Below, in pieces: positions 1 through 64,000 of a stretch of 64,000 nucleotides of DNA (its first letter is position 1; every line of letters begins with the position of its first letter). The position numbers and the translations under genes were made by a program. The notes beneath the pieces were generated by a model. That model made no database searches and had not been told where the DNA came from. It was given only the letters and a program-made list of their open reading frames with translations. The stretch comes from Bacteroides eggerthii (lineage in GTDB: Bacteria > Bacteroidota > Bacteroidia > Bacteroidales > Bacteroidaceae): contig NZ_CP102258.1 in assembly GCF_025146565.1 (NCBI RefSeq), forward strand, positions 930,001 to 994,000. Reading direction: 5' to 3'.

Positions 1-1593
1 AACTACACTATCTCAGGCGCCAGTAGAAACTCTACTTGGTATCAATGGGAAAACTTCGTCAACTATAACGATATCTTCGCCGGCAAACACGCTGTAGGTG
101 CCATGGCCGGTATGTCATATCGCCAAAGCGATTCAAATTATGTCAGCGCCAATGCTTCGGGTCCGGATATCCTTAAAGCTTATTCTCCCAACTTCATCTA
201 CCTCGATTGCGTAAATGCTAATGATAAAACAGTAAAGAACATCGGCGGCATACCGGGTACTTCTCGCGCACTCTCTTACTTCGGTCGTGTAACTTATAGC
301 TATGACAACCGCTATAGCGTTCAGGCTAACTTCCGTGCCGATGCCTTCGACTCTTCCAAACTTTCGAAAGACAACCGTTGGGGTAAGTTCTTCTCCGCAT
401 CTGCAGGCTGGACATTCTCAAACGAAAGCTTCTTCAAAGATAGAGTTAATCCAAGCATCATGTCATATGGTAAGATACGTGCATCTTGGGGACAGAATGG
501 TAACGTGAACGTATTGAAGAACTATGCATATATAGCTGGTATTAATACAAATGGACAATTCTATAACTATGGTTCAACAAGTGCCGTTACTTTAGGTTCA
601 ATGCCTAACGGTATTGCCAACCCTAACTTGACTTGGGAAACTTCAGAACAAATCGACTTGGGTGCTGACTTCCGTTTCTTAAACAACAGATTGACCGTTG
701 GTTTCGATTGGTACAAGAAAATTACTAAGGACTTGCTTGTAGATGCTCCCACTATGCCTGAATCAGGTGTTTCTACTATGACTGTAAACGCTGGTGAAGT
801 TGAAAACAGCGGTTTCGAAGTAGAACTTAGTTGGAAAGACCATATCGGTGACTTCAAATATGGAATATCTGCTAACATGGCAACACTTCACAACGAAGTG
901 ACTTACCTCGATCCATCTATCGAACGTATCGCTGGCGCAACTGTTGAAGGTGCATCTCCTGAAGCTGTTCGTTGTTACTTCGAAGAAGGCGAACCCGTAT
1001 GGTACATGCGCGGTTATAAGTATGCAGGCGTTGCTGCTGACGGTACTGCACAATACTACACCAAAGATGGTCAATTGACCAACGACCCACAAACTGAGGA
1101 CATGACTAACATAGGTTCTGGTCTTCCTACTTTGACTTACGGTATTACCTTGAATGCTGAATACAAGGGATTCGACTTCACTTTGTTCGGTACTGGTGCT
1201 GCCGGTAACGATATTTACTACGGTCTCTATCATACAGGCTACAACAACATAGCAGAAGATGTTTATAAAGACTTCAAGTCTGGCAAACTTCCTAATGCCT
1301 CTTCCGTAGCAGGTAGTGGTACATTCTGGCGTTCATCTGCCATGGTTTACAATGGCTCGTTCTTCAAGATCAAGCAAATTCAACTTGGTTACACATTGCC
1401 TAAGAGAATCACTAATAAAGCATTCATCGAAAACGCACGTGTTTACGTATCATTGGACGACTTCTTCACATTCACCAAGTATCCGGGTCTCGATCCTGAA
1501 ACTTGTACAAATGAATACAACTGTCCGGGTTTGGACAAGGGTGCATATCCTAACATGCGCAAGATGGTATTTGGCGTAAGTGTTACATTTTAA
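1..1593 (+). CDS. SusC/RagA family TonB-dependent outer-membrane receptor, C-terminal part (5' end outside window)
   Basis: This is the C-terminal part of a SusC-like TonB-dependent transporter, the outer-membrane barrel that imports glycans bound by its SusD partner. The frame is open from base 1, so the gene begins upstream of the window; the first internal ATG at 103 is not a start. About 530 residues are visible. They show alternating aromatic-rich beta strands of the barrel, the RASWGQNGNVN segment, VTFDWY-like strands (VGFDWYKK) and a terminal FGVSVTF strand ending in Phe, as expected for a BAM-inserted barrel. The plug domain and CarboxypepD-like N-terminus are not in view. It sits 21 bp before a SusD gene on the same strand, the classic SusCD arrangement. 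The family call is firm; the ligand is unknown, although the two GH43 genes downstream point to a plant polysaccharide. Confidence 0.93.
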   Translation, partial: NYTISGASRNSTWYQWENFVNYNDIFAGKHAVGAMAGMSYRQSDSNYVSANASGPDILKAYSPNFIYLDCVNANDKTVKNIGGIPGTSRALSYFGRVTYSYDNRYSVQANFRADAFDSSKLSKDNRWGKFFSASAGWTFSNESFFKDRVNPSIMSYGKIRASWGQNGNVNVLKNYAYIAGINTNGQFYNYGSTSAVTLGSMPNGIANPNLTWETSEQIDLGADFRFLNNRLTVGFDWYKKITKDLLVDAPTMPESGVSTMTVNAGEVENSGFEVELSWKDHIGDFKYGISANMATLHNEVTYLDPSIERIAGATVEGASPEAVRCYFEEGEPVWYMRGYKYAGVAADGTAQYYTKDGQLTNDPQTEDMTNIGSGLPTLTYGITLNAEYKGFDFTLFGTGAAGNDIYYGLYHTGYNNIAEDVYKDFKSGKLPNASSVAGSGTFWRSSAMVYNGSFFKIKQIQLGYTLPKRITNKAFIENARVYVSLDDFFTFTKYPGLDPETCTNEYNCPGLDKGAYPNMRKMVFGVSVTF

Positions 1594-1614
1594 TTTTAAT
1601 TAATCGAAAGAGAT

Positions 1615-3345
1615 ATGAAAAAAATATTTTTATCAATCGCTTTGCTTTCAAGTATGATGTTCACCGCGTGTGAAGACATGCTTGATGTGGAACAGAAAGC
1701 AACCAGCAATACAGCTAACTTCTACAAGACTGATGCGGATGCCGAATCCGCGCTGACAGCCATGTACGCTACTTATATCAATGAAATCGGTGGTACTGAA
1801 GGTATTTGGAATGCCTATATCATGGGGCTTAACTACTCTGCCGACGATGTGTTTGCAGCCGGTGGTGACATTAACGACCACGCAGATTTCCGTATCCTTA
1901 ATGAGTTCCGTTATGATGCCAGCTCTCTCCCTATCGGTAATCTTTATAATCACATTTATAAGGCAATCTATTCTGCCAACTTGATAATTCACTATTTTGG
2001 TGAAACAGCAGATACTCCTATTAAGAAACGAGCTGTTGCCGAAGCTAAGGTTATGCGTGCATGGGCACACATGTTGGCTGCACAGGTGTATTATCAACCT
2101 CCTTTGATTGACCACCTCATCACCGATGAAAAACCGGTTAATGCTGAGTCACAAAAGGCTATCTTTGACTGGTGCGTGAAAGAATGTGAAGACGCTCTTT
2201 TTGACTTGCCCGATCGTAATGGTAAGAATGATAAAGAAGGTGCTTGGGTTGTAACTAAAGGTTTCGCTCAATTCGTAGCCGGTAAGTCTGCTCTTTTTGC
2301 AGGTGACAATGCTAAGGTGATTAGCGTAATGAAGCCCCTTGTAGAGTCTGAAAACTACGACCTCGTTCCGGGTGAACGTTTCCGCGACTTGTTCCACGTA
2401 GAAGGTGATGGTTGTGAAGAAAAGATTTTCGAATTCAACTATATTACTAATACAGCGGCTGCAGGTGGTGCAGATGCTTGGAGAGTCGGTAATAATCGTG
2501 GCCGTTGGATGGTAGCTAACGTACTTAACTGGCGTGGTGATGATATTCAAGGTGGTGGTAAGAGTCCGCTTATTTGTTCAACCGGTGGTTGGGGTGGTGG
2601 CTCTATCAATCATGAGTTTGCTCACAAAATGCTGGCAAACGATGGTGACAGCTATCGTCGTAAAGCTACTTTCTTGACTTCCGATGAATTCTTTTACGAT
2701 GAAGAACTTTGCGGTTGGAAAAGCGATGCTACTTGCACTACTCGCGCACAAAAAGAAAAAGACCCGGAACGTGGTATTACCAATACTTATGGCTCATTCT
2801 CTCGTAGTGACGTGATGGAAGTGAAGATGATGATGCATCCTAACGATGCTGACTTATCTGTAGGTGACAACTGTAACAATACGAACCTCTGTATTGCTCG
2901 TTTGGGTGAAGCTTATCTGATTTATGCAGAAGCTTGTATCGCATCAAATCAACTTGGTGAAGCTAAGAAATATATCAACAAGATTCAAAATCGTGCAGGT
3001 TCAAAGACTGTATCTGAAACTGTTGACCTCAAAGTGCTTCAAGACGAAAAGCAATATGAACTTTGGTTCGAAGGCTGCCGTTGGTTCGATATCGTTCGTT
3101 GGGGTATTGCTAAGGAATGCTACGACAAGGTGCTTGATAACATCCCTTATCAAACTGACGAATATTGGACTTCCCCTGCAAATGCCAGAAAGCCTCACAA
3201 ACTTGTGTATGACGTACGTCACCCATTTGCCGAGGCTGGTATTACACTTAAATTTGTTGAGGGTAAGCACGAATACTGGCCACTCCCACAAAATATAATC
3301 GAAATCAACGACCAAATACATCAAGTACGCGGTTGGGCAAAATAA
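1615..3345 (+). CDS. SusD/RagB family glycan-binding lipoprotein
   Basis: This is a SusD-like surface lipoprotein that captures oligosaccharides and forms the lid of the SusC channel encoded just upstream. The 576-residue length is normal for the family. A lipoprotein signal peptide ends at FTAC (Cys19), followed by the usual Asp/Glu-rich stretch. TPR-type helices occupy the middle, where AKVMRAWAHM is a typical SusD helix, and the C-terminal half has the standard ARLGEAYLIYAEA and YELWFEGCRWFDIVRWG motifs. It starts 21 bp after the SusC stop and is surely co-transcribed with it. The next downstream DNA is a decayed IS element, so any further genes of this transcription unit have been interrupted or lost. 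The family is certain; the substrate is not readable. Confidence 0.95.
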   Translation: MKKIFLSIALLSSMMFTACEDMLDVEQKATSNTANFYKTDADAESALTAMYATYINEIGGTEGIWNAYIMGLNYSADDVFAAGGDINDHADFRILNEFRYDASSLPIGNLYNHIYKAIYSANLIIHYFGETADTPIKKRAVAEAKVMRAWAHMLAAQVYYQPPLIDHLITDEKPVNAESQKAIFDWCVKECEDALFDLPDRNGKNDKEGAWVVTKGFAQFVAGKSALFAGDNAKVISVMKPLVESENYDLVPGERFRDLFHVEGDGCEEKIFEFNYITNTAAAGGADAWRVGNNRGRWMVANVLNWRGDDIQGGGKSPLICSTGGWGGGSINHEFAHKMLANDGDSYRRKATFLTSDEFFYDEELCGWKSDATCTTRAQKEKDPERGITNTYGSFSRSDVMEVKMMMHPNDADLSVGDNCNNTNLCIARLGEAYLIYAEACIASNQLGEAKKYINKIQNRAGSKTVSETVDLKVLQDEKQYELWFEGCRWFDIVRWGIAKECYDKVLDNIPYQTDEYWTSPANARKPHKLVYDVRHPFAEAGITLKFVEGKHEYWPLPQNIIEINDQIHQVRGWAK

Positions 3346-3435
3346 TATTCATAATTTAATCAGAACGCTGAAGGGGCTGTGTCAAAATTGCACTGCCCCC
3401 CCCCAAAAAAAAAGTTAGACGTTAAAAAAATAACG

Positions 3436-4059
3436 TTATAAATTCTCTAAATAATGAGCTCGGTATTTTACCGGGCTCATTCCCTTAAGCCTCTAATTCT
3501 ATCATTATTATACCAATCAATATATGCCTCTAGTTCCTTCTTGAACTCTTTCATGGATTTAAATTCTTTGTTGTATAATAGTTCTGACTTCATAAGCCCA
3601 AAGAAGTTTTCCATAACAGAGTTATCCCGGCAATTTCCCTTTCGTGACACGCTTTGTACTATACCATGTTCGTTCGAGGCTTCTTGATAATTTTTATGTT
3701 GATATTGTCATCCTTGATCAGAATGCAATATGATTTGATTCTCTTTTGCTAATTTGTCGGTAATGGCAAACAGATCATTCAACATTTTGTTTATTTGCTC
3801 CAAATCCGCTCTGTCGGCTATATTATAATTTAGTATTTCTCCGTTAAATATATCTATTACAGGTGATAAGAAACTTTTCTGCTGACCGATTGAGATTTGC
3901 GACACATCTGTGGCAAGCTTAAGATAAGGGCAATCTTACCGACAGTTCCTTTATATGACCGATAACATGAAAATGAGTTATCAACTCAACCACGCTAACT
4001 CCGGCTTCATGAAGTCGGAGAATCTCTTGCTTTTCTTCTAATGTGTGATGCATTGACAT
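3436..4059 (-). pseudogene. IS3-family transposase relic (orfA start fused to DDE core, broken)
   Basis: Read on the minus strand, an orfA-like start (MSMHHTLEEKQEILRLHEAG, ATG at 4057-4059) runs for about 40 codons. It then jumps, after a large deletion, into the DDE integrase core. The core is recognisable from LATDVSQISIGQQKSFLSPV (first Asp), HSDQG (second Asp) and NSVMENFFGLMKSELLY (catalytic Glu). HSDQG is followed by a TGA where the family has Trp. Near the end, RIRGLRE runs into a TGA because two extra bases shift the frame out of KGMSPVKYRAHYLENL, which is still readable to the stop at 3436-3438. With the deletion, the nonsense codon and the frameshift, the enzyme cannot be functional. 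The plus-strand open frame at 3454-3687 is a shadow of this relic. Confidence 0.85.
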
Positions 4060-4064
4060 AAATA

Positions 4065-4098
4065 AACCCCAAAAGTTTTTTGTCTAACTTTTGGGGTT
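4065..4098 (-). repeat. 13-bp-stem hairpin just upstream of IS transposase start
   Basis: AACCCCAAAAGTT (4065-4077) pairs perfectly with AACTTTTGGGGTT (4086-4098) around an 8-nt loop. It sits a few bases upstream of the orfA ATG on the minus strand. Many insertion sequences carry such a structure to block translation from read-through transcripts, and that role is inferred here. Confidence 0.6.
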
Positions 4099-4139
4099 CA
4101 CTTTATTTTGACGCAACCTCCTCTAGGGCTATTGAAAAA

Positions 4140-5144
4140 CTATTTCGCTACTCCTTGCTTGGTCTGTATTACAGTCTGCATGGTACCGTCTGGATTATAC
4201 TTTAATTCATCCACACATACGCTGCGTCGTCCTATTGCTCCGGCATGACCATCAAGTGTTAACGTTGCATTGTGGTAGAACAGATACCACTTGCCTTGGA
4301 ATTCGGCAATTCCCGGATGGATTGTAAAACTGTTTTCTGCCATGCCGGTCAACTCCCCTTGTGGTGTCCATGGACCTTCCATGCCAGGAGCGGTGGCATA
4401 AGATATGGTTTCACGCCCTTGTCCGAATGATGCATATGTGAGGTAATACAAATTGCCATGTTTATGTAACCATGGACCTTCTACATAACGGGGCAGGTCT
4501 ACTACTTGGATATCCCCGTCAATTTCGGTGAGATTGGGCTTTAATTTGGCAAGGAAACAAGTCCCATTTCCCCAACAAAGCCATGCTTGTCCATTGTCAT
4601 CGATTAAGGCAGTAGGATCTATGTCATTCCACCAGCCACGTGGACCGTTGGAGGTCATATCATCGGTTACAAGAGGCTGGCCGATTGCGTCAGTAAAAGG
4701 TCCGGTGGGAGTATCTCCGACGGCTACACCGATTGCTTTGCTATTGTAGGGTTCACCGGCTTGTACAGTAGTATAGTAATAGAATTTGCCATTGTGCTCT
4801 ATAACTTGTGAGGCCCATGCTTCACCAATCCCCCATTTGAAGTCTGTGGGCTTCAATACAACACCATGATCAGTCCATGTTTGCATGTCCTGTGTAGAGT
4901 AACATAACCATTCGGTAATGTTGAATTCTTTGCCGCCATGAGCAGTGTCCTGACCTTCATAGAACTCGTCGTGCCCTACGTAAAGATAGAGAGTTCCGTC
5001 GTATACAAGCGGAGCCGGATCTGCTGTAAATTTGTCTTTAACTAAGGGGTTGCCTGTGTTTTGAAAAGTGGGTAATTGTGGGCGTTGTACACATCCTGCC
5101 AGCAGGACAATGGCACAAAAAATAAAAAGCAAATTCTTTTTCAT
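4140..5144 (-). CDS. GH43 family glycoside hydrolase, lipoprotein
   Basis: This is a secreted five-bladed beta-propeller glycosidase of family GH43, whose members act as arabinofuranosidases, xylosidases or arabinanases. The ATG at 5144 is preferred over the upstream ATG at 5168 because it begins a clean lipoprotein signal peptide ending in LLAGC (Cys18). The protein is 334 residues long. The three expected acidic residues are visible: the catalytic-base Asp42 in FTADPAP, the pKa-modulating Asp176 in NDIDPTALIDD, and the general-acid Glu222 in RYVEGPW. There is one catalytic domain and no obvious accessory module. It is on the strand opposite the SusCD pair and follows a second GH43 gene on its own strand, with a hairpin terminator between them, so it probably has its own promoter at 5206-5213. 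The exact bond specificity cannot be read. Confidence 0.92.
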   Translation of the reverse strand: MKKNLLFIFCAIVLLAGCVQRPQLPTFQNTGNPLVKDKFTADPAPLVYDGTLYLYVGHDEFYEGQDTAHGGKEFNITEWLCYSTQDMQTWTDHGVVLKPTDFKWGIGEAWASQVIEHNGKFYYYTTVQAGEPYNSKAIGVAVGDTPTGPFTDAIGQPLVTDDMTSNGPRGWWNDIDPTALIDDNGQAWLCWGNGTCFLAKLKPNLTEIDGDIQVVDLPRYVEGPWLHKHGNLYYLTYASFGQGRETISYATAPGMEGPWTPQGELTGMAENSFTIHPGIAEFQGKWYLFYHNATLTLDGHAGAIGRRSVCVDELKYNPDGTMQTVIQTKQGVAK

Positions 5145-5205
5145 ACGTAATATGTTATTAGATAGCATTAATTAATCAAGGTTGAGTAAGGCATGAACCT
5201 CAATA

Positions 5206-5213
5206 CAAAAATA
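5206..5213 (-). promoter_or_regulatory. TAnnTTTG promoter box for the GH43 lipoprotein gene
   Basis: TATTTTTG on the minus strand matches the Bacteroides -7 consensus TAnnTTTG. It lies about 60 bp upstream of the ATG at 5144 and just downstream of the terminator hairpin at 5279-5309. A -33 TTTG is not clear. Confidence 0.5.
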
Positions 5214-5278
5214 GGCCTGTAATGCATTTGTAGGCTTGTGCTTTTAGATATTCAGTTTATATTTTTAGATAAAAATAA

Positions 5279-5309
5279 GTCCTACATACTTTTCCCAAAG
5301 TAGTAGGAC
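5279..5309 (-). terminator. Rho-independent terminator after the larger GH43 gene
   Basis: On the minus strand GTCCTAC-T-ACTTT pairs with AAAGT-AT-GTAGGAC around a short GGGA-type loop and is followed by TTATTTTTAT. It lies about 80 bp after the stop of the upstream gene at 5389, which suggests that the two GH43 genes are separate transcription units. Confidence 0.75.
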
Positions 5310-5388
5310 CCGTTTCTAAGTATGACTAACTTATGTATAACTGATGATTTGTGTCTGTTTAAGTTTGTTATATTCGGTTTTGAAAGAA

Positions 5389-6717
5389 TTATTCAAAGCT
5401 GATCCAGTCTACTGCTACCGGGTTTTCTCCGGTCTGAGTTATAATCAGGTCTTGCATGCTTGTAGGTGCATTGGATACATTTGTACTGATTTCGGTCCAT
5501 TTCCCGGTTGGTTTTATGGGCAATTCGGCAATTGTCATTCCTTTTTCACCGGGAGTCCGCAGGGTTATTGCTCCGCCTTTTTCCGAGCGCACACGTGCTT
5601 TGAGCCGCTTTACGGGAGTGGTGCCGAAATCTACTTTATTATATGTCACCCATGTACCAGCTCTGTTGAATAAGGTCTGCCAGCCTTCAAATGTATTGGA
5701 AGGCTCCAGATAATCAATAGTCACTCCGTAGGGGCTTATGGTAGAATAGCGGTCAATCTGTATTTTGCTTCGTGCATCGGTTATTCCTACACCGCGCAGT
5801 GTCGGTTTGACTTTTTTGATAGTGCCGTCTGTATTGAAGAATAGCGAGTCGATACGCGCCGAACGGTTCTTGTCGAAATTGGGAGAATAGTCATTATGGT
5901 GATAGAAGAGATACCACTGCCCATTGTACTCTGTAATGGAGTGGTGGTTTGTCCAGCAGCCGGAAGGTGATTCATCCATAATTATTCCCGTAAAGGTGAA
6001 CGGACCCATTGGGCTGTCTGCCATGGCATACGCCAGAGTTTCAGTCTTGTCTTGCACCCAGGGGAAAGTGAGGTAATATTTATTATTGTGCTTGAAGGCA
6101 TACGGCCCTTCCTTAAATCCGTCAGGCAATCCTTGAATCTGCATGGGTTCTGAAGCGAGTTCTTTCATGTTCGGTTTCAATTTGGCAACTGAAATTCCGC
6201 GTCCGGACCAGTAAATATATGCTTCTCCATCTGTATCGATGAGGACGCAGGGGTCAATGCCGCCTACTCCTTTTATAGGTTCGGCTTCCGGAGTGAAAGG
6301 TCCTTCCGGACTGTCAGCGATGGCTACACCGATGCTGAATCCGCGTCTGCCTTCACCTTGGGGAGTACTGGGAAAATAGAAATAATATTTTCCGTCTTTG
6401 TACACACAGTCGGGCGCCCACATGGAGTAGGAGTCGGGCTGTACCCAGGGTACTTTGTTCTGAGTAAGGATTACACCATGGTCTGTCCAGTCGGTCAGGT
6501 TGGTCGAGGAAAATACATGGTAGTCTGCCATGCAGAACCATTCTTTCAAACGGTCAATAGGACTGGGTATGTCATGCGAAGGGTAAATATATACCTTGCC
6601 GTTGAACACTCGCGCCGTAGGGTCGGCGGTAAATTGGTCTCTGATGACCGGGTTCTGCGCCTGAAGGGTACTTGCAATAGTAATTGCCGCAGAGAATAAA
6701 AGGAAAAGTTTTCTCAT
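5389..6717 (-). CDS. GH43 family glycoside hydrolase with C-terminal CBM6-like module
   Basis: This is a secreted GH43 enzyme of 442 residues. A type I signal peptide (MRKLFLLFSAAITIASTLQA) would be cut after Ala20, leaving a soluble periplasmic protein. The propeller covers roughly residues 22-310, with catalytic Asp32 (FTADPTARVF), Asp155 (GGIDPCVLID) and Glu203 (FKEGPYAFK). MWAPDCVYKDGKYYFYFP is a typical first-blade signature. Residues 320-442 form a second beta-rich module (SKIQIDRYSTISPYG, GGAITLRTPGEKG, VDWISFE) that resembles a CBM6-type carbohydrate-binding domain, a fusion common in beta-xylosidases and arabinofuranosidases. With the neighbouring GH43 lipoprotein and the SusCD pair it suggests a xylan or arabinan side-chain locus. 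Substrate is inferred, family is firm. Confidence 0.92.
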   Translation of the reverse strand: MRKLFLLFSAAITIASTLQAQNPVIRDQFTADPTARVFNGKVYIYPSHDIPSPIDRLKEWFCMADYHVFSSTNLTDWTDHGVILTQNKVPWVQPDSYSMWAPDCVYKDGKYYFYFPSTPQGEGRRGFSIGVAIADSPEGPFTPEAEPIKGVGGIDPCVLIDTDGEAYIYWSGRGISVAKLKPNMKELASEPMQIQGLPDGFKEGPYAFKHNNKYYLTFPWVQDKTETLAYAMADSPMGPFTFTGIIMDESPSGCWTNHHSITEYNGQWYLFYHHNDYSPNFDKNRSARIDSLFFNTDGTIKKVKPTLRGVGITDARSKIQIDRYSTISPYGVTIDYLEPSNTFEGWQTLFNRAGTWVTYNKVDFGTTPVKRLKARVRSEKGGAITLRTPGEKGMTIAELPIKPTGKWTEISTNVSNAPTSMQDLIITQTGENPVAVDWISFE

Positions 6718-6749
6718 GATATTATAATGTGTTACATGTTATGATGTTA

Positions 6750-6757
6750 CAAATGTA
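6750..6757 (-). promoter_or_regulatory. TAnnTTTG promoter box for the larger GH43 gene
   Basis: TACATTTG on the minus strand lies 33 bp upstream of the ATG at 6717 and is flanked by GTTACA/TGTAAC half-sites. The rest of the 6718-6920 gap is AT-rich with no other feature I can support. Confidence 0.55.
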
Positions 6758-6920
6758 ACAAGTTCTTTCCTTTTTTCCTTATACTTTTAAATACACCTCT
6801 TGTGTTTTTAAGTAAAAAGTGCCCTATAACATAAAAAGACTTGTAATGAATAGAATACAGGGGTATTTGTGGAAATTATAAATCCCCCTTATCTACTTGA
6901 TAAGAGGGGAGAAGTCCTGT

Positions 6921-7457
6921 TTATATACTTTTACCCATTTCGTAGGCCTCTTGCATGGCAGGAGTTCCTTTGATTTCTCCAGTGTGCCATACTCCCAGTC
7001 CATACACTATTCCCTTAACCGTAGGATTCTCCAGACAGTCGAGGAATCCTTGGAAAGTATCGATTGTGCGTAACATCTTTTTCCGGTCGTCTTCGGCCGC
7101 GGTTACGATAAAGTAAAACTCTTTGTCTGCCATCTTTGTGTATTGGCTGCAACAACGGTCTATTAAGGTTTTCATCTGTGCCGACATGGTGTAGAAGTAA
7201 ACGGGTGTACTCATGACGATTACATCTGCGGCAAGCATCTTTCCGATTACTTCGGTTGCATCGTCTTTTTGAGGACAGGGCTTGCCATACAGACTACACA
7301 TGCTGCATCCTGTGCAGTAGTGAATGGCTTTATCACGAAGGAAAATTTTTTCTGCATTATTGCCAGCCTTGATCGCTCCGCGCAGGAATTCATCGCAGAG
7401 TGTATCGGAGTTACCGCCGCGACGCGGACTTGATGAGAGAATCAGTACTTTTTTCAT
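6921..7457 (-). CDS. Flavodoxin-fold NAD(P)H-dependent oxidoreductase (iron-sulfur flavoprotein-like)
   Basis: This is a 178-residue cytoplasmic flavoprotein of the NADPH-dependent FMN reductase superfamily. The N-terminus VLILSSSPRRGGNSDTLCDEF is the FMN-phosphate-binding loop. HYCTGCSMCSLYGKPCPQKDD carries four cysteines in the compact spacing seen in iron-sulfur flavoproteins, and STPVYFYTMSAQMKTLIDR is the isoalloxazine-contact loop. Such proteins reduce quinones, nitro compounds or metals, or act as minor electron carriers; the substrate is unknown. It is monocistronic with its own TACTTTTG box at 7484-7491. Whether a cluster is bound cannot be told, because the Cys motif is shorter than in the archaeal Isf proteins. 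Confidence 0.85.
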   Translation of the reverse strand: MKKVLILSSSPRRGGNSDTLCDEFLRGAIKAGNNAEKIFLRDKAIHYCTGCSMCSLYGKPCPQKDDATEVIGKMLAADVIVMSTPVYFYTMSAQMKTLIDRCCSQYTKMADKEFYFIVTAAEDDRKKMLRTIDTFQGFLDCLENPTVKGIVYGLGVWHTGEIKGTPAMQEAYEMGKSI

Positions 7458-7483
7458 GTTTGTTTCAATGTTTTTGTTTACTG

Positions 7484-7491
7484 CAAAAGTA
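7484..7491 (-). promoter_or_regulatory. TAnnTTTG promoter box for the flavoprotein gene
   Basis: TACTTTTG on the minus strand, 27 bp upstream of the ATG at 7457. The gap 7458-7781 contains this box and the glyS box at 7723-7730. The remaining 230 bp show no ORF or RNA that I can support. Confidence 0.55.
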
Positions 7492-7722
7492 GAAAGATTT
7501 TATCAAACGGTTTGTATCTGAATCTTCGGAAGTTGTATCTTTATTACGGTTTTTGCATATGTATGCTTGAAGAAAGTTGACTGTTCAGGATACCTTTCAA
7601 CTTGTATTTTCCTAAATATCGAATAACTCCTGTCATGCGATGGGAGGAGGAGGAATCAAAGGACGGAGGAAGAATAAGATAAATTAATATCCCCCGTTAC
7701 CCTACATATAAGATAAATCCCT

Positions 7723-7730
7723 ATCTTTGT
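7723..7730 (+). promoter_or_regulatory. TAnnTTTG promoter box for glycyl-tRNA synthetase
   Basis: TATCTTTG followed by TGGCGC, 52 bp before the ATG at 7782. This is a textbook Bacteroides -7 element with a short leader. I see no T-box-like structure. Confidence 0.65.
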
Positions 7731-7781
7731 GGCGCTTTTTATCTAAACAAAGATTTCAAATTAATTAAGATACAACAAAAA

Positions 7782-9323
7782 ATGGCACAAGAAGACGTTT
7801 TTAAGAAACTCGTATCACACTGCAAGGAATACGGATTTGTGTTCCCTTCCAGCGACATCTATGACGGTTTGGGAGCCGTATATGATTATGGTCAGATGGG
7901 TGTGGAACTGAAAAATAACATCAAACAGTACTGGTGGCAAAGTATGGTGCTGCTGCACGAGAATATAGTAGGCATTGACTCGGCTATCTTTATGCATCCC
8001 ACAATCTGGAAGGCAAGCGGACACGTAGATGCGTTCAATGATCCTTTGATTGATAACCGCGATTCCAAGAAACGTTATCGTGCCGATGTGTTGATTGAAG
8101 ATCAACTCGCCAAATATGACGACAAAATAAACAAAGAAGTTGCCAAAGCTGCCAAACGTTTCGGTGAAGCTTTTGATGAAGCACAGTTTCGCAGTACAAA
8201 TACCCGCGTGCTGGAGCATCAGGCTAAACGTGACGCTTTGCACGAACGTTTTGCCAAAGCATTGAATGATAATAACCTTGATGAATTGCGCCAGATTATA
8301 TTGGATGAGGAAATTGTTTGCCCTATCAGCGGTACGAAGAACTGGACGGAAGTTCGCCAGTTCAATCTGATGTTTACCACTGAAATGGGTTCTACTTCTG
8401 AAGGTGCAATGAAGATTTACCTTCGTCCGGAAACAGCTCAAGGTATCTTCGTGAACTATCTGAATGTACAGAAGACCGGTCGTATGAAGATTCCTTTCGG
8501 TATCGCACAGATCGGTAAGGCTTTCCGTAACGAAATCGTTGCACGCCAGTTCATCTTCCGTATGCGTGAGTTTGAGCAAATGGAGATGCAGTTCTTTGTA
8601 AAACCGGGTACTGAACTCGACTGGTTCAAGACTTGGAAAGAAACCCGTTTGAAATGGCATAAGGCATTGGGCTTCGGCGATGATCATTATCGCTATCACG
8701 ACCATGACAAGTTGGCTCACTATGCCAATGCTGCTACGGATATCGAATTCCTGATGCCTTTCGGCTTCAAGGAAGTGGAAGGTATTCACAGTCGTACGAA
8801 CTTCGACTTGTCTCAACATGAGAAATTCTCCGGTAAGAACATTAAATACTTTGATCCGGAAACCAACGAAAGTTATACTCCGTATGTTATCGAGACCTCT
8901 ATTGGCGTAGACCGTATGTTTCTTAGCATTATGTCGGCTTCTTACTGTGAGGAGCAGTTGGAGAATGGCGAGACTCGTGTTGTCCTGAAGTTACCTGCTG
9001 CATTGGCTCCGGTGAAACTGGCTGTTATGCCGCTGGTGAAGAAAGACGGCCTTCCTGAGAAAGCTCGTGAGATTATTGATAACTTGAAGTTCCATTTCCA
9101 TTGCCAGTATGACGAGAAAGACAGCATCGGTAAGCGTTATCGCCGTCAGGATGCCATCGGTACTCCGTACTGTGTAACTGTGGATCACCAGACGCTGGAA
9201 GACAATTGCGTAACGTTACGTAATCGCGATACAATGCAACAGGAACGTGTAGCTATCTCTGAACTGAACAATATCATTGCAGATCGCGTAAGCATCACGT
9301 CTTTGCTGAAAACGCTGCAATAA
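7782..9323 (+). CDS. glyS: Glycyl-tRNA synthetase (homodimeric alpha2 type)
   Basis: This enzyme charges tRNA-Gly with glycine. The 513-residue single chain is the eukaryote-like class II alpha2 form rather than the alpha2beta2 form of E. coli. Class II motifs are plain: FVFPSSDIYDGLGAVYDYG near the N-terminus, RPETAQGIFVNYLNV, motif 2 FRNEIVARQFIFRMREFEQMEMQFF, and motif 3 in ETSIGVDRMFLSIMSASY. The C-terminal anticodon-binding domain starts around residue 415 (LAPVKLAVMPLV). A zinc-like CPISG segment lies near residue 185. The gene has its own promoter and is followed 91 bp later by an FKBP lipoprotein gene. Several long antisense open frames overlap it and are not genes. Confidence 0.97.
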   Translation: MAQEDVFKKLVSHCKEYGFVFPSSDIYDGLGAVYDYGQMGVELKNNIKQYWWQSMVLLHENIVGIDSAIFMHPTIWKASGHVDAFNDPLIDNRDSKKRYRADVLIEDQLAKYDDKINKEVAKAAKRFGEAFDEAQFRSTNTRVLEHQAKRDALHERFAKALNDNNLDELRQIILDEEIVCPISGTKNWTEVRQFNLMFTTEMGSTSEGAMKIYLRPETAQGIFVNYLNVQKTGRMKIPFGIAQIGKAFRNEIVARQFIFRMREFEQMEMQFFVKPGTELDWFKTWKETRLKWHKALGFGDDHYRYHDHDKLAHYANAATDIEFLMPFGFKEVEGIHSRTNFDLSQHEKFSGKNIKYFDPETNESYTPYVIETSIGVDRMFLSIMSASYCEEQLENGETRVVLKLPAALAPVKLAVMPLVKKDGLPEKAREIIDNLKFHFHCQYDEKDSIGKRYRRQDAIGTPYCVTVDHQTLEDNCVTLRNRDTMQQERVAISELNNIIADRVSITSLLKTLQ

Positions 9324-9335
9324 GAAAATATTTAG

Positions 9336-9374
9336 CTGTCCGCCATTCGGGGTGTTACAAAGAACGGCGGATAG
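9336..9374 (+). terminator. Hairpin after glyS, possible terminator or processing site
   Basis: CTGTCCGCC (9336-9344) pairs with GGCGGATAG (9366-9374) with one G-U pair and a 21-nt loop, 12 bp after the glyS stop. No U-run follows, so termination is doubtful and some read-through into the FKBP gene is likely. Confidence 0.35.
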
Positions 9375-9414
9375 TGAATATAAAATAATAGTAATTCTAT
9401 AATTTTTTAATTAG

Positions 9415-10086
9415 ATGAAGAGACCGTTCTTTTTGTTTTTGCCTTTCTTGCTCTTCGTGGCAGGTGCATTCGTAGCTTGCGAAGAAGTGGAGGAGGCTGG
9501 AAAATATGATAACTGGGTGCCACGTAATGAAGCTTTTATTGATTCTATAAAAGCCGAGACCGGTAATAGCATTGTAGCTTCGTTGGAAGATGCAAAGAAT
9601 ATGGAAATTGGAAAGCTGTATGCTATAAAAGTCGAAACTGGGGGTGTCAGTGTTGATGGTAATTCCAAGCCCCAATATGTCTATTGCAAGAAGCTATGGA
9701 AAGAAGATGGAGGAGCATACCCGCTATTTACAGACGAGGTAAGCACTTACTATTACGGTACTTTCATCACAGGGGAGGAATTTGACGGTAATTTTGATGG
9801 CTTTGGAGCAACAGACAGTAAGCTACCATTGCCTTTGTCGTCGCCCTCGTCCGAGTCATCCGAATTACTTGCCGAATCCAAGTGGCCTACGGATTTTAAT
9901 TCTCCTTCTGAATTTTTTGTTTCGAAAGTAATTTCCGGATGGACATGGCCTTTGCAGTATATGCAGGTAGGCGAACGTTGGCTACTGTATATCCCTTGGC
10001 AAAGCGGATATGGTTCGAGTGGTAATTCATCCATTCCCGGTTATTCATCATTGACATTTGATGTATATTTGAAAGGAATTGTGTAG
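9415..10086 (+). CDS. FKBP-type peptidyl-prolyl isomerase-like lipoprotein
   Basis: This 223-residue protein has a lipoprotein signal peptide ending at FVAC (Cys22) and an acidic +2 region. The C-terminal half carries the FKBP pattern: VSTYYYGTFITGEEFDGNF corresponds to the first strands, VISGWTWPLQYMQVGERWLLYIPWQSGYG to the helix and 80s loop, and IPGYSSLTFDVYL to the last strand. The middle has an unusual Ser-rich insert (LPLSSPSSESSELLAESKWP, around residues 138-160) where ordinary FKBPs are compact. Several conserved active-site positions look altered, so isomerase activity is not assured and a chaperone role in the periplasm is an alternative. No separate TAnnTTTG box was found, so it is probably expressed by read-through from glyS. 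Confidence 0.8.
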   Translation: MKRPFFLFLPFLLFVAGAFVACEEVEEAGKYDNWVPRNEAFIDSIKAETGNSIVASLEDAKNMEIGKLYAIKVETGGVSVDGNSKPQYVYCKKLWKEDGGAYPLFTDEVSTYYYGTFITGEEFDGNFDGFGATDSKLPLPLSSPSSESSELLAESKWPTDFNSPSEFFVSKVISGWTWPLQYMQVGERWLLYIPWQSGYGSSGNSSIPGYSSLTFDVYLKGIV

Positions 10087-10110
10087 GAAAAACGAATTGA
10101 TATGAATGAG

Positions 10111-10143
10111 AAAGGTGATAAAGAGCAAACTTTATCACCTTTT
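10111..10143. terminator. Bidirectional terminator between FKBP gene and the peptidoglycan-salvage array
   Basis: AAAGGTGATAAAG (10111-10123) pairs perfectly with CTTTATCACCTTT (10130-10143) around a 6-nt loop. T-rich sequence follows on the plus strand and A/T-rich sequence on the other side. It lies between convergent genes and would end both the glyS unit and the long leftward array. Confidence 0.8.
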
Positions 10144-10178
10144 CTGTTTATAATCAGGGACTTATCAGATGCCTTTTG

Positions 10179-10880
10179 TTATATCTTCTTCTTAATGGCT
10201 TTTACCCAGATTTTATAGCCTTCTTCCTTTAGATGCAGTCCGTCGGTTGTCAGATCTGCTCGTAACACATTGCTTCCTTTTTCTGTGAACAGAGGAAAGA
10301 GATTGATGTATGTCAGGCCTTTTTCTTTGGCAAGAGCTTCTAACTGTTTATTGATTTCGGGTATCATACTTGTTTTTCCCGTCAGCCTTTTATAGCGGCC
10401 GAAACTCTCGTTGATGGGAAGCAGGCTTTGCAGGTAGAGTCTGGTGTCGGGAGATTCCTTCCGAATGCGTTCTACCGTTGTGCGAATCATGCTGACAATA
10501 CTGTCACTTGTCAGGCCATGGGAGATGTCGTTCACACCGATAAGGAGGAATAATTTGGCAGGATGTCCCGGCAATATTTGGTGGAGACGGTCGTATACAC
10601 CCATCACTTCATCGCCGATGATGCCGCGGTTGCGTACATGCTTGTTACCGAGGCGGGCAGCCCAATTACCACCGTTTTCTGTCAGGCTGTTACCTAACAT
10701 TACGATGTCCTTGTTGCTGATAGGAGCTTCGTCCATGAACTGAATGAACCGTTTGTAGTAATGTTCTGTATATATACGCAGAGTAGGGTGCGCTTGTTCG
10801 GGGACTACATGTTGCAATGGTTGCGCAATGGTTATTTGTAGTCCGCAGAAAAGGAAAAGAAAACTTAGATATGTTCTCAT
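10179..10880 (-). CDS. SGNH/GDSL-family hydrolase (secreted esterase)
   Basis: This is an exported 233-residue esterase-type hydrolase with a signal peptide ending near IAQ (residue 20). All four SGNH blocks are visible: GNSLT with nucleophile Ser65, Gly86/Gly89 in NRGIIGDEV as oxyanion donor, Asn117 in LIGVNDISHG, and Asp213/His216 in DGLHLKEEGY. The family removes acetyl or acyl groups from glycans or lipids. It is the last gene of the leftward array, 37 bp after murQ and 36 bp before the terminator. That context suggests a role on O-acetylated peptidoglycan or released amino sugars, but the substrate is inferred from position only. Related Bacteroides proteins are often annotated only as GDSL-like lipases. 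Confidence 0.88.
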   Translation of the reverse strand: MRTYLSFLFLFCGLQITIAQPLQHVVPEQAHPTLRIYTEHYYKRFIQFMDEAPISNKDIVMLGNSLTENGGNWAARLGNKHVRNRGIIGDEVMGVYDRLHQILPGHPAKLFLLIGVNDISHGLTSDSIVSMIRTTVERIRKESPDTRLYLQSLLPINESFGRYKRLTGKTSMIPEINKQLEALAKEKGLTYINLFPLFTEKGSNVLRADLTTDGLHLKEEGYKIWVKAIKKKI

Positions 10881-10917
10881 AATGGTAGCAGGATTAGAGG
10901 TAAAAGATTATAGATCG

Positions 10918-11733
10918 TCACTCCTTAATTCGATAAGCATCTGCGGCTTTTTTCACAGAGCCATGCATGAGTAAGAGAGCTTTGGCTTTTCCATAATCAA
11001 GTCCTAATTCTTCGACCAACATACGTGTTCCGCGATCTACCAGTTTCTTGTTGCTAAGTTGCATGTTTACCATTTTGTTACCTTTTACACGCCCCAATTG
11101 TATCATTACGGAAGTGGTAATCATATTGAGAATCATCTTCTGCCCTGTACCCGATTTCATTCGGGAGCTTCCCGTAACATATTCCGGGCCTACAATCATT
11201 TCAATGGCTACGTCTGATTCCGCTGCCATTGGAGAGTCGGGGTTACTGGTGATGCAGGCTGTCAGAATCCCATGTTCGCGTGCTTCATGCAGTGCGCCGA
11301 TTACGTAGGGGGTAGTACCGGATGCAGCTATGCCGATGACCGTATCTTTATCCGTAATATTGCGTTCTACGAGTTCCTCCCAACCACGTTGCATGTCATC
11401 TTCCGCATTCTCCACCGGGTTGCGTAGGGCTGTGTCACCACCGGCTATCAGGCCGATAACCAATGTTGGCGGCATGCCGAATGTCGGTGGAATTTCGGAA
11501 GCGTCGAGCACGCCAAGGCGTCCGCTTGTACCGGCACCCATGTAGAAAATACGTCCGCCCTGTTTCATGCGGGGAACTATCTGCGTCACTAACTTCTCTA
11601 TTTGAGGTATTGTTTTTTGTATGGCAAGCGCCACTTTTTGATCTTCTCTGTTGATGTCTACCAGTATTTCATGGACGGACTTTTTTTCCAGGTCGTTGTA
11701 GAGCGAGGGTTGCTCTGAAATTTTTATAAACAT
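10918..11733 (-). CDS. murQ: N-acetylmuramic acid 6-phosphate etherase
   Basis: MurQ is a cytoplasmic lyase that splits the D-lactyl ether of MurNAc-6-P to give GlcNAc-6-P and D-lactate, the key step of MurNAc catabolism. The 271-residue protein is one SIS-type sugar-isomerase domain. MGAGTSGRLGVLDASEIPPTFG forms the phosphosugar-binding loop and IAASGTTPYVIGALHEA the second SIS motif, and GSSRMKSGTGQKMILNMITT is the MurQ/GCKR signature. It is about 25 residues shorter than E. coli MurQ, with a brief C-terminal helical tail. It lies 52 bp downstream of a BadF-type kinase that could supply its phosphorylated substrate. The call is firm, and it anchors the interpretation of the whole array. Confidence 0.95.
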   Translation of the reverse strand: MFIKISEQPSLYNDLEKKSVHEILVDINREDQKVALAIQKTIPQIEKLVTQIVPRMKQGGRIFYMGAGTSGRLGVLDASEIPPTFGMPPTLVIGLIAGGDTALRNPVENAEDDMQRGWEELVERNITDKDTVIGIAASGTTPYVIGALHEAREHGILTACITSNPDSPMAAESDVAIEMIVGPEYVTGSSRMKSGTGQKMILNMITTSVMIQLGRVKGNKMVNMQLSNKKLVDRGTRMLVEELGLDYGKAKALLLMHGSVKKAADAYRIKE

Positions 11734-11785
11734 AGGTCTATTTACTTTATGGGGGTTGTTGTTTACTATTTTATCACCTTATAGG

Positions 11786-12631
11786 TTACTTTCCGCTATG
11801 ATATTTAATCAGTCCTTCCATTGGACTCTTAATGATAGTGCCCAACTGGATATTCATTTCCTGTGCAGCTTCTGCTAATATTGTTTTATAATAGAAAGCT
11901 ACCGAACCGATAAAGTGTACTTTGCTATTACGGAAGTTCTCATATTGCATGACATTGCGTTTGAGGAATGATTTGAAACTTCCCAGTACCAACGCATGTA
12001 TGCAAGGTTCATCTATGTTCTGTGCGAGGAAAGGCGAAAGGCTCGCAAGAAAACGGTTAGGAAATGGTTTGCGATAAACGCGGTCTATAATGTCGGCAGG
12101 TGTCAGGCCGAACTGTTTGAGAAATTTCTCCTTCAATTCGGGAGTCATCTGGTTTTTCAGTATATCACCTACCAATAACTTGCCCAGTACGGCACCGCTG
12201 CCTTCGTCTCCAAGTATGAATCCCAACGGGGACACATTGGAAACAATCTGCTTTCCATCATAATAGCAAGAATTGGAGCCTGTACCCATAATACAGGCAA
12301 TGCCGGCCTCGTGTTGGCAGAGTCCATGAGCAACAGCAAGCATATCTGTATTGACTTCTACCTCTCTCTTTATTTGGAGATGCTTGGTAATGGCGCGGTG
12401 GACCATAGCTATTTTATCGGGAAATCCGCATCCTGCACCATAGAAATATACGGCATCCAATGCATTTGTTTTTAACTGAGGCAACAATGATGTTGCGATC
12501 TCATTGCTGATTTCCTCTTCCGACTGAAAGAAAGGGTTAATTCCTTTCGTGGATATCTGTTGGATGGGTTGTCCGTTTTCTACAACACACCAATCGGTTT
12601 TTGTAGAGCCACTGTCTGCTATTAGAATCAT
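11786..12631 (-). CDS. BadF/BadG/BcrA/BcrD-type amino-sugar kinase (MurNAc or GlcNAc kinase candidate)
   Basis: This is a cytoplasmic ASKHA-fold kinase of 281 residues. The N-terminal phosphate-1 loop is LIADSGSTKTDWCVV, CIMGTGSNSCYYDG is the second phosphate loop, and GDEGSGAVLGK is the adenosine-side motif. The family includes human NAGK and the MurNAc kinase MurK of Tannerella forsythia. Placed directly before murQ, it most likely phosphorylates MurNAc (or GlcNAc) at O6. A paralogue of nearly equal length, with the same motifs and closely similar N- and C-terminal segments, is encoded at 36885-37733. Which of the two prefers MurNAc is not readable. Confidence is high for the family and moderate for the substrate. 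Confidence 0.88.
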   Translation of the reverse strand: MILIADSGSTKTDWCVVENGQPIQQISTKGINPFFQSEEEISNEIATSLLPQLKTNALDAVYFYGAGCGFPDKIAMVHRAITKHLQIKREVEVNTDMLAVAHGLCQHEAGIACIMGTGSNSCYYDGKQIVSNVSPLGFILGDEGSGAVLGKLLVGDILKNQMTPELKEKFLKQFGLTPADIIDRVYRKPFPNRFLASLSPFLAQNIDEPCIHALVLGSFKSFLKRNVMQYENFRNSKVHFIGSVAFYYKTILAEAAQEMNIQLGTIIKSPMEGLIKYHSGK

Positions 12632-12722
12632 ATCTTTATAGTTGTTTGGTTATTAGTGATTGATGATTAATGATGGGTGGTTAGTGGCTGATAGCCAATT
12701 GCTGATCACACATCACCAATTG

Positions 12723-13913
12723 TTATATTTTTATATAAATCTTCCGTTTGTAGAGCTGGTAGCCGATGCACCAGTTTATGCCGACGAACAACAGCGCATA
12801 GGCCAGTGAACCGCCGGTTTCACCGAATATCGGCATCAGCAATATCTTATATAGGAATGTGTGTATACTGATGCTGCTTTCTCCCCATGGGAAGCAGATG
12901 CTGCCGAAGAGAATACTAAGCACGCCTCCCAATACATACATGAACAGGGGGTTGACGCCGAATGATTCGAAGAACAGGCTCCATTTCTTATAGCCTTTTA
13001 CATCGATAATCCAGATGAGCAGTGCCAGGAAGCTGGAAGCCAACCCGCATGTTGTGAGAACGAAGGTAGGCGACCAAATCTTTTTGTTGATTGGGCATCC
13101 GTAACTCAACAAGAAACCGGAGAATGTAAGGATAGTGCCTACTAAAAGCAATTTGATGAGATGTGAGTTGAGCATGCTTTCACGATCTTCATTGGCTTTG
13201 CCCCCTTCGAGCATCATGCGTCCCACACAGAAGCCCAGCAGTACATGGGCTATGGCGGGAATGGTACTTAAGAGGCCTTCCGGATCGATGCCGTTGTCCT
13301 TGTACATGTGTGCTGGGGTCAGGATAGTGCGGTCTACGATAGAAAGTATGTTCGTATCGTTATAGGCAAATCCATTGCCACATAGCAATAGGATGAAATA
13401 TCCTGTCAGAAGAGTGGCGATAAGATACGGGATGTTCTTGTGCTTCATGGTCAGGGCAATGATAGCGGTAGCGCCATAGCAGAGAGCCAGACGTTGCATG
13501 ACACCCAGAATACGGATACGGTCGAACGTCCATACGGATTCCCATAGTTGCGTGCCGAAACTGATGCCTTCGGTGGGAGAGGTCCAATAATAACAGAACT
13601 TCGAGAACCAGCCGATAGCCATACCTATGAGGAAGATAAGTATGGTGCGTTTTAAGATTTTTATGCCGGCGGCATGACTGAATTCAAAATTATATTTCTT
13701 CAAAGAAATGTACGTGGAAATCCCCATGATGAACATAAAGAAAGGGAACACAAGGTCGGTGGGGGTAAGGCCGTTCCATTCCGCATGGCGCAAGGGGGCG
13801 TAAATATGTGCCCATGTGCCCGGATTGTTGACCATGATCATTCCCGCAATGGTGACTCCCCGGAGGATGTCAAGGGCAAGAATACGTTTGTTTGTTTTTA
13901 CTGCATTACTCAT
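12723..13913 (-). CDS. DUF5009 / NagX-like acyltransferase-fold membrane protein
   Basis: This is an inner-membrane protein of 396 residues with about ten to eleven hydrophobic spans. The N-terminus RILALDILRGVTIAGMIMVNNPG followed by WNGLTPTDLVFPFFMFIMGIS is the hallmark of the DUF5009/heparan-alpha-glucosaminide acetyltransferase-like family, often labelled NagX and linked to GlcNAc uptake. Its catalytic or transport mechanism in bacteria is not settled. Here it lies between a lactate-dehydrogenase-like gene and the kinase-murQ pair, which suggests amino-sugar transport or transmembrane acetylation. The murT-murK-murQ locus of T. forsythia places an inner-membrane MurNAc transporter beside the kinase and etherase; whether this protein is the MurT homologue I cannot verify here. 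Confidence 0.85.
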   Translation of the reverse strand: MSNAVKTNKRILALDILRGVTIAGMIMVNNPGTWAHIYAPLRHAEWNGLTPTDLVFPFFMFIMGISTYISLKKYNFEFSHAAGIKILKRTILIFLIGMAIGWFSKFCYYWTSPTEGISFGTQLWESVWTFDRIRILGVMQRLALCYGATAIIALTMKHKNIPYLIATLLTGYFILLLCGNGFAYNDTNILSIVDRTILTPAHMYKDNGIDPEGLLSTIPAIAHVLLGFCVGRMMLEGGKANEDRESMLNSHLIKLLLVGTILTFSGFLLSYGCPINKKIWSPTFVLTTCGLASSFLALLIWIIDVKGYKKWSLFFESFGVNPLFMYVLGGVLSILFGSICFPWGESSISIHTFLYKILLMPIFGETGGSLAYALLFVGINWCIGYQLYKRKIYIKI

Positions 13914-13931
13914 AATTTCAGGTGTGTTAAG

Positions 13932-16838
13932 TTAGTCTTGGGTTGTTGTCAAAGGTTGTGTGCATTGATCTACGAGGTAGGCAATGGACACATATGGGAT
14001 ACCGGAGTTGGTTGTCAGTCCGATTTCACAGGTGCGGCTGTTGGAGTAACCGATGCCGATGCCGGCAGCCTCTATCTGTGGACGGAGCTTACGTAGGGCG
14101 TAGGTATTCAGTTCGGGATACGTGAAGCCTCGGTCGCCGGCAAAGCCGCAGCAACCTACCTCTTCCGGCACGATGACCTTTGTGGAGCAGAGCTGTGCCA
14201 GGGCTATGATTGTATCGGCCAGTCCCATTTTACGCATGGAGCAGGTTATGTGGACTGCTATGGGTCGGTCAATGGGAGTGAATGACAGCTTGTCGCGCAG
14301 GAATGTGTATATGAACTCTGCCGGTTCATAAAGTTTCATTTTTTGAATGGTGCTGCGCATGCGGTGCAGACATGGGCTTTGGTCGCACAGGACAGGGTAT
14401 TTCCCTTCTTCGCTGGCTTCCCAAAGCGCTGCTTCCAGTTCGGTTGTTTTGCGGTTGGCTATGTCGAGCATGCCTTTGCTCTCCCAGATTGTGCCGCAAC
14501 AGAGCTTTTCCATGTTTTTAGGGAAGATGACTTCGTAACCGCCTTTTTGGAGCAGGGCGATCATTTTGTTGACCAGCGGCTGTTCCATAGGAGATTTCTT
14601 GGGCAGCCCCATCGTTTGGTTGATGCAACTGGGGAAGTAGACTACTTTATTTCCGGCTTTTAATTCTTTAGGTTTGAATTTGTAGGGCTTTGGCATTGCC
14701 GGAGTCCATAGGGGGATGCCGAGGGCATTGTGCATGCCTTTGGTGATACTGCTCATCGCTTTTGTTCCCAAAATGGAATGGCCGAGGTCTGCCAGTCCTA
14801 ATATAGGTCGCAGTGCGCTTTTGATACCTGCAAAATGGTTGGCGGCAAAATTTCCGGCTTTATAGCCTAAACTGCCTTGCGGTAATTCTTCCTGGCGGAT
14901 GATGTGCGTAAGGTCACCTGTATTGATTCCCATAGGGCAAGACATGGAGCACAGTCCGTCTCCGGCACAAGTCCGGTTTCCGGGGTAGAGATATTGCTTT
15001 TCCAACAAGGCCAGACGTTCAGGAGCATCGCCATTCTGCCGGAGACGGGCAATCTCTCTTTGCAGTACGATGCGTTGTCGCGAGGAAAGGGTGAAACCGC
15101 AGGAAAGGCAGTTCACTTCACAAAAGCCACATTCAATGCAGCGGTTCACTTTGGCAGCAGGGCTTTTCGCATCTAAGGGTATGAGAGGAAGCGGTTTGAA
15201 GTTCTTTATATGGCATTTCGGGTCATCATTGAAGATAACGCCCGGATTCAACAAGCCCTGTGGGTCAAATAGCTTTTTAACGGCTTTCATTACTTCGTAG
15301 GCGGAGTCTCCCCATTCGTAACGAACAAAGGGAGCCATGTTGCGTCCTGTACCATGTTCCGCCTTCAGAGAACCATCGTATTTGTCCACCACCAATGTTT
15401 TGACATCGTTCATCAGCTCCTCGTAACGCTTTACTTCGGCGTCACTGCCAAAGGACTGGTTGAGGATGAAGTGATAGTTACCTTCCAACGCATGTCCATA
15501 TATACAGGCGTCTTCGTAACCATGCCGGGCGATGAGTTGCTGTAACTCGGCGGTTGCCTCGGGCAAATCTTCGATGTGGAAAGCCACATCTTCGATGAGA
15601 CAGGTTGTTCCCGGTTTTCGCGTTCCGCCTACGGAAGGGAAGATACCGGAACGGATAGCCCAGTATTGTGAATATTCCTCGGGTTTGTCTGTGAAGCGTA
15701 TAGGCGTATAGGTTCGGAAGTGAGAGAGACAATGTTCTATTGCACCGATATTCCGTTTCAGTTCTTCGTCTGTGCGGGCTTTGGTTTCGGTCAGTACGGC
15801 AGTCAGTCCGGTTTCGTCTCCCGGTTCTATGCCGGGCAGGGGAGATGAACATATTTCTCCTCTGTATTTCAGGAATATGGGGTCGCTGACCGATGCCAGG
15901 GACTTCCAATCCAGTAGTTCTGCTCCTTTTACAATCCACCCGCCGTTGTTGTCCGTCAGCTTCTTCATGGCCACTACGGCACGACAAGCGTCTTTTATAG
16001 TCTTGAAGTAGAGCATGGCGCTTGCCTTGCAGGGATAGTCGTACTCTGTTTTCATGGTGACCTGCGAAAGGAATGCCAATGTTCCTTCCGAACCAACCAT
16101 AAGGTGAGCTATGATATCGAACGGATCGTCAAAGCGGATGAAAGGAAGGAGGTTCAGTCCTGTTACGTTCTTGATGGAATATTTGTAATGAATACGCTCG
16201 GATAGTTTCTCATCGGCGCGTACTTCATCGCGAAGCGTACAAATCCGGCGCAAGAAATCGCGGTGTGTCACTTCGAATGCGGCGCGGCTGACGGCATCTC
16301 CGGTGTCAAGCACCGTTCCGTCTGCCAAAACAATACGGGCGGAAAGAAGCACCTTGTCACTGTTGGCGTGTGTGCCGCAGTTCATGCCGGAAGCGTTGTT
16401 CATGACGATACCGCCCACCATGGCGCTTTTGACGGAAGCTGGGTCCGGAGCGAACTTCCTCCCGAAAGGGGCTAACAGCTCATTGACCCGTTGACCGATG
16501 ATGCCGGGTTGCAGGGTAATTTCCTCATGGTCGGCGGAAAGGCTGTATTGTTCCCAGTGTTTGCCGGCTACGATGAGTATGGAGTCACTGATGGCTTGTC
16601 CGGAAAGGCTGGTTCCTGCCGCTCGGAAAGTTACGGGCAGGTGGTGGTGACCGGCTAGTTTCAGTAATCGGGAAATCTCTTCTTCTCCCTCCGAGCGGAT
16701 TACGATTTGCGGGATGAGGCGGTAAAAACCTGCGTCCGTTCCCCATGCCAGTCGGCGGAGTTCATCGGTGTAGATCCTTTCTTGCGGGATGAACTGTTTC
16801 GCTTCCTGCAGGAAAGCCATGTAGTTACTCTGTTTCAT
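13932..16838 (-). CDS. FAD/4Fe-4S oxidoreductase, D-lactate dehydrogenase (Dld-II)-like
   Basis: This is a large cytoplasmic-side flavo-iron-sulfur dehydrogenase of 968 residues. The ATG at 16838 (MKQSNYMAFLQEA) is preferred; an open extension to 16943 overlaps a dispersed repeat and has no protein-like character. The order is an FAD_binding_4 domain (PVTFRAAGTSLSGQAISDS), a GlcD-type FAD oxidase C domain (GHALEGNYHFIL, EHGTGRNMAPFVRYEWG), two ferredoxin-type clusters (CIECGFCEVNC, then CAGDGLCSMSCPMGINTG) and two CCG domains (PSCINQ with CCGTIWES, then CSMRKMG with CCGFAGDRGF). The layout matches FeS D-lactate dehydrogenases such as Shewanella Dld-II, and also YdiJ (D-2-hydroxyglutarate). 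Two genes from murQ, whose product is D-lactate, the lactate assignment is favoured by context. Confidence 0.88.
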   Translation of the reverse strand: MKQSNYMAFLQEAKQFIPQERIYTDELRRLAWGTDAGFYRLIPQIVIRSEGEEEISRLLKLAGHHHLPVTFRAAGTSLSGQAISDSILIVAGKHWEQYSLSADHEEITLQPGIIGQRVNELLAPFGRKFAPDPASVKSAMVGGIVMNNASGMNCGTHANSDKVLLSARIVLADGTVLDTGDAVSRAAFEVTHRDFLRRICTLRDEVRADEKLSERIHYKYSIKNVTGLNLLPFIRFDDPFDIIAHLMVGSEGTLAFLSQVTMKTEYDYPCKASAMLYFKTIKDACRAVVAMKKLTDNNGGWIVKGAELLDWKSLASVSDPIFLKYRGEICSSPLPGIEPGDETGLTAVLTETKARTDEELKRNIGAIEHCLSHFRTYTPIRFTDKPEEYSQYWAIRSGIFPSVGGTRKPGTTCLIEDVAFHIEDLPEATAELQQLIARHGYEDACIYGHALEGNYHFILNQSFGSDAEVKRYEELMNDVKTLVVDKYDGSLKAEHGTGRNMAPFVRYEWGDSAYEVMKAVKKLFDPQGLLNPGVIFNDDPKCHIKNFKPLPLIPLDAKSPAAKVNRCIECGFCEVNCLSCGFTLSSRQRIVLQREIARLRQNGDAPERLALLEKQYLYPGNRTCAGDGLCSMSCPMGINTGDLTHIIRQEELPQGSLGYKAGNFAANHFAGIKSALRPILGLADLGHSILGTKAMSSITKGMHNALGIPLWTPAMPKPYKFKPKELKAGNKVVYFPSCINQTMGLPKKSPMEQPLVNKMIALLQKGGYEVIFPKNMEKLCCGTIWESKGMLDIANRKTTELEAALWEASEEGKYPVLCDQSPCLHRMRSTIQKMKLYEPAEFIYTFLRDKLSFTPIDRPIAVHITCSMRKMGLADTIIALAQLCSTKVIVPEEVGCCGFAGDRGFTYPELNTYALRKLRPQIEAAGIGIGYSNSRTCEIGLTTNSGIPYVSIAYLVDQCTQPLTTTQD

Positions 16839-16919
16839 AACGTATAATTTGTTACTGTCATGCATGTTTCCGTATACTCTCGTCGGGATGTGCTGTGAAG
16901 CGCATTTGCGGAGTGAAGG

Positions 16920-16937
16920 ATTCAGTATACGACTGAA
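16920..16937 (+). repeat. Single copy of the ATTCAGTATACGACTGAA dispersed repeat
   Basis: The 18-mer ATTCAGTATACGACTGAA lies in the 145-bp gap between the DUF1343 gene and the dehydrogenase gene. It is identical to the copy at 57381-57398, over 40 kb away. Its ends, TTCAGT and ACTGAA, are inverted. The rest of the gap 16839-16983 shows no promoter box or ORF. Confidence 0.7.
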
Positions 16938-16983
16938 ATGCATTTAGGATCATATCAACTTGTATTCAGTTTTGCTTGTCAAA

Positions 16984-18225
16984 CTATTTGTATAAATAAT
17001 ATGGTTTCGATAGTTTGCGGAAGTCTTCGACATCCTTATACCAATACTCCCGGATATCCTCCCACCGGTTGCGCTTGCTGAACCGTTCGCGTATCTGTTT
17101 GGAACCGCTTACTTTATCGAACATGGCAAACCGGCCTTTGTCTGCATGGTCGAAGACGGCACGTTCGGGATAGAGGGCGGCTACTTCCTCCATGACGAGA
17201 AACTGTATTTCACTGAGTGGAGCTTTGCCAAAGTCCATGATGTGCACCTGCACACCTTGCAACAGTTCGCCTTTGCCTACGGAGTAGAACGGTTTCAGAT
17301 ACATAGGCCGGAAGATAACACCCGGTACGCCCAGGCTGTTCAGGCTTTTGGCAAGTTTCTCCGCTTCCACCCATGTAGCGGCAAACATCTGGAACGGAAT
17401 CGTATAACCTACTCCGATAGACATGTAGCCTAACTCGCCTAAAATTCCGCTGACAGGATAGAAAAATGCGGAATGTGGATGTGGGATGTGCGGGGATGAA
17501 GGAACCCATTGCAAGCCGGTCTGTGTGTAGTCCATTTTGCGCTTCCAGCCTTTCATTTTTACAACCTGCAGTTTGCATTGCTTTCCGTCTTTCAGCATCT
17601 TCTCTCCATTCAGCAGTAAAGCCAACTCACCGCAAGTGAGCCCGTAAAGATACGGAATTTTGAATTGGCTGACAAACGAAATGCAGTCATCTTCTGTCAG
17701 ATTGCCTTCAATCTTCAACCCGCCTACGGGGTTGGGGCGGTCCAGTACAATAAATTCTTTTCCGTTTTCGGCGGCAGCTTCCATGGCAAGTCCCATAGTG
17801 CTGATATATGTGAACGAACGGCAACCGATGTCCTGTATGTCATATACCAGTACATCGATGTCTTTCAGCATTTCCGGGGTCGCTTTGCGTGTCTTGCCGT
17901 AGAGGGAATAAACGGGCAGCCCGGTGGAGGGGTCTTTTATGTCGGTCACATGGTCGCCTGCATGTACATCGCCGCGCACGCCATGTTCCGGACCGTAAAG
18001 GGCTACGAGGTTCACGTTCGGTGCTTCATGCAGAATGTCTATGGTGGACTTTAACTTGTTGTCTACTCCGGTAGGATTGGTAATCAAACCTACGCGTTTC
18101 CCCTCCAGGCACTTGAAGTTCTGTTCTTTCAGCACCTCAATGCCGGTTTTGATTCTTATCTTCTGTGCTTGTGCCATACTGCCGCAAAGGAGGCAGAGCA
18201 AGCAGGCTATAATTGTTCTTTTCAT
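16984..18225 (-). CDS. DUF1343 protein, NamZ-like exo-beta-N-acetylmuramidase (GH171)
   Basis: This is an exported protein of 413 residues. The start at 18225 (MKRTIIACLLCLLCGSMAQAQ) gives a clean signal peptide; an ATG at 18231 is almost equivalent. DUF1343 motifs are clear: KRVGLITNPTGVD, LVALYGPEHGVRGDVHAGDHV, VYSLYGKTRKATPEMLKDID, YDIQDIGCRSFTYISTMGLAMEAA and VLDRPNPVGGLKIEGN. The family was shown in Bacillus and Tannerella (NamZ) to release MurNAc from the non-reducing end of peptide-free peptidoglycan fragments. It lies directly upstream of the D-lactate-type dehydrogenase and downstream of an AmpG-like permease. A second, shorter paralogue is the first gene of the same array (29952-31118). 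Enzyme class is from family knowledge, and activity here is inferred. Confidence 0.9.
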   Translation of the reverse strand: MKRTIIACLLCLLCGSMAQAQKIRIKTGIEVLKEQNFKCLEGKRVGLITNPTGVDNKLKSTIDILHEAPNVNLVALYGPEHGVRGDVHAGDHVTDIKDPSTGLPVYSLYGKTRKATPEMLKDIDVLVYDIQDIGCRSFTYISTMGLAMEAAAENGKEFIVLDRPNPVGGLKIEGNLTEDDCISFVSQFKIPYLYGLTCGELALLLNGEKMLKDGKQCKLQVVKMKGWKRKMDYTQTGLQWVPSSPHIPHPHSAFFYPVSGILGELGYMSIGVGYTIPFQMFAATWVEAEKLAKSLNSLGVPGVIFRPMYLKPFYSVGKGELLQGVQVHIMDFGKAPLSEIQFLVMEEVAALYPERAVFDHADKGRFAMFDKVSGSKQIRERFSKRNRWEDIREYWYKDVEDFRKLSKPYYLYK

Positions 18226-18276
18226 AAGCATGTATTCTGAATTAGTTATGTTGTTTGTATCCGTCACTCTTCATAA

Positions 18277-19599
18277 TCATTTTTTTCCGTATTCCGGATC
18301 AATCCTTCTGTCTGCAAAAATTGTGACTATTACGGTGGCGACACAGCAGATTATCACCATCCAGAAGAAGTTGATGTAGCCGATTGCTTCCTGAATATAC
18401 CCTGCAAACATACCCGGAATCATCATACTCAATGCCATGAATGCGGTGCAGATGGCATAATGGGATGTCTTGAACTCACCTTCGGAGAAGTACATCATAT
18501 AGAGCATGTAGGCTGTGAATCCGAATCCGTAGCCGAATTGTTCGATAGCAATAGCCGTTGATATGGCAAACAGGTTTTCGGGCTGGCAAACAGCCAGGTA
18601 AACGAAAGTCAGGCAGGGGAGCGTCATACATGCCGCCATCCACCAAATGGACTTCTTTAATCCTATGCGCGATGCGAACAGTCCTCCAAGGATGCCGCCC
18701 AGAGTGAGAAAAATTACTCCGATAGTGCCATATACGATGCCTACTTCTGCCGTAGATAGCCCTAAGCCTCCCGCTCCTTTGGCGGCAACAAGGAAAGGCA
18801 TGCACATCTTGATGAGGAATGCCTCGGGCAGACGGTAGAGCAGCATGAATACGATGGCAAGCAACACGCCCGGTTTGGTGAAATAAGTGGCGAATGTACG
18901 GCCGAATTCTTTGAAGATGGCCTTTGCACTGGCTGTTCCCGGTGCCAGTACCGATTTGTCGGAAGCCGGTTTTGGGATTGCAAAGAGGTGATAGAAACTT
19001 ACTGCACTGAACATGACGGCTGTAACCAGCATCGTGATGGTCCATGACAGTGGGATATTGTCGTATTTCAATTCGATGGCGCCGGCAATGGCTACGAGCA
19101 CTCCTTGTCCGAAAATGGACGCGAGACGATAGAACGTACTGCGGATACCGACGAATTCTGCCTGTTCGCCCGACTTTAACGCCAGCATATAGAATCCGTC
19201 CGCTGCAATGTCGTGTGTGGCGGAGGCAAATGCCGTAATGATGAATAGTATCAGGGTAATGGTGAACATACTGATAGGAGTCGTTCCGGCTGCCATGGTC
19301 GCTTCGTCCGGACGTGGAATGGTCAGGGTCAGCAAGATAAAGGCTATCGACATCAGTATCTGCATGGAAACAACCCACCATCTTTTGGTCTTGATGATGT
19401 CCACAAACGGGCTCCAGAAGGGTTTGATAGTCCAGGGTAGATACAGCAAGCTGGTAAACAGCGCCATGTCTCCGTTGGGAACACCCATTTTGGCAAACAT
19501 CAGTACTGAGATGTTATTCACGATAAAATAAGGGATGCCTTGTGCAAAGTACAGGGTGGGCACCCATGCCCAAGGGGATATTTTCTTGATATTATTCAT
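18277..19599 (-). CDS. MFS transporter, AmpG-like muropeptide permease
   Basis: This is an inner-membrane transporter of 440 residues with about 12 spans. The first-helix motif WVPTLYFAQGIPYFIVNNISV, the loop FTSLLYLPWTIKPFWSPFVD and ATHDIAADGFYMLAL match the AmpG branch of the major facilitator superfamily, which imports GlcNAc-anhydroMurNAc peptides or disaccharides. A second signature EQFGYGFGFTAYMLYMMYFSEG occurs in the C-terminal half. It lies between a NamZ-like and a SpoIID-like gene, with 27-51 bp spacing, in the leftward array. The proposed cargo is a MurNAc-containing disaccharide, inferred from family and context. Uptake of another glycan cannot be excluded. Confidence 0.9.
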   Translation of the reverse strand: MNNIKKISPWAWVPTLYFAQGIPYFIVNNISVLMFAKMGVPNGDMALFTSLLYLPWTIKPFWSPFVDIIKTKRWWVVSMQILMSIAFILLTLTIPRPDEATMAAGTTPISMFTITLILFIITAFASATHDIAADGFYMLALKSGEQAEFVGIRSTFYRLASIFGQGVLVAIAGAIELKYDNIPLSWTITMLVTAVMFSAVSFYHLFAIPKPASDKSVLAPGTASAKAIFKEFGRTFATYFTKPGVLLAIVFMLLYRLPEAFLIKMCMPFLVAAKGAGGLGLSTAEVGIVYGTIGVIFLTLGGILGGLFASRIGLKKSIWWMAACMTLPCLTFVYLAVCQPENLFAISTAIAIEQFGYGFGFTAYMLYMMYFSEGEFKTSHYAICTAFMALSMMIPGMFAGYIQEAIGYINFFWMVIICCVATVIVTIFADRRIDPEYGKK

Positions 19600-19626
19600 T
19601 CTGTTGGTTGTTTTTCGGTTATTAGA

Positions 19627-20958
19627 TTAGTCATATAGTTTGTCAATAGTGGCACCGGTATAGTAGTGCAGCAGTATCGCGTCATATTGATATCCCTGCT
19701 CTCCCATTACGGCAGCGCCTATCTGGCAGAGGCCCACGCCATGCCCCCAACCGGCTCCTGTGAGGATAAAACGTCCGGGTATGCCTTCCGCCGACAGTTC
19801 TGCCCGGTCTATGACAAAGGCGGAACTGTAAAGGTGTGAAGGAGACAGGGTGCGTCGGATCTCTAACTCTTTGCCGATAGTACGTGCCTTTTTGGTCCCG
19901 ACGATTTTCAGCTTCCAAAGGCGTCCGGAAGTGCCGCGGGCCACAGGAATAAGATCGATTATCCGCCCGTAGTCTACTCCGGAACGTTTCAGGATGAGGG
20001 CGGAGAGTTCGTCCTGAGTATATTCCACTTTCCAGCGGTAGAAATCTGTGGTTTCCTGGTCGTAATTGTTGAGAACCTGCGACAGGATTTTCTTGTCCGT
20101 AGTGTTGCAAAATGATTCGGGAGAGGTGCGTATCCAGCGGTCGGCTTCGGCTTCCTGTGTCAGGTCGGGCAACTTGGAAACGAGTTTTCCGCTTCTTGCC
20201 AAATAATCACGTTGTTTGGCGAGGTAAGGGCGTCTGGTGTCTTCCCAGCAATATTGAAATTCTTCGAAGATACCGCCGCAGCATTTGGAGAAACGGGCGT
20301 CGCAGATGTTGCCTTCCGAAGTAAGCACCTGTCCGCGGGTAGCGGCTATCGCCTGCCTGACTATGTCGGTAGAGGCGCGGGTAATTCCCTGATAGCGTTG
20401 GCAGTGATCGTCTGCACATACATCGAAATGGGTATGGTCTTCGCGGTCGTACCAGCGGATTAATTCCTCGTCGGTTTGGGTGAAAGCGGAATAACCGGTG
20501 TGTGCTTCTGTGATTTCCTTGTTCTTCCGTATCTGCGCCAATAGCCAACTGCGTGAAATGACAGCGTGTGCTTTCAGCAGTTCTAAGGAAGCTGTTGCAC
20601 TCATTTCGCTGGAAATGACACTCGTCAGATAGTCTTCGATATGGATGACATTGATGCCTGTTAATTTGCCGTTTTCCACAATAATTTTCAAAGAACCAGA
20701 AAAGCGTTGGTCTTCTTTGCGCTCCCAGTGGAAGTTTATGCCGATAGTCACGTCCAGCAATTCAAAGGCGGCAGTTTCTTCCAGAGGTTCAAACAACAAT
20801 TCATCATATTGCCGGCCGTTCCAAAGGATTCTTCCTTCGTTATAGGTGACGACTTGTTTGCCACAGACTTCCTTACCGGATGTGTGGTAGGGGGTCAGTA
20901 GGATGAACTCTATCTGCGGCTCGAATAATATACCGACTTCTACTTTAGGTTCTTTCAT
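19627..20958 (-). CDS. SpoIID/LytB-domain protein (lytic transglycosylase-like), no evident signal peptide
   Basis: The likely start is the ATG at 20958 (MKEPKVEVGILFEPQ), because an open extension to 21051 looks non-coding. The 443-residue protein has the SpoIID domain: IHIEDYLTSVISSEMSATASLELLKAHAVISRSWLLAQ contains the conserved catalytic-type Glu in SEMS. CCGGIFEEFQYCWED and GAGWGHGVGLCQIGA are also family hallmarks. SpoIID of Bacillus cleaves denuded glycan strands. No signal peptide or membrane anchor is visible, which is odd for a wall enzyme and may mean it works on imported fragments in the cytoplasm or periplasm. It lies between the AmpG-like permease and a DUF4922 gene. The family is firm, the location uncertain. 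Confidence 0.87.
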   Translation of the reverse strand: MKEPKVEVGILFEPQIEFILLTPYHTSGKEVCGKQVVTYNEGRILWNGRQYDELLFEPLEETAAFELLDVTIGINFHWERKEDQRFSGSLKIIVENGKLTGINVIHIEDYLTSVISSEMSATASLELLKAHAVISRSWLLAQIRKNKEITEAHTGYSAFTQTDEELIRWYDREDHTHFDVCADDHCQRYQGITRASTDIVRQAIAATRGQVLTSEGNICDARFSKCCGGIFEEFQYCWEDTRRPYLAKQRDYLARSGKLVSKLPDLTQEAEADRWIRTSPESFCNTTDKKILSQVLNNYDQETTDFYRWKVEYTQDELSALILKRSGVDYGRIIDLIPVARGTSGRLWKLKIVGTKKARTIGKELEIRRTLSPSHLYSSAFVIDRAELSAEGIPGRFILTGAGWGHGVGLCQIGAAVMGEQGYQYDAILLHYYTGATIDKLYD

Positions 20959-20986
20959 ATTCGTCTGTTTATAAAGAATAACGATG

Positions 20987-21919
20987 TTATATTTGTTCTT
21001 TGATACGTTGCCGTACCTTTTGGAAATCTGTGGGCGAAAGGCATACTTCACCTAATATTTGTGCGATGTCCTCTGCCGTTATTTTGATGAAATCTTTTTC
21101 GACGGGAGTGATGAATACACCGCCTAAATCAACGGATGCAGGACTGCTTAGCAGATTTGCGTCTCCTTCGGCTGTGTAACAGGCCGGACGGTGTTTGGCG
21201 CGGGGAAAGATGAAAACAATCCATTTGCCGGTTTCGTACATTCCGAGAACGTTCATCATCGGTTCGTCCTCACCAGGTTGTATGTCCAAAGAGTGATAGA
21301 CGATGTCGAACAATTTAATTGCAGTTTTCCGGTCGGCAGACTCAATAACAAGCGTAGTGCGTGGGGTGTCGTTCAGGTGCCAAAGGGTGGCTTGACCGTA
21401 ATCCGCTACTTTGCCTGCCACCAGCTCTCGCCAGCTTTGCTCAATGGGCATGAAGCCTTTGTTGCCAGCTTGGAAATGTGCATGGTCGGGAGCGGAAGCG
21501 CCGCATTTGGGGCCGTTGTAAAAGATTGTATAATCAGTCAACTGTTGTGCCAGATCCAGCATATCGCCGAAACGGGGGGATATGCGTTGATTCACATGCG
21601 CCGTTTCCGGTATCGTCAAATGACGGGGAAATATAGGAAACGGATTGACTAATATATTATAGTGCCCTTCAAATGGAATACCTTTTTGCTCTGCCGGCAA
21701 ATTGGCGGGGCAGAGAAAGCATTTCCGCTCCTTTATGGACTTGGCATCTACTTTGGCTCCGGAAGACACGATACGTGCCGGATTGAACTGAACCTTGTAG
21801 AGAATCCCGTTTACATTCAGTTCTTTCACCTGTACCCCGGAAAGGGCGGCGTAGTTGTTACGCGCCGTTTCCCAGGAAACAAGTTGCTCGGTCAGAAGAT
21901 TGTGTATGGTCTGGTTCAT
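20987..21919 (-). CDS. DUF4922 protein (HIT/GalT-like nucleotidyl-transferase fold)
   Basis: This is a soluble cytoplasmic protein of 310 residues. KERKCFLCPANLPAEQKG carries a CxxC pair, PRHLTIPETAHVNQRI resembles the strand before a HIT active site, and CGASAPDHAHFQAGNKGFMP gives the HxHxQ triad at His146, His148 and Gln150. These features link it to the HIT/GalT/ADP-glucose phosphorylase superfamily, whose members transfer or phosphorolyse nucleotidyl groups through a histidine. No activity is established for DUF4922 that I know of. It ends 28 bp before the SpoIID-like start and follows a GT2 gene by 9 bp, so the three are probably translated from one message. Transfer onto an amino-sugar phosphate is a reasonable guess only. 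Confidence 0.82.
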   Translation of the reverse strand: MNQTIHNLLTEQLVSWETARNNYAALSGVQVKELNVNGILYKVQFNPARIVSSGAKVDAKSIKERKCFLCPANLPAEQKGIPFEGHYNILVNPFPIFPRHLTIPETAHVNQRISPRFGDMLDLAQQLTDYTIFYNGPKCGASAPDHAHFQAGNKGFMPIEQSWRELVAGKVADYGQATLWHLNDTPRTTLVIESADRKTAIKLFDIVYHSLDIQPGEDEPMMNVLGMYETGKWIVFIFPRAKHRPACYTAEGDANLLSSPASVDLGGVFITPVEKDFIKITAEDIAQILGEVCLSPTDFQKVRQRIKEQI

Positions 21920-21928
21920 AGATTATTT

Positions 21929-23389
21929 CTAGTTTTTCTTGTTCATTGCTACACGCGCCTGCAATTCCCAAGTGCGGATGCGGTCTTTATACAAGTTGTG
22001 TCCGTTCATTTTAACGACATCCAATGAAGCGTCTGAGTTGTCATCCCAGCGGCGGCAGAGGTAAACGACTTCGTAGACACGACCTATCTGGTATCGGCGG
22101 GAGAAGTTCAACCCCAAAGCATAGTCTTCACCATAGCTTGTATTGGGCACTTTAACTTCACGCAACACCGGAGTATAGAATGCACGCGGTGCACCTAGCC
22201 CGTTGATGCGCAGGGCATTGTTCCGCCCGTTGTGCGGTGTCCATTCCTTGTGGTCGATAATGCCCGGTGCAATCATATTCATATTGAAGTCCGTCATCAT
22301 GTAGGTACCCACTACCATAGCACAGTTCTGTTCGTAGAAAGCGCGTACCATTATAGCCAACGTATTTTCATTGGCGTATACGTCGTCGCTGTCCAACTGT
22401 ATGGCAAACTTTCCGCATTTGGGATGGTGTACGCCCATGTTCCAGCAACCACCGATACCGAGATCGTTGCGTTCGGGGATTATATGGATGAGGCGTTCAT
22501 CGTTTTTGAACTCGTCGATGGCTTCTGTGGTTCCGTCTGTGGAGTGGTTGTCAATAATGATGAGGTTGAACTTGAAGTCTGTCTTCTGACTTAGAACGGA
22601 ACGGATAGCATCGCGAATGGTGCGGATGCGGTTGCGTACGGGGATGATGACAGATGCCTCGTACTCGAAGTTGCCGGCAGAAAATTCTATTTGCTTGAAT
22701 TCCGGTTCCAGATAACCGCCTATTTCTTTCAGGTGTTCCGTACATGCTTCTTCCATTTCAATCTGACGGTTACGGTTCTTCGGATCGACATAGTCAAAAA
22801 TCTTTTCGCCGCTTTTGCGCGTATCATTTTCCACCTCGCTGTACAGGTATTCGTTGATGTGCACAAGATCTGCATTTTGGCTCAACTTCAGGCGTAAGTC
22901 GTAGAGACCGGCAAAGTTATACTCGGATGTTATGCGTCCGGCTGCCTCTTTTAGTCTGGATGTATTGAAGAGCAGTACTGAACCGAAGTTGAAATCATCC
23001 CTTAGCGAGCCGAACTGGTAGTCTATGACAGGGGCATTGGTTTGTTTGCCACCGGCTATCTGATAATGGTCGGCATATACCATTCCCGCATCCGAATCTT
23101 CGGCGATGTGCATCATGCGCTCCAGTGCAAACATTCCCAGTTCAAGAGTGGTCTCTTTGGTATAGAGCAATGTATATTCCGTATTCGCTTTTTGTGCTAT
23201 GGCTTTCATGGTAGCGCTGCTATGAGGCATGTCTACAACTAAAAGTTCGCAACCGGGCAGCGGTTCAAGGGTAGAGTCTGTTGTTACCAAGTGGATATTT
23301 CCAACGAGACCGGTAATCTGTAATCCTTGTACTGTCTTTTCAGCTTGTTCTTTTCCTGCGTAGGGAATAAAGCAATCAATCTTCTTCAT
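21929..23389 (-). CDS. Glycosyltransferase family 2 protein with extra N-terminal GT-A-like region
   Basis: This is a cytoplasmic glycosyltransferase of 486 residues with no membrane span. The GT2 domain begins near residue 245 with ASVIIPVRNRIRTIRDAIRS, then IIDNHSTDGTTEAI and FAIQLDSDDVYANENTL, the last being the metal-binding DxD. YGEDYALGLNFSRRYQIG near the C-terminus supplies the acidic ED/LG motif. The first 200 residues (EYTLLYTKETTLELG, DAGMVYADHYQ, FNFGSVLLFNTS) look like a second, degenerate GT-A fold. A biosynthetic enzyme in the middle of a catabolic array is unexpected. Its 9-bp spacing to the DUF4922 gene suggests a paired function. The acceptor is unknown. Confidence 0.87.
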   Translation of the reverse strand: MKKIDCFIPYAGKEQAEKTVQGLQITGLVGNIHLVTTDSTLEPLPGCELLVVDMPHSSATMKAIAQKANTEYTLLYTKETTLELGMFALERMMHIAEDSDAGMVYADHYQIAGGKQTNAPVIDYQFGSLRDDFNFGSVLLFNTSRLKEAAGRITSEYNFAGLYDLRLKLSQNADLVHINEYLYSEVENDTRKSGEKIFDYVDPKNRNRQIEMEEACTEHLKEIGGYLEPEFKQIEFSAGNFEYEASVIIPVRNRIRTIRDAIRSVLSQKTDFKFNLIIIDNHSTDGTTEAIDEFKNDERLIHIIPERNDLGIGGCWNMGVHHPKCGKFAIQLDSDDVYANENTLAIMVRAFYEQNCAMVVGTYMMTDFNMNMIAPGIIDHKEWTPHNGRNNALRINGLGAPRAFYTPVLREVKVPNTSYGEDYALGLNFSRRYQIGRVYEVVYLCRRWDDNSDASLDVVKMNGHNLYKDRIRTWELQARVAMNKKN

Positions 23390-23421
23390 ATCTGTAAGGT
23401 GTTATTTTTTATTTTTGGTTC

Positions 23422-25302
23422 TTATTTTTTTATTTTGAATTTAAGTAACCCTGCCTCTCCTCCGGTGGCGGTGAACAGTATCCGGTTACCGCTTAGCGGC
23501 ACTACGGTGCTTATAAGGGAGTTACCTATTTTGTGTTTCCACAATACTTTTCCGGTCTTAGCCTCCAATGCGAAGATAAGACCTTCTTTTGTGCTTCCAA
23601 ATACGATCCCATCTTTTTCGACCTGCATGGAAGGTGCGTGCTCGTAGCCGAATCCGACATTGGATGCCCATAATTCATGCGGGTGGCTGCCTTTGGTGGA
23701 GTAGCAGACGATACTGTCGTTCATCGTTTTGCTGTAAATGCGTTCTCCATCTTCGGACAATCCTATCGTTTCGCGTACCATAGACTGGAAGGTGCGCCAT
23801 ACGGTATTGCCTGTTTCTATCTCAATGGCAGTCATGGCGCGTTGCGGGTCGGTGATGAATACTTTCCCCTCTGCGGCTACCGGCCATACGGCTGCCGGAG
23901 AAAAGTGCATGCGGGTCAGTCCGCCTGTCCATTTCCATAACTCCCTGCCGTCTGCCTTATTCAGCGCATACAAAGTGTTGTCCCATGCACCGAAGATGAC
24001 TTTGCTGTCCGTCACCAGAGGTTTGGTTTCAATGTAACCCTTTACACCTGTAAAAGTCCACTTTATCTCTCCGTTGCAGGTGTTGATGGCGCGAAAGGTA
24101 TGGTCGCTGGCGCCTATATAGGCAGTGCCGTTGTCTATGGTTACTGCCCCCAATACGGGTTCGGAGGTTTCCACTGTCCACAATAAGTTTCCGTTTTGAG
24201 CATTCAGACCGTATATTTTGCAGTCTGCGGAACCGAAAACAACAATCCCCTCGCTGACAGCGGGTGTTCCGACGATTCTTTTTCCGGACTGGAAACGCCA
24301 TAGCGCCTTGCCGTCTTTAAGAGCATAGGCGGTCAGGTATCCCATGTCGTCACCGATGAAGACTTTATCCTTTTCTACAGCTGGCGAGCAATAAATGCCG
24401 ACTCCGGTTTTTGTTATCCATTGTTCTTTCACCTGCGGATATTCTTTGTTTACGGAGAAGTCCGGATATTTTTCGGCTTTCCCATTGCGCTCGTAATACG
24501 ATTCTGTCAGGGAGAAACCTGCCCATTGTTTTTTCGGCTCTCCGATACGTTGTGTATAGACGCGAATGGAGTCCTTGGTTATCTCGTAGATGCCATAACC
24601 CGGTTTCCCATCCTTGTCACGCAGGTTGCTGCGCATTAATACTCCCGGAATACCGTCATAACGCAAATCGCGGTTACGGTGATAGTGTCCGCCGATGAAT
24701 AGGCGTATGTTATACGGACGTACGGCATCTGTCACCTCATACCAGTTATCCACATCGCCTTCTATCATTGGGTAGTGGGTCACAAGTATTACAGGCTTGT
24801 TCTGTTGAGGATCTCCGGTGTTGTATTGATTCATTCTTTCCGTCATCCAACGGATATCCTGGGGAACGACATGCCCGTATGCCATACGCATCAGGGGCCC
24901 GGAGTTAAAACCTAAAAATAAGAATCCTTTGTGTTCGAAATCGAACCGTTCGCCACCGAAGATTTCTCCGAAGGCGGTACAGCCGGAATCGCTCCATTTG
25001 GTTTCATGGTTGCCCAGTGCCACATAGTATTTCACTTTCAGCAGGTCAAGGCATGATTTTACTTTTTCCATAGTGGCACGATCGCCTTCCTCGGTGATGT
25101 CTCCTGTTACTAATACAAAGTCGATGCTGTCTGTGGCATTTATCTGTGCGATAGAACGCAACAGGTCTTCGGTAGGGTTGGGGTTGCTTGGACTTAGATG
25201 AATGTCCGTCAATTGTGCGAAGCGGAACGCTATTTGTTGCGCCTGCGCCATAAACGGCAGCAGGCACACAAGCAGGGCACTGATGAATAGTCTTCGGTTC
25301 AT
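23422..25302 (-). CDS. Exported calcineurin-like metallophosphoesterase fused to a PQQ-type beta-propeller
   Basis: This is a 626-residue periplasmic protein with a signal peptide ending at MAQA (about residue 21). Residues 25-270 form a calcineurin-like phosphoesterase with all metal motifs: AQLTDIHL, VTGDITEEGD, ALGNHETKW, VTHYPMIEGD and FIGGHYHRNRD. Residues 300-626 contain repeated propeller blades, seen as VFIGDDMGYLTAYALKDGKALWRF, YGLNAQNGNLLWTVET, ALNKADGRELWKWTGG and FALEAKTGKVLWKHK, the PQQ/BamB-like repeat. Whether a PQQ cofactor is bound is doubtful; such propellers often serve for binding. Removal of phosphate from an envelope lipid or sugar is possible, but the substrate is not readable. 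It lies between the amidase-like and glycosyltransferase genes. Confidence 0.88.
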   Translation of the reverse strand: MNRRLFISALLVCLLPFMAQAQQIAFRFAQLTDIHLSPSNPNPTEDLLRSIAQINATDSIDFVLVTGDITEEGDRATMEKVKSCLDLLKVKYYVALGNHETKWSDSGCTAFGEIFGGERFDFEHKGFLFLGFNSGPLMRMAYGHVVPQDIRWMTERMNQYNTGDPQQNKPVILVTHYPMIEGDVDNWYEVTDAVRPYNIRLFIGGHYHRNRDLRYDGIPGVLMRSNLRDKDGKPGYGIYEITKDSIRVYTQRIGEPKKQWAGFSLTESYYERNGKAEKYPDFSVNKEYPQVKEQWITKTGVGIYCSPAVEKDKVFIGDDMGYLTAYALKDGKALWRFQSGKRIVGTPAVSEGIVVFGSADCKIYGLNAQNGNLLWTVETSEPVLGAVTIDNGTAYIGASDHTFRAINTCNGEIKWTFTGVKGYIETKPLVTDSKVIFGAWDNTLYALNKADGRELWKWTGGLTRMHFSPAAVWPVAAEGKVFITDPQRAMTAIEIETGNTVWRTFQSMVRETIGLSEDGERIYSKTMNDSIVCYSTKGSHPHELWASNVGFGYEHAPSMQVEKDGIVFGSTKEGLIFALEAKTGKVLWKHKIGNSLISTVVPLSGNRILFTATGGEAGLLKFKIKK

Positions 25303-25332
25303 AGATGATGATTGGTTTTATAATTTTTCTTT

Positions 25333-28300
25333 TTACTTTTTGGTATTGCTGTCGAAAAACGTCATAATGGCGTTCATCAGATATTCTCTTTCTTCCGTAG
25401 TACGCAGTGACTCGAAAGGAAAACCTAATACGCAAGTCTTATAACTGCCTTGATAGGCTACGCCGGCGCTCAGGTTATTTTCCGGGTAACGCATGATTGT
25501 ATATGCTCCTTCCGTAGCAGGTTCAATAGCATCGGGAGATTCTACGACGTAAGAATCAGAGTTCAGCTCATTGTAATAGGTATAGTTTCCTGTAAGGGAG
25601 GGGAACGGGGAAGTTACGCACTTCACCTTGCCCATAATGGCTGCTTGTCCCGCACGCCACTTATATTTCAGGACTTCCATTGCAAATTTCTTATCTTCTT
25701 CTTTGGCAGTAATAAGGCGGTTATCCCATAGGTCTGTCCCTACGTATGCTCCAGATATGAAGATGTTGCCGCCCTGGTTGCAGTAGGCCGTAATACATTC
25801 TTGCATCGGTTTGCTGAATGTTTTGAACTCCAGAGGTTTTACTCCGCCTCTACCTATCTTGGTTTGACATTCTTTGCCGAGGATAAGATCGGTGTATTTA
25901 TAATCGTTCAAGGTTATTTGCCCATCTTCAACAGCTTCGTCGCTGCATGACACAAAGGAGTAACCTGCCTTCAGTATGGCAGTTCCATGCAGGGCCGGAT
26001 AATCGAACGTGTTTCCGGCGATGACCTGTGTCTCATAATTACTGTAACTGTCACCGAAACCGGACGCGTCATCATCCATCCAGGGGATGGAGCGACGGTA
26101 CTCTTTCATTTTTCCTATATAACTGATGTCTTTGATGTAGGGCACTCCATGGTCTAATTCATCCAGAAAGCCGGCAAGCAATGTATCTGCCGGAGGGGCA
26201 GCGACAAAATCAGCGGGTGCACTGATGCGGTCAAACCCATTCACTACCAATACGGTCCCTTTGCTGTTGAAAGCCTGCCCTGCCGAAAGTATTTCGGAGG
26301 GGAAACTTTCACCACCTTTGTTGAGGGCGGTTACTTTGTAGCTGCATACAACACCCGCCGGAAGCGTGGTGCGATAGCTGTTTTTATCTACTACTACGCC
26401 GTTGTCAAAGTCGCCGTTGCCGGTACGGGTGTAGACAATGTATTTTTCGGCATTGGCTGTCGGTTCCAATGGATCGGCTACTGCTTGCCAGGTTAGTTCA
26501 ATCTCATTTTCACTTATCATACGCAGGGCCATGTGGTCGACCGGTAAAGGCTGCACGATATAGTTCGTGCGGTATTGTGAGCAGAGGAACTGCAACATTC
26601 CTTTGTAGATGGCGCGGCTTACCGTAAAGCGAAAACGCGGATCAAGCCCGTATCGCATATCTGCGAAATTCTGGTGGGAAAGTAACTCAAGCAGCATAGT
26701 CGGCACTTGGGGTACACGCGCTTCGTAATACGATTGATCCCATTTTCCGCGGCGTGTCCATTGGGGTTCGTAAAGAGTGCGGATATCGCGCACGATATTG
26801 GACTGAATCAGGTCCGTCAAATCATGTGAGAGATAGCGTGACGCGCCGTTGGCGAACACCCCCTTGTAGGAGTCAGTTTGGTAAATGCCGAGTGTTCCGA
26901 TGATGGAGTCGTTGAGTGTGGTTCCGGCATCCGAATGGAAGGCGAATGCCATATCTACCGGAATGTTCAGACCTCTTTCTGTGGGATTGGCAGCAGAACC
27001 ACCGGCGAGATAATTCACCCATATAGCGCGGCTTTTATAATCATCTGTGTAATCATTCTTACCCTGACTTTCCGAATACACACTGTCCGGGATGCCTGCC
27101 CATTGCATCCAATAACGGGCGGCTTCGCAGAAACGCGGATAGCCGCTTTCCTGATATATGGCTGTATAGGGTGACTGATGTGTGGTTTTAGTCTGTTTGG
27201 TTTCATCCGATGAATTGGCGGTTTTATCGGAGCTTTTCAGATTATCCGTAGCACCTTCTTCCGAAATGCGACGGGCAATGTTACCCATGCCGCCGCCTAT
27301 TTTGATCGCATCGGCTGTCACTGTTTGTCCGGCTTTGGCGGAACGATTGCTCAAGGTTACTTTGTATGCATTATCCTGTCCTGCGTCGAAACCGAAAGTG
27401 CCTAAATAAATCCAGGTACCACCGCCCATCTGCTGGTTGACTTTGAACCGGGATGCTCCGCCTTTATGGTGGACGGTGTAGAGGGCGTCATCACTGCTGT
27501 TCGGGACGGTATGATAGGATACATAGACTGCGTATTGTCCGTCCCGGGGAATTTCGGGTATCCATTCGGCAACGCTTTCTTTTCCTTTCTTAATAGTCTC
27601 TATGGTGCGGAATGTTCCTTCTTTAAATGGATTCTCAAAATCGGTGTATAACGGGCGTAGATGTGCAAAACCTTTTCCGACACCTTGCATCCAAGGCTTG
27701 TCGGTTACCTTTTCCGTATAAATGGAGCGTGTATTGAGGCAACCGTCGTTATCAATAATGATTTCGGCAGTCTGGCAGTCACGCTCACGTGGAATCAGCA
27801 CATTGGCTCCGGCATTTTCCAGCATCGGGACGAGGTAGGGGAGAACAAAACTTTGTGTATACAGGTCCTCCACAGTCTGAAGACAGCGGGCGCGTTGCCA
27901 CTCCCAACGGTCTAGTTTCGGCTCATAGTAGAAACCATGGCTTTGCCATAAGGCTATGTGGCGATTCTGCAATCCGTTAGTGGGCGTATAGGGTCTGGAT
28001 ACTTTGGTCACCAAAGGCTTTTTCACTTCTTGGCTGAATACCAGGGCTTTTTTATCTCTTTTTGAACGAAGCGCCTGAGGTATCAGTTCTTCAATACAGT
28101 GTTTATTGGTATGTAACTGCAATCTGTATTTTGTAAGTTCGGCCGGTAACAAGGCGCTGATTCCTTGATAAATCTCTGCCACGTTATTTTCCCGGAAAGG
28201 AATGTAGGAACAGTTCATGTTGGCAAACAGTTGCAGAGCGTTACCCTTTATGGCAACGGAGTCAATCGTGATGTGTCCTATGGATACCTCTTTTCGCGCG

Positions 28301-28422
28301 GTAGCATCCAGAAATTTTCCTATTTCTTGGCGGATTTCTGGAGAGAGTTCTTGCGCGCCGCCCGTATGGGGGATAAGGACGGCGACAAGCATACTGAATA
28401 AAAAGTGAAGTCTTACACTCAT
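25333..28422 (-). CDS. Exported N-acetylmuramoyl-L-alanine amidase-like protein with golvesin-type and FnIII modules
   Basis: This is a 1029-residue exported protein with a signal peptide ending near GGAQ (about residue 23). The order is an N-terminal region of about 130 residues and an Amidase_3-like core that starts at RHIALWQSHGFYYEPK and resumes at VDMAFAFHSDAGTTLND. Inserted into it is a golvesin-type beta-sandwich (GQYAVYVSYHTVPNSSDDALY to GTWIYLGTFGFDAG). An FnIII-like module follows (around residues 645-720, SENEIELTWQAV), then a C-terminal flavodoxin-like domain (GGNIFISGAYVGTDLWD). Homologues are often mislabelled xanthan lyase. The zinc ligands are plausible (His in LWQSHG and in AFHSD). 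Cutting peptides off peptidoglycan glycans would create the denuded strands that NamZ and SpoIID-like enzymes prefer. Confidence 0.82.
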   Translation of the reverse strand: MSVRLHFLFSMLVAVLIPHTGGAQELSPEIRQEIGKFLDATARKEVSIGHITIDSVAIKGNALQLFANMNCSYIPFRENNVAEIYQGISALLPAELTKYRLQLHTNKHCIEELIPQALRSKRDKKALVFSQEVKKPLVTKVSRPYTPTNGLQNRHIALWQSHGFYYEPKLDRWEWQRARCLQTVEDLYTQSFVLPYLVPMLENAGANVLIPRERDCQTAEIIIDNDGCLNTRSIYTEKVTDKPWMQGVGKGFAHLRPLYTDFENPFKEGTFRTIETIKKGKESVAEWIPEIPRDGQYAVYVSYHTVPNSSDDALYTVHHKGGASRFKVNQQMGGGTWIYLGTFGFDAGQDNAYKVTLSNRSAKAGQTVTADAIKIGGGMGNIARRISEEGATDNLKSSDKTANSSDETKQTKTTHQSPYTAIYQESGYPRFCEAARYWMQWAGIPDSVYSESQGKNDYTDDYKSRAIWVNYLAGGSAANPTERGLNIPVDMAFAFHSDAGTTLNDSIIGTLGIYQTDSYKGVFANGASRYLSHDLTDLIQSNIVRDIRTLYEPQWTRRGKWDQSYYEARVPQVPTMLLELLSHQNFADMRYGLDPRFRFTVSRAIYKGMLQFLCSQYRTNYIVQPLPVDHMALRMISENEIELTWQAVADPLEPTANAEKYIVYTRTGNGDFDNGVVVDKNSYRTTLPAGVVCSYKVTALNKGGESFPSEILSAGQAFNSKGTVLVVNGFDRISAPADFVAAPPADTLLAGFLDELDHGVPYIKDISYIGKMKEYRRSIPWMDDDASGFGDSYSNYETQVIAGNTFDYPALHGTAILKAGYSFVSCSDEAVEDGQITLNDYKYTDLILGKECQTKIGRGGVKPLEFKTFSKPMQECITAYCNQGGNIFISGAYVGTDLWDNRLITAKEEDKKFAMEVLKYKWRAGQAAIMGKVKCVTSPFPSLTGNYTYYNELNSDSYVVESPDAIEPATEGAYTIMRYPENNLSAGVAYQGSYKTCVLGFPFESLRTTEEREYLMNAIMTFFDSNTKK

Positions 28423-28439
28423 GATGATGACGTATTAAG

Positions 28440-29894
28440 TTAAATGTTTTTCTTGTTTTTTCTTATCAATATGCAGAGTCCGATGAATGTGAACAATGCG
28501 TTGAATATGAGTAACTCATAGCTGAACTGATAACCGTTGAACCATGCCTCCGAATTCTTTTGCAGGATAAAACAGAGAAACGGGGAAGCGACAGCTACTG
28601 CCGGTATATATTTATCATGCACTTGCTGCTTCATAAAGATGCCGAAGGCAAACAGACCCAGGATAGGACCGTATGTGTAGCTTGCCAGAATATATACGGC
28701 ATCGATTACGCTGGTATTGTTCAACAGATTGAACACAAAGATAGTGACCCCCATTATTACGGCCATTCCCACGTGCACCCGTTTCCGGATTTTCACAACC
28801 TCTTCTTCCGTCTTGCCTTTCGTGCCTAGAATATCTACGGTGAAAGACGTTGTGAGTGCAGTCAATGCAGAGCCGGCTGCCGAATAGGCGGAGGAAATCA
28901 GTCCGATGATAAACAGAATACCTACAATGACAGGGAAGTAATTCCCGGTGGCGATTACGGGGAAGAGTTTATCGCTTTTATCCACTTGTATGCCTTGGCT
29001 GTCGGCAAATGTGTAAAGCAACACACCTAGCATCAGGAACAGCAGAATAACGAAGCACTGTGAAATGATGCTGGTGATCATATTCTTTTGCGAGTCTTTG
29101 AAGTTTTTACAACTGAGATTGCGTTGCATCATATCTTGGTCTAATCCAGTCATGGCTACCATGGTGAACGCTCCGGCGAAAAACTGCTTGAAGAAATATT
29201 GTTTGCTGTTGATGTCATCGAAAAAGAAAATGCGGGACATGTCACTGTCGGCAATCGTGCTTATCATGCTTGTAAAAGACAGGTTCAGGTCGGAAGCTAT
29301 GTAACAGATGCATAACACCACAGAGACAACAAGGCAAAAAGTTTTCAAGGAATCTGTCCAGATAAGTGATTTCACTCCACCGCGGAATGTGTACAACCAT
29401 ACCAATGCTACGGTGATAGCCACATTTAGAATAAACGGCAGGCCAAACGGTTCAAAAACCAGTAGTTGCAAGGTCAGGCAAACCAGGAATAAGCGTACTG
29501 CTGCTCCCAGCATTTTAGAGATAAAAAAGAACCACGCTCCGGTGTGGTATGAAGACATTCCGAAGCGGTTCTCCAAGTATTCATAAATGGAAACCAAATT
29601 CATCCGGTAGAACAATGGTGTCAAAATAAAAGCAATGATTAACTGCCCGGCTACGAAGCCCAATACCATTTGTAGATATCCGAAACTACTGGAAGCAACC
29701 ATGCCGGGTACAGACACGTATGTCACTCCCGATATGCTGGAACCAATCATTGCAAAGGCTACCACATACCAGGATGACTTGCGGTTGCCTACAAAGAAAC
29801 CCGCATTGTCTGCTTTTCTGCCGGCAATGTAGGATACTGTGAACAGTATTATAAAATAGGCGGCAATAGTAATGATAACGGATAGTGGATTCAT
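28440..29894 (-). CDS. Sodium:solute symporter (SSS family)
   Basis: This is an inner-membrane Na+-coupled symporter of 484 residues with about 13 spans. GRKADNAGFFVGNRKSSWYVVAFAMIGSSISGVTYVSVPGM is the family N-terminus (start of the LeuT-like core), and IIGLISSAYSAAGSALTALTTSFTVDIL is the conserved SSS signature around span 8-9. Members carry sugars, sialic acid, pantothenate or proline; many Bacteroidetes forms lie in sugar-catabolic operons. It is second in the leftward array, between the shorter NamZ-like gene and the amidase-like gene, so uptake of free MurNAc or GlcNAc is plausible. Together with the AmpG-like and DUF5009 proteins it makes three candidate inner-membrane importers in one operon. 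Confidence 0.9.
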   Translation of the reverse strand: MNPLSVIITIAAYFIILFTVSYIAGRKADNAGFFVGNRKSSWYVVAFAMIGSSISGVTYVSVPGMVASSSFGYLQMVLGFVAGQLIIAFILTPLFYRMNLVSIYEYLENRFGMSSYHTGAWFFFISKMLGAAVRLFLVCLTLQLLVFEPFGLPFILNVAITVALVWLYTFRGGVKSLIWTDSLKTFCLVVSVVLCICYIASDLNLSFTSMISTIADSDMSRIFFFDDINSKQYFFKQFFAGAFTMVAMTGLDQDMMQRNLSCKNFKDSQKNMITSIISQCFVILLFLMLGVLLYTFADSQGIQVDKSDKLFPVIATGNYFPVIVGILFIIGLISSAYSAAGSALTALTTSFTVDILGTKGKTEEEVVKIRKRVHVGMAVIMGVTIFVFNLLNNTSVIDAVYILASYTYGPILGLFAFGIFMKQQVHDKYIPAVAVASPFLCFILQKNSEAWFNGYQFSYELLIFNALFTFIGLCILIRKNKKNI

Positions 29895-29951
29895 TATGGA
29901 GCTTGGGTATTAGTATTTACAGGTTAATCAGTAATTATTTTCTATGGATGG

Positions 29952-31118
29952 CTATTCTTTGTAGAGCAAATAGGGCTTCCTTTGCTCTTTGAACCTTTCC
30001 ACATCGCCTTTCCAACAGCTTTTAATTTCTTCCGCGCTCTTTCCGTCTTTTATCATCTTCCGGACATAGTCTGTGCCTACCAGCAGTTCGAAGAAAGGGC
30101 GGAAGAAATGATCGCCCATATTCAAGTTTTTATAAGCATCAATTATATAGCTCAGGTCTACTCCTCGTTTCCAGATTTCCTCATCGCTCATATTGCTGAG
30201 ATTTACGCCATGGCATAGCTTGTTCAGCTGGGGCGGATTCTTAGCTCCGGGAACGCTTTTGGGCGTGAAGCTGTAAGTGTAACCTGTCATATTAGGGTGG
30301 CCGTATATTTGGAAGGGGAAGGAGGTGCCTCTTCCCAAACTGACGGGAGTTGCTTCGAAGTAACAAGTAGCCGGATATAAATAGACCGATTTCATGTTCG
30401 GAAGGTTGGGAGATGGTGGAACCGGCAATGTGTATTTTGTCTGATGCGTGTAGTTCTTGCAAGGTATGACGATGAGGTCGCATACGCGTGAAGCCGGTAG
30501 CCAACGTTCTCCGTTTACCATTAGTGCCAGTTCGCCCAGAGTCATGCCATGCACAATGGGGATGGGCAGCCAGCCTACTCCGGATTTATATTTCATATCC
30601 AATATGGGCCCGTCCACGTAATGTCCGTTCGGATTGGGCCGGTCCAACAGCAATACCTTGCGGTTATATTCGGCACAAGCGTCCATCAACCGGCACATTG
30701 TTATATAATAGGTATAAAATCGTAAGCCTACATCCTGTATATCGATTACCAGTATGTCGAACTTCCTCATGGATGCCTCACTCGGTTTCTTGTCTTTTCC
30801 GTCATAAAGGGAAAGGATAGGCACGCCTGTTTTCTTATCGACAGAGCTGGATACGTGTTCTCCTGCATCTGCATTTCCGCGAAAACCATGTTCGGGTGAG
30901 AATATGGCTACTACATTGAATTCATTTTCCAATAGGATATCCAGTAAGTGCTTGTCTCCCACCATGCCGGTATGATTGGAAAAGATGGCAATCCGTTTAC
31001 CTTTTAGAATTGGAAAATATTCTGCGGTCTGCTCATCGCCCAGAATCGGGCGTTCCTTTTGTGCCTGACACAACAGTGAACTACACAGCAGAATGGTTAA
31101 TAGTAGTAGTTTCTTCAT
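29952..31118 (-). CDS. DUF1343 protein, NamZ-like exo-beta-N-acetylmuramidase (second copy)
   Basis: This is an exported DUF1343/GH171 protein of 388 residues with a signal peptide MKKLLLLTILLCSSLLCQAQ. Motifs parallel the copy at 16984-18225: KRIAIFSNHTGMVGD, VVAIFSPEHGFRGNADAGEHV, DIQDVGLRFYTYYITMCRLMDA and LLDRPNPNGHYVDGP. The two are clearly diverged rather than a recent duplication. It is the first gene of the long leftward array, 57 bp before the symporter, and has a strong TATCTTTG promoter at 31149-31156. The family releases MurNAc from the non-reducing ends of peptide-free glycans. Two copies may differ in chain-length preference or location. Confidence 0.9.
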   Translation of the reverse strand: MKKLLLLTILLCSSLLCQAQKERPILGDEQTAEYFPILKGKRIAIFSNHTGMVGDKHLLDILLENEFNVVAIFSPEHGFRGNADAGEHVSSSVDKKTGVPILSLYDGKDKKPSEASMRKFDILVIDIQDVGLRFYTYYITMCRLMDACAEYNRKVLLLDRPNPNGHYVDGPILDMKYKSGVGWLPIPIVHGMTLGELALMVNGERWLPASRVCDLIVIPCKNYTHQTKYTLPVPPSPNLPNMKSVYLYPATCYFEATPVSLGRGTSFPFQIYGHPNMTGYTYSFTPKSVPGAKNPPQLNKLCHGVNLSNMSDEEIWKRGVDLSYIIDAYKNLNMGDHFFRPFFELLVGTDYVRKMIKDGKSAEEIKSCWKGDVERFKEQRKPYLLYKE

Positions 31119-31148
31119 ATATATAGTATTAAGGAAAGTTCATATGGA

Positions 31149-31156
31149 CAAAGATA
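31149..31156 (-). promoter_or_regulatory. TAnnTTTG promoter box driving the leftward peptidoglycan-salvage array
   Basis: TATCTTTG on the minus strand is 31 bp before the ATG at 31118. A TTTG at 31173-31176, 16 bp upstream, could be the -33 element. No other clear box was found in the gaps down to 10179, so this may be the main promoter for about 15 genes. Confidence 0.65.
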
Positions 31157-31266
31157 CTCTTTATTTTAATATCAAAAACACTTATTTGCAAATATTTGAT
31201 ATTATAATTATTAATTTGCAATTAAAAAACAGCGGTTCTATCTGATACTCGAGATGCTATATTTAA

Positions 31267-31308
31267 AAAAAAGTACCTGACTCGTTTTTTCTTGTCAGGT
31301 ACTTTTTT
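31267..31308. terminator. Strong hairpin terminator after the leftward SusCD pair
   Basis: AAAAAAGTACCTGAC (31267-31281) pairs with GTCAGGTACTTTTTT (31294-31308). Both sides end in A/T tracts, so it could work in either direction. It lies 47 bp past the susD stop at 31355 and separates the SusCD transcript from the NamZ-led array. The rest of 31119-31354 is AT-rich and holds only this and the promoter box. Confidence 0.85.
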
Positions 31309-31354
31309 CTTAGTTAAACTTTGATGAGACACCGTATAGGATTGTCGATTTCAT

Positions 31355-33046
31355 TCATTTATTCGATATTTCCCAGTCTAAATTCTGTTTCATATTTTTG
31401 TTTAGAGTCAATTGTCCGGTTGGTATCGGATAGAGATAGTGTTTTCTTTCGTAAATACGGTTCTGGCCGTCGGAAGCATCGAGGTATTTGCCTTTCAAAG
31501 TTTCTTCAGGATTGGCCACATTTTCCAGATTGGCACCCAAAAAGACATTAGGATGCTTCTTGCTATCCAATAATTCCAATTGATGCCAACGGATGAGATC
31601 CCAATAACGGTACCAGTTGTCAAACATAAGTTCGCAACGGCGACAACGGCGGATTTCCCATATCAAATTGCTAACTCCCATATTATTGGCAGGATCGTCT
31701 GCCGGGGTGGTTGTCATATCAGGCAGACCGGCGCGGGCTTGTAATTTATTGATTGTGTTATTTAGATCGAGCTGTGTCAATGTACCCAATTCTGCTTTTG
31801 CTTCTGCATAGTTCAGATAGATAATGGAAAGCCAGTAGATGGGGGCATCTGTATAGGCAGTACCAATTTGGTTACGATTGTAGAGATCCAGAGACGTATT
31901 GTCGAATTTGGCTACTCCATAGCCTGTCGATGCTGTGAAAGGAGCTACGCCGGCACGGCTGTAAGCATGCCCTCTGAATGCCAATACCGGATCGATAGTA
32001 GCTGCCAGGCGTTTGTCGCGGACTGCAAGTACGTTTGCCAGTGAATATTCGCCGTTAACAAGTGTAGCCGCATCGTTTGTGTTCTCTTCCGTTGTAGCCA
32101 GCGGCTTTCCGTCCAAAAACAGGTAGCTGTCAAATGCATCCTTTGACATGCCATGTGTGCCACTCGTGTTTACTGTATAATCGATAGTGGAATGCATGAA
32201 GGCATCTTTGGAGTAAGGTTTGTAGAAAATGATTTCCGTATCCTTGGAGAGGTCGACCGAGTTATAGATGGATTGATAATCTTCTCTTAATTTATAGTTC
32301 TTGGCCATCAGAGCTTCACAGGCTATTACACACTCTTGCAAAAACTTCTGTGCCCGGGTGTTGTCTGCAGCTTTTCCGTTTTCGTTTTGGGTGCGGTATT
32401 TACAGAATGTGCCTTCCCATAAACAAATGTCGGCTGTCATAGCAAGCGCCATGTCTTTATTGAAACGTTGCTTGTTGGTACCGGTCATGTTCTCACAGGC
32501 ATATTTTAAGTCATCCAGGACATTGTCCATAACAATGTCGCGGTCGGTACGTTCTGCAAGAAGGGTTTCCTTATCGTTCGAATCTATCACTTTGTCTATC
32601 CATTGTACATCGCCGTACATGCGCACAAGCTGAAAGTACTCCCATGCACGATTCAAACGGGCGATTCCTTCATAGTTAGCCTTTACGGCATTATCCAGGA
32701 AAGACGAGCGTACACCCTCTATGATGTAAGCGGCACGACGGATTTCAACAAATGGATCGGACCAGTTACTAGATTTGGCAACCACGTTTGTGTAAGTCCA
32801 GGTATGTGAGTCATTGTCTACCTGGTCATCACTTAAGGTTTTGAAATAGAACCATCCTCCGCCACTTCCGTTTCCGTAGCCGGAGTAGTTGTTGAGGAAA
32901 GTATTGCACTGGTTTTCCAGATTGTCAGTGTTGCTCCAGTACTCTGGGGTATTGGAGAAAGTGTCTAACGGCTCTTTGTCAAGCAAATCATTGCAACTTG
33001 TCAAGGCCATTAAAACTATGGTTCCGTATATAAATAGTTTTTTCAT
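31355..33046 (-). CDS. SusD/RagB family glycan-binding lipoprotein
   Basis: This is a surface lipoprotein of 563 residues that should cap the SusC channel encoded 22 bp upstream. The lipoprotein signal ends at ALTSC (Cys18), then NDLLDKEPLDTFSN, a typical SusD mature start. ARLNRAWEYFQLVRMYGDVQWID is the conserved TPR-like helix, YWLSIIYLNYAEAKAELG the later helix, and NLIWEIRRCRRCELMFDNWYRYWDLIRW the family C-terminal signature. Its position next to the NamZ-led array and near murQ-type genes suggests a peptidoglycan-derived oligosaccharide as ligand. That is inference from context. A hairpin terminator follows at 31267-31308. Confidence 0.94.
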   Translation of the reverse strand: MKKLFIYGTIVLMALTSCNDLLDKEPLDTFSNTPEYWSNTDNLENQCNTFLNNYSGYGNGSGGGWFYFKTLSDDQVDNDSHTWTYTNVVAKSSNWSDPFVEIRRAAYIIEGVRSSFLDNAVKANYEGIARLNRAWEYFQLVRMYGDVQWIDKVIDSNDKETLLAERTDRDIVMDNVLDDLKYACENMTGTNKQRFNKDMALAMTADICLWEGTFCKYRTQNENGKAADNTRAQKFLQECVIACEALMAKNYKLREDYQSIYNSVDLSKDTEIIFYKPYSKDAFMHSTIDYTVNTSGTHGMSKDAFDSYLFLDGKPLATTEENTNDAATLVNGEYSLANVLAVRDKRLAATIDPVLAFRGHAYSRAGVAPFTASTGYGVAKFDNTSLDLYNRNQIGTAYTDAPIYWLSIIYLNYAEAKAELGTLTQLDLNNTINKLQARAGLPDMTTTPADDPANNMGVSNLIWEIRRCRRCELMFDNWYRYWDLIRWHQLELLDSKKHPNVFLGANLENVANPEETLKGKYLDASDGQNRIYERKHYLYPIPTGQLTLNKNMKQNLDWEISNK

Positions 33047-33068
33047 TGTTTTTAAGTTTTAGCAATTA

Positions 33069-36000
33069 TTACAATGTTACTTGAATACCGAATGAGAAAG
33101 TGCGGGTGATAGGTGCGACACGTCCCCAAGTACCGTAGCTCCCATCGCTGTTAGAGGAAGGATTCGCATTGATTTCCGGGTCAACCGGTAAGTCGCCGCT
33201 GCCTTTATGCAACAAGAATAAGTTGCTTCCGCTAAAGTAAATACGTGCTTTCTCGATGAAAGCCTTACGGGTCCATTCTTTTGGGAATGTATAACCTAAA
33301 GTTACATTTTTCAGACGGAGATATGACATGTCTGTTAAATAACGGCTTTGCGGATAATAGTTGTGGCAACCATTGGCAATGCCGGATATTGTACCTCCGG
33401 CTTCATTTCCCGGATAGAGACGTGGATAAGCATTACTCTGCCGGATATCATAGCCCGTAACCTGAGTCCAGTCATTGTTGTAGAGTACTTTATTGTAGCT
33501 GGTCTGATTGGCATAGATGGCCAAGTCGGCATTACGCATCATTGGGAAGTTGAAGGATGAAATAGTCCATTCATCGCGTTTGCCTACTCCTTGGAAGAAT
33601 AAATCAAGGTCGATGCCTTTCCAGGCGCCACCGATATGGAAACTATACTCGTAGCGGGGCATAGAGTTGCCAATGACTTTCAAATCTCCATGATCGTCAG
33701 CTGTGCCTTTGCCTCCATCTATTTTTTTATCGCCGTTCAGATCTTTAAACTTGATATCGCCCGGTCCGTAATGGAAGTTGTCGCCTTCCAGACCGGATTG
33801 GTCTGCTATACCCTGTTTGTAATTCCAGGAACCATCTTCATTTTGTCCTGTGAAGTCGGATTCTTCAAAATAACGTTCGGTTTCAAAACCCCAAATATCT
33901 CCATAGGTTTTGCCGCTATAATAAGTGTTCAACATTTTACTGTCATTAGTCCACTTGGTGACTTTGGTTTTGGAATCGCTTATATTGAAGTTTGCATAGA
34001 CAGTCCATTCATTGAATTGATGCCGCCAGTTCAGATTCAATTCCCAACCGCGCGTACGCAGATTACCGGCATTGGCATAGGGGGCGTCAGCACCCAATGT
34101 ATTGGGTAATACTTCCGAAGGGGCCAACATGTCGCGTGTTTCGCGTTGGAACCAGTCGAAGCTGACATTTAGGTCGTTGTTCAGGAAAGCCAAATCCATA
34201 CCGAGATTTGTGGTACGGATGCGTTCCCAACTTAATGTGCTGGATACTAAGTCCGGCATATTATACATTGTGAGACGGTTGGCGTTGGCACCGTTTCCAT
34301 CCGCCCAATTTACATAACCGGTAGACGAGTTGTTCAAGCGTTGTCCGATTAGTTCAACAAATCGGTAGTCTCCTACGGCTTCATTACCGATTTCTCCAAA
34401 AGAAGCGCGTAATTTGGCATTGTTGATAATGCTCTTTAAAGGTTGGAAGTAGGCTTCCTCGGATAGGCGGTAACCGATAGATGCAGAAGGGAAGAATGCC
34501 CAACGGTCATTGCTGGGGAAACGGGATGAGCCGTCGTAGCGACCATTCAGTTCCAGTAAGTAAATACCCTTGTAATCGTAATTGATACGTCCGAAGTAAC
34601 CGGCGGATGCGCGGTCATTATGCTTCCAATCCAAACCTTGCCCGTCTTGGTTTGCCAGATTCAGTTCCGGATAATTCTGGTCGAAGAGTCCACTGCGCTC
34701 CCCATATAGATAGATGTAGTCGGTTTCTTCAGCATTAGCTCCTACCATGACATTTACATTGTGTTTTTTTGCAAATGTCTTTGTGTAATTGGCATAAACA
34801 TTCAGCGTCCAGTTATTTTGGCGGGAAGCGTCACGCCAAATGCCGGTACTGCTTTTGCCGACAATGTAGGAAGGAGTGTCAAATGTGCCCCAGTTGTTCA
34901 TACCGAAAACAGAGTAGTCGGCAGAGCCGCTATTCATATTTTGAATGGTGTATGTGAAATCTGCATTCAGCGTTAATCCTTTGATGATATCGGCTTTCAA
35001 GAACGTGTTCATGCGGGTAAGGTCTGTATTCTCTTTACGGTCGGCAGCTTGTTTCTGCTGTGCGATAGTCTTGAAATCATAGCCATCTACTGTACCGTAA
35101 GGTCCGAAGAAGCTACCCCAACGCCACAGATATTGGTAAGTATTCTGCCATGTGTCGGGACGTTGGTAACTCTTGCGTGTATAGTTGAAGCGTGCTCCCA
35201 CTTGTAGCCAGTCGAATACATTGGTGGTCAAGTTGACCGAAGCGTTGTATTTCTTTAATTCGTCTGGGTGAATCTTCATAATTCCCTGTTTATCGTCATA
35301 ACCGAAGGAGAGATAATAATGGGTCTTGCCGCTGGTGCCTTGAATTGATACGTTGTGGCTTTGTGAGGGAGCAGCATTGTTGTAAAAGATTCCTTGGACA
35401 TCCCAGTCTGCATATAGCAATCCCTTGCCATTCTCAAACAACAGATAATCGCCTACATTATCCATGCTTTGGAAAGGTTGCATTTCACGATAACCGCTTT
35501 TGCCGCCATGTTGTCTTTGCCAAGCTTCAGCGTAAGGCAACATTTGGTCAAAGTACATACCAAAGAGTTCGGGCATTCCTTCGCCGGCATTCATTTTGGC
35601 TTCAATTCCTGCGCGGAGTTGAGTGGGTACATCAGGGTAGTCAGGAATATAGGTTGACTGGTCCCATGCAAAGTTATTGCTATAATTAATTGTAATCTTG
35701 TCTTTTGGCTTTGCCCCTTTTGTATTAATCAAGATTACACCAAAGGCGGCACGTGCACCATATATGGAAGTAGAGGCGGCATCTTTCAGAACAGAGATGC
35801 TTTCTATATCTTGAGTGTTTAAGAAAGAAATATCATCCATTGGTACTCCATCTACTATAATTAGCGGATTGCTGACTTCTTTGTTGCTCAGTGTTCCCAA
35901 TCCGCGAATACGCATAGAAGCAGCACTGTTGATATCGCCGGTGTTGTTCAGAATGGAAAGCCCTGGTACGGCACCTTGCAAAGCTTTTGCCACATCCTGC

Positions 36001-36479
36001 TGTGGACGACCTTCCATTGTTTTGGATAAATCAACCGTAGAGACAGCACCTGTCAGGTTAGCTTTCTTCTGTACGCCATATCCCACTACTACTACTTCAG
36101 AAAGCATTTCACTATCTTCTTTCAGAACGACTTTCATTGTTTTGGAAGCCTTTGTCTCTTGTGTCTGGTATCCAACAAATGAAATCCTTAAAGTTGCTCC
36201 CGGTTTTACGTTCAATGTAAATTTACCGTCCATGTCGGTGATAATACCGTTGGTCGTTCCTATTTCTACTACGCTGGCTCCGATGACGGGATCACCGCTT
36301 GCGTCTACAACTAAGCCACTGACAGTTTGGACCTGAAGTTGTTCTGTTACTTCTAAAGAACTGTCGGTGTTCGTTTGAGCAGCCATCGCATTACCACTGC
36401 TTAAAAACAGTGCGCTGATTGCTACTGCTGTGAGGAATTTGCTATTTGCCAATCCTCGTTTTATGCGATCTTCATTCAT
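33069..36479 (-). CDS. SusC/RagA family TonB-dependent outer-membrane receptor
   Basis: This is a full-length SusC-like transporter of 1136 residues. An unusual signal region (MNEDRIKRGLANSKFLTAVA, cleaved after NAMA) precedes a CarboxypepD-regulatory-like beta-sandwich (VSGLVVDASGDPVIGASVVE to SFVGYQTQE). A TonB-box/plug start follows (SEVVVVGYGVQKKANLTGAV), then the plug motif LIIVDGVPMDDISFLNTQDIESISVLKDAASTSIYG, then the 22-strand barrel ending in FSFGIQVTL. The N-terminal 60 codons and the upstream leader are nearly identical in design to those of the divergent susC at 38157. The TATCTTTG box nearly 300 bp upstream implies a long 5' leader. It pairs with the SusD gene 22 bp downstream. 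Confidence 0.95.
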   Translation of the reverse strand: MNEDRIKRGLANSKFLTAVAISALFLSSGNAMAAQTNTDSSLEVTEQLQVQTVSGLVVDASGDPVIGASVVEIGTTNGIITDMDGKFTLNVKPGATLRISFVGYQTQETKASKTMKVVLKEDSEMLSEVVVVGYGVQKKANLTGAVSTVDLSKTMEGRPQQDVAKALQGAVPGLSILNNTGDINSAASMRIRGLGTLSNKEVSNPLIIVDGVPMDDISFLNTQDIESISVLKDAASTSIYGARAAFGVILINTKGAKPKDKITINYSNNFAWDQSTYIPDYPDVPTQLRAGIEAKMNAGEGMPELFGMYFDQMLPYAEAWQRQHGGKSGYREMQPFQSMDNVGDYLLFENGKGLLYADWDVQGIFYNNAAPSQSHNVSIQGTSGKTHYYLSFGYDDKQGIMKIHPDELKKYNASVNLTTNVFDWLQVGARFNYTRKSYQRPDTWQNTYQYLWRWGSFFGPYGTVDGYDFKTIAQQKQAADRKENTDLTRMNTFLKADIIKGLTLNADFTYTIQNMNSGSADYSVFGMNNWGTFDTPSYIVGKSSTGIWRDASRQNNWTLNVYANYTKTFAKKHNVNVMVGANAEETDYIYLYGERSGLFDQNYPELNLANQDGQGLDWKHNDRASAGYFGRINYDYKGIYLLELNGRYDGSSRFPSNDRWAFFPSASIGYRLSEEAYFQPLKSIINNAKLRASFGEIGNEAVGDYRFVELIGQRLNNSSTGYVNWADGNGANANRLTMYNMPDLVSSTLSWERIRTTNLGMDLAFLNNDLNVSFDWFQRETRDMLAPSEVLPNTLGADAPYANAGNLRTRGWELNLNWRHQFNEWTVYANFNISDSKTKVTKWTNDSKMLNTYYSGKTYGDIWGFETERYFEESDFTGQNEDGSWNYKQGIADQSGLEGDNFHYGPGDIKFKDLNGDKKIDGGKGTADDHGDLKVIGNSMPRYEYSFHIGGAWKGIDLDLFFQGVGKRDEWTISSFNFPMMRNADLAIYANQTSYNKVLYNNDWTQVTGYDIRQSNAYPRLYPGNEAGGTISGIANGCHNYYPQSRYLTDMSYLRLKNVTLGYTFPKEWTRKAFIEKARIYFSGSNLFLLHKGSGDLPVDPEINANPSSNSDGSYGTWGRVAPITRTFSFGIQVTL

Positions 36480-36586
36480 AAATGATTGATGATTTTGTTG
36501 TTAATAAAATGTTTTTCAAAATAGATAAGGGGAAAATGGGGAGGATTTAAGGTTGTTATCTCCTCTGTTGTAGGCTTTTGATTATT

Positions 36587-36614
36587 CCATAGGCGTTTTT
36601 CTTGTTTAAAGGTT
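36587..36614 (-). repeat. Inverted leader block 2, copy at leftward susC
   Basis: Read on the minus strand, AACCTTTAAAC, a short AT spacer and AAAAACGCCTATGG match the plus-strand block at 38019-38045 with only a few differences. It lies in the 5' leader of the leftward susC. Confidence 0.7.
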
Positions 36615-36653
36615 CATAACTGTTATATTATCTCTCTATTTTTTATCTTAATC

Positions 36654-36672
36654 CAAGTACACGAGGAACTTA
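36654..36672 (-). repeat. Inverted leader block 1 (TAAGTTCCTCGTGTACTTG), copy at leftward susC
   Basis: On the minus strand this 19-mer is identical to 37976-37994 on the plus strand. The two copies sit in equivalent positions, about 160-190 bp upstream of the two divergent susC starts. Confidence 0.8.
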
Positions 36673-36687
36673 GTATATATTAAATCC

Positions 36688-36705
36688 CAGTTAATTTCTT
36701 AACTG
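36688..36705. repeat. Perfect 7-bp-stem hairpin in the leftward susC leader
   Basis: CAGTTAA-TTTC-TTAACTG forms a perfect stem with a tetraloop, just upstream of leader block 1. It occupies the place held by the 30-bp palindrome in the rightward susC leader. Confidence 0.55.
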
Positions 36706-36777
36706 TATTAACCGTCTTAAGAGATAAATCTTGTTATTAACAAAGGTGATAAAGTATTTTGTGTACTTCACACGTAA

Positions 36778-36785
36778 CAAAGATA
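36778..36785 (-). promoter_or_regulatory. TAnnTTTG box, distal promoter of the leftward susC
   Basis: TATCTTTG on the minus strand lies 298 bp upstream of the ATG at 36479, so a transcript from here would carry a leader of about 290 nt. The gap 36480-36884 is otherwise non-coding and contains the shared leader blocks. Confidence 0.6.
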
Positions 36786-36884
36786 TGTTTTTATTCAATA
36801 TCAAGAACATTTCTTTGCACTTTTTTAACTTTATAATTTTTAATTTGCAAAGAATGCTTGTATATACATTATTATATATTTAAT

Positions 36885-37733
36885 TTAAGGTTCTTCAATA
36901 TTTAAAGCATGGAATTCTATCAATCCATTCATAGGGGTTTCTTCAATCACATCTAATTCGATTCCAAATTCACCTGCTACTTCTCTTAATATGGTGGCGT
37001 AACTGTTAGCTAATGAACCGACAAATCGAATGGGATAGTTTTTGTAGTCATATTGGCATACATTTCGAGTGAAGAAGTTTCTTAGATTACTGGTTATCAG
37101 ATTGAATACATAATCGTCATTCGTATAATCAGCTAAAAAATAAGAGATTGTAGAAAGAAAACGGTTCGGGAAAGGACGGTTATACACTGATTCCATGACC
37201 TCATTAGGACTGATGCGGAACTTTTCGAAAAAATCGGCCATTACATCCTTAGGAGCCAAGCCTTTCAAGACATCAGACAAGAACATTTTGCCCAACACCG
37301 CTCCACTGCCCTCATCGCCTAGAATATATCCGCCTGCTCTGACGTTCTTAACTACTATTTTTCCGTCATAAAAGCATGAGTTAGAGCCTGTTCCTAAAAT
37401 ACAGGCAATACCTGCTTCGCATTTGAACAAACCGCGGGCAGCTGCAAGAAGATCGCTTTCTACTTGGATAGGAGTTTTAAATTGTGCTACTAATGATGCA
37501 CCCAATATATTCTTCTTTTCATAAGAAGTACATCCGGCTCCATAATAGTATACTTGCTCTAATTTTTTTTTAAAGAAAATCTCAGGTAAACCTAAACGTA
37601 CACTCCGGCTAATCTCCCTTCTTGTTTGGAAAAAAGGATTTAACCCTTCTGTGAAAACACGCTGTATCAAGTGATTGTCTTCAACCAGGGCCCATTCAGT
37701 TCTTGTAGAACCACTTTCTGCGATTAGTTTCAT
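36885..37733 (-). CDS. BadF/BadG/BcrA/BcrD-type amino-sugar kinase (second copy)
   Basis: This is a cytoplasmic ASKHA-fold sugar kinase of 282 residues, paralogous to the kinase at 11786-12631. Shared motifs are LIAESGSTRTEWALVED at the N-terminus, CEAGIACILGTGSNSCFYDG, GGYILGDEGSGAVLGKMFLSDVLK and YNRPFPNRFLS. It stands alone between the leaders of two divergent susC genes, with its own TATATTTG box at 37759-37766. The family phosphorylates GlcNAc or MurNAc. The position suggests that it serves the uptake system on either side, perhaps with the second kinase covering the other amino sugar. It would not be co-transcribed with the leftward susCD, whose promoter lies beyond its stop. No regulator domain is present. 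Confidence 0.88.
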   Translation of the reverse strand: MKLIAESGSTRTEWALVEDNHLIQRVFTEGLNPFFQTRREISRSVRLGLPEIFFKKKLEQVYYYGAGCTSYEKKNILGASLVAQFKTPIQVESDLLAAARGLFKCEAGIACILGTGSNSCFYDGKIVVKNVRAGGYILGDEGSGAVLGKMFLSDVLKGLAPKDVMADFFEKFRISPNEVMESVYNRPFPNRFLSTISYFLADYTNDDYVFNLITSNLRNFFTRNVCQYDYKNYPIRFVGSLANSYATILREVAGEFGIELDVIEETPMNGLIEFHALNIEEP

Positions 37734-37758
37734 AGATAGCTTGTTTTAGAATTGGATA

Positions 37759-37766
37759 CAAATATA
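37759..37766 (-). promoter_or_regulatory. TAnnTTTG promoter box for the inter-susC kinase gene
   Basis: TATATTTG on the minus strand, 26 bp upstream of the ATG at 37733. It would yield a short leader. Confidence 0.6.
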
Positions 37767-37831
37767 TAGTTATTTTTAATATTCTTGCACTATTTTCTCA
37801 AAAACTTTATTTTATGATTTAGATCGGTCAT

Positions 37832-37840
37832 TATCTTTTG
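37832..37840 (+). promoter_or_regulatory. Near-consensus promoter box (TATCTTTTG), distal promoter candidate of the rightward susC
   Basis: TATCTTTTG has one T more than TAnnTTTG. It lies 317 bp upstream of the ATG at 38157, the same distance class as the exact TATCTTTG box in front of the leftward susC, which supports a long shared leader. Confidence 0.4.
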
Positions 37841-37916
37841 ATTCTATCAGGTAAGATGTTTGTAGGCTGACAATAACCGCGCATCTGTCATGAACAAATA
37901 AAGGCTTACGTACTTT

Positions 37917-37946
37917 TAATTCGTTAGACAATTGTCTAACGAATTA
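37917..37946. repeat. 30-bp perfect palindrome in the rightward susC leader
   Basis: The sequence from 37917 to 37946 equals its own reverse complement over all 30 bases. Its half-site is TAATTCGTTAGACAA and the centre is CAATTG. It could be a dimeric-protein operator, a cruciform or an RNA hairpin. The surrounding gap 37734-38156 also holds the kinase promoter and the two shared leader blocks. Confidence 0.85.
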
Positions 37947-37975
37947 TTATTAATGGACATAAGGTTATAACCGCC

Positions 37976-37994
37976 TAAGTTCCTCGTGTACTTG
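37976..37994 (+). repeat. Inverted leader block 1 (TAAGTTCCTCGTGTACTTG), copy at rightward susC
   Basis: This 19-bp block is identical to the minus-strand block at 36654-36672. It lies 162 bp upstream of the rightward susC start. Confidence 0.8.
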
Positions 37995-38018
37995 AAACTT
38001 ATAACTAAAAAATATATA

Positions 38019-38045
38019 AACCTTTAAACTAAAAAACGCCTATGG
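38019..38045 (+). repeat. Inverted leader block 2, copy at rightward susC
   Basis: AACCTTTAAAC, a short A-rich spacer and AACGCCTATGG match the inverted block at 36587-36614, with a one-base length difference. Confidence 0.7.
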
Positions 38046-38111
38046 AGCAATTGGAAACACAGAGATGAGGGTAGCTCGTATTATACTCTCATAATTATTT
38101 TTACTCTTACC

Positions 38112-38119
38112 TATTTTTG
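38112..38119 (+). promoter_or_regulatory. TAnnTTTG box, proximal promoter candidate of the rightward susC
   Basis: TATTTTTG, 37 bp upstream of the ATG at 38157. The equivalent place before the leftward susC has TATTTTG, one T short. It may be a second promoter or a chance AT-rich match. Confidence 0.4.
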
Positions 38120-38156
38120 AGAAAATTATTTTAATTAACAAAATCATCAATCATTT

Positions 38157-41100
38157 ATGAATGAAGATCGCAGAAAGCGAGGATTTGTGCACAGCAATTT
38201 CCTCACAGCAGTAGCAATCAGCACCCTGTTTTTAGGCAGTGGCAATGCGATGGCTGCTCAAACGGATACCGACATCTCTTTAGGAGTGACAGAGCAATTG
38301 CAAATGCAAACTATAACCGGACTGGTGGTAGATGCAAATGGTGAACCTGTCATCGGAGCCAGTGTCGTAGAGAAGGGAACTACAAATGGCGGTATAACCA
38401 ATATTGACGGCAAGTTTACGCTGAATGTGAAGCCGGGAGCCGTTTTGAAAGTTTCGTTCGTTGGTTATCAGACTGAGGAGGTAAAAGCCACGAGAACAAT
38501 GAAAATTGTTTTGAAGGAGGACAGCGAGATGCTTTCCGAAGTTGTAGTCGTGGGTTACGGTACACAAAAGAAGGCCAATCTTACGGGAGCCGTAGCGACG
38601 GTCGATGTAAACAAGGCATTGGATAGCCGCCCTATTGCCGATGTGGGGCGCGGACTTCAAGGTTCGGTGGCAGGTGTCAATGTCACAATTCCTACGGGTG
38701 AAATCGGTTCGGACCCGTTGATAAAAATTCGTGGTCAAGTAGGTTCTATCAAAGGTGGTAGCAGTCCGCTTATTTTGTTGGACAATGTGGAGATTCCGAG
38801 TATTCAGATGGTGAATCCGGATGATATTCAATCCATTTCAATTTTGAAGGATGCGGCTTCCTCCTCTATTTACGGTGCGAAGGCAGCTTTCGGTGTAGTG
38901 TTGATTACTACGAAAAAGGGAGCGCAAGGAGATAAGTTCGAAGTGAGCTATTCCAATAACTTCTCTTGGCAGGACCCCGCCAAGAAAATTGAAATCGGAG
39001 GCATAGAGGCACTGCAATATACGCTGGATGCGCAGATCAACAGAAATGAGCCTATGCCTGCCGGTGGTTTTTGGCGTATCAATGAAGAAAGTTTGGAGAA
39101 AGCTAAAGAATGGCAGCGGTTATATGGCGGGAAAGTAAATTGGAACGATCCTGTGGTATATGGGCGTGACTGGTATTTCGATGGATCGCAGAAATATGGA
39201 TACCGAACCTATGACGGAGCTAAGGCAATGATTAAGAATTGGGCCCCGACCATGACGCATAATCTGTCTGTAAGTGGAAAGAGTGGAAAGACTACCTATA
39301 ACATAGGTTTGGGCTATCTGGACCAGAGCGGCATGTCAAGAACGGCGAAGGAGGATGATTTCAAACGATATAATGCTTCGGTCAGCGTTTCTTCGGAACT
39401 CAACAAATACATTACGGTGAGAGCCAGCTCTATCTACTCCGACCGCAACAAACGCTATCCGGGCATCGGTAATACGGCTGCTGACCCTTGGTTGTATCTT
39501 TACCGTTGGAGCCCGTTGATGCCGATGGGGGTAACGGAGCATGGCAATCCGTTGAAAGAGCCTACCTATGAAATGGCGGCTTCCAATACTGATAATTTGC
39601 AGAATAAGTATTATAACATCAATTTAGGATTTACGCTGAATCTCACCAAGAACTGGGATGTCAAGTTCGACTATACGTATGACAAGCAGTCTACCGAAAC
39701 CAATTCTTCGGTAACGCAATACAATGCCGGTGAGATGTGGTACTCGCCAACACCATGGATTGAAAACGGCAGCCAGGTATATGTCAACGAACTTGGAGAG
39801 AGAGTGGACACCGGCGGCATGCCCGCCTATCGTTTTCCGGTGGGGCCTTATTACAACAGTTCGGGTCCTCAGACAAGTCAGGTGGCAACCAAGAACAGAT
39901 CGGTGGACAACAACACCATTAATGTTTATACTACCTACAACCTGCAACTCGGTGCAGAGAAGCAGCATGCTTTCAAGTTTATGGCAGGTATGAACAGGGT
40001 GACCAATAAATGGAGTTCATCAAAGGGCACCATAAACGATCTGATAGACTTGGAGAACCCGCAATTTCCGTTTGCCGTAGGCGACCAGTTCTTTGAAGGA
40101 GACCGTAACTGGGAATCTCAACTGGGCTTCTTCGGACGTCTCAACTATGCTTTTGAAGACAAATACTTCCTCGAAGCCAATATACGCAGGGATGGCTCAT
40201 CCAAATTCCCCGATCATCTGAAATGGAAATGGTTCCCCTCTTTCTCCGCCGGTTGGGTATTTACCAGTGAGGAATTCATGAAACCCATTGAGAACATCCT
40301 GAGCTTCGGTAAGTTCAGGGCATCTTGGGGTAGCATCGGTGACCAGACGGTATCCAATACATTGTATAAGTCTGTATTGGAAGGAGGACAGTCTACTTGG
40401 CTGGGCGGTAACGGCAATAAACTGCCTTTGTTCGGAACTCCTACGCTGGTGGACAGTGACATTAGCTGGCAGCAGATCGAAACGCTGGACTTCGGTATTG
40501 ACTTGCGGTTCTTTAACAATAAGTTTGGCGTGACTTTCGATTGGTACAGACGGGATACAAAAGACATGCTTGTGGGTGGTGAAAGCCTACCGGTGACACT
40601 GGGCACTACTGCTCCGGTGGGCAACTACGGTAGCTTGAGGACCAAAGGCTGGGAATTGTCGGCCGACTTCAACCATCGTTTCTCTAACGGATTGGGCATC
40701 AATGCTATGGCATCTATATCCGATGCAACTACCCACATAACCAGAGGCGCTGACTATCTGACGCCATGGGAAGACCGTAAGCTGGGTTCTGAATTCTCTA
40801 CCGGAAGCCGATACGGCGATATTTACGGTTTGGTAACAGACAGGCTGTTCCAAAAAGAGGACTTCGTTTATGGAGAGGATGGAAAGATAGAGAAAGTGAC
40901 CGTTGTCTATAATGGAACGGCTCGCGAAACGAACAAACAGTCTTCCAAGTATCCTGTATATCAGGTGCACTATGAAGACGGCAACAAGATTGTCTTTGCT
41001 CCCGGTGATGTTAAGTTCGTAGATTTGGATGGCGATGGCTACATCACTCCGGGTACGGGTACAAACGGTGATCCGGGCGATGTGACCGTTATCGGTAATA

Positions 41101-41642
41101 CCACTCCCCGCTATGAATACAGTTTCCGTTTGGGTGCCGACTATAAAGGTATCGATTTCTCCATCTTCTTCCAGGGCATTGGCAAACGCCAGATCTGGGG
41201 TAGCGGACAATTGGCCATTCCGGGTTTCAATGCCAAAGAAGGGGCTATGCCCAAGACTTTTACCACCAACTATTGGACGGAAGAGAATACGGATGCTTTC
41301 TATCCCAGAGCTTGGGATTTGGGAGGCAACGATACCGGATTCAGCATGCAGAAGCAGTCACGCTATCTGCTTGACATGTCCTACTTAAGAATCAAGAACA
41401 TTACGTTGGGATATTCCGTACCCAGAAATCTGTTGTCCAAAGTATACCTGACGAAAGCCAGAATCTATATGTCACTGGAGAATTTCTTCACATTTGATAA
41501 TCTGGACGGACTGCCTATCGACCCGGAAGCTGTGTCGGGCTATTCCATGTTCAGAACTGATGAAAGATATAATCTTGGACGCACCGGTACGGGTACACCG
41601 GTATTTAAGAGCATATCATGCGGTATTCAACTAACCTTCTAA
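38157..41642 (+). CDS. SusC/RagA family TonB-dependent outer-membrane receptor
   Basis: This is a full-length SusC-like transporter of 1161 residues. The signal region (MNEDRRKRGFVHSNFLTAVA to GNAMAAQ) is almost the same as that of the divergent susC at 33069-36479. The CarboxypepD-like domain (ITGLVVDANGEPVIGASVVE), the plug start (SEVVVVGYGTQKKANLTGAV) and the plug motif (SPLILLDNVEIPSIQMVNPDDIQSISILKDAASSSIYGAKAAFGV) follow. After the plug the two proteins diverge, so substrate range should differ. The barrel ends in SCGIQLTF. It is followed 12 bp later by a susD gene and then by a lipoprotein and a GHL10 glycosidase, a complete small utilisation locus. No HTCS or anti-sigma gene is adjacent. 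Confidence 0.95.
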   Translation: MNEDRRKRGFVHSNFLTAVAISTLFLGSGNAMAAQTDTDISLGVTEQLQMQTITGLVVDANGEPVIGASVVEKGTTNGGITNIDGKFTLNVKPGAVLKVSFVGYQTEEVKATRTMKIVLKEDSEMLSEVVVVGYGTQKKANLTGAVATVDVNKALDSRPIADVGRGLQGSVAGVNVTIPTGEIGSDPLIKIRGQVGSIKGGSSPLILLDNVEIPSIQMVNPDDIQSISILKDAASSSIYGAKAAFGVVLITTKKGAQGDKFEVSYSNNFSWQDPAKKIEIGGIEALQYTLDAQINRNEPMPAGGFWRINEESLEKAKEWQRLYGGKVNWNDPVVYGRDWYFDGSQKYGYRTYDGAKAMIKNWAPTMTHNLSVSGKSGKTTYNIGLGYLDQSGMSRTAKEDDFKRYNASVSVSSELNKYITVRASSIYSDRNKRYPGIGNTAADPWLYLYRWSPLMPMGVTEHGNPLKEPTYEMAASNTDNLQNKYYNINLGFTLNLTKNWDVKFDYTYDKQSTETNSSVTQYNAGEMWYSPTPWIENGSQVYVNELGERVDTGGMPAYRFPVGPYYNSSGPQTSQVATKNRSVDNNTINVYTTYNLQLGAEKQHAFKFMAGMNRVTNKWSSSKGTINDLIDLENPQFPFAVGDQFFEGDRNWESQLGFFGRLNYAFEDKYFLEANIRRDGSSKFPDHLKWKWFPSFSAGWVFTSEEFMKPIENILSFGKFRASWGSIGDQTVSNTLYKSVLEGGQSTWLGGNGNKLPLFGTPTLVDSDISWQQIETLDFGIDLRFFNNKFGVTFDWYRRDTKDMLVGGESLPVTLGTTAPVGNYGSLRTKGWELSADFNHRFSNGLGINAMASISDATTHITRGADYLTPWEDRKLGSEFSTGSRYGDIYGLVTDRLFQKEDFVYGEDGKIEKVTVVYNGTARETNKQSSKYPVYQVHYEDGNKIVFAPGDVKFVDLDGDGYITPGTGTNGDPGDVTVIGNTTPRYEYSFRLGADYKGIDFSIFFQGIGKRQIWGSGQLAIPGFNAKEGAMPKTFTTNYWTEENTDAFYPRAWDLGGNDTGFSMQKQSRYLLDMSYLRIKNITLGYSVPRNLLSKVYLTKARIYMSLENFFTFDNLDGLPIDPEAVSGYSMFRTDERYNLGRTGTGTPVFKSISCGIQLTF

Positions 41643-41654
41643 AATAGAATTATT

Positions 41655-43517
41655 ATGAAACTAAAAATATATGCAGTTTTAACCTGTATCATCTTCTTGT
41701 TCTCCAATTGCAATGATGTGCTCGACCGCCCTTCATTGACATCGGCCGAAGATGCTGCCTATTGGACCAGCGAGTCGAGAGTGCGCTTGTATGCCAACGC
41801 TTTCTATTCCAACTTCTTTGTGGGCTATGGAGTGGGTTATGAAACCACTTATGCTCCCAACGCCAATTATACCTTTAATGATGATGCGGTGATTAGATCC
41901 ACCCAGAGGAACTTCAACCGTTCGGTTCCTACCAGCAAGGGAAGTACATCCTTGGACATTAAATGGGAGAGTGAGTTTACAGGCCCGACCTGGAATTTCG
42001 CTTGGGTCAGAAAAGCCAATATCATGCTTGCCCGTATCGACAGTGAGATGACGAATATATTGACCGAAGAACAGTATAACCATTGGACGGGTATCGGACG
42101 CTTCTTCAGGGCATTGGAATATGCGCGTCTTGTAAACGTGTTCGGTGATGTGCCCTATTATGACACAGAGGTGCTGAATACCGATAAAGATGCCCTGTAC
42201 AAAGACCGTACTCCAAGAAACGAGGTAATGGATGCCGTTTATGATGATTTTGACTTTGCGATGCAGAACGTCCGTAAGAGCGACGGTGCGCAAAATGTAG
42301 ACCGCTATGTGGTGGCCGCTTTCGTTTCGCGTTGGGCATTGTTCGAAGCAAGCTGGCAGAAGTATTACTATAAGGACAATGAACGTGCCAAGAAGTTCTT
42401 TGAGCAGGCCATTACGGCAGCGGATATTGTAATGGGCAGCGGCAAATACGCCATCGACGTGGATTTCCGTGCGCTGTTCGGTTCGATGAAGGCCCCCGGA
42501 AAAGAATGTATCTTATATCGTACTTATGATGCCGGCCAGAAGGTGACGCACTCCATTGCATTGAATTGCAATCCGCAGAACTCCACCGATGTAGGTCCGA
42601 ACCTTGATTTGATAAAGTCGTTCATCTGTACGGACGGCAAAGATTATCAGACTTCCGGACTGGATGATGCCGATGACTTTACGTTGAGCAACCTCATCAA
42701 GACAAGAGACCCGCGCTTTGAAGCGAGTTTCTATGAAAAGCCGGTGCCTACGGCAAAGAGTTGTTATTTGTTTGTAACCAAGTTTATACCGCGAAGCGCT
42801 TTGGATTTTTTGAAAATAGAGGGCGGCACCATAGCTCCTGAGTTCTCGGGCAGCAGCAACGTGACCGGTTATCCGGTTATCCGTTATGCCGAAGTGCTCT
42901 TGAACTGGATTGAAGCAAAGGCGGAACTTGCAACATTGGGCGGAACGGCGGTTATTCAGGATGACATTGATGTTTCTATCAATAAGATTCGCGAGAGACC
43001 GATAGCGCCCGAAGCGAAGAAGCTGGGAGTTACCCGCACTGCTGATATGGACCTCGCCGACCTTCCGGACGATCCCCGCAGAGATCCTTCTGTATCAAAA
43101 CTGCTTTGGGAGATCAGGCGTGAACGTCGTATGGAGTTTGCATTTGAGTTCTCGCGTATTATCGATCTGAGACGTTGGGGCAAGTTGGAATACATGGATA
43201 CTGAAAAGAATAAGGACTTGTTGGCAGGTACTTGGGTGAATTTTGCCGAAGAGGTGAGCGATGAGCTGAAAGATGAAAATAAGGGCAAAATCCGGGTAAT
43301 GGACAAGCAGGGCAACTTCATCGTGTTCGACGGTAAGAACAAGGATAAGATGAAAGGTTTCTTCTATCCCGCAGAGAATTTGGGGAGATTGAAGTTCTTG
43401 AATGTTCCTAATGTCAATCCGTACCTTTCGCCTATCGGTACTAACCAGATTGCGGACTACCAAAGCAGAGGATATACGCTGACGCAGACCGAAGGCTGGC
43501 CTACCGGCTTGGAATAA
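41655..43517 (+). CDS. SusD/RagB family glycan-binding lipoprotein
   Basis: This is a surface lipoprotein of 620 residues, somewhat long for SusD. The lipoprotein signal ends at LFSNC (Cys19), followed by NDVLDRPSLTSAEDAAYW. GRFFRALEYARLVNVFGDVPYYD is the conserved helix and GYPVIRYAEVLLNWIEAKAELATLGG the later repeat. LLWEIRRERRMEFAFEFSRIIDLRRWG is the C-terminal signature. It partners the SusC gene 12 bp upstream. Extra length near residues 540-580 (DELKDENKGKIRVMDKQGNF) forms a charged insertion before the C-terminus. The ligand is unknown; the neighbouring GHL10 enzyme suggests an amino-sugar glycan. Confidence 0.94.
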   Translation: MKLKIYAVLTCIIFLFSNCNDVLDRPSLTSAEDAAYWTSESRVRLYANAFYSNFFVGYGVGYETTYAPNANYTFNDDAVIRSTQRNFNRSVPTSKGSTSLDIKWESEFTGPTWNFAWVRKANIMLARIDSEMTNILTEEQYNHWTGIGRFFRALEYARLVNVFGDVPYYDTEVLNTDKDALYKDRTPRNEVMDAVYDDFDFAMQNVRKSDGAQNVDRYVVAAFVSRWALFEASWQKYYYKDNERAKKFFEQAITAADIVMGSGKYAIDVDFRALFGSMKAPGKECILYRTYDAGQKVTHSIALNCNPQNSTDVGPNLDLIKSFICTDGKDYQTSGLDDADDFTLSNLIKTRDPRFEASFYEKPVPTAKSCYLFVTKFIPRSALDFLKIEGGTIAPEFSGSSNVTGYPVIRYAEVLLNWIEAKAELATLGGTAVIQDDIDVSINKIRERPIAPEAKKLGVTRTADMDLADLPDDPRRDPSVSKLLWEIRRERRMEFAFEFSRIIDLRRWGKLEYMDTEKNKDLLAGTWVNFAEEVSDELKDENKGKIRVMDKQGNFIVFDGKNKDKMKGFFYPAENLGRLKFLNVPNVNPYLSPIGTNQIADYQSRGYTLTQTEGWPTGLE

Positions 43518-43569
43518 TGAAGCGAGTAAGTGAAACAATGAGATTTATTTCAAACTAAAACATGAGATT

Positions 43570-44994
43570 ATGTATAAACTAATAAGAAATATTGGATTTG
43601 CAGTCGTATCACTGGGGCTTGGCATGGCTTCTTGTGATGAGGACTATCCTAAAAGCCATATAGAGCCTTATGATACCGAACTCCTTTCAATCAAAATACT
43701 TAATGCCGGAGCCAACGGTGACAAAGTGGTGGAAGGAACGATTGATGAAGCAAAGAAGACGATCAATTTCCCCCGTCTGGATGTGGAAACCGACTTCTCG
43801 GCTTTAAGTATAGAAGCCGAACTTTCCGAAGGAGCTGCATTGCAGAGCGAAGTAATGGATTATTCCATGGATGCGGAGACGAATGAAAAGACACAGGTGC
43901 TTAGAATTATCAATCATAACAGATACAAGGACTATCTGATGAAAGTCAGAAAAAGAGTTCCGGTATTTGGTGCTGATTTTGAAAAGCCGACGGTGTATAA
44001 TTTTTCGGGAGATAATATTTATAGTGATTTTGCTACTAATTATACCCGATGTGCTTCGTATGACGGTGAACATGTATTAGTGGTCAGTAGGCCAACTACT
44101 CCTAATTTCCATACTCCCCATCTCCTTAAGGTTTCAGATTTGAAAAGGGGAGAAATCAAACCGATCATGTTAGATGTAACAGGTGTAAAAGGGGGAACTT
44201 ATGACTACAACATGGGGGCATTGATTAATGGACATGTGTATCTTTCAAGTCTGTCCGGAGGTAAGGTTTCGCCTTTTAAAATTTATTATTGGGAAACGCC
44301 GACTTCTAATCCGGAGGTAATAGCGAATATTAACGTGGGAAATATTCCCGGAGCAGGGAACAGACATGGTGATAATGCCTCTTATAATATTGATGAAAAC
44401 GGTAATGGCTTTATCTTCTTTGGAGACAATGCTGCTACTGAATTTTTAAAGGTTCCTATAAGTGGACATAAAACGGTTGATATTGGTAATATTAAAGTTT
44501 TACCTTCAAAATCAGATGCAACAATGGTGACAAATGTATATAGAGTCGGTGATACGGATCAGTATTTATGGTCAGGTATCAGAGTGCCTGTTACATTGGT
44601 TGATGAATCGCTTGGGGAAAAATATAAATCAAAAATAGCAGGAGAAGCTGTTGCTCCAAAGGTTGTTACATTCAATGAGGAACGCTATTTATTGGTTTGT
44701 ACGGCTGGACAAGGAGCTGCTTCTAAAGCTTCTATTGCTTTGGAAGTTTATGATTTAACCAAAGGAGAAACCATCGAAGATGCATTGAAAAAGTTTGATG
44801 AGGGAGAGAATCATAACCCTATTTACCAATTTAAACTGGGGGGAAGTGGAAACGGAAATGCTTTAGCTCAGACGGATTATTACATAGAGAAAGATGAAAA
44901 CGGGAAAGATGCAAAGCTTTGTCTATTTGCGTCGCGTACTCAATCCGGATTTGTTATCTGTGAATTCCCCATCAAGCAAGAGGAAATGGATTGA
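43570..44994 (+). CDS. Lipoprotein of unknown function (DUF4623-like), candidate surface glycan-binding protein
   Basis: This is a 474-residue lipoprotein; the signal peptide ends at GMASC (Cys22) and is followed by DEDYPK. Residues 35-130 resemble the DUF5018-like beta-sandwich seen at the N-terminus of several Bacteroides surface lipoproteins (LLSIKILNAG, VVEGTIDEAKKTINFPRLD, FSALSIEAELSEGA). The remainder, from DFEKPTVYNF on, is rich in beta strands with repeated blade-like segments (HLLKVSDLKRGE, NGNGFIFFGDNAATEFLKV, IALEVYDLTKGE), suggesting a propeller. I recall similar proteins being called DUF4623, but I cannot verify that here. It lies 52 bp after susD and 98 bp before the GHL10 gene, the usual place for a surface glycan-binding protein. 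No catalytic motif is visible. Confidence 0.65.
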   Translation: MYKLIRNIGFAVVSLGLGMASCDEDYPKSHIEPYDTELLSIKILNAGANGDKVVEGTIDEAKKTINFPRLDVETDFSALSIEAELSEGAALQSEVMDYSMDAETNEKTQVLRIINHNRYKDYLMKVRKRVPVFGADFEKPTVYNFSGDNIYSDFATNYTRCASYDGEHVLVVSRPTTPNFHTPHLLKVSDLKRGEIKPIMLDVTGVKGGTYDYNMGALINGHVYLSSLSGGKVSPFKIYYWETPTSNPEVIANINVGNIPGAGNRHGDNASYNIDENGNGFIFFGDNAATEFLKVPISGHKTVDIGNIKVLPSKSDATMVTNVYRVGDTDQYLWSGIRVPVTLVDESLGEKYKSKIAGEAVAPKVVTFNEERYLLVCTAGQGAASKASIALEVYDLTKGETIEDALKKFDEGENHNPIYQFKLGGSGNGNALAQTDYYIEKDENGKDAKLCLFASRTQSGFVICEFPIKQEEMD

Positions 44995-45092
44995 TGCTTT
45001 ATCTTTTTGTAGGATTAAATAATTTATAATGTTTACTTGGGAGCCGTCTGATCTGTTTTAATTGGGCGGCTTCTTCTTCTAAAACCAAAATA

Positions 45093-46562
45093 ATGAAATA
45101 CTTAAAATATATAACTCTGGTTGCTCTTCTTGCATTTGCCGTCTCTTGTAGCAAGGACGACGATGGAGAGAATATGCCTCCGGAGCCCACACCACCGGTA
45201 GAAAAACCTGAACCGCAGGCTGTAACCTTACCCCAAAAAGAATTGCGCGGTGCATGGATCACTACCGTATGGGGCATTGACTGGCCGATGGAAGATTACA
45301 ATGCCGCTACTCAGCAAAAGAAATATACGGATTATTTGGATTTGTTGGTTGCCAATAACATGAATGCTGTATTCTTCCAGATACGCGGAATGGCGGATGC
45401 CTTTTACGAGTCGCAGTATGAGTCGTGGAGTAAGAACATAACCGGTACTGCCGGAAAAAATCCGGGCTATGATGTTTTGGGTTTCCTTGTAGAGGAGGCC
45501 CACAAACGGGGACTCCAGTTTCATGCCTGGATGAATCCTTACCGCATCTCTACAAGGGCAAGCAAGAACAGTTCTTTTGCTGAACTTGACACCAAAATTC
45601 CGGTAGCGTGGACTAAGGACTATAACAAAATCCGCATCTACAACCCCGCCATGCCCGAAGTGCAGACCCGTATTATGGATATCGTCAAAGAAATCATAAC
45701 CAAATACGATGTAGACGGCATCCATATGGATGATTATTTCTACCCTTCGCTGGAAGAAGGCGAAAGCATGAATGATAATGCGGAATATGAGAAATATGGC
45801 AAAGACAAGTTTAAGAGTATTGAGGAATTCAGACGAAACAATGTGGATGTAGTGATACAAAACATTCAGAAGGTTATCATAGATACCAAACCCGGCGTGA
45901 TCTTTTCCGTAAGCCCTGCGGCAAATATAGACAACAATTACAGCAAGCTGTTTGCCGATGTCAGGAAATGGCTGAAAGAAGGGTGGGTGGATGTAATCAT
46001 TCCTCAATTGTACTTCGCTACGGGGACAGGGAAAAACAGCTTCAACCAGTTTCTTGATCAGTGGATGCAGTATGTCAACCAAACCCATTGCCTGATAGGT
46101 TATGGCATTTATAAATTTGGCAGTACCGATCCTGACTACGGCAACGCTTTTCACTCCTCTGCCGACCTGAAGAGCCAGTTCGAATATGCAAGCAAGAAGT
46201 CGAAAGTGAACGGCAGTGTTTTGTACAGCATCAAAGATATGGTAGCGAATAAAGTAGGTATCGGAACTGCCATTAAGGAGATATACAAGAAAAAAACGGT
46301 AATTCCCTATTTGGGGCGGACAGAGGCGAAATTGCCCTCTACTCCCGTCAAGGTCAGGACGGATGGCGGAAACTTGTCTTGGGAAGCGGTGTCCGGCGCT
46401 TATTATGCCGTATACAAAAGCAATGGAGAAGGGAAGTTGGCTACTCTCGTGGGAACTACCAGGGAGACTTCTTTCAAGCTGCCCGGCAAAGGGACTTATT
46501 GTGTCACAGCGCTGGATAAAGCCAATGCAGAAAGCAGGATTTCAGAGCTGGTAACTTATTGA
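45093..46562 (+). CDS. GHL10 (DUF187) family glycoside hydrolase lipoprotein, DigH/YddW-like
   Basis: This is a 489-residue lipoprotein (signal ending AVSC, Cys19). The TIM-barrel of the GHL10 family starts at KELRGAWITTVWGIDWP and continues with NNMNAVFFQIRGMADAFYES, GLQFHAWMNPYRIS, YDVDGIHMDDYFYP, VIFSVSPAANID and WVDVIIPQLYFATG. Around residue 420 it ends in a short FnIII-like tail (LPSTPVKVRTDGGNLSWEAV). E. coli DigH (YddW) of this family cleaves denuded peptidoglycan glycan strands. That activity fits the nearby amidase, SpoIID-like and NamZ-like genes, but it is inferred by family. A weak hairpin (AGCCGTC with GGCGGCT, about 45042-45072) precedes the gene. It is the last gene of the rightward SusCD locus. 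Confidence 0.88.
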   Translation: MKYLKYITLVALLAFAVSCSKDDDGENMPPEPTPPVEKPEPQAVTLPQKELRGAWITTVWGIDWPMEDYNAATQQKKYTDYLDLLVANNMNAVFFQIRGMADAFYESQYESWSKNITGTAGKNPGYDVLGFLVEEAHKRGLQFHAWMNPYRISTRASKNSSFAELDTKIPVAWTKDYNKIRIYNPAMPEVQTRIMDIVKEIITKYDVDGIHMDDYFYPSLEEGESMNDNAEYEKYGKDKFKSIEEFRRNNVDVVIQNIQKVIIDTKPGVIFSVSPAANIDNNYSKLFADVRKWLKEGWVDVIIPQLYFATGTGKNSFNQFLDQWMQYVNQTHCLIGYGIYKFGSTDPDYGNAFHSSADLKSQFEYASKKSKVNGSVLYSIKDMVANKVGIGTAIKEIYKKKTVIPYLGRTEAKLPSTPVKVRTDGGNLSWEAVSGAYYAVYKSNGEGKLATLVGTTRETSFKLPGKGTYCVTALDKANAESRISELVTY

Positions 46563-46610
46563 TTAGACAATAAACACCCTGTTTTTATAAGGGAAGGGTG
46601 GTGTCGAAAG

Positions 46611-46665
46611 AAAATCAGCTATCATCCTGTCATTCGGAACGGGGTGATAGCTGATTTTTGTTTTT
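46611..46665. terminator. Strong bidirectional terminator between GHL10 and asd genes
   Basis: AAAATCAGCTATCA (46611-46624) pairs perfectly with TGATAGCTGATTTT (46645-46658). T-rich tails follow on the plus side (TGTTTTT) and the minus side. It ends the rightward SusCD locus and the leftward asd transcript. Confidence 0.85.
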
Positions 46666-46681
46666 ACACTTTATTTATGAA

Positions 46682-47695
46682 CTAATCTTTCAGTGCATTC
46701 TCCTTGATCAGGTATTCCGCTATCTGAACGGCGTTCAGTGCAGCACCTTTCTTGATCTGGTCACCTACAATCCAGAAAGTGAGTCCGCAGTCATTGCTGA
46801 GGTCTTTGCGGATGCGTCCTACGTATACAGGGTCTTTTCCTGCAAGGAACAGCGGCATCGGATATTCTTTCTCTGCCGGGTTGTCCATCAGTACAAGACC
46901 TTCACCGTTAGCAAAGGCTTCGCGGGCTTCTTCTACGGAAACAGGACGTTCTGTCTCTACCCAGATGCTTTCCGAGTGAGAACGGAGGGCGGGTACACGA
47001 ACACAGGTTGCACTGACTTTAATGTCGGAGTGCATAATCTTACGGGTTTCGTTGTACATCTTCATTTCCTCTTTGGTATATCCGTTTTCAGTGAACACGT
47101 CGATTTGGGGAATCAGGTTGAATGCCAATTGGTAGGCGAATTTTTCAACGGTAACCGGATGGCCGGCTAATACTTGGCGGTATTGTTCGTATAGCTCGTC
47201 CATCGCAGCGGCGCCTGCACCGCTGGCAGCCTGATAGGTGGATACGTGTACGGTCTTTATATGAGAAAGCTGTTCGATGGCTTTCAGTGCCACTACCATT
47301 TGGATCGTAGTACAGTTAGGGTTGGCGATAATACCGCGCGGACGATCTTTAGAGTCGGCAGCATTTACCTCAGGAACAACCAAAGGCACATCGGTATCCA
47401 TACGGAAAGCACTGGAGTTGTCAATCATTACAGCTCCGTACTTGGTAATGGTTTCGGCGAACTCTTTAGAGGTGCCTGCGCCTGCGGAAGTGAAAGCGAT
47501 ATCAACCCCTTTAAAGTCATCGTTGTGTTGCAAGAGTTTAACCTCGATCTGTTTACCGCGGAAGGTATATTTGGTGCCGGCGCTGCGTTTAGAACCGAAC
47601 AACACTAACTCGTCCAACGGGAAATTCCTTTCATCGAGCACTCGCAGGAATTCTTGTCCTACGGCTCCGCTTGCTCCAACAATAGCTACTTTCAT
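46682..47695 (-). CDS. asd: Aspartate-semialdehyde dehydrogenase
   Basis: Asd reduces L-aspartyl-4-phosphate to aspartate semialdehyde with NADPH, a branch-point step for diaminopimelate/lysine, methionine and threonine synthesis. The 337-residue length is normal. [24 protein letters not shown] is the NADP-binding loop and [18 protein letters not shown] its 2'-phosphate contact. [13 protein letters not shown] holds the catalytic Cys, [20 protein letters not shown] follows, and [22 protein letters not shown] carries the His/Arg substrate site. It is monocistronic with a TAAATTTG box at 47762-47769. Diaminopimelate supply links it loosely to the wall theme, but nothing suggests co-regulation with the salvage locus. 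Confidence 0.96.
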
Positions 47696-47761
47696 TTTTC
47701 TTTTGTTTTAAATTAGTTTATAAATTTATTGTAATCTATCTATAAATGATAGAATTGGTTG

Positions 47762-47769
47762 CAAATTTA
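47762..47769 (-). promoter_or_regulatory. TAnnTTTG promoter box for asd
   Basis: TAAATTTG on the minus strand, 67 bp upstream of the ATG at 47695. On the other strand TATTTTG at about 47815 is one T short of consensus and may serve the divergent antiporter gene. Confidence 0.5.
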
Positions 47770-47847
47770 TAACAAATTGCTGTATGACACCGCATAAAGT
47801 GAAAACTTTTTCGTTATTTTGCAACTAAAACCTAAAACTCACTGCGT

Positions 47848-49971
47848 ATGGACTGGTTCAATCTCAGTTTAACACTTCCTGTAACCGACCCTACATGGAT
47901 ATTTCTCCTTGTACTCCTTATCATATTGTTTGCGCCTATACTACTGAATAAACTGCGTATTCCGCATATCATCGGTATGATTCTGGCAGGTTTGGTGATT
48001 GGTGAACATGGTTTCAATATCTTGGTGCGTGATAGCAGTTTCGAACTGTTTGGTAAAGTTGGGCTTTACTATATCATGTTTTTGGCGGGGCTGGAGATGA
48101 ATATGGGGGACTTTAAGAAAAACCGCGGTAAGGCTGTGATGCTGGGGCTGCTGGCTTTTATTATCCCGATTGGCATAGGTCTGGTTACCAACATGATGCT
48201 GTTGAAATATAGTCTTGTGACGTCTGTCTTGCTGGCAAGTATGTATGCCTCGCACACTTTAGTGGCTTATCCGATTGTTATCCGTTACGGTGTGTCTCGT
48301 CATCGCAGCGTGAGCATTGCTGTGGGGGGGACAGCGGTGACAGATACGCTTACCTTGTTGGTACTGGCTGTGGTGGGCGGTCTGTTCAAAGGAGAGTCCG
48401 GAGGATTATTCTGGTTATGGCTGGTGATAAAGGTGGTGTTTCTTGGGGCTTTGATCATGTATTCGTTTCCACGTATCGGACGCTGGTTCTTCCGTCGTTA
48501 CGATGACAATGTGATGCAGTTTATTTTTGTACTTGCCATGGTCTTTCTGGGCGCCGGCTTAATGGAGTTTGTGGGAATGGAAGGCATTTTGGGAGCATTC
48601 TTGGCCGGACTGGTCTTGAATCGTCTGATACCGCATGTCTCTCCGTTGATGAATCATTTGGAGTTTGTGGGCAATGCTCTCTTCATACCCTATTTTCTGA
48701 TAGGAGTGGGCATGCTGATTGACATACATGTAATATTTGGACAGGGTGACGCTTTGAAAGTGGCTGCCGTTATGATTACTGTGGCACTGGTGGGTAAATG
48801 GATTGCTTCCTGGCTGACACAGAAAATCTATAAAATGGCTCCCATAGAACGTGAGTTGATGTTTGGTCTGAGTAATGCGCAGGCTGCAGCTACGCTGGCG
48901 GCAGTGCTGGTAGGATATAACATTATCTTGCCCGGCGGCGAACGTTTGCTGAATGAAGACGTGCTGAACGGTACGGTATTATTGATTCTTGTTACTTGCG
49001 TAGTAAGTTCTTTTATCACTGAAAGGGCGGCTCGTAAGATAGCCATGTGTGAAGCGCATTTGGAAGAAGAACGTACGGTTGAGGCGGAAAGGATACTTAT
49101 TCCGATAGCAAATCCGGATACGATTGAATATCTGATGAATTTGTCTTTGTTGATACGCGATACCAAACAGAAAGATAACTTGCTGGCATTGAATGTGATC
49201 AATGACAATAATACTTCCGAAGGCTTGGAACTTCGCGGTAAGAGGTATTTAGAAAAGGCAGCTATGATTACTGCTTCCGCCGACGTACCTTTACGACAGA
49301 TTACCCGGTATGATTTGAATATTGCTTCGGGCATTATCCATACGGCGAAAGAATATGAGGTAACCGATGTGATTATTGGTTTGCACCGCAAGGTTAATAT
49401 TGTGGACTCTTTCTTTGGTATGCTTGCCGAGAACTTGTTGAAGGGTTTGCATCGTGAAGTGATGATTGCTAAATTCCTGATTCCGATTAATACAATAAGG
49501 CGAATTATCATAGCCGTTCCTCCCAAAGCAGAGTATGAAGCTGGATTCCAAAAATGGGTGGAACATTTTTGCCGGATGGGAGGTACATTGGGTTGCCGGG
49601 TGCATTTCTTTGCAAATGAAGAGACAACCGTCCGGTTGCAGGCATTGGTGAAGAAGAAATACGGGCAGACCTTAACGGACTTTTCCCGTTTGGATGATTG
49701 GGGAGATTTGTTGATCCTGACAGGCCAGGTAAATTATGACCATTTACTGGTGGTGATAAGTGCGCGTAGAGGCTCTATCTCTTACGATAGTTCTTTTGAA
49801 AGGCTACCGGCTCAGTTGGGCAAATATTTCTCCAATAATAGTTTGATTGTGCTCTATCCTGACCAGCTGGGCGAGCCCCAAGATGCTGTTTCTTTTTCTA
49901 ATCCGCGTAATGAGGCGCAGCATTACGAGAAAGTGGGCAAGTGGGTATATAAGTGGTTTAAGGAGAGCTGA
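47848..49971 (+). CDS. CPA2-type cation:proton antiporter with C-terminal universal-stress-like domains
   Basis: This is an inner-membrane monovalent cation/proton antiporter of 707 residues. Residues 1-395 are the Na+/H+ exchanger domain with about 12 spans. LRIPHIIGMILAGLVIGEHG is the first conserved span and ILGAFLAGLVLNRLIPHVSP a later core motif, and FGLSNAQAAATLAAVLVGYN is typical of the KefB/NhaA-like core. From about residue 400 a cytoplasmic part contains two UspA-like segments (AERILIPIANPDTIEYLMNLSLL and NTIRRIIIAVPPKAEYEAGFQKWV) that probably bind nucleotides and gate the channel. The ion (Na+ or K+) is not readable. It is divergent from asd, and the next gene starts 55 bp after its stop. 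Confidence 0.9.
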   Translation: MDWFNLSLTLPVTDPTWIFLLVLLIILFAPILLNKLRIPHIIGMILAGLVIGEHGFNILVRDSSFELFGKVGLYYIMFLAGLEMNMGDFKKNRGKAVMLGLLAFIIPIGIGLVTNMMLLKYSLVTSVLLASMYASHTLVAYPIVIRYGVSRHRSVSIAVGGTAVTDTLTLLVLAVVGGLFKGESGGLFWLWLVIKVVFLGALIMYSFPRIGRWFFRRYDDNVMQFIFVLAMVFLGAGLMEFVGMEGILGAFLAGLVLNRLIPHVSPLMNHLEFVGNALFIPYFLIGVGMLIDIHVIFGQGDALKVAAVMITVALVGKWIASWLTQKIYKMAPIERELMFGLSNAQAAATLAAVLVGYNIILPGGERLLNEDVLNGTVLLILVTCVVSSFITERAARKIAMCEAHLEEERTVEAERILIPIANPDTIEYLMNLSLLIRDTKQKDNLLALNVINDNNTSEGLELRGKRYLEKAAMITASADVPLRQITRYDLNIASGIIHTAKEYEVTDVIIGLHRKVNIVDSFFGMLAENLLKGLHREVMIAKFLIPINTIRRIIIAVPPKAEYEAGFQKWVEHFCRMGGTLGCRVHFFANEETTVRLQALVKKKYGQTLTDFSRLDDWGDLLILTGQVNYDHLLVVISARRGSISYDSSFERLPAQLGKYFSNNSLIVLYPDQLGEPQDAVSFSNPRNEAQHYEKVGKWVYKWFKES

Positions 49972-50026
49972 ACCCTTAGTGACTGAGGTTTCATAATTTA
50001 TAATTAGTAATTTTATAATTATCATT

Positions 50027-50737
50027 GTGGAAGATTGGCAACAAAGAACCCGGATTTTGCTGGGAGAGGATAAAATGAAACGGCTGCAACAAGCGCATGT
50101 GTTGGTGGTAGGTCTCGGCGGTGTAGGTGCCTACGCAGCTGAAATGATATGTCGTGCGGGGGTAGGACGGATGACGATTGTGGATGCAGATACTGTGCAG
50201 GCTACTAATATAAATAGGCAGCTCCCCGCTTTACATTCCACGATCGGAAAAGAGAAGTCTGCAGTTTTGGCTGCACGTTTCAAGGATATCAATCCGGATA
50301 TACAACTGAGGGTATTGCCGGTATTCCTGAAAGACGGGAATATACCCGAACTGCTTGATGCCGCGCAATATGATTTTGTGGTAGATGCCATTGATACGCT
50401 TGCTCCTAAATGCCACCTGATAGCGGAAGCACTGAAACGTCATATTAAGATTGTGTCGAGCATGGGAGCGGGGGCAAAAAGTGATATTACGCAGGTGCGC
50501 TTTGCCGACATATGGGATACGTATCATTGCGGATTGAGCAAAGCGGTGAGAAAACGCTTACAGAAGTTGGGGATCAAGCGCAAGTTTCCGGTTGTGTTCA
50601 GTACCGAGCAGGCGGATCCGAAGGCTGTGTTGCTGACGGAAGATGAACAGAATAAGAAGTCCACTTGCGGAACTGTGAGCTATATGCCGGCTGTATTCGG
50701 ATGTTACCTTGCGGAATATGTTATTAAGAGATTGTAA
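50027..50737 (+). CDS. tcdA: tRNA threonylcarbamoyladenosine dehydratase (TcdA/CsdL-like, ThiF family)
   Basis: This is a cytoplasmic E1-like enzyme that uses ATP to cyclise t6A37 of tRNA to ct6A. It has 236 residues and begins with a GTG codon. That start is favoured because WQQRTRILLGEDKMKRLQQAHV is the conserved lead-in of the family; the next ATG would cut into it. VLVVGLGGVGAYAAEMICRAGVGRMTIVDAD is the Rossmann nucleotide loop and TNINRQLPALHSTIGKEKS carries the arginine finger. The C-terminal half has the adenylation loop region GAGAKSDITQVRFADIWDTYHC and the STCGTVSYMPAVFGCYLAEYVI tail. The ABC ATPase gene starts 28 bp downstream, so the two are probably co-transcribed. Confidence 0.9.
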   Translation: MEDWQQRTRILLGEDKMKRLQQAHVLVVGLGGVGAYAAEMICRAGVGRMTIVDADTVQATNINRQLPALHSTIGKEKSAVLAARFKDINPDIQLRVLPVFLKDGNIPELLDAAQYDFVVDAIDTLAPKCHLIAEALKRHIKIVSSMGAGAKSDITQVRFADIWDTYHCGLSKAVRKRLQKLGIKRKFPVVFSTEQADPKAVLLTEDEQNKKSTCGTVSYMPAVFGCYLAEYVIKRL

Positions 50738-50765
50738 CCAGACCATCAAATAGTAAATAATATCA

Positions 50766-51422
50766 ATGATACGCTTAGAAGGAATAACCAAAAGTTTCGG
50801 TGGTTTGCAGGTATTGCGAGGTATCGACCTGGAGATAGAAAAAGGGGAGGTTGTCAGCATTGTCGGGCCCAGCGGCGCCGGAAAGACTACCTTATTGCAG
50901 ATTATGGGTACGCTGGATATGCCTGATAAAGGTTCGGTAATGATTGACGGTACATTAGTGAATCATCTGAAGGAAAAAGAGCTCTCTGCATTCCGTAACA
51001 AACATATAGGCTTTGTCTTTCAATTTCATCAGCTATTGCCGGAGTTCACTGCTTTGGAGAATGTGATGATACCTGCTTTTATTGCCGGTATGGGGCAGCA
51101 GGAAGCAAAGGCGGCCGCTAACGAAATATTGGAGTTCATGGGATTGGCGGAACGCGCCTCGCATAAACCCAATGAACTGTCTGGTGGTGAGAAACAACGT
51201 GTGGCAGTTGCCCGTGCACTGATTAATCATCCGGCGGTAGTGCTGGCAGATGAACCGTCCGGAAGTTTGGATACGCATAATAAGGAGGAGTTGCATCAAC
51301 TGTTTTTTGATTTGCGCAACCGTTTGGGACAGACATTCGTTATTGTAACGCATGATGAAGGGTTGGCGCAAATTACCGACCGCACCATTCATTTGAAGGA
51401 TGGCGAGGTTTGCAACTACTGA
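50766..51422 (+). CDS. ABC transporter ATP-binding protein, LolD/MacB-like
   Basis: This is a 218-residue ATPase subunit of a type VII (LolCDE/MacB/FtsE-like) ABC system that works at the inner membrane. Walker A is [12 protein letters not shown], the Q-loop is [19 protein letters not shown], the signature is [15 protein letters not shown], and Walker B is [12 protein letters not shown] with a switch His in VTHDEGL. The region [22 protein letters not shown] is typical of LolD, which extracts lipoproteins for transport to the outer membrane. No permease gene is adjacent, so the partner lies elsewhere. In this lipoprotein-rich organism lolD is the most likely identity, but MacB- or FtsE-type roles cannot be excluded. 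It converges on an HhH gene 4 bp away. Confidence 0.88.
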
Positions 51423-51425
51423 TTC

Positions 51426-52358
51426 TTATTCAAAACAAACATAGTGGGAGAGCCGTTCTAAATCGCTCTTTGTGAATTCTTCGTAGAGGGCGAATGGCTT
51501 AAGATTATGAAGTTCACCTCTTTTTCTGCGGTATTCCACAAATGCTTTTGCTTGGTAGAAGTTTATATAGGGGTGGTAGCAAAGGCGCTCTATGCCGGCG
51601 TGGTTTAGATTGATGCGTCGGATTTCCGAGGGAGCAACAGTGAACCATGCTTGTAATTGGTGATAATCCAGATGAACCTCTTCTAATTGCTCTATCTTGT
51701 AAAAACCGCCTAAGCGTTTCCGGTAGCCAACTATCAATCGGGCTATGCCACTTCCTATGCCGGGAATCTTCTTCAGTTCAGTAGTATCGGCATTGTTTAG
51801 ATCGAGCACTGTGCCTGCCGGATATTTATAGATGCTGTCTTTTTGGGGTGGTGCAGGATGATATAGGGAGGCTGTTTCCCTTATGGTATCTTCTGCTGTA
51901 AAATAGATGTAAGGGGCTAATGCACGATATTGTTCTTCTGTTAGTCCGTATATCTTTTTGAAGTCCTCCGTTTTGCGAAACTTCCCTCCTTTGCTCCGGT
52001 AGAGCAGTATGTTTTTTGCCATCCATGAGGGGAGACCCAACCGGCAGAAAGCAGTGGAGTCTGCATGGTTAGGATCAAAAGGGGCCAATATAATTGTCTT
52101 TTTTTTATGTTTGGGGAATTTGTCGAAATGGCTGTGAACGTTTTTGTCTTGTTCGCGCATGCTGTTGATAAAGTGGTCGTATTCTCTCAAAGCGGCGACT
52201 TGCAATTGGATCTCTTTATCGGAAAGTGCCCGGTTGTTTTGTTGGAAAGAATAAATATACCCGGAGAGAAAGATGACGATGATTCCTATGATAAGAACAA
52301 GGATGCCCCGTCTTTCTCCCCGGGAAAAGTATAAAAAGTCTTTGAATGGGTTCTTCAT
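51426..52358 (-). CDS. Membrane-anchored helix-hairpin-helix protein (ComEA-like repeats)
   Basis: This is a 310-residue protein with an N-terminal transmembrane helix (residues 18-35, ILVLIIGIIVIFLSGYIYSF). Three helix-hairpin-helix DNA-binding-type repeats follow: FDPNHADSTAFCRLGLPSWMAKNILLYRS, LDLNNADTTELKKIPGIGSGIARLIVGYR and INLNHAGIERLCYHPYINFYQAKAFVEYR. The central repeat, with PGIGSGIA, is the best conserved. The ComEA family binds incoming DNA in naturally transformable bacteria, but Bacteroidetes carry several related proteins of unknown role. It lies 6 bp downstream of an NSS symporter gene on the same strand, and the two are probably one transcript. Confidence 0.88.
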   Translation of the reverse strand: MKNPFKDFLYFSRGERRGILVLIIGIIVIFLSGYIYSFQQNNRALSDKEIQLQVAALREYDHFINSMREQDKNVHSHFDKFPKHKKKTIILAPFDPNHADSTAFCRLGLPSWMAKNILLYRSKGGKFRKTEDFKKIYGLTEEQYRALAPYIYFTAEDTIRETASLYHPAPPQKDSIYKYPAGTVLDLNNADTTELKKIPGIGSGIARLIVGYRKRLGGFYKIEQLEEVHLDYHQLQAWFTVAPSEIRRINLNHAGIERLCYHPYINFYQAKAFVEYRRKRGELHNLKPFALYEEFTKSDLERLSHYVCFE

Positions 52359-52364
52359 ACCGGT

Positions 52365-53732
52365 CTATTTAAGGAAGCCCAATTCGTTGATGAAAATGAG
52401 TGCGATACCTATTGGAGCAATAAATTTAAGAATAAAGATTAGCAATTTGTAGATATGTATATTCAGAGTGCCGTTGTTGCTGACTTCTTCCCAAACAATC
52501 TTTTTGTCCAAATACCAACCGGTAAAGATTGAGATGAAGAGCCCACCCAAAGGTAACATGATTTTAGCAGTGAGGAAGTCGAACAAATCGAATAAGTTAA
52601 GACCGAAAATTGTGTAATTCTTTCCTACGCCTAGCGACAGTGAACATAATACTCCCAGTATGATACAGCCGGCTGTAACTAACCGGGCTGCTTTCTTTCG
52701 TGTAAACTTGAATTCTTCGTGCAGATAGGCCGTTACCACCTCATGTAAAGAGATTGTGGAGGTTAATGCTGCGAGTGCCAGCAGAATATAGAACATGAGC
52801 GACAAGGCAATAGCCAGCCAGGGTATATCACCGAATGCCTGCTGAAAGACATTGGGCAGGGTGATGAATAGCAAGCTCGGTCCTGCATCCGGCTGAATAC
52901 CGACGGAGAATGCAGCAGGGAAGATGATAAATCCTGCAAGTATGGCAACCAGCGTATCGATACCTGCCACATTGAATGCCGTTTTAGGTAGGTTGGTGTC
53001 GTTTCTGAAATAAGAAGCATATGTACAGAGACATCCCATACCAAGGCTGAGTGAAAAGAATGCTTGTCCCATTGCCCCTAAAAACACGTTGCCGTCCACT
53101 TTACTGAAGTCCGGTTTCAGTAGAAATTCGATGCCTGCTCCTGCGCCGGGTAATGATATGGAACAGATGGCGAGTACTATTAGTAGGATAAATAGCATGG
53201 GCATCATTATCTTGGCTGACTTTTCAATGCCTTTTTCCACTCCTTTCACGATGATGAAGTGTGTTGCTAACAAGAACATTATCAGCCAGATAATAGGGCG
53301 CCATGGATTGCTGACAAACCCGTTGAAAGAAGAAATAAACTCCGCGGCGGATTTACCGGCAAAACTATTGGTTGCGGCTTCTCCTATGAATTCTAAAGTC
53401 CAGCCGGCCACTACCGAATAATAGCCTAAAATGAGAAAACCTGCTAATACGCCCATTCGTCCTACCCAACGCCATTGGGTGCCCGGCGCCAGTTTGTGGT
53501 AGGCTCCGGCTGTGTTGGCACGCGAATGGCGTCCGATAAGAAATTCAGCTATCATGATAGGTATGCCCAAGATAAGTACGCAAACCAGATATATCAGTAT
53601 GAAAGCTGCGCCACCATGATTACCTGTCTCGAAGGGGAATCTCCAGATATTTCCCAAACCAACTGCAGAACCGGCTGAGGCAAGTATGACACCTAGTTTA
53701 CTCCCAAAGTTAGCTCTTTCATTTCTTGTCAT
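52365..53732 (-). CDS. Neurotransmitter:sodium symporter (NSS) family transporter
   Basis: This is an inner-membrane LeuT-type symporter of 455 residues with about 12 spans, coupling amino acid or amine uptake to sodium. The first-span signature GVILASAGSAVGLGNIWRFPFETGNHGGAAFILIYLVC is complete and includes the residues that hold Na1/Na2 in LeuT. FFSLSLGMGCLCTYASYFRND is the span 6 region, and ALAALTSTISLHEVVTAYL matches span 8. The substrate is not readable; bacterial members carry tryptophan, tyrosine, methionine or leucine. It has its own TATATTTG box at 53782-53789, back to back with the vanZ promoter. Confidence 0.93.
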   Translation of the reverse strand: MTRNERANFGSKLGVILASAGSAVGLGNIWRFPFETGNHGGAAFILIYLVCVLILGIPIMIAEFLIGRHSRANTAGAYHKLAPGTQWRWVGRMGVLAGFLILGYYSVVAGWTLEFIGEAATNSFAGKSAAEFISSFNGFVSNPWRPIIWLIMFLLATHFIIVKGVEKGIEKSAKIMMPMLFILLIVLAICSISLPGAGAGIEFLLKPDFSKVDGNVFLGAMGQAFFSLSLGMGCLCTYASYFRNDTNLPKTAFNVAGIDTLVAILAGFIIFPAAFSVGIQPDAGPSLLFITLPNVFQQAFGDIPWLAIALSLMFYILLALAALTSTISLHEVVTAYLHEEFKFTRKKAARLVTAGCIILGVLCSLSLGVGKNYTIFGLNLFDLFDFLTAKIMLPLGGLFISIFTGWYLDKKIVWEEVSNNGTLNIHIYKLLIFILKFIAPIGIALIFINELGFLK

Positions 53733-53781
53733 AAAACGTGGATTTTTCTTACAATTCGTTATTAATACCGATTAAAATATG

Positions 53782-53789
53782 CAAATATA
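53782..53789 (-). promoter_or_regulatory. TAnnTTTG promoter box for the NSS symporter gene
   Basis: TATATTTG on the minus strand, 50 bp upstream of the ATG at 53732. Confidence 0.6.
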
Positions 53790-53801
53790 GAAAATGTTCC
53801 A

Positions 53802-53809
53802 TACTTTTG
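53802..53809 (+). promoter_or_regulatory. TAnnTTTG promoter box for the VanZ-family gene
   Basis: TACTTTTG, 27 bp upstream of the ATG at 53836. It is only 12 bp from the divergent symporter box, so the two promoters may compete. Confidence 0.6.
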
Positions 53810-53835
53810 TACACAGATTGTTCATAATTTGAGAT

Positions 53836-54222
53836 ATGCTATATTATATTAAGAAATATCCGGTATCGCTCGCAGTAATACTTACTGTCATTTATCTGTC
53901 ATTTTTCAAACCGCCTACGACTGAGCTGGGCACTATTCCGAATCTTGACAAGGTGGTGCATATTTGCATGTATTTCGGTATGTCCGGGATGTTGTGGTTG
54001 GAGTTCCTGCGGGCACACCGAAAGGATCATACTCCTATATGGCATGCTTGGGTGGGCGCATTTATCTGTCCGGTGCTGTTTAGCGGAATAGTGGAATTGT
54101 TGCAGGAGTATTGCACTACTTATCGTGGCGGTGATTGGCTGGACTTTGCAGCCAATACCACCGGAGCTGTTCTGGCATCATTGGCAGCTTGTCTGGTTTT
54201 GAAGCCGCGAATGAAACGATGA
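53836..54222 (+). CDS. VanZ-like membrane protein
   Basis: This is a small inner-membrane protein of 128 residues with four predicted spans. The VanZ pattern is visible: PNLDKVVHICMYFGMSGMLWLEF has the conserved D-K-xx-H segment in the second span, and GIVELLQEYCTTYRGGDWLDFAANTTGAVLASLAACLV has the E-x-x-Q and RxxDxxD-like DWLDFAANTTG motif. VanZ confers low-level teicoplanin resistance in enterococci, but chromosomal relatives are widespread and mostly uncharacterised. No other glycopeptide-resistance gene is near, so a resistance role is not implied. It converges on murF with an 8-bp gap and has its own promoter. Confidence 0.88.
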   Translation: MLYYIKKYPVSLAVILTVIYLSFFKPPTTELGTIPNLDKVVHICMYFGMSGMLWLEFLRAHRKDHTPIWHAWVGAFICPVLFSGIVELLQEYCTTYRGGDWLDFAANTTGAVLASLAACLVLKPRMKR

Positions 54223-54230
54223 CCTGCGGG

Positions 54231-55529
54231 CTAAAGATAATCGACTACGGTATTCAGCTTTATTCCGTTTGAACCTTTAATCAGAATTGTTTTTCCACAA
54301 GGCTTATTCTTTTGGAGCTCGGTTATCAAAGCCGGGGCATCGGGATAGGTGGGATAGTTGTGGCGGGTTGCCGCAAATAATTCGCCTACCAACGCCACAT
54401 CTTTAAAGTCGCACTTTTCCAGATAGTCCACTATCTTTTGATGTTCTTCGGGACTGTCTTTGCCTAATTCGCGCATATCTCCCAATATCAGCATCTTTTG
54501 TCCGGCCTGCATATTGTGAAAATTACTGATGGATGCCAGCATGCTTGTAGGGTTAGCATTATAGGCATCGATAATCAGGGTGTTGTCTGCGGTCTTTTTT
54601 AGTTGCGAACGGTTGTTCCGGGGTTCATACTCATTGAGAGCTTGGTCTATTTTTTCCGGTTCCACTCCAAAGAAACATCCGATAGTAACGGCGGCAAGTG
54701 CATTGGATAAGTTATATTCGCCAATCAGCCGGGTGTGCACTTCATGGAGGCTGCCTTCTTTTCCGGATTTCCACTCAAAAATAAGGTAGGGAGAATTACC
54801 GGTGACGTGTCCGTTGACGTACAAGCCATCTTGCTCTCCGTAGCTTATCGGATTCAGTCCCCAAGCTAATTTTGTGAGGTAAGGATTGTCCTGATGAATA
54901 AAGATTGTGGAGTCACCTTTTTGACGCAGGTAATCGTATAACTCGCCTTTAGTACGGATGACACCTTCAAAAGAACCGAACCCCTCTAAATGTCCTTTTC
55001 CTACGTTGGTGATAATCCCATAGTCGGGTTCGGCTATTTCTACCAGTTCCTTGATGTCTCCGGGGTGGCTGGCTCCCATTTCTACAATTCCGAGGTCATG
55101 TTCTGCTTGCAGGCGGAGGAGGGTGAGTGGCACACCTATCGGATTATTCAGATTTCCTTGCGTGTACAGTATGTTATATTTCCGGGACAATACGGCGGAT
55201 ATAAGCTCTTTGGTAGTTGTCTTGCCGTTGGTTCCTGTAATGCCAATGATACGCGTACCCAGCCGGCGGCGGTGATAATTGGCCAACTGTTGCAGGGTGC
55301 GCAGGCTATTATCCACTAATATATAATGTGTATCTCCGGCAGGAACATAGTCGGCTTCATCTACAATTGCGTAGGCGCTTCCGGCTTCCAGCGCTTTGGC
55401 TGCAAAGGCGTTACCATTGAAGTTGTCGCCTTTTAAAGCAATGAATAATGAGCCTTTGGGGCAGTTACGGCTATCGGTAGTGACACCGGTGCAACCGAGA
55501 AATATCTGATAAAGAGCAGTAATATCCAT
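54231..55529 (-). CDS. murF: UDP-N-acetylmuramoyl-tripeptide--D-alanyl-D-alanine ligase
   Basis: MurF adds D-Ala-D-Ala to UDP-MurNAc-tripeptide, the last cytoplasmic step of the precursor pentapeptide. The 432-residue protein has the three Mur-ligase domains: an N-terminal UDP-binding domain (VTTDSRNCPKGSLFIALKGDNFNGNAF), the central ATPase (IGITGTNGKTTTKELI, then LTLLRLQAEHDLGIVEMGASHPGDI and ITNVGKGHLEGFGS) and a C-terminal Rossmann domain (LIIDAYNANPTSMLASI, KMLILGDMRELG). DAYNANP is the MurF-specific signature. It stands apart from the dcw cluster and has a TATCTTTG box at 55552-55559, back to back with the folP promoter. Confidence 0.96.
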   Translation of the reverse strand: MDITALYQIFLGCTGVTTDSRNCPKGSLFIALKGDNFNGNAFAAKALEAGSAYAIVDEADYVPAGDTHYILVDNSLRTLQQLANYHRRRLGTRIIGITGTNGKTTTKELISAVLSRKYNILYTQGNLNNPIGVPLTLLRLQAEHDLGIVEMGASHPGDIKELVEIAEPDYGIITNVGKGHLEGFGSFEGVIRTKGELYDYLRQKGDSTIFIHQDNPYLTKLAWGLNPISYGEQDGLYVNGHVTGNSPYLIFEWKSGKEGSLHEVHTRLIGEYNLSNALAAVTIGCFFGVEPEKIDQALNEYEPRNNRSQLKKTADNTLIIDAYNANPTSMLASISNFHNMQAGQKMLILGDMRELGKDSPEEHQKIVDYLEKCDFKDVALVGELFAATRHNYPTYPDAPALITELQKNKPCGKTILIKGSNGIKLNTVVDYL

Positions 55530-55551
55530 AATTCCTTTTTCTTTTTATAAG

Positions 55552-55559
55552 CAAAGATA
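55552..55559 (-). promoter_or_regulatory. TAnnTTTG promoter box for murF
   Basis: TATCTTTG on the minus strand, 23 bp upstream of the ATG at 55529. Confidence 0.65.
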
Positions 55560-55602
55560 CTTTATTTTTGAGACTTGATGCACCAACAAAGGCTTTTTTG
55601 TT

Positions 55603-55610
55603 TACATTTG
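55603..55610 (+). promoter_or_regulatory. TAnnTTTG promoter box for folP-cdaA
   Basis: TACATTTG, 28 bp upstream of the ATG at 55638. Its place excludes the upstream ATG at 55575 as the main start. Confidence 0.65.
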
Positions 55611-55637
55611 CAGCTATATAGTAAAAAAGAACTGTCT

Positions 55638-56510
55638 ATGAAAACTTTGCAGTCTGAATATATAAATGTCAACGGTTCCTTGTTAGACCTTTCTTCCCCC
55701 TGCGTCATGGGGATTCTCAATGTTACTCCCGATTCTTTTTATGCCGGTAGCCGTATGCAGACGGAAGTCGACATAGCGCATCGTGTGGAACAGATTGTTG
55801 CCGAAGGAGCGCGTATTATTGATGTCGGTGCCTACTCTTCGCGCCCAAACGCTGAGAATGTATCTCCCGGGGAGGAAATGGAACGTTTACGCATGGGGTT
55901 GGGCATCCTGAGGAAAGTGCAGCCTGATGCGGTTGTTTCAGTAGATACTTTCAGGGCGGATGTGGCGAAAATGTGTGTCGAGGAGTATGGTGTGGCAATT
56001 ATCAACGATATTGCCGCGGGAGAAATGGATGAGAATATGTTCCGTACGGTTGCTGCGTTGAATGTTCCTTATATAATGATGCATATGCAGGGTACACCGC
56101 AGGATATGCAGCAACACCCTCATTATGATAATCTGCTGAAAGAGGTGTTCATGTATTTTTCCCATAAAGTGCAGCAGTTGCGCGATTTAGGCGTGAAAGA
56201 TATTATTCTGGATCCGGGTTTTGGCTTTGGCAAGACGGTGGAGCATAACTATGAGTTGCTGGCTCATTTGGAGGAGTTCCGTATTTTTGAACTTCCTTTG
56301 CTAGTAGGCGTTTCCCGTAAATCAATGATTTACCGCTTATTGGGTACCACCGCTCAAGAGGCGTTGAACGGTACAACCGTACTGGATACCATCTGCCTGT
56401 TGAAGGGGGCTGATATACTTCGCGTACACGATGTGCGCGAAGCAGTGGAAACGGTGAAAATTGTGGAAGCAATGAAAGCCGGGTGCTCTGCGTTAATCAC
56501 TAATCATTAA
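55638..56510 (+). CDS. folP: Dihydropteroate synthase
   Basis: FolP condenses p-aminobenzoate with dihydropterin pyrophosphate in folate synthesis and is the sulfonamide target. The ATG at 55638 (MKTLQSEYINVNGSLLDLSS) is chosen because the longer frame from 55575 would contain the promoter box; it gives 290 residues, normal for the family. The TIM-barrel signatures are CVMGILNVTPDSFYAGSRM, GARIIDVGAYSSRPNAENV, VSVDTFRADVA, INDIAAGEMDENM, IMMHMQGTPQDMQ, DIILDPGFGFGKTVEHNYELL and GVSRKSMIYRLLG. The cdaA gene begins 19 bp after the stop, so the two form an operon, a pairing that I recall as common in Bacteroidetes. Confidence 0.96.
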   Translation: MKTLQSEYINVNGSLLDLSSPCVMGILNVTPDSFYAGSRMQTEVDIAHRVEQIVAEGARIIDVGAYSSRPNAENVSPGEEMERLRMGLGILRKVQPDAVVSVDTFRADVAKMCVEEYGVAIINDIAAGEMDENMFRTVAALNVPYIMMHMQGTPQDMQQHPHYDNLLKEVFMYFSHKVQQLRDLGVKDIILDPGFGFGKTVEHNYELLAHLEEFRIFELPLLVGVSRKSMIYRLLGTTAQEALNGTTVLDTICLLKGADILRVHDVREAVETVKIVEAMKAGCSALITNH

Positions 56511-56529
56511 CCATTAATCACTGACGACT

Positions 56530-57294
56530 GTGTTTTTTGAATTTGGCATAAAAGATTTTATAGACATTCTGCTGGTAGCTTTCCTGCTTTATTATACGTA
56601 CAAACTGATGAAAGCGTCCGGTTCTATCAACGTGTTTACGGGCATCTTGGTGTTCATTTTGATTTGGCTGGTGGTTTCTCAAGTGCTGGAGATGAAGCTT
56701 CTGGGGTCTATCTTCGACAAACTGGTCAGCGTGGGGGTGCTGGCACTTATTATTCTGTTTCAAGACGAGATACGCCGCTTCCTGCTTACACTCGGTTCGC
56801 ATCAGCATGCCAGCGCTCTGGTGCGTTTCTTTACGGGGAATAAGAAAGAGAGTATGGAGCATGATGAAATTATGCCGGTTGTCATGGCATGCATCAGTAT
56901 GGGCAAACAGAAAGTCGGTGCGCTGATTGTCATTGAACATAATATGCCGTTGGACGATGTTGTGCGTACGGGAGAGGTGATCAATGCCGATATAAACCAG
57001 CGTCTGATAGAGAATATTTTCTTCAAGAACAGTCCGCTGCATGACGGGGCAATGGTCATCAGCAAGAAACGTATCAAGGCAGCAGGATGTATCTTGCCTG
57101 TGTCGCATAATTTGGATATTCCGAAGGAGCTGGGTCTGCGTCATCGCGCGGCTATGGGTATATCTCAGGTCTCGGATGCTCACGCTGTCATTGTGTCGGA
57201 GGAGACGGGATCCATTTCCGTAGCCTATAAAGGACAGTTCTATTTGCGTTTGAGCGCCGAGGAGCTGGAGCGTCTTTTGACAAAAGAAATTTAA
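56530..57294 (+). CDS. cdaA: Diadenylate cyclase CdaA (c-di-AMP synthase)
   Basis: This is a membrane-bound enzyme that joins two ATP into c-di-AMP, a second messenger for potassium, turgor and cell-wall control. The 254-residue protein starts with GTG (MFFEFGIKDFIDILLVA) and has three N-terminal spans, in about residues 8-75. The DAC domain carries both catalytic motifs: DGA in NSPLHDGAMVI (Asp172) and RHR in GLRHRAAMG (Arg204 to Arg206). TDIHAVIVSEETGSISVA-like sequence (DAHAVIVSEETGSI) closes the core. No in-frame ATG would preserve the first span, so GTG is preferred. It follows folP closely. No cdaR gene is adjacent here. Confidence 0.94.
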   Translation: MFFEFGIKDFIDILLVAFLLYYTYKLMKASGSINVFTGILVFILIWLVVSQVLEMKLLGSIFDKLVSVGVLALIILFQDEIRRFLLTLGSHQHASALVRFFTGNKKESMEHDEIMPVVMACISMGKQKVGALIVIEHNMPLDDVVRTGEVINADINQRLIENIFFKNSPLHDGAMVISKKRIKAAGCILPVSHNLDIPKELGLRHRAAMGISQVSDAHAVIVSEETGSISVAYKGQFYLRLSAEELERLLTKEI

Positions 57295-57358
57295 ATGAAA
57301 TAAAGAAATTGGAGCGCTTTGTAATCGCTTGATTATCAGATGCAATAAATATGGGTGT

Positions 57359-57422
57359 ATTCAGTCGTATACTGAATGGCATTCAGTATACGACTGAACC
57401 TATTTAAGTATACGACTGAATA
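57359..57422. repeat. Triple TTCAGT-type repeat with an 18-bp-stem hairpin
   Basis: ATTCAGTCGTATACTGAAT (57359-57377) is followed after a 3-nt GGC loop by its inverted copy ATTCAGTATACGACTGAA (57381-57398). This gives an 18-bp perfect stem. A third, partial copy (AAGTATACGACTGAAT) ends at 57421. The same 18-mer occurs at 16920-16937. The hairpin lies in the 205-bp gap between cdaA and tldD and has no clear U-tract, so it is not an ordinary terminator. The rest of the gap has no promoter box that I recognise. Confidence 0.8.
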
Positions 57423-57499
57423 GGGTTCGATATAGGGCAGATTTCCAATTTCTTTCTAACAGTAAAGAAAAATGATTTATAATCTATAAATTGAATAGA

Positions 57500-59038
57500 A
57501 TGGATAGACGAAACTTTTTACGAACCGGCGGAATGGCTGTTTTAGGCTCATTGGCCATGCCGTCGTTGGCTATGCCGGAGTCTGTACGCGGAGCATTGGG
57601 AGGGACAGACCACAAGTCGGCTGTTGCTGCTGCTATCAATCATTTTGGTGTGACGGAAGCCGATTTGAAAAAGGTAATGGCTGTTGCCCTGGAAAAGGGA
57701 GGCGATTATGCTGACCTTTATTTCGAGCATACTTTTAATAATGATGTGAGCTTAATGGATGGCAAGGTAAACAATTGCGGTTCCAATATTGATTTTGGTA
57801 TGGGAGTGCGTGTCCTTGCGGGAGACCAAAGCGGCTACGCCTATGTAGAAGGCGTTACGTTAGAGGAAATGTTGCGTGCCGCCCGTACTGCCGCCCGTAT
57901 TGCATCTTCGGGTAAGGCCGGCAAGCCCGTAGGCCTGACAGCGAAGACAATAGCCCGGAATCGCTATGCCGTTACGGCTCCCTGGGAAGATGTGAGCGTG
58001 AAAGATAAGATCCCTTATCTGGAAAAGCTGAATGAGAAAATCTTTTCTTTGGATAATCGTGTCCGGAAAGTGCAGGCATATTTGCAAGATAGCACTTCGC
58101 ATGTGTTGTTCTGTAATTCGGAAGGCGTCAGCTATTATGATTATCGTCCGATGGTATCTTTTATGGCTGTTTGTATCATGGAAGAGAACGGTAAAATGGA
58201 AAACGGCTATGCCGGAAGATCCTATCGCAAGGGCTTTGAATTTATGACAGACGATGTTGTGGACGTAATTGCCCGCGAGGTGGTGGACCGGACGGCTATC
58301 TTATTCAAGGCTATCAAGCCTAAAGGTGGCGAAATGCCTGTTGTAATGGGATCGGGCGGTTCGGGCATTTTGTTGCACGAGGCTATCGGACATGCTTTTG
58401 AAGCTGACTTCAACCGTAAGGACATATCCATATTCTCCAGCCAGCTGAACAAGAAAGTATGCAACGAACATATCAATGTAGTAGATGACGGTACGATTCC
58501 TTTCAATCGCGGTTCTGTGAACTTTGACGATGAAGGTGTGGAGGGACAGAAAACTTATATTGTCCGGGAAGGTGTACTTACCAGCTATCTGCACGATCGT
58601 ATCAGCGCCAAGCATTATGGTGTGAATCCTACGGGAAACGGCCGTCGCGATACATTCCGCAATCTGCCTATCCCCCGCATGCGCGCCACGTATATGGAAG
58701 CCGGAAATATGAAGGAAGCGGATATTATTTCGACTGTAAAGAACGGTATTTTCGTAGATACGTTTACGAATGGTCAGGTGCAGATTGGCGCCGGTGACTT
58801 TACTTTCTTCGTGAAGTCCGGTTATTTGATTGAGGATGGTAAACTGACACAACCCATCAAGGATATCAATATCATAGGTAATGGTCCGAAAGCACTGGCA
58901 GACATAACAATGGTGGCCGATAATGACAAGATTGACAACGGAACGTGGACTTGCGGCAAGGACGGGCAGTCCTGCCCGGTGACCTGCGGCATGCCGTCGG
59001 CATTGGTCAGCAAACTGACGGTAGGTGGAGAAAGTTAA
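57500..59038 (+). CDS. tldD: TldD-family metalloprotease with Tat-type signal
   Basis: This is one half of a TldD/TldE-type heterodimeric zinc protease, 512 residues. The ATG at 57500 is chosen over a TTG at 57491. The N-terminus MDRRNFLRTGGMAVLGSLAMP looks like a twin-arginine signal, unusual because E. coli TldD is cytoplasmic. The zinc-binding HEAIGH motif lies at residues 293-298 within GSGGSGILLHEAIGHAFEADFNRK, and GNGRRDTFRNLPIPRMRATYMEAG and VDTFTNGQVQIGAGDFTFFVKSGYLIEDGKLTQPI are strongly conserved family segments. Its partner gene starts 17 bp downstream. In E. coli TldD/E matures microcin B17 and degrades CcdA; the target here is unknown. Confidence 0.92.
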   Translation: MDRRNFLRTGGMAVLGSLAMPSLAMPESVRGALGGTDHKSAVAAAINHFGVTEADLKKVMAVALEKGGDYADLYFEHTFNNDVSLMDGKVNNCGSNIDFGMGVRVLAGDQSGYAYVEGVTLEEMLRAARTAARIASSGKAGKPVGLTAKTIARNRYAVTAPWEDVSVKDKIPYLEKLNEKIFSLDNRVRKVQAYLQDSTSHVLFCNSEGVSYYDYRPMVSFMAVCIMEENGKMENGYAGRSYRKGFEFMTDDVVDVIAREVVDRTAILFKAIKPKGGEMPVVMGSGGSGILLHEAIGHAFEADFNRKDISIFSSQLNKKVCNEHINVVDDGTIPFNRGSVNFDDEGVEGQKTYIVREGVLTSYLHDRISAKHYGVNPTGNGRRDTFRNLPIPRMRATYMEAGNMKEADIISTVKNGIFVDTFTNGQVQIGAGDFTFFVKSGYLIEDGKLTQPIKDINIIGNGPKALADITMVADNDKIDNGTWTCGKDGQSCPVTCGMPSALVSKLTVGGES

Positions 59039-59055
59039 CGTTAAACATAGAAATC

Positions 59056-60375
59056 ATGATTACAGACAATAATAAGAAACTGGCACAGTGGGCAATGGAT
59101 TATGCCCTGAAAAACGGATGCCGGGCAGCCAAGTTGGTGCTGTACTCCAACTCCAACGCCTCATTTGAATTGCGTGACGCCAAAATGGATAAACTGCAGC
59201 AAGCCTCGGAAAGCGGGCTTAGCATCAGTTTGTATGTTGATGGTAAATACGGTTCTTATTCAACCAACCGTTTGGATAAGAAGGAGCTGGAAACGTTCAT
59301 TAAGAATGGTATTGAGTCTACACGTTATCTGGCTGTGGACGAGGCACGTGTGTTGCCTGACGCTTCCCGCTATTATAAAGGAGGTAAGCCTGATTTGCAG
59401 TTGTTCGACAAACAGTTCAACATCATCAATCCGGATGATAAGGTTGCGGTTGCACGAGCCGCTGCCGAAGAGGTTTTAGGTAAGGACAATCGTATCATAT
59501 CCGTAGGCACTTCGTATAGCGATGGTGAAAATGCCTCTTATCGTTTGACAAGTAACGGTTTTGAAGGAGAGTCCGGTTCTACCTGGTTTTCTGTGTCTGT
59601 AGATGTGGCGATGAGGGGAGAAGGAGAGATGCGTCCGTCATCTTATTGGTATGAGTCGGCCCTGTTTTATGACAAACTGGTGAAATCGGGTGTCGGTGTG
59701 AGAGCTTTGGAACGCGTCTTGCAAAAACTCGGACAAAGGAAAGTGGCTTCCGGTAAATATACGATGGTTGTGGACCCCATGAATTCCAGTAATCTGCTTA
59801 GCCCGGTATTGAGCGCATTGTATGGTTCTGCGTTGCAGCAAAAGAACTCTTTCCTATTGGATAAACTGAATACGAAAATAGGTGCGGAGTTGTTGAACCT
59901 TATGGATGAACCTCACTTGATCGGTGCAAGGGGAGCACGCTATTTCGACAGTGAGGGAGTGGCAACAGAACCGCGTTCTGTGTTTGAAAACGGGGTGCTG
60001 AAGACTTACTTTATCGATACCTATAATTCCAAGAAAATGGGAGTGGAGCCTACCGTTAATTCTCCTTCTCTGTTGGTGCTTAAGCCGGGGAGCAAAGACC
60101 TGAACGGTTTGGTTGCCGATGTACAGAAAGGTATTTTGGTCACAGGCTTTAACGGAGGTAACTGCAACAGCAGTTCGGGAGATTTCTCGTATGGCATTGA
60201 GGGATTCTTGATTGAAAACGGCAAGCTGACCCAGCCAATCAGTGAGATGAATGTAACGGGTAATATGATAACGCTTTGGGCTTCCTTGGCGGCTGTGGGC
60301 AATGACGCTCGTATGTCTTCATCCTGGCGTATTCCTTCCTTGGTGTTCGAAGGAGTAGACTTCAGCGGATTGTAA
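59056..60375 (+). CDS. tldE: TldE/PmbA-family protein (non-catalytic protease partner)
   Basis: This is the second subunit of the TldD/TldE pair, 439 residues. The ATG at 59056 (MITDNNKKLAQWAMDYALK) follows the tldD stop by 17 bp; an open frame reaching back to 58945 lies inside tldD and is not used. LYSNSNASFELRDAKMDKLQQASESGLSISLYVDGKYGSYSTN is the N-terminal domain motif. The C-terminal barrel has GILVTGFNGGNCNSSSGDFSYGIEGFLIENGKLTQPISEMNVTGN, which parallels the TldD sequence. The HExxxH zinc motif is absent, as in PmbA. No export signal is seen, in contrast with its Tat-signal-bearing partner. Confidence 0.9.
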   Translation: MITDNNKKLAQWAMDYALKNGCRAAKLVLYSNSNASFELRDAKMDKLQQASESGLSISLYVDGKYGSYSTNRLDKKELETFIKNGIESTRYLAVDEARVLPDASRYYKGGKPDLQLFDKQFNIINPDDKVAVARAAAEEVLGKDNRIISVGTSYSDGENASYRLTSNGFEGESGSTWFSVSVDVAMRGEGEMRPSSYWYESALFYDKLVKSGVGVRALERVLQKLGQRKVASGKYTMVVDPMNSSNLLSPVLSALYGSALQQKNSFLLDKLNTKIGAELLNLMDEPHLIGARGARYFDSEGVATEPRSVFENGVLKTYFIDTYNSKKMGVEPTVNSPSLLVLKPGSKDLNGLVADVQKGILVTGFNGGNCNSSSGDFSYGIEGFLIENGKLTQPISEMNVTGNMITLWASLAAVGNDARMSSSWRIPSLVFEGVDFSGL

Positions 60376-60379
60376 CCTG

Positions 60380-61396
60380 CTAATTTAGCATTAGACTCAT
60401 ATAGGGGTGTAATGGCGATAATATTTTCTCGGCAAGCTCGCCGATAGTGAGTGCCAAATGCCTGCCCGGCAGACGTTTGGCACTACTCATACATTTACCG
60501 TTGTTCAGGTAATAGTAGCCGCTGTTGGTACTGAGTTGCTGGTCGGTAAGGGCAATGCTCATTTCCAGTTCCGGATGTCCGGCGGCATATTGTTGCAGTA
60601 TTTCTTTGGCATTGATGATGCGTGCCATGCCCAGTGGTTGCAGGCCTTCTTGTTCTTCTGCCGGCGGGGCGGATACTTGAATGGACGGGATGTGCAACAG
60701 TTTGCAAATACGTTGTAGTAATAATGTACGTATATCGGGTGTCTCCGCAACGATTTCCCCTACGTGCCAAACGCTTCCTGCCGGATATGCAATGGCTAAT
60801 GCCAAGATTCTGCCACTTTGATTTAGTGTGTAAACATGCCCTTTGCTTAGTTGCAAATCAGAAAGAATAACTCGAAAGTCTGTTTCGGTATGTTGGATGC
60901 AATAAGGCCGTTCTCTCATTTTCCGGTTTAAGTAACTGTATATGTCTTCCTGATAGTCGTTGGCTTTTTCCAAAACAACCGTTTCGTTGGAGTTGGTCTT
61001 GTCCGAAGCGGTAAAGGTGGTGGAGGCATATTTAAATACAGGTGCATAGCCGGTACCGGCATAATAGTCGAATAGCCAGGGCTCTGCCGGAATCAGAGTG
61101 GAAACGGCGACTCCGTTCTGTTGCATGCGGGCAAATGCCTGTGATAGAAGTTCGCGCATAGCTCCACGATTCCGGTAGTCGGGATGTGTACAAGCTCCCG
61201 ACACATAGCCTGTACTGATCTCTTTCCCTCCGAAAGTCATGGGATAGGGCAGTATTTGCAGGGCGGCAATCACCTCCTCACCACTTTGAATGGCGATGTT
61301 AACTTCATTGTTGTAGCGCAGGCGGAAGTACATCTCTGTAAATTCGTTGCTGTCGTTAAAACAAAGTTTCCATAACTTCTTTACCTGTTCCCGCAT
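60380..61396 (-). CDS. GNAT-family N-acetyltransferase (Eis-like layout)
   Basis: This is a cytoplasmic acetyltransferase of 338 residues. The acetyl-CoA loop lies in STGYVSGACTHPDYRNRGAMRELLSQAFARMQQNGVAVSTLIPAEPWLFDYYAGTGYAPVF, where the HPDYRNRGAM segment is the pyrophosphate-binding motif A. The long C-terminal part (residues 170-338) contains a second GNAT-like half and an SCP2-like end (GYYYLNNGKCMSSAKRLPG), the layout of Eis-type acetyltransferases. Eis of mycobacteria acetylates aminoglycosides, but the substrate here is unknown. It converges on tldE with a 4-bp gap and starts 62 bp after a second GNAT-fold gene on its own strand. Confidence 0.85.
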   Translation of the reverse strand: MREQVKKLWKLCFNDSNEFTEMYFRLRYNNEVNIAIQSGEEVIAALQILPYPMTFGGKEISTGYVSGACTHPDYRNRGAMRELLSQAFARMQQNGVAVSTLIPAEPWLFDYYAGTGYAPVFKYASTTFTASDKTNSNETVVLEKANDYQEDIYSYLNRKMRERPYCIQHTETDFRVILSDLQLSKGHVYTLNQSGRILALAIAYPAGSVWHVGEIVAETPDIRTLLLQRICKLLHIPSIQVSAPPAEEQEGLQPLGMARIINAKEILQQYAAGHPELEMSIALTDQQLSTNSGYYYLNNGKCMSSAKRLPGRHLALTIGELAEKILSPLHPYMSLMLN

Positions 61397-61458
61397 CTTT
61401 TCATTCCTCTGTCATCACATTGTATACTTCACTATAACTTAGCGCTTATCCTATCGTA

Positions 61459-62373
61459 TTACCACTTGAAAGCCCCTACCGGCCGTTCCTTTAAGCAAGC
61501 CATATACTTTTCAAGGATTATGGCGGGTTGGTAAGATAGTTTTGCTTTTCGTAATCCTTCAATCCCCAAATCCTCTTCCCGGTTGATGTAGATATATTGT
61601 TCCGGAATATGGTTGGCAAACTCATAATTAATCATGGCATAAGCACCGTCTATATTGGTATCAGCTTTCTCTACATGCACTCCAAATGTGTTTTGGTTGA
61701 TAGGCATGCCGAAGGTAAAGGCTGCGATTTTGTCTTCTACATGAAGGATGCCGCCGGTCAGTCCCAATGCATCAAAATTATGAAGAGCGTATATCAGTGC
61801 ACGACGCTCGTTGCCGGTTCCCTCATGCTGGTCACAGTTATTTGCTTTACACCATTCTGCTTCCAAATCAAGGCACTCTTGAATACGGTCGGCAGTTATC
61901 GGGGTGTATTTATAATTATATGTTTTCCTGAATTTGTTGACATGATTCCGCTTTGCCTGGAATTTCTTGCCGGATAGGGTGGCAAGGTCAGAGCGCAGGT
62001 ATATATAGTCGGCGTAATCTCTGTCTGCTGTGAACTGGAATTTGCCGGGCATAAAAGTTTCTAATTCGGCGCACATTCCGGCGCAGATACCCAACAGGCA
62101 AAAGGGTTCGCCTTCCCGGTTGGCATCTTCTATCAGTGCGTTCAGTACCTTGTTTAAATCGCCGTTGCCGATAGGCATCATATATACAAGCTCTCCTTCG
62201 GCCCAAAATTTCAATAACAGGAAACCGTCCATAACAGCGAATTTCGTATTATATAAAAAACGCCAACTGCATAAGTTGGAAAATGACAGATCACAGTTCT
62301 GTCGTGGGCTATTCAGGGTAAAGGAAGTTATAAGTTCTTTGTCTTCTAGTTCAATATCTTTAAATTGAATCAT
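61459..62373 (-). CDS. DUF2156 (GNAT-fold, MprF-C-like) protein
   Basis: This is a cytoplasmic protein of 304 residues of the DUF2156 family, a double-GNAT fold related to the C-terminal aminoacyl-transferase part of MprF. The N-terminal segment NSPRQNCDLSFSNLCSWRFLYNTKFAVMDGFLLLKFW and the middle SGKKFQAKRNHVNKFRKTYNYKYTPIT are typical. VHVEKADTNIDGAYAMINYEFANHIPEQYIYINREEDLGIEGLRKAKLSYQP is the conserved C-terminal signature. No membrane spans are present, so it is not a full MprF flippase-synthase. It has a TATTTTTG box at 62406-62413 and may be co-transcribed with the GNAT gene 62 bp downstream. Function unknown. Confidence 0.85.
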   Translation of the reverse strand: MIQFKDIELEDKELITSFTLNSPRQNCDLSFSNLCSWRFLYNTKFAVMDGFLLLKFWAEGELVYMMPIGNGDLNKVLNALIEDANREGEPFCLLGICAGMCAELETFMPGKFQFTADRDYADYIYLRSDLATLSGKKFQAKRNHVNKFRKTYNYKYTPITADRIQECLDLEAEWCKANNCDQHEGTGNERRALIYALHNFDALGLTGGILHVEDKIAAFTFGMPINQNTFGVHVEKADTNIDGAYAMINYEFANHIPEQYIYINREEDLGIEGLRKAKLSYQPAIILEKYMACLKERPVGAFKW

Positions 62374-62405
62374 ACGTTATCTCTATTGGTTTAAGAATAT
62401 AATAA

Positions 62406-62413
62406 CAAAAATA
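62406..62413 (-). promoter_or_regulatory. TAnnTTTG promoter box for the DUF2156 gene
   Basis: TATTTTTG on the minus strand, 33 bp upstream of the ATG at 62373. Confidence 0.55.
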
Positions 62414-62424
62414 GGATGATTTTG

Positions 62425-63120
62425 TTAGAGCAGCCCTAACAATCGCAAAATTGTTGGCGTTAATAAAGCTGTGAGAATCCCGTTAAGTGTAAGTCCGAGG
62501 CTGGCAAATGCACCGTATTTACTACTGATGTCCATTGCTGCCGATGTACCGACCGCATGTGCGGCAGCTCCCAAGGAGAGACCCTGTGCCATGGGACTTC
62601 CGATGTGGGTGATTTTCATGGTTTTAAACCCTAATATTCCACCCAGCAGACCAACGCAAACCACTACGGCGGCAGTCAGTGCAGGGATGCCTCCTATCGA
62701 CTTCGTAACTTCCATGGCTATCGGGGTGGTTACGGATTTGGGGGCTAATGAATAAATAATCTCGTCGGACGCTCCCATCAACTTGGCTATCAGAACTACG
62801 GAAATAACTCCTACAATGCATCCCGCCAGTTGTGAAAGCAGAATAGGCAACAACTGTTTCCTGATAGTTTCCAGTTGCAGATACAAAGGTACACCTAATG
62901 CGACTACCGCCGGTTTGAGCCAGAATTCAATCAGATACCCTCCTTTATTATATGTGTCGTAACTGATATTCGCCATCTTCAGGAAAATAATGAGTATGGC
63001 GATGGTCAGCAGAATGGGATTCAGCAACATGATTCCTGTCTTCTTTTGAAGCAGCTTGGCTAAGAAGAATATCCCGAAAGTAATAGCCAGCAGGAAGAAT
63101 TCGTTTTCCAGAAAGTTCAT
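62425..63120 (-). CDS. lrgB: LrgB/CidB-family membrane protein
   Basis: This is an inner-membrane protein of 231 residues with about seven spans. The LrgB signature is complete: FWLKPAVVALGVPLYLQLETIRKQLLPIL, then LAPKSVTTPIAMEVTKSIGGIPALTAAVVVCVGLLGGILG, then GSPMAQGLSLGAAAHAVGTSAAMDIS. LrgA/LrgB and CidA/CidB were described as holin-antiholin-like regulators of murein hydrolase release. In Bacillus a related pair is involved in pyruvate transport. Its start overlaps the lrgA stop by 4 bp (ATGA), so translation is coupled. Confidence 0.93.
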   Translation of the reverse strand: MNFLENEFFLLAITFGIFFLAKLLQKKTGIMLLNPILLTIAILIIFLKMANISYDTYNKGGYLIEFWLKPAVVALGVPLYLQLETIRKQLLPILLSQLAGCIVGVISVVLIAKLMGASDEIIYSLAPKSVTTPIAMEVTKSIGGIPALTAAVVVCVGLLGGILGFKTMKITHIGSPMAQGLSLGAAAHAVGTSAAMDISSKYGAFASLGLTLNGILTALLTPTILRLLGLL

Positions 63121-63455
63121 TTGATTTTACGCGTTAGTTGGTGAACCCACCCGGTAACAACAAGCACCAATAGAGTGCTGATTAACGATGCGGTGACAAT
63201 GGGCCAGAATTCGGCGGCAATAATATCAAAATAAAGCATAAGGGCCACACCGGGCGGAATGAAGAAAAAGCCCAGGTTGGCTACTAAAAAATCGGACATC
63301 CCCTGCACCCAGTGCAGTTTTATCCAACCTAATTTTAAGAAAAGGGTGAGCAGCAGCATGCCGATGATGCTGGAGGGGAGTTTGATATCCGTTAAGAATA
63401 CAATCAATTCACCTAAGGCCAGACATCCGAAAAGAATAGCGCATTGACGGATCAT
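63117..63455 (-). CDS. lrgA: LrgA/CidA-family membrane protein
   Basis: This is a small holin-like inner-membrane protein of 112 residues with four spans. GCLALGELIVFLTDIKLPSSIIGMLLLTLFLKLGWIKLHWVQGMSDFLVANLGFFFIPPGVALMLYFDII contains the conserved P-S-S-I-I-G-M and F-F-I-P-P-G-V motifs of the family. The pair LrgA-LrgB affects autolysis or pyruvate/acetate traffic depending on species. The gene is divergent from pta across a 232-bp gap and has a TAACTTTG box at 63508-63515. Confidence 0.93.
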   Translation of the reverse strand: MIRQCAILFGCLALGELIVFLTDIKLPSSIIGMLLLTLFLKLGWIKLHWVQGMSDFLVANLGFFFIPPGVALMLYFDIIAAEFWPIVTASLISTLLVLVVTGWVHQLTRKIK

Positions 63456-63507
63456 AATACCTGATTATTAAATAATACCTACCTAATTGAAAACTAGGAA
63501 AACGCTG

Positions 63508-63515
63508 CAAAGTTA
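63508..63515 (-). promoter_or_regulatory. TAnnTTTG promoter box for lrgAB
   Basis: TAACTTTG on the minus strand, 53 bp upstream of the lrgA ATG at 63455. Confidence 0.5.
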
Positions 63516-63631
63516 GCTATTTGAAATGAGGAACTATACCGTAAATCATCTGTTAGTGTTAAATATTATAATAATTCTCGTTTGGTATGGAAAAAGGCTT
63601 AGAATTGCAATGTGGATATTGCAAAATTGTG

Positions 63632-63639
63632 TACTTTTG
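63632..63639 (+). promoter_or_regulatory. TAnnTTTG promoter box for pta
   Basis: TACTTTTG, 49 bp upstream of the pta ATG at 63688. Confidence 0.6.
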
Positions 63640-63687
63640 CGCAGTGAATAACACGAACTACCGATTCTTATACACAATTAAAATATC

Positions 63688-64000
63688 ATGCAAAGATTAA
63701 TTAATGAAATTTTAGAGCGTGCGAAAGCCGATCGCCAACGCATTGTTCTTCCTGAAGGTACGGAAGAACGCACATTGAAAGCTGCCAATCAAATTTTGAC
63801 AGACGGTATTGCAGACCTCATTCTTTTGGGCAATCCTGCTGAAATCAACGCTTGCGCAACAGAGTGGGGACTTGGTAATATTTCCAAGGCTACTATTATT
63901 GATCCGGAGAACAATCCGAAGCAGGAAGAATATGCACAGCTGCTGTTCGAACTGCGTAAGAAAAAAGGCATGACTATTGAAGAAGCCCGCAAATTGGTTA
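63688..64000 (+). CDS. pta: Phosphate acetyltransferase, N-terminal part (3' end outside window)
   Basis: The first 104 codons of Pta, which converts acetyl-CoA and phosphate to acetyl phosphate for ATP production by acetate kinase. The start MQRLINEILERAKADRQRIVLPEGTEERTLKAANQI is the conserved N-terminus of the PTA_PTB family. LTDGIADLILLGNPAEINACATEWGL and LRKKKGMTIEEARKLV continue the pattern seen in short, single-domain bacterial Pta enzymes. The frame is open to the last base, so the gene continues beyond the window. It has its own promoter and is divergent from lrgAB. The acetate kinase gene is expected downstream but not visible. Confidence 0.93.
   Translation, partial: MQRLINEILERAKADRQRIVLPEGTEERTLKAANQILTDGIADLILLGNPAEINACATEWGLGNISKATIIDPENNPKQEEYAQLLFELRKKKGMTIEEARKLV

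Follow-up and report, generated by a model that had tools for sequence, protein, structure and literature searches.

Does the 36-kb block at positions 10179 to 46562 of the window (the whole 64,000-nt stretch of Bacteroides eggerthii DNA analysed here) encode one route for peptidoglycan salvage, and is such a locus new? A sequence-only reading had proposed a full pathway from denuded murein outside the cell to GlcNAc-6-P inside, extending beyond the murTKQ unit of Tannerella.

Gene content of the block

The block holds 21 genes:

10179..10880, minus: GDSL-type lipase/acylhydrolase, signal-peptide-like N-terminus, final gene of the run (PF13472, E 2.8e-21)
10918..11733, minus: MurQ, MurNAc-6-phosphate etherase (TIGR00274, 310.7 bits, over the equivalog cut-off of 302; 83% identity to T. 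forsythia MurQ)
11786..12631, minus: MurK-type MurNAc kinase, BadF-type (63% identity to T. forsythia MurK; PDB 1zxo E 5e-124, 8oqw E 5e-114, 8ow9 E 2e-113)
12723..13913, minus: MurT-type membrane protein, HGSNAT_cat/DUF5009 (PF07786, 37.9 bits; 64% identity to its T. forsythia counterpart, encoded between NamZ and MurK)
13932..16943, minus: FAD-oxidase and Fe-S/CCG protein, candidate D-lactate dehydrogenase (PF02913 E 1.2e-44, PF01565, PF13183, PF02754)
16984..18267, minus: NamZ1, exo-beta-N-acetylmuramidase family, signal-peptide-like N-terminus (PF07075 E 7.6e-86, PF20732; 76% identity to T. forsythia NamZ)
18277..19599, minus: AmpG-type muropeptide permease (TIGR00901, 170.7 bits, under the curated cut-off of 350; 50% identity to T. 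forsythia AmpG)
19627..20958, minus: SpoIID/LytB-domain protein, cytosolic type, without signal peptide (PF08486 E 1.3e-24, 87.1 bits over a cut-off of 23)
20987..21919, minus: DUF4922, GalT/Ap4A-phosphorylase fold, presumed nucleotide-transferring enzyme (PF16269 E 9.7e-67)
21929..23389, minus: GT2 glycosyltransferase without signal peptide (PF00535 E 3.1e-22)
23422..25302, minus: metallophosphoesterase with PQQ/BamB-type propeller, secreted-type (PF00149, PF13360)
25333..28422, minus: amidase, secreted-type, Amidase_3 fold split by a golvesin domain, elsewhere annotated xanthan lyase (predicted structure)
28440..29894, minus: sodium/solute symporter, SSS (PF00474 E 4.8e-25)
29952..31118, minus: NamZ2, exo-beta-N-acetylmuramidase family, signal-peptide-like N-terminus (PF07075 E 3.2e-75; PDB 4jja E 1e-224)
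31355..33046, minus: SusD1, lipoprotein-type (PF07980 E 5e-30)
33069..36479, minus: SusC1, TonB-dependent transporter (PF07715, PF13715, PF00593)
36885..37733, minus: K1058-type second MurNAc kinase, BadF-type (73% identity to its T. forsythia counterpart at the K1058 position; PDB 8oqk E 1e-139, 8ow7 E 4e-139)
38157..41642, plus: SusC2 (TIGR04056, 820.8 bits)
41655..43517, plus: SusD2, lipoprotein-type (PF07980 E 1.6e-26)
43570..44994, plus: DUF4623, lipoprotein-type, candidate surface glycan-binding protein (PF15416 E 2e-134)
45093..46562, plus: GHL10, lipoprotein-type, candidate surface glycan-strand hydrolase or lytic transglycosylase (PF02638 E 1.7e-69; Cwp19, PDB 5oq2, E 2e-76)

All families named by the sequence-only reading are present: MurQ, two BadF-type kinases, the DUF5009 protein, two NamZ, AmpG-like, SpoIID, SSS, two SusCD pairs, GHL10 and the amidase-like protein. 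The D-lactate-dehydrogenase-like protein, DUF4922, GT2, metallophosphoesterase/PQQ, DUF4623 and GDSL lipase were not on its list. Gaps between genes from NamZ2 to the GDSL gene are 9 to 91 bp with the SpoIID start placed at ATG 20958 (the ORF opens at 21051), and 236 bp lie between NamZ2 and SusD1. Scans for promoters and terminators gave counts close to chance: 46 against 38.4 (sd 6.7) for the former and 19 against 15.7 (sd 4.1) for the latter. NamZ1 and NamZ2 each carry NamZ_N and NamZ_C, with all four domains over cut-off.

The amidase assignment was borne out by structure re-alignment of the predicted model, which displays an Amidase_3 fold interrupted by the golvesin domain. H162, E185, H496 and E579 are invariant in 33/33 aligned sequences and are read from the pattern as the putative Zn ligands His/Glu/His and the catalytic Glu. 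A PF01520 profile search gave no match at E 0.001, and the protein is therefore claimed as an amidase by fold and not as a PF01520 member; its own profile matched one Amidase_3 protein weakly (E 0.09). Foldseek with the whole model found no amidase among the top 50 matches, a probable effect of the split domain. The "xanthan lyase" label was rejected: at E 0.1 a sequence search of the PDB matched only 6f2p, and there only the golvesin part. In P0093 the metallophosphoesterase/PQQ protein is fused to the amidase.

The protein at 13932-16943 is a candidate D-lactate dehydrogenase by family and position. Its best PDB relatives are LctD (7qh2), glycolate oxidase (9qgz) and mitochondrial D-lactate dehydrogenase (8jdc), with D-2-hydroxyglutarate dehydrogenase also among the relatives, and it falls below the NCBIfam cut-offs of every listed match. 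The gene adjoins MurT in 23/23 named loci holding both, and D-lactate is a product of MurQ, encoded in the same run.

Relationship to the Tannerella forsythia operon

The order amidase-GT2-DUF4922-SpoIID-AmpG-NamZ-MurT-MurK-MurQ is that of a T. forsythia operon, with proteins 50 to 83% identical, and in the window it is broken only by the PQQ/metallophosphoesterase and D-lactate-dehydrogenase-like genes. Neither gene was found within the 20.9-kb T. forsythia stretch that was read. The claim of novelty beyond murTKQ thus fails, since the nine-gene amidase-to-murQ operon has been published (Tanf_08345-08385; PMC5388701, PMC7670621), as has the second kinase K1058 upstream of it (PMC10465942). 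MurK and MurQ activities, AmpG transport and a single transcript are covered in the T. forsythia papers (PMC5388701, PMC7670621, PMC5790795), where an E. coli muropeptide reporter strain served to assay AmpG (PMC5388701, PMC7670621). There the shared genes are labelled "xanthane lyase" (amidase), "gtf" (GT2 and also DUF4922), "lytB" (SpoIID) and "ybbC" (NamZ). A K1058-type kinase and a SusC upstream of the core are common to both organisms. The window differs in having NamZ2, the symporter, the phosphoesterase/PQQ protein, the D-lactate-dehydrogenase-like gene, the GDSL gene, SusCD1 in the run and the SusC2-SusD2-DUF4623-GHL10 cassette. It also differs in that MurNAc auxotrophy is not indicated for its host, which carries two EPSP-synthase genes at family level, the number expected for AroA plus MurA.

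DUF4922 alignment located 562 named loci, and gene order was counted in the best 80 of these. Same-strand neighbours or fusions were found for GT2-DUF4922 in 71/75 loci with both genes, DUF4922-SpoIID in 62/67, SpoIID-AmpG in 52/60, AmpG-NamZ1 in 39/42 and MurK-MurQ in 33/33. Because pair adjacency recurs in this way, the order of the block is not due to chance. In one same-genus genome (G059) GT2-DUF4922 lies on a contig separate from SpoIID, AmpG, NamZ1 and MurQ. The SusC2-SusD2-DUF4623-GHL10 half of the block is sporadic (DUF4623 in 9/80 genus genomes). The locus is not of a new kind; with fair confidence we read it as the Bacteroides counterpart of the peptidoglycan salvage/recycling locus of Tannerella type.

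The cassette brings the block to two pairs of adjacent SusC and SusD genes with a surface-type hydrolase, the arrangement that defines a polysaccharide utilisation locus (the GHL10 lipoprotein-type N-terminus was read by eye). GHL10 shares its domain with the Cwp19/DigH enzymes and differs from them in being lipoprotein-type and encoded behind SusCD-DUF4623. The cassette could be an independent polysaccharide locus placed here by accident, which we regard as possible but doubtful. Its rarity fits that reading, as do its absence from the asd-to-second-kinase interval of one genome (G179) and its position on a contig without NamZ in 4/9 carriers. In the other 5/9, however, it shares a contig with both NamZ genes, within 37 kb, and GHL10 occurs within the salvage operon of one genome (G133), while three named loci have it following AmpG. 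DUF4623 sits between SusD2 and GHL10 in all nine carriers, the window's own genome included.

SpoIID and the GT2-DUF4922-SpoIID module

In the sequence-only reading SpoIID, the DigH-like GHL10 enzyme and NamZ all act outside on amidase-denuded strands, with SpoIID as an envelope strand-cleaving enzyme. Like the SpoIID lytic transglycosylases, including solved ones, the window's protein matches the family and keeps the catalytic-type Glu118 (the SEM glutamate) and GHGVG, invariant in 22/22 aligned rows. It differs from them in its longer PF08486 span with invariant Cys/His, its tie to DUF4922 and AmpG and its lack of a signal. A hydrophobic N-terminus was present in 0/22 aligned rows (first 32 residues, scored by hydrophobicity only; the peak value, 1.97, lies just under the cut-off of 2.0 chosen by us). 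In the control set it was seen in 0/5 rows of the same class vs 21/24 rows of the other SpoIID class. Only one of 41 SpoIID-bearing ORFs exceeded 2.0 (G169, within a 5' extension before its GT2). SpoIID is fused C-terminally to DUF4922 in 9/50 neighbourhoods, and in five of these GT2 is fused too. Being signal-less and fused in relatives to the cytosolic-type GT2 and DUF4922, SpoIID should therefore not cut denuded strands outside, and an envelope role is highly improbable.

GT2 is fused to DUF4922 in 17/50 neighbourhoods, and the three domains form a single protein of 1230 to 1329 aa in 5/50. The predicted DUF4922 structure (pLDDT 92.6) has yeast Apa2 (4i5t) as best fold match (E 5e-10, TM about 0.6), and H146xH148FQ150 is invariant in 44/44. 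By this predicted fold and the HxHxQ-type motif DUF4922 is a member of the GalT/Ap4A phosphorylase superfamily and presumed to be a nucleotide-transferring enzyme.

Among 149 genomes of the order (36 with DUF4922 and 113 without), AmpG was found in 36/36 DUF4922-bearing genomes vs 17/113 others, an association that holds under pairing on the tree (median p 0.03; gyrB, FastTree, 130 of the 149 genomes, with 19 left out, partly for no full gyrB). The long-span SpoIID class is also in 36/36. AnmK shows the reverse distribution (4/36 vs 94/113), and there was no match in the window's genome. The paired AnmK test was underpowered: supported branches yielded 8 pairs, of which 2.2 ran the opposite way, 0.1 ran the same way and 5.8 showed no difference (median p 0.5). 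Within the two main gyrB clades, counted by eye, DUF4922-bearing and other genomes had AnmK in 0/29 vs 7/15 (p 1.7e-4) and 4/7 vs 71/79 (p 0.04). The idea that the module strictly replaces AnmK is weakened: four DUF4922 genomes keep AnmK, as does Bacteroides ihuae, a named control with both the NamZ2-to-MurQ run and an AnmK match, and the AnmK contrast is only partly phylogeny-controlled. MurQ as the end-point for every DUF4922 carrier is not upheld, a MurQ-grade match (E under 1e-37) being absent in 17/36.

We tentatively suggest a cytosolic GT2-DUF4922-SpoIID machine that could handle imported (anhydro)muro-disaccharides without AnmK. SpoIID might open or cleave the anhydro-MurNAc end and so make it accessible to MurK, while GT2 in reverse and DUF4922 might convert the GlcNAc-MurNAc bond via NDP-GlcNAc to GlcNAc-1-P, or DUF4922 might pass MurNAc to UDP. 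The phosphorolysis would spare ATP, and the scheme as a whole, if true, would account for GlcNAc-anhMurNAc use without AnmK in T. forsythia and most DUF4922-bearing Bacteroidales. Mayer et al. (2020, PMC7670621) state that T. forsythia has no predicted AnmK ortholog and leave its anhydro-MurNAc strategy to be explored. Alternatively, the module builds or trims another glycan, as in protein or surface glycosylation, and merely shares a transcript with the salvage genes. In favour of this, GT2 enzymes form a biosynthetic family. The T. forsythia operon, formerly termed glycosylation-related, is under control of GppX, and surface glycoproteins are affected when GppX is lost (PMC5388701); the carriers without a MurQ-grade match also fit. 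The AmpG association speaks against this reading, which we consider rather unlikely. SpoIID, moreover, is a peptidoglycan-acting domain. The literature matches listed hold no description of the module's function (DUF4922 appears in plant GDP-L-galactose phosphorylase papers), and further papers may hold more. The AmpG-linked module is the novel point of the locus and may be a new wall-sugar recycling route.

Proposed pathway and its meaning

Classical recycling of the E. coli type runs through AmpG, NagZ, AnmK and MurQ. The window shares with it AmpG import, the MurQ etherase and the products D-lactate and GlcNAc-6-P, and differs in having MurNAc kinases instead of an AnmK match and GT2-DUF4922-SpoIID beside AmpG. 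In the pathway we propose, the first steps would take place outside the cell and in the periplasm: the GHL10 lipoprotein would cleave glycan strands, the SusCD pairs would bring in oligomers, the golvesin-amidase would remove peptides and NamZ1 and NamZ2 would liberate MurNAc. Disaccharides would cross the inner membrane via AmpG, and MurNAc via MurT and/or possibly the symporter. MurK and the K1058-type kinase would form MurNAc-6-P in the cytosol; MurQ would split this compound, yielding GlcNAc-6-P and D-lactate, and D-lactate may then be oxidised to pyruvate by the FAD/Fe-S protein. The cytosolic module beside AmpG may handle the AmpG imports. The sequence-only reading is partly supported: the locus is one for peptidoglycan-glycan salvage that leads from the amidase by way of NamZ and the MurNAc importer to MurK and MurQ, without the SpoIID step outside.

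The locus might instead recycle the cell's own wall, which we judge the less probable function. The GT2-DUF4922-SpoIID-AmpG core occurs without SusCD or NamZ in the stretches read of many family genomes (e.g., G222, G152 and G169), and with two EPSP-synthase-family genes the host shows no sign of MurNAc auxotrophy. An external substrate is nevertheless suggested by the two SusCD pairs, the two NamZ of secreted type and the lipoproteins of surface type.

Gut Bacteroides are surrounded by the cell walls of other bacteria. With an amidase, the cutting of glycans, import across the outer membrane and the breakdown of MurNAc gathered in a single locus, and D-lactate oxidation probable, peptidoglycan would become a carbon source open to testing in them. 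The GT2-DUF4922-SpoIID module beside AmpG, which many relatives carry in fused form, is a candidate for part of an anhydro-MurNAc route across much of the order.

Gene content and comparison with the Tannerella forsythia operon

The segment from 10179 to 46562 of the window (930001-994000 of a single-contig 4.2-Mb genome) contains 21 genes by ORF analysis and family scans. The families listed in a sequence-only reading were borne out, and the FAD/Fe-S protein, DUF4922, GT2, PQQ protein, DUF4623 and GDSL genes were added. The genes are arranged as follows:

Minus strand, in transcription order: K1058-type kinase (BadF2), SusC1, SusD1, NamZ2 (29952..31118), symporter, golvesin-amidase, phosphoesterase/PQQ protein, GT2 (21929..23389), DUF4922 (20987..21919)
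Minus strand, continued after DUF4922: SpoIID (19627..20958), AmpG (18277..19599), NamZ1 (16984..18267), FAD/Fe-S protein (13932..16943), MurT-type protein (12723-13913), MurK-type kinase (BadF1), MurQ, GDSL
Plus strand: SusC2, SusD2, DUF4623, GHL10

Intergenic gaps are 9-91 bp from NamZ2 onward, with the SpoIID start set at ATG 20958. Two GH43 genes, one with a CBM6, lie downstream of the locus at 4140-6717. Between GHL10 and asd, a long hairpin of 20 pairs (46611-46658, 7 G-C pairs) followed by a T-rich tail may terminate the plus-strand cassette; overall, the hairpin scan was near chance.

In T. forsythia, Tanf_08345-08385 (xanthane lyase, two gtf, lytB, ampG, ybbC, murT, murK, murQ) is described as one transcript by RT-PCR (PMC5388701). 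Its contig NZ_JUET01000082 was recovered in the DUF4922 search as locus L117, with SusC and a K1058-type kinase on one strand and amidase, GT2, DUF4922, SpoIID, AmpG, NamZ, MurT, MurK and MurQ, in this order, on the other. The second "gtf" is, by its position, the DUF4922 gene. Amino acid identities to the window proteins are 65% (amidase), 72% (GT2), 56% (DUF4922), 73% (SpoIID), 50% (AmpG), 76% (NamZ), 64% (MurT), 63% (MurK), 83% (MurQ) and 73% (second kinase). A gene set beyond murTKQ was therefore already published, and the novelty proposed for the combined locus was too strong a claim. We conclude that the peptidoglycan salvage/recycling locus is real and well conserved, and that it represents a variant of the Tannerella operon and not a new kind of locus. 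Unlike the window, the 20.9-kb T. forsythia stretch lacks NamZ2, the symporter, the PQQ protein and the FAD/Fe-S protein. Structures of MurK and K1058 are given in PMC10465942; among these entries BadF1 best matches MurK (8ow9) and BadF2 best matches K1058 (8ow7). The MurT-position protein (12723-13913; L117:15116-16285) matches HGSNAT_cat/DUF5009 and, at a score below the cut-off, a NagX acetyltransferase model, whereas T. forsythia MurT was placed in the sodium symporter superfamily (PMC5790795); label and domain are in conflict.

Conservation, the proposed D-lactate step and the GHL10 cassette

DUF4922 is present in 103/121 family genomes and 36/149 order genomes; among the named genomes searched, the closest relatives are from Bacteroides clarus (94%) and B. 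propionicigenes (93%), which makes a Bacteroides near these two species the most probable host. Neighbourhoods were fetched for 50 DUF4922 genomes, picked for long contigs and spread over genera, and the best 80 of 562 named loci served as a second sample. The 80 loci contain GT2 (76), SpoIID (68), AmpG (66), MurK-type (44), NamZ1 (42), amidase (41), MurQ (34), MurT (31), FAD/Fe-S (25), NamZ2 (19), symporter (18), PQQ (18), K1058-type (9) and GHL10 (3), counts that are biased towards DUF4922 by the selection and come from loci many of which end at contig edges or the 10-kb flank limit. Adjacency is given below.

Neighbouring gene pairs (best 80 of 562 loci; 50 neighbourhoods; fusions counted)
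GT2-DUF4922: 71/75; 40/44
DUF4922-SpoIID: 62/67; 36/38
SpoIID-AmpG: 52/60; 34/36
FAD/Fe-S-MurT: 23/23; 6/6
MurK-MurQ: 33/33; 13/13

The run from NamZ2 to MurQ is unchanged in order in four of the six same-genus genomes fetched (G202, G179, G254, G221). The other arrangement, in G059 (L053) and G238 (L055), leaves only a fused GT2-DUF4922 between asd and the FKBP/ProRS genes. In G059, SpoIID, AmpG, NamZ1 and MurQ are grouped within about 7 kb on contig C1, NamZ2 is on C7 and DUF4623 on C8.

MurQ yields GlcNAc-6-P and D-lactate (PMC5790795). Between the NamZ1 and MurT genes lies that of a FAD-oxidase/Fe-S protein of 1003 aa. Its relatives include LctD and mitochondrial D-lactate dehydrogenase, and also glycolate and D-2-hydroxyglutarate enzymes, and it falls below the NCBIfam cut-offs of every listed match. 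Its constant position beside MurT points to D-lactate as the substrate and argues for a candidate D-lactate enzyme.

DUF4623 was found in 9/80 genus genomes, and SusD2-DUF4623-GHL10 is contiguous in all nine, own genome included. The cassette shares a contig with both NamZ genes in five carriers (G000, G312, G338, G322, G299), 19-37 kb from NamZ1, and is on a separate contig in four (G059, G316, G318, G328; some are fragmented assemblies). GHL10 is also found in G133, within the salvage operon, and in L158, L165 and L168, where it follows AmpG. From these placements, the cassette is an optional add-on joined to the salvage locus more than once. Its lipoprotein-type N-termini are compatible with surface exposure; the CSKDDD of GHL10 resembles what we take to be a surface-export signal. 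The solved relative of GHL10 is Cwp19, which the title of PMC6016235 calls a lytic transglycosylase.

The GT2-DUF4922-SpoIID module and AmpG

SpoIID (start 20958) has no signal peptide: within the N-terminal 32 residues, none of 22 aligned relatives reaches a hydrophobicity of 2.0, a threshold of our own choosing. As a control, 29 SpoIID proteins from 25 order genomes were scored over every possible start; 0/5 of the window SpoIID class reached 2.0 vs 21/24 of the other class. Among 41 ORFs with a SpoIID domain from the 50 neighbourhoods, the only one to exceed this value is the G169 fusion, and it does so in a 5' extension preceding its GT2 part. The pathway first proposed, from denuded murein outside to GlcNAc-6-P inside, is correct in outline and wrong at its SpoIID step. 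Single GT2-DUF4922-SpoIID proteins occur in 5/50 neighbourhoods (G222, G152, G169, G229, G225), GT2-DUF4922 fusions in 12/50 and DUF4922-SpoIID fusions in 4/50. SpoIID retains the SEM glutamate and GHGVG, and Cys181, 186, 219 and 227 are invariant in 22/22. The predicted DUF4922 fold resembles that of the Ap4A phosphorylase Apa2, with a weaker likeness to GalT, and the HxHFQ of DUF4922 is invariant in 44/44. The module proteins look intracellular, so the module probably acts on substrates imported by AmpG.

The window AmpG shares 77-79% identity with the AmpG proteins of six further Bacteroidales loci in which SpoIID is only 62-67% identical, but 57% with that of B. fragilis, although SpoIID (75%) and NamZ1 (80%) are closer there (L113, L132, L134, L138, L141, L146, L154 compared); it looks to have been swapped in situ. 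AmpG homologues next to the module are either about 420-460 aa or about 560-670 aa long (G007, G015, G041, G059, G072, G109, G133 and others; L119, L168). The long ones, with an HMM match broken at about position 167, seem to carry a large insertion. In Marinilabilia-type and related loci, SpoIID and AmpG flank a signal-peptide GH9-polysaccharide deacetylase fusion, which is a candidate periplasmic glucosaminidase of the pathway; the domain scan covered L158 (12249-14762) and L168 (12600-15059), and L165, L159 and L166 have a gene at the same place.

Across the 149 order genomes, AmpG (E 0.001) was detected in 36/36 DUF4922 genomes vs 17/113 others, three of the latter weakly (G056, G064, G136), and no match passed the curated cut-off. 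The corresponding counts are 36/36 vs 1/113 (G096) for SpoIID with a PF08486 span >320 nt, 4/36 vs 94/113 for AnmK and 19/36 vs 11/113 for MurQ (E <1e-37); Fisher p-values on these tables take no account of kinship. When a gyrB tree of 130 genomes is used, the AmpG-DUF4922 link survives (6.3 pairs in agreement and 0 opposed; median p 0.03), and the AnmK contrast runs in the expected direction but with too few differing pairs; in the two main clades AnmK is found in 0/29 DUF4922 genomes vs 7/15 others and 4/7 vs 71/79.

Since GlcNAc-anhMurNAc(-peptides) sustain T. forsythia, in which no AnmK ortholog is predicted (PMC7670621), the AnmK contrast suggests that the module may be a cytosolic route independent of AnmK. 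Against this, some module carriers also have AnmK (the control genome B. ihuae has both AnmK and DUF4922), and T. forsythia growth is described as only restricted on free anhMurNAc (PMC7670621). GT2 also belongs to a biosynthetic family, and MurQ (E <1e-37) was not seen in about half of the module carriers. Moreover, we know of no SpoIID that opens anhydro-MurNAc. What deserves experiment in this locus is the module next to AmpG.
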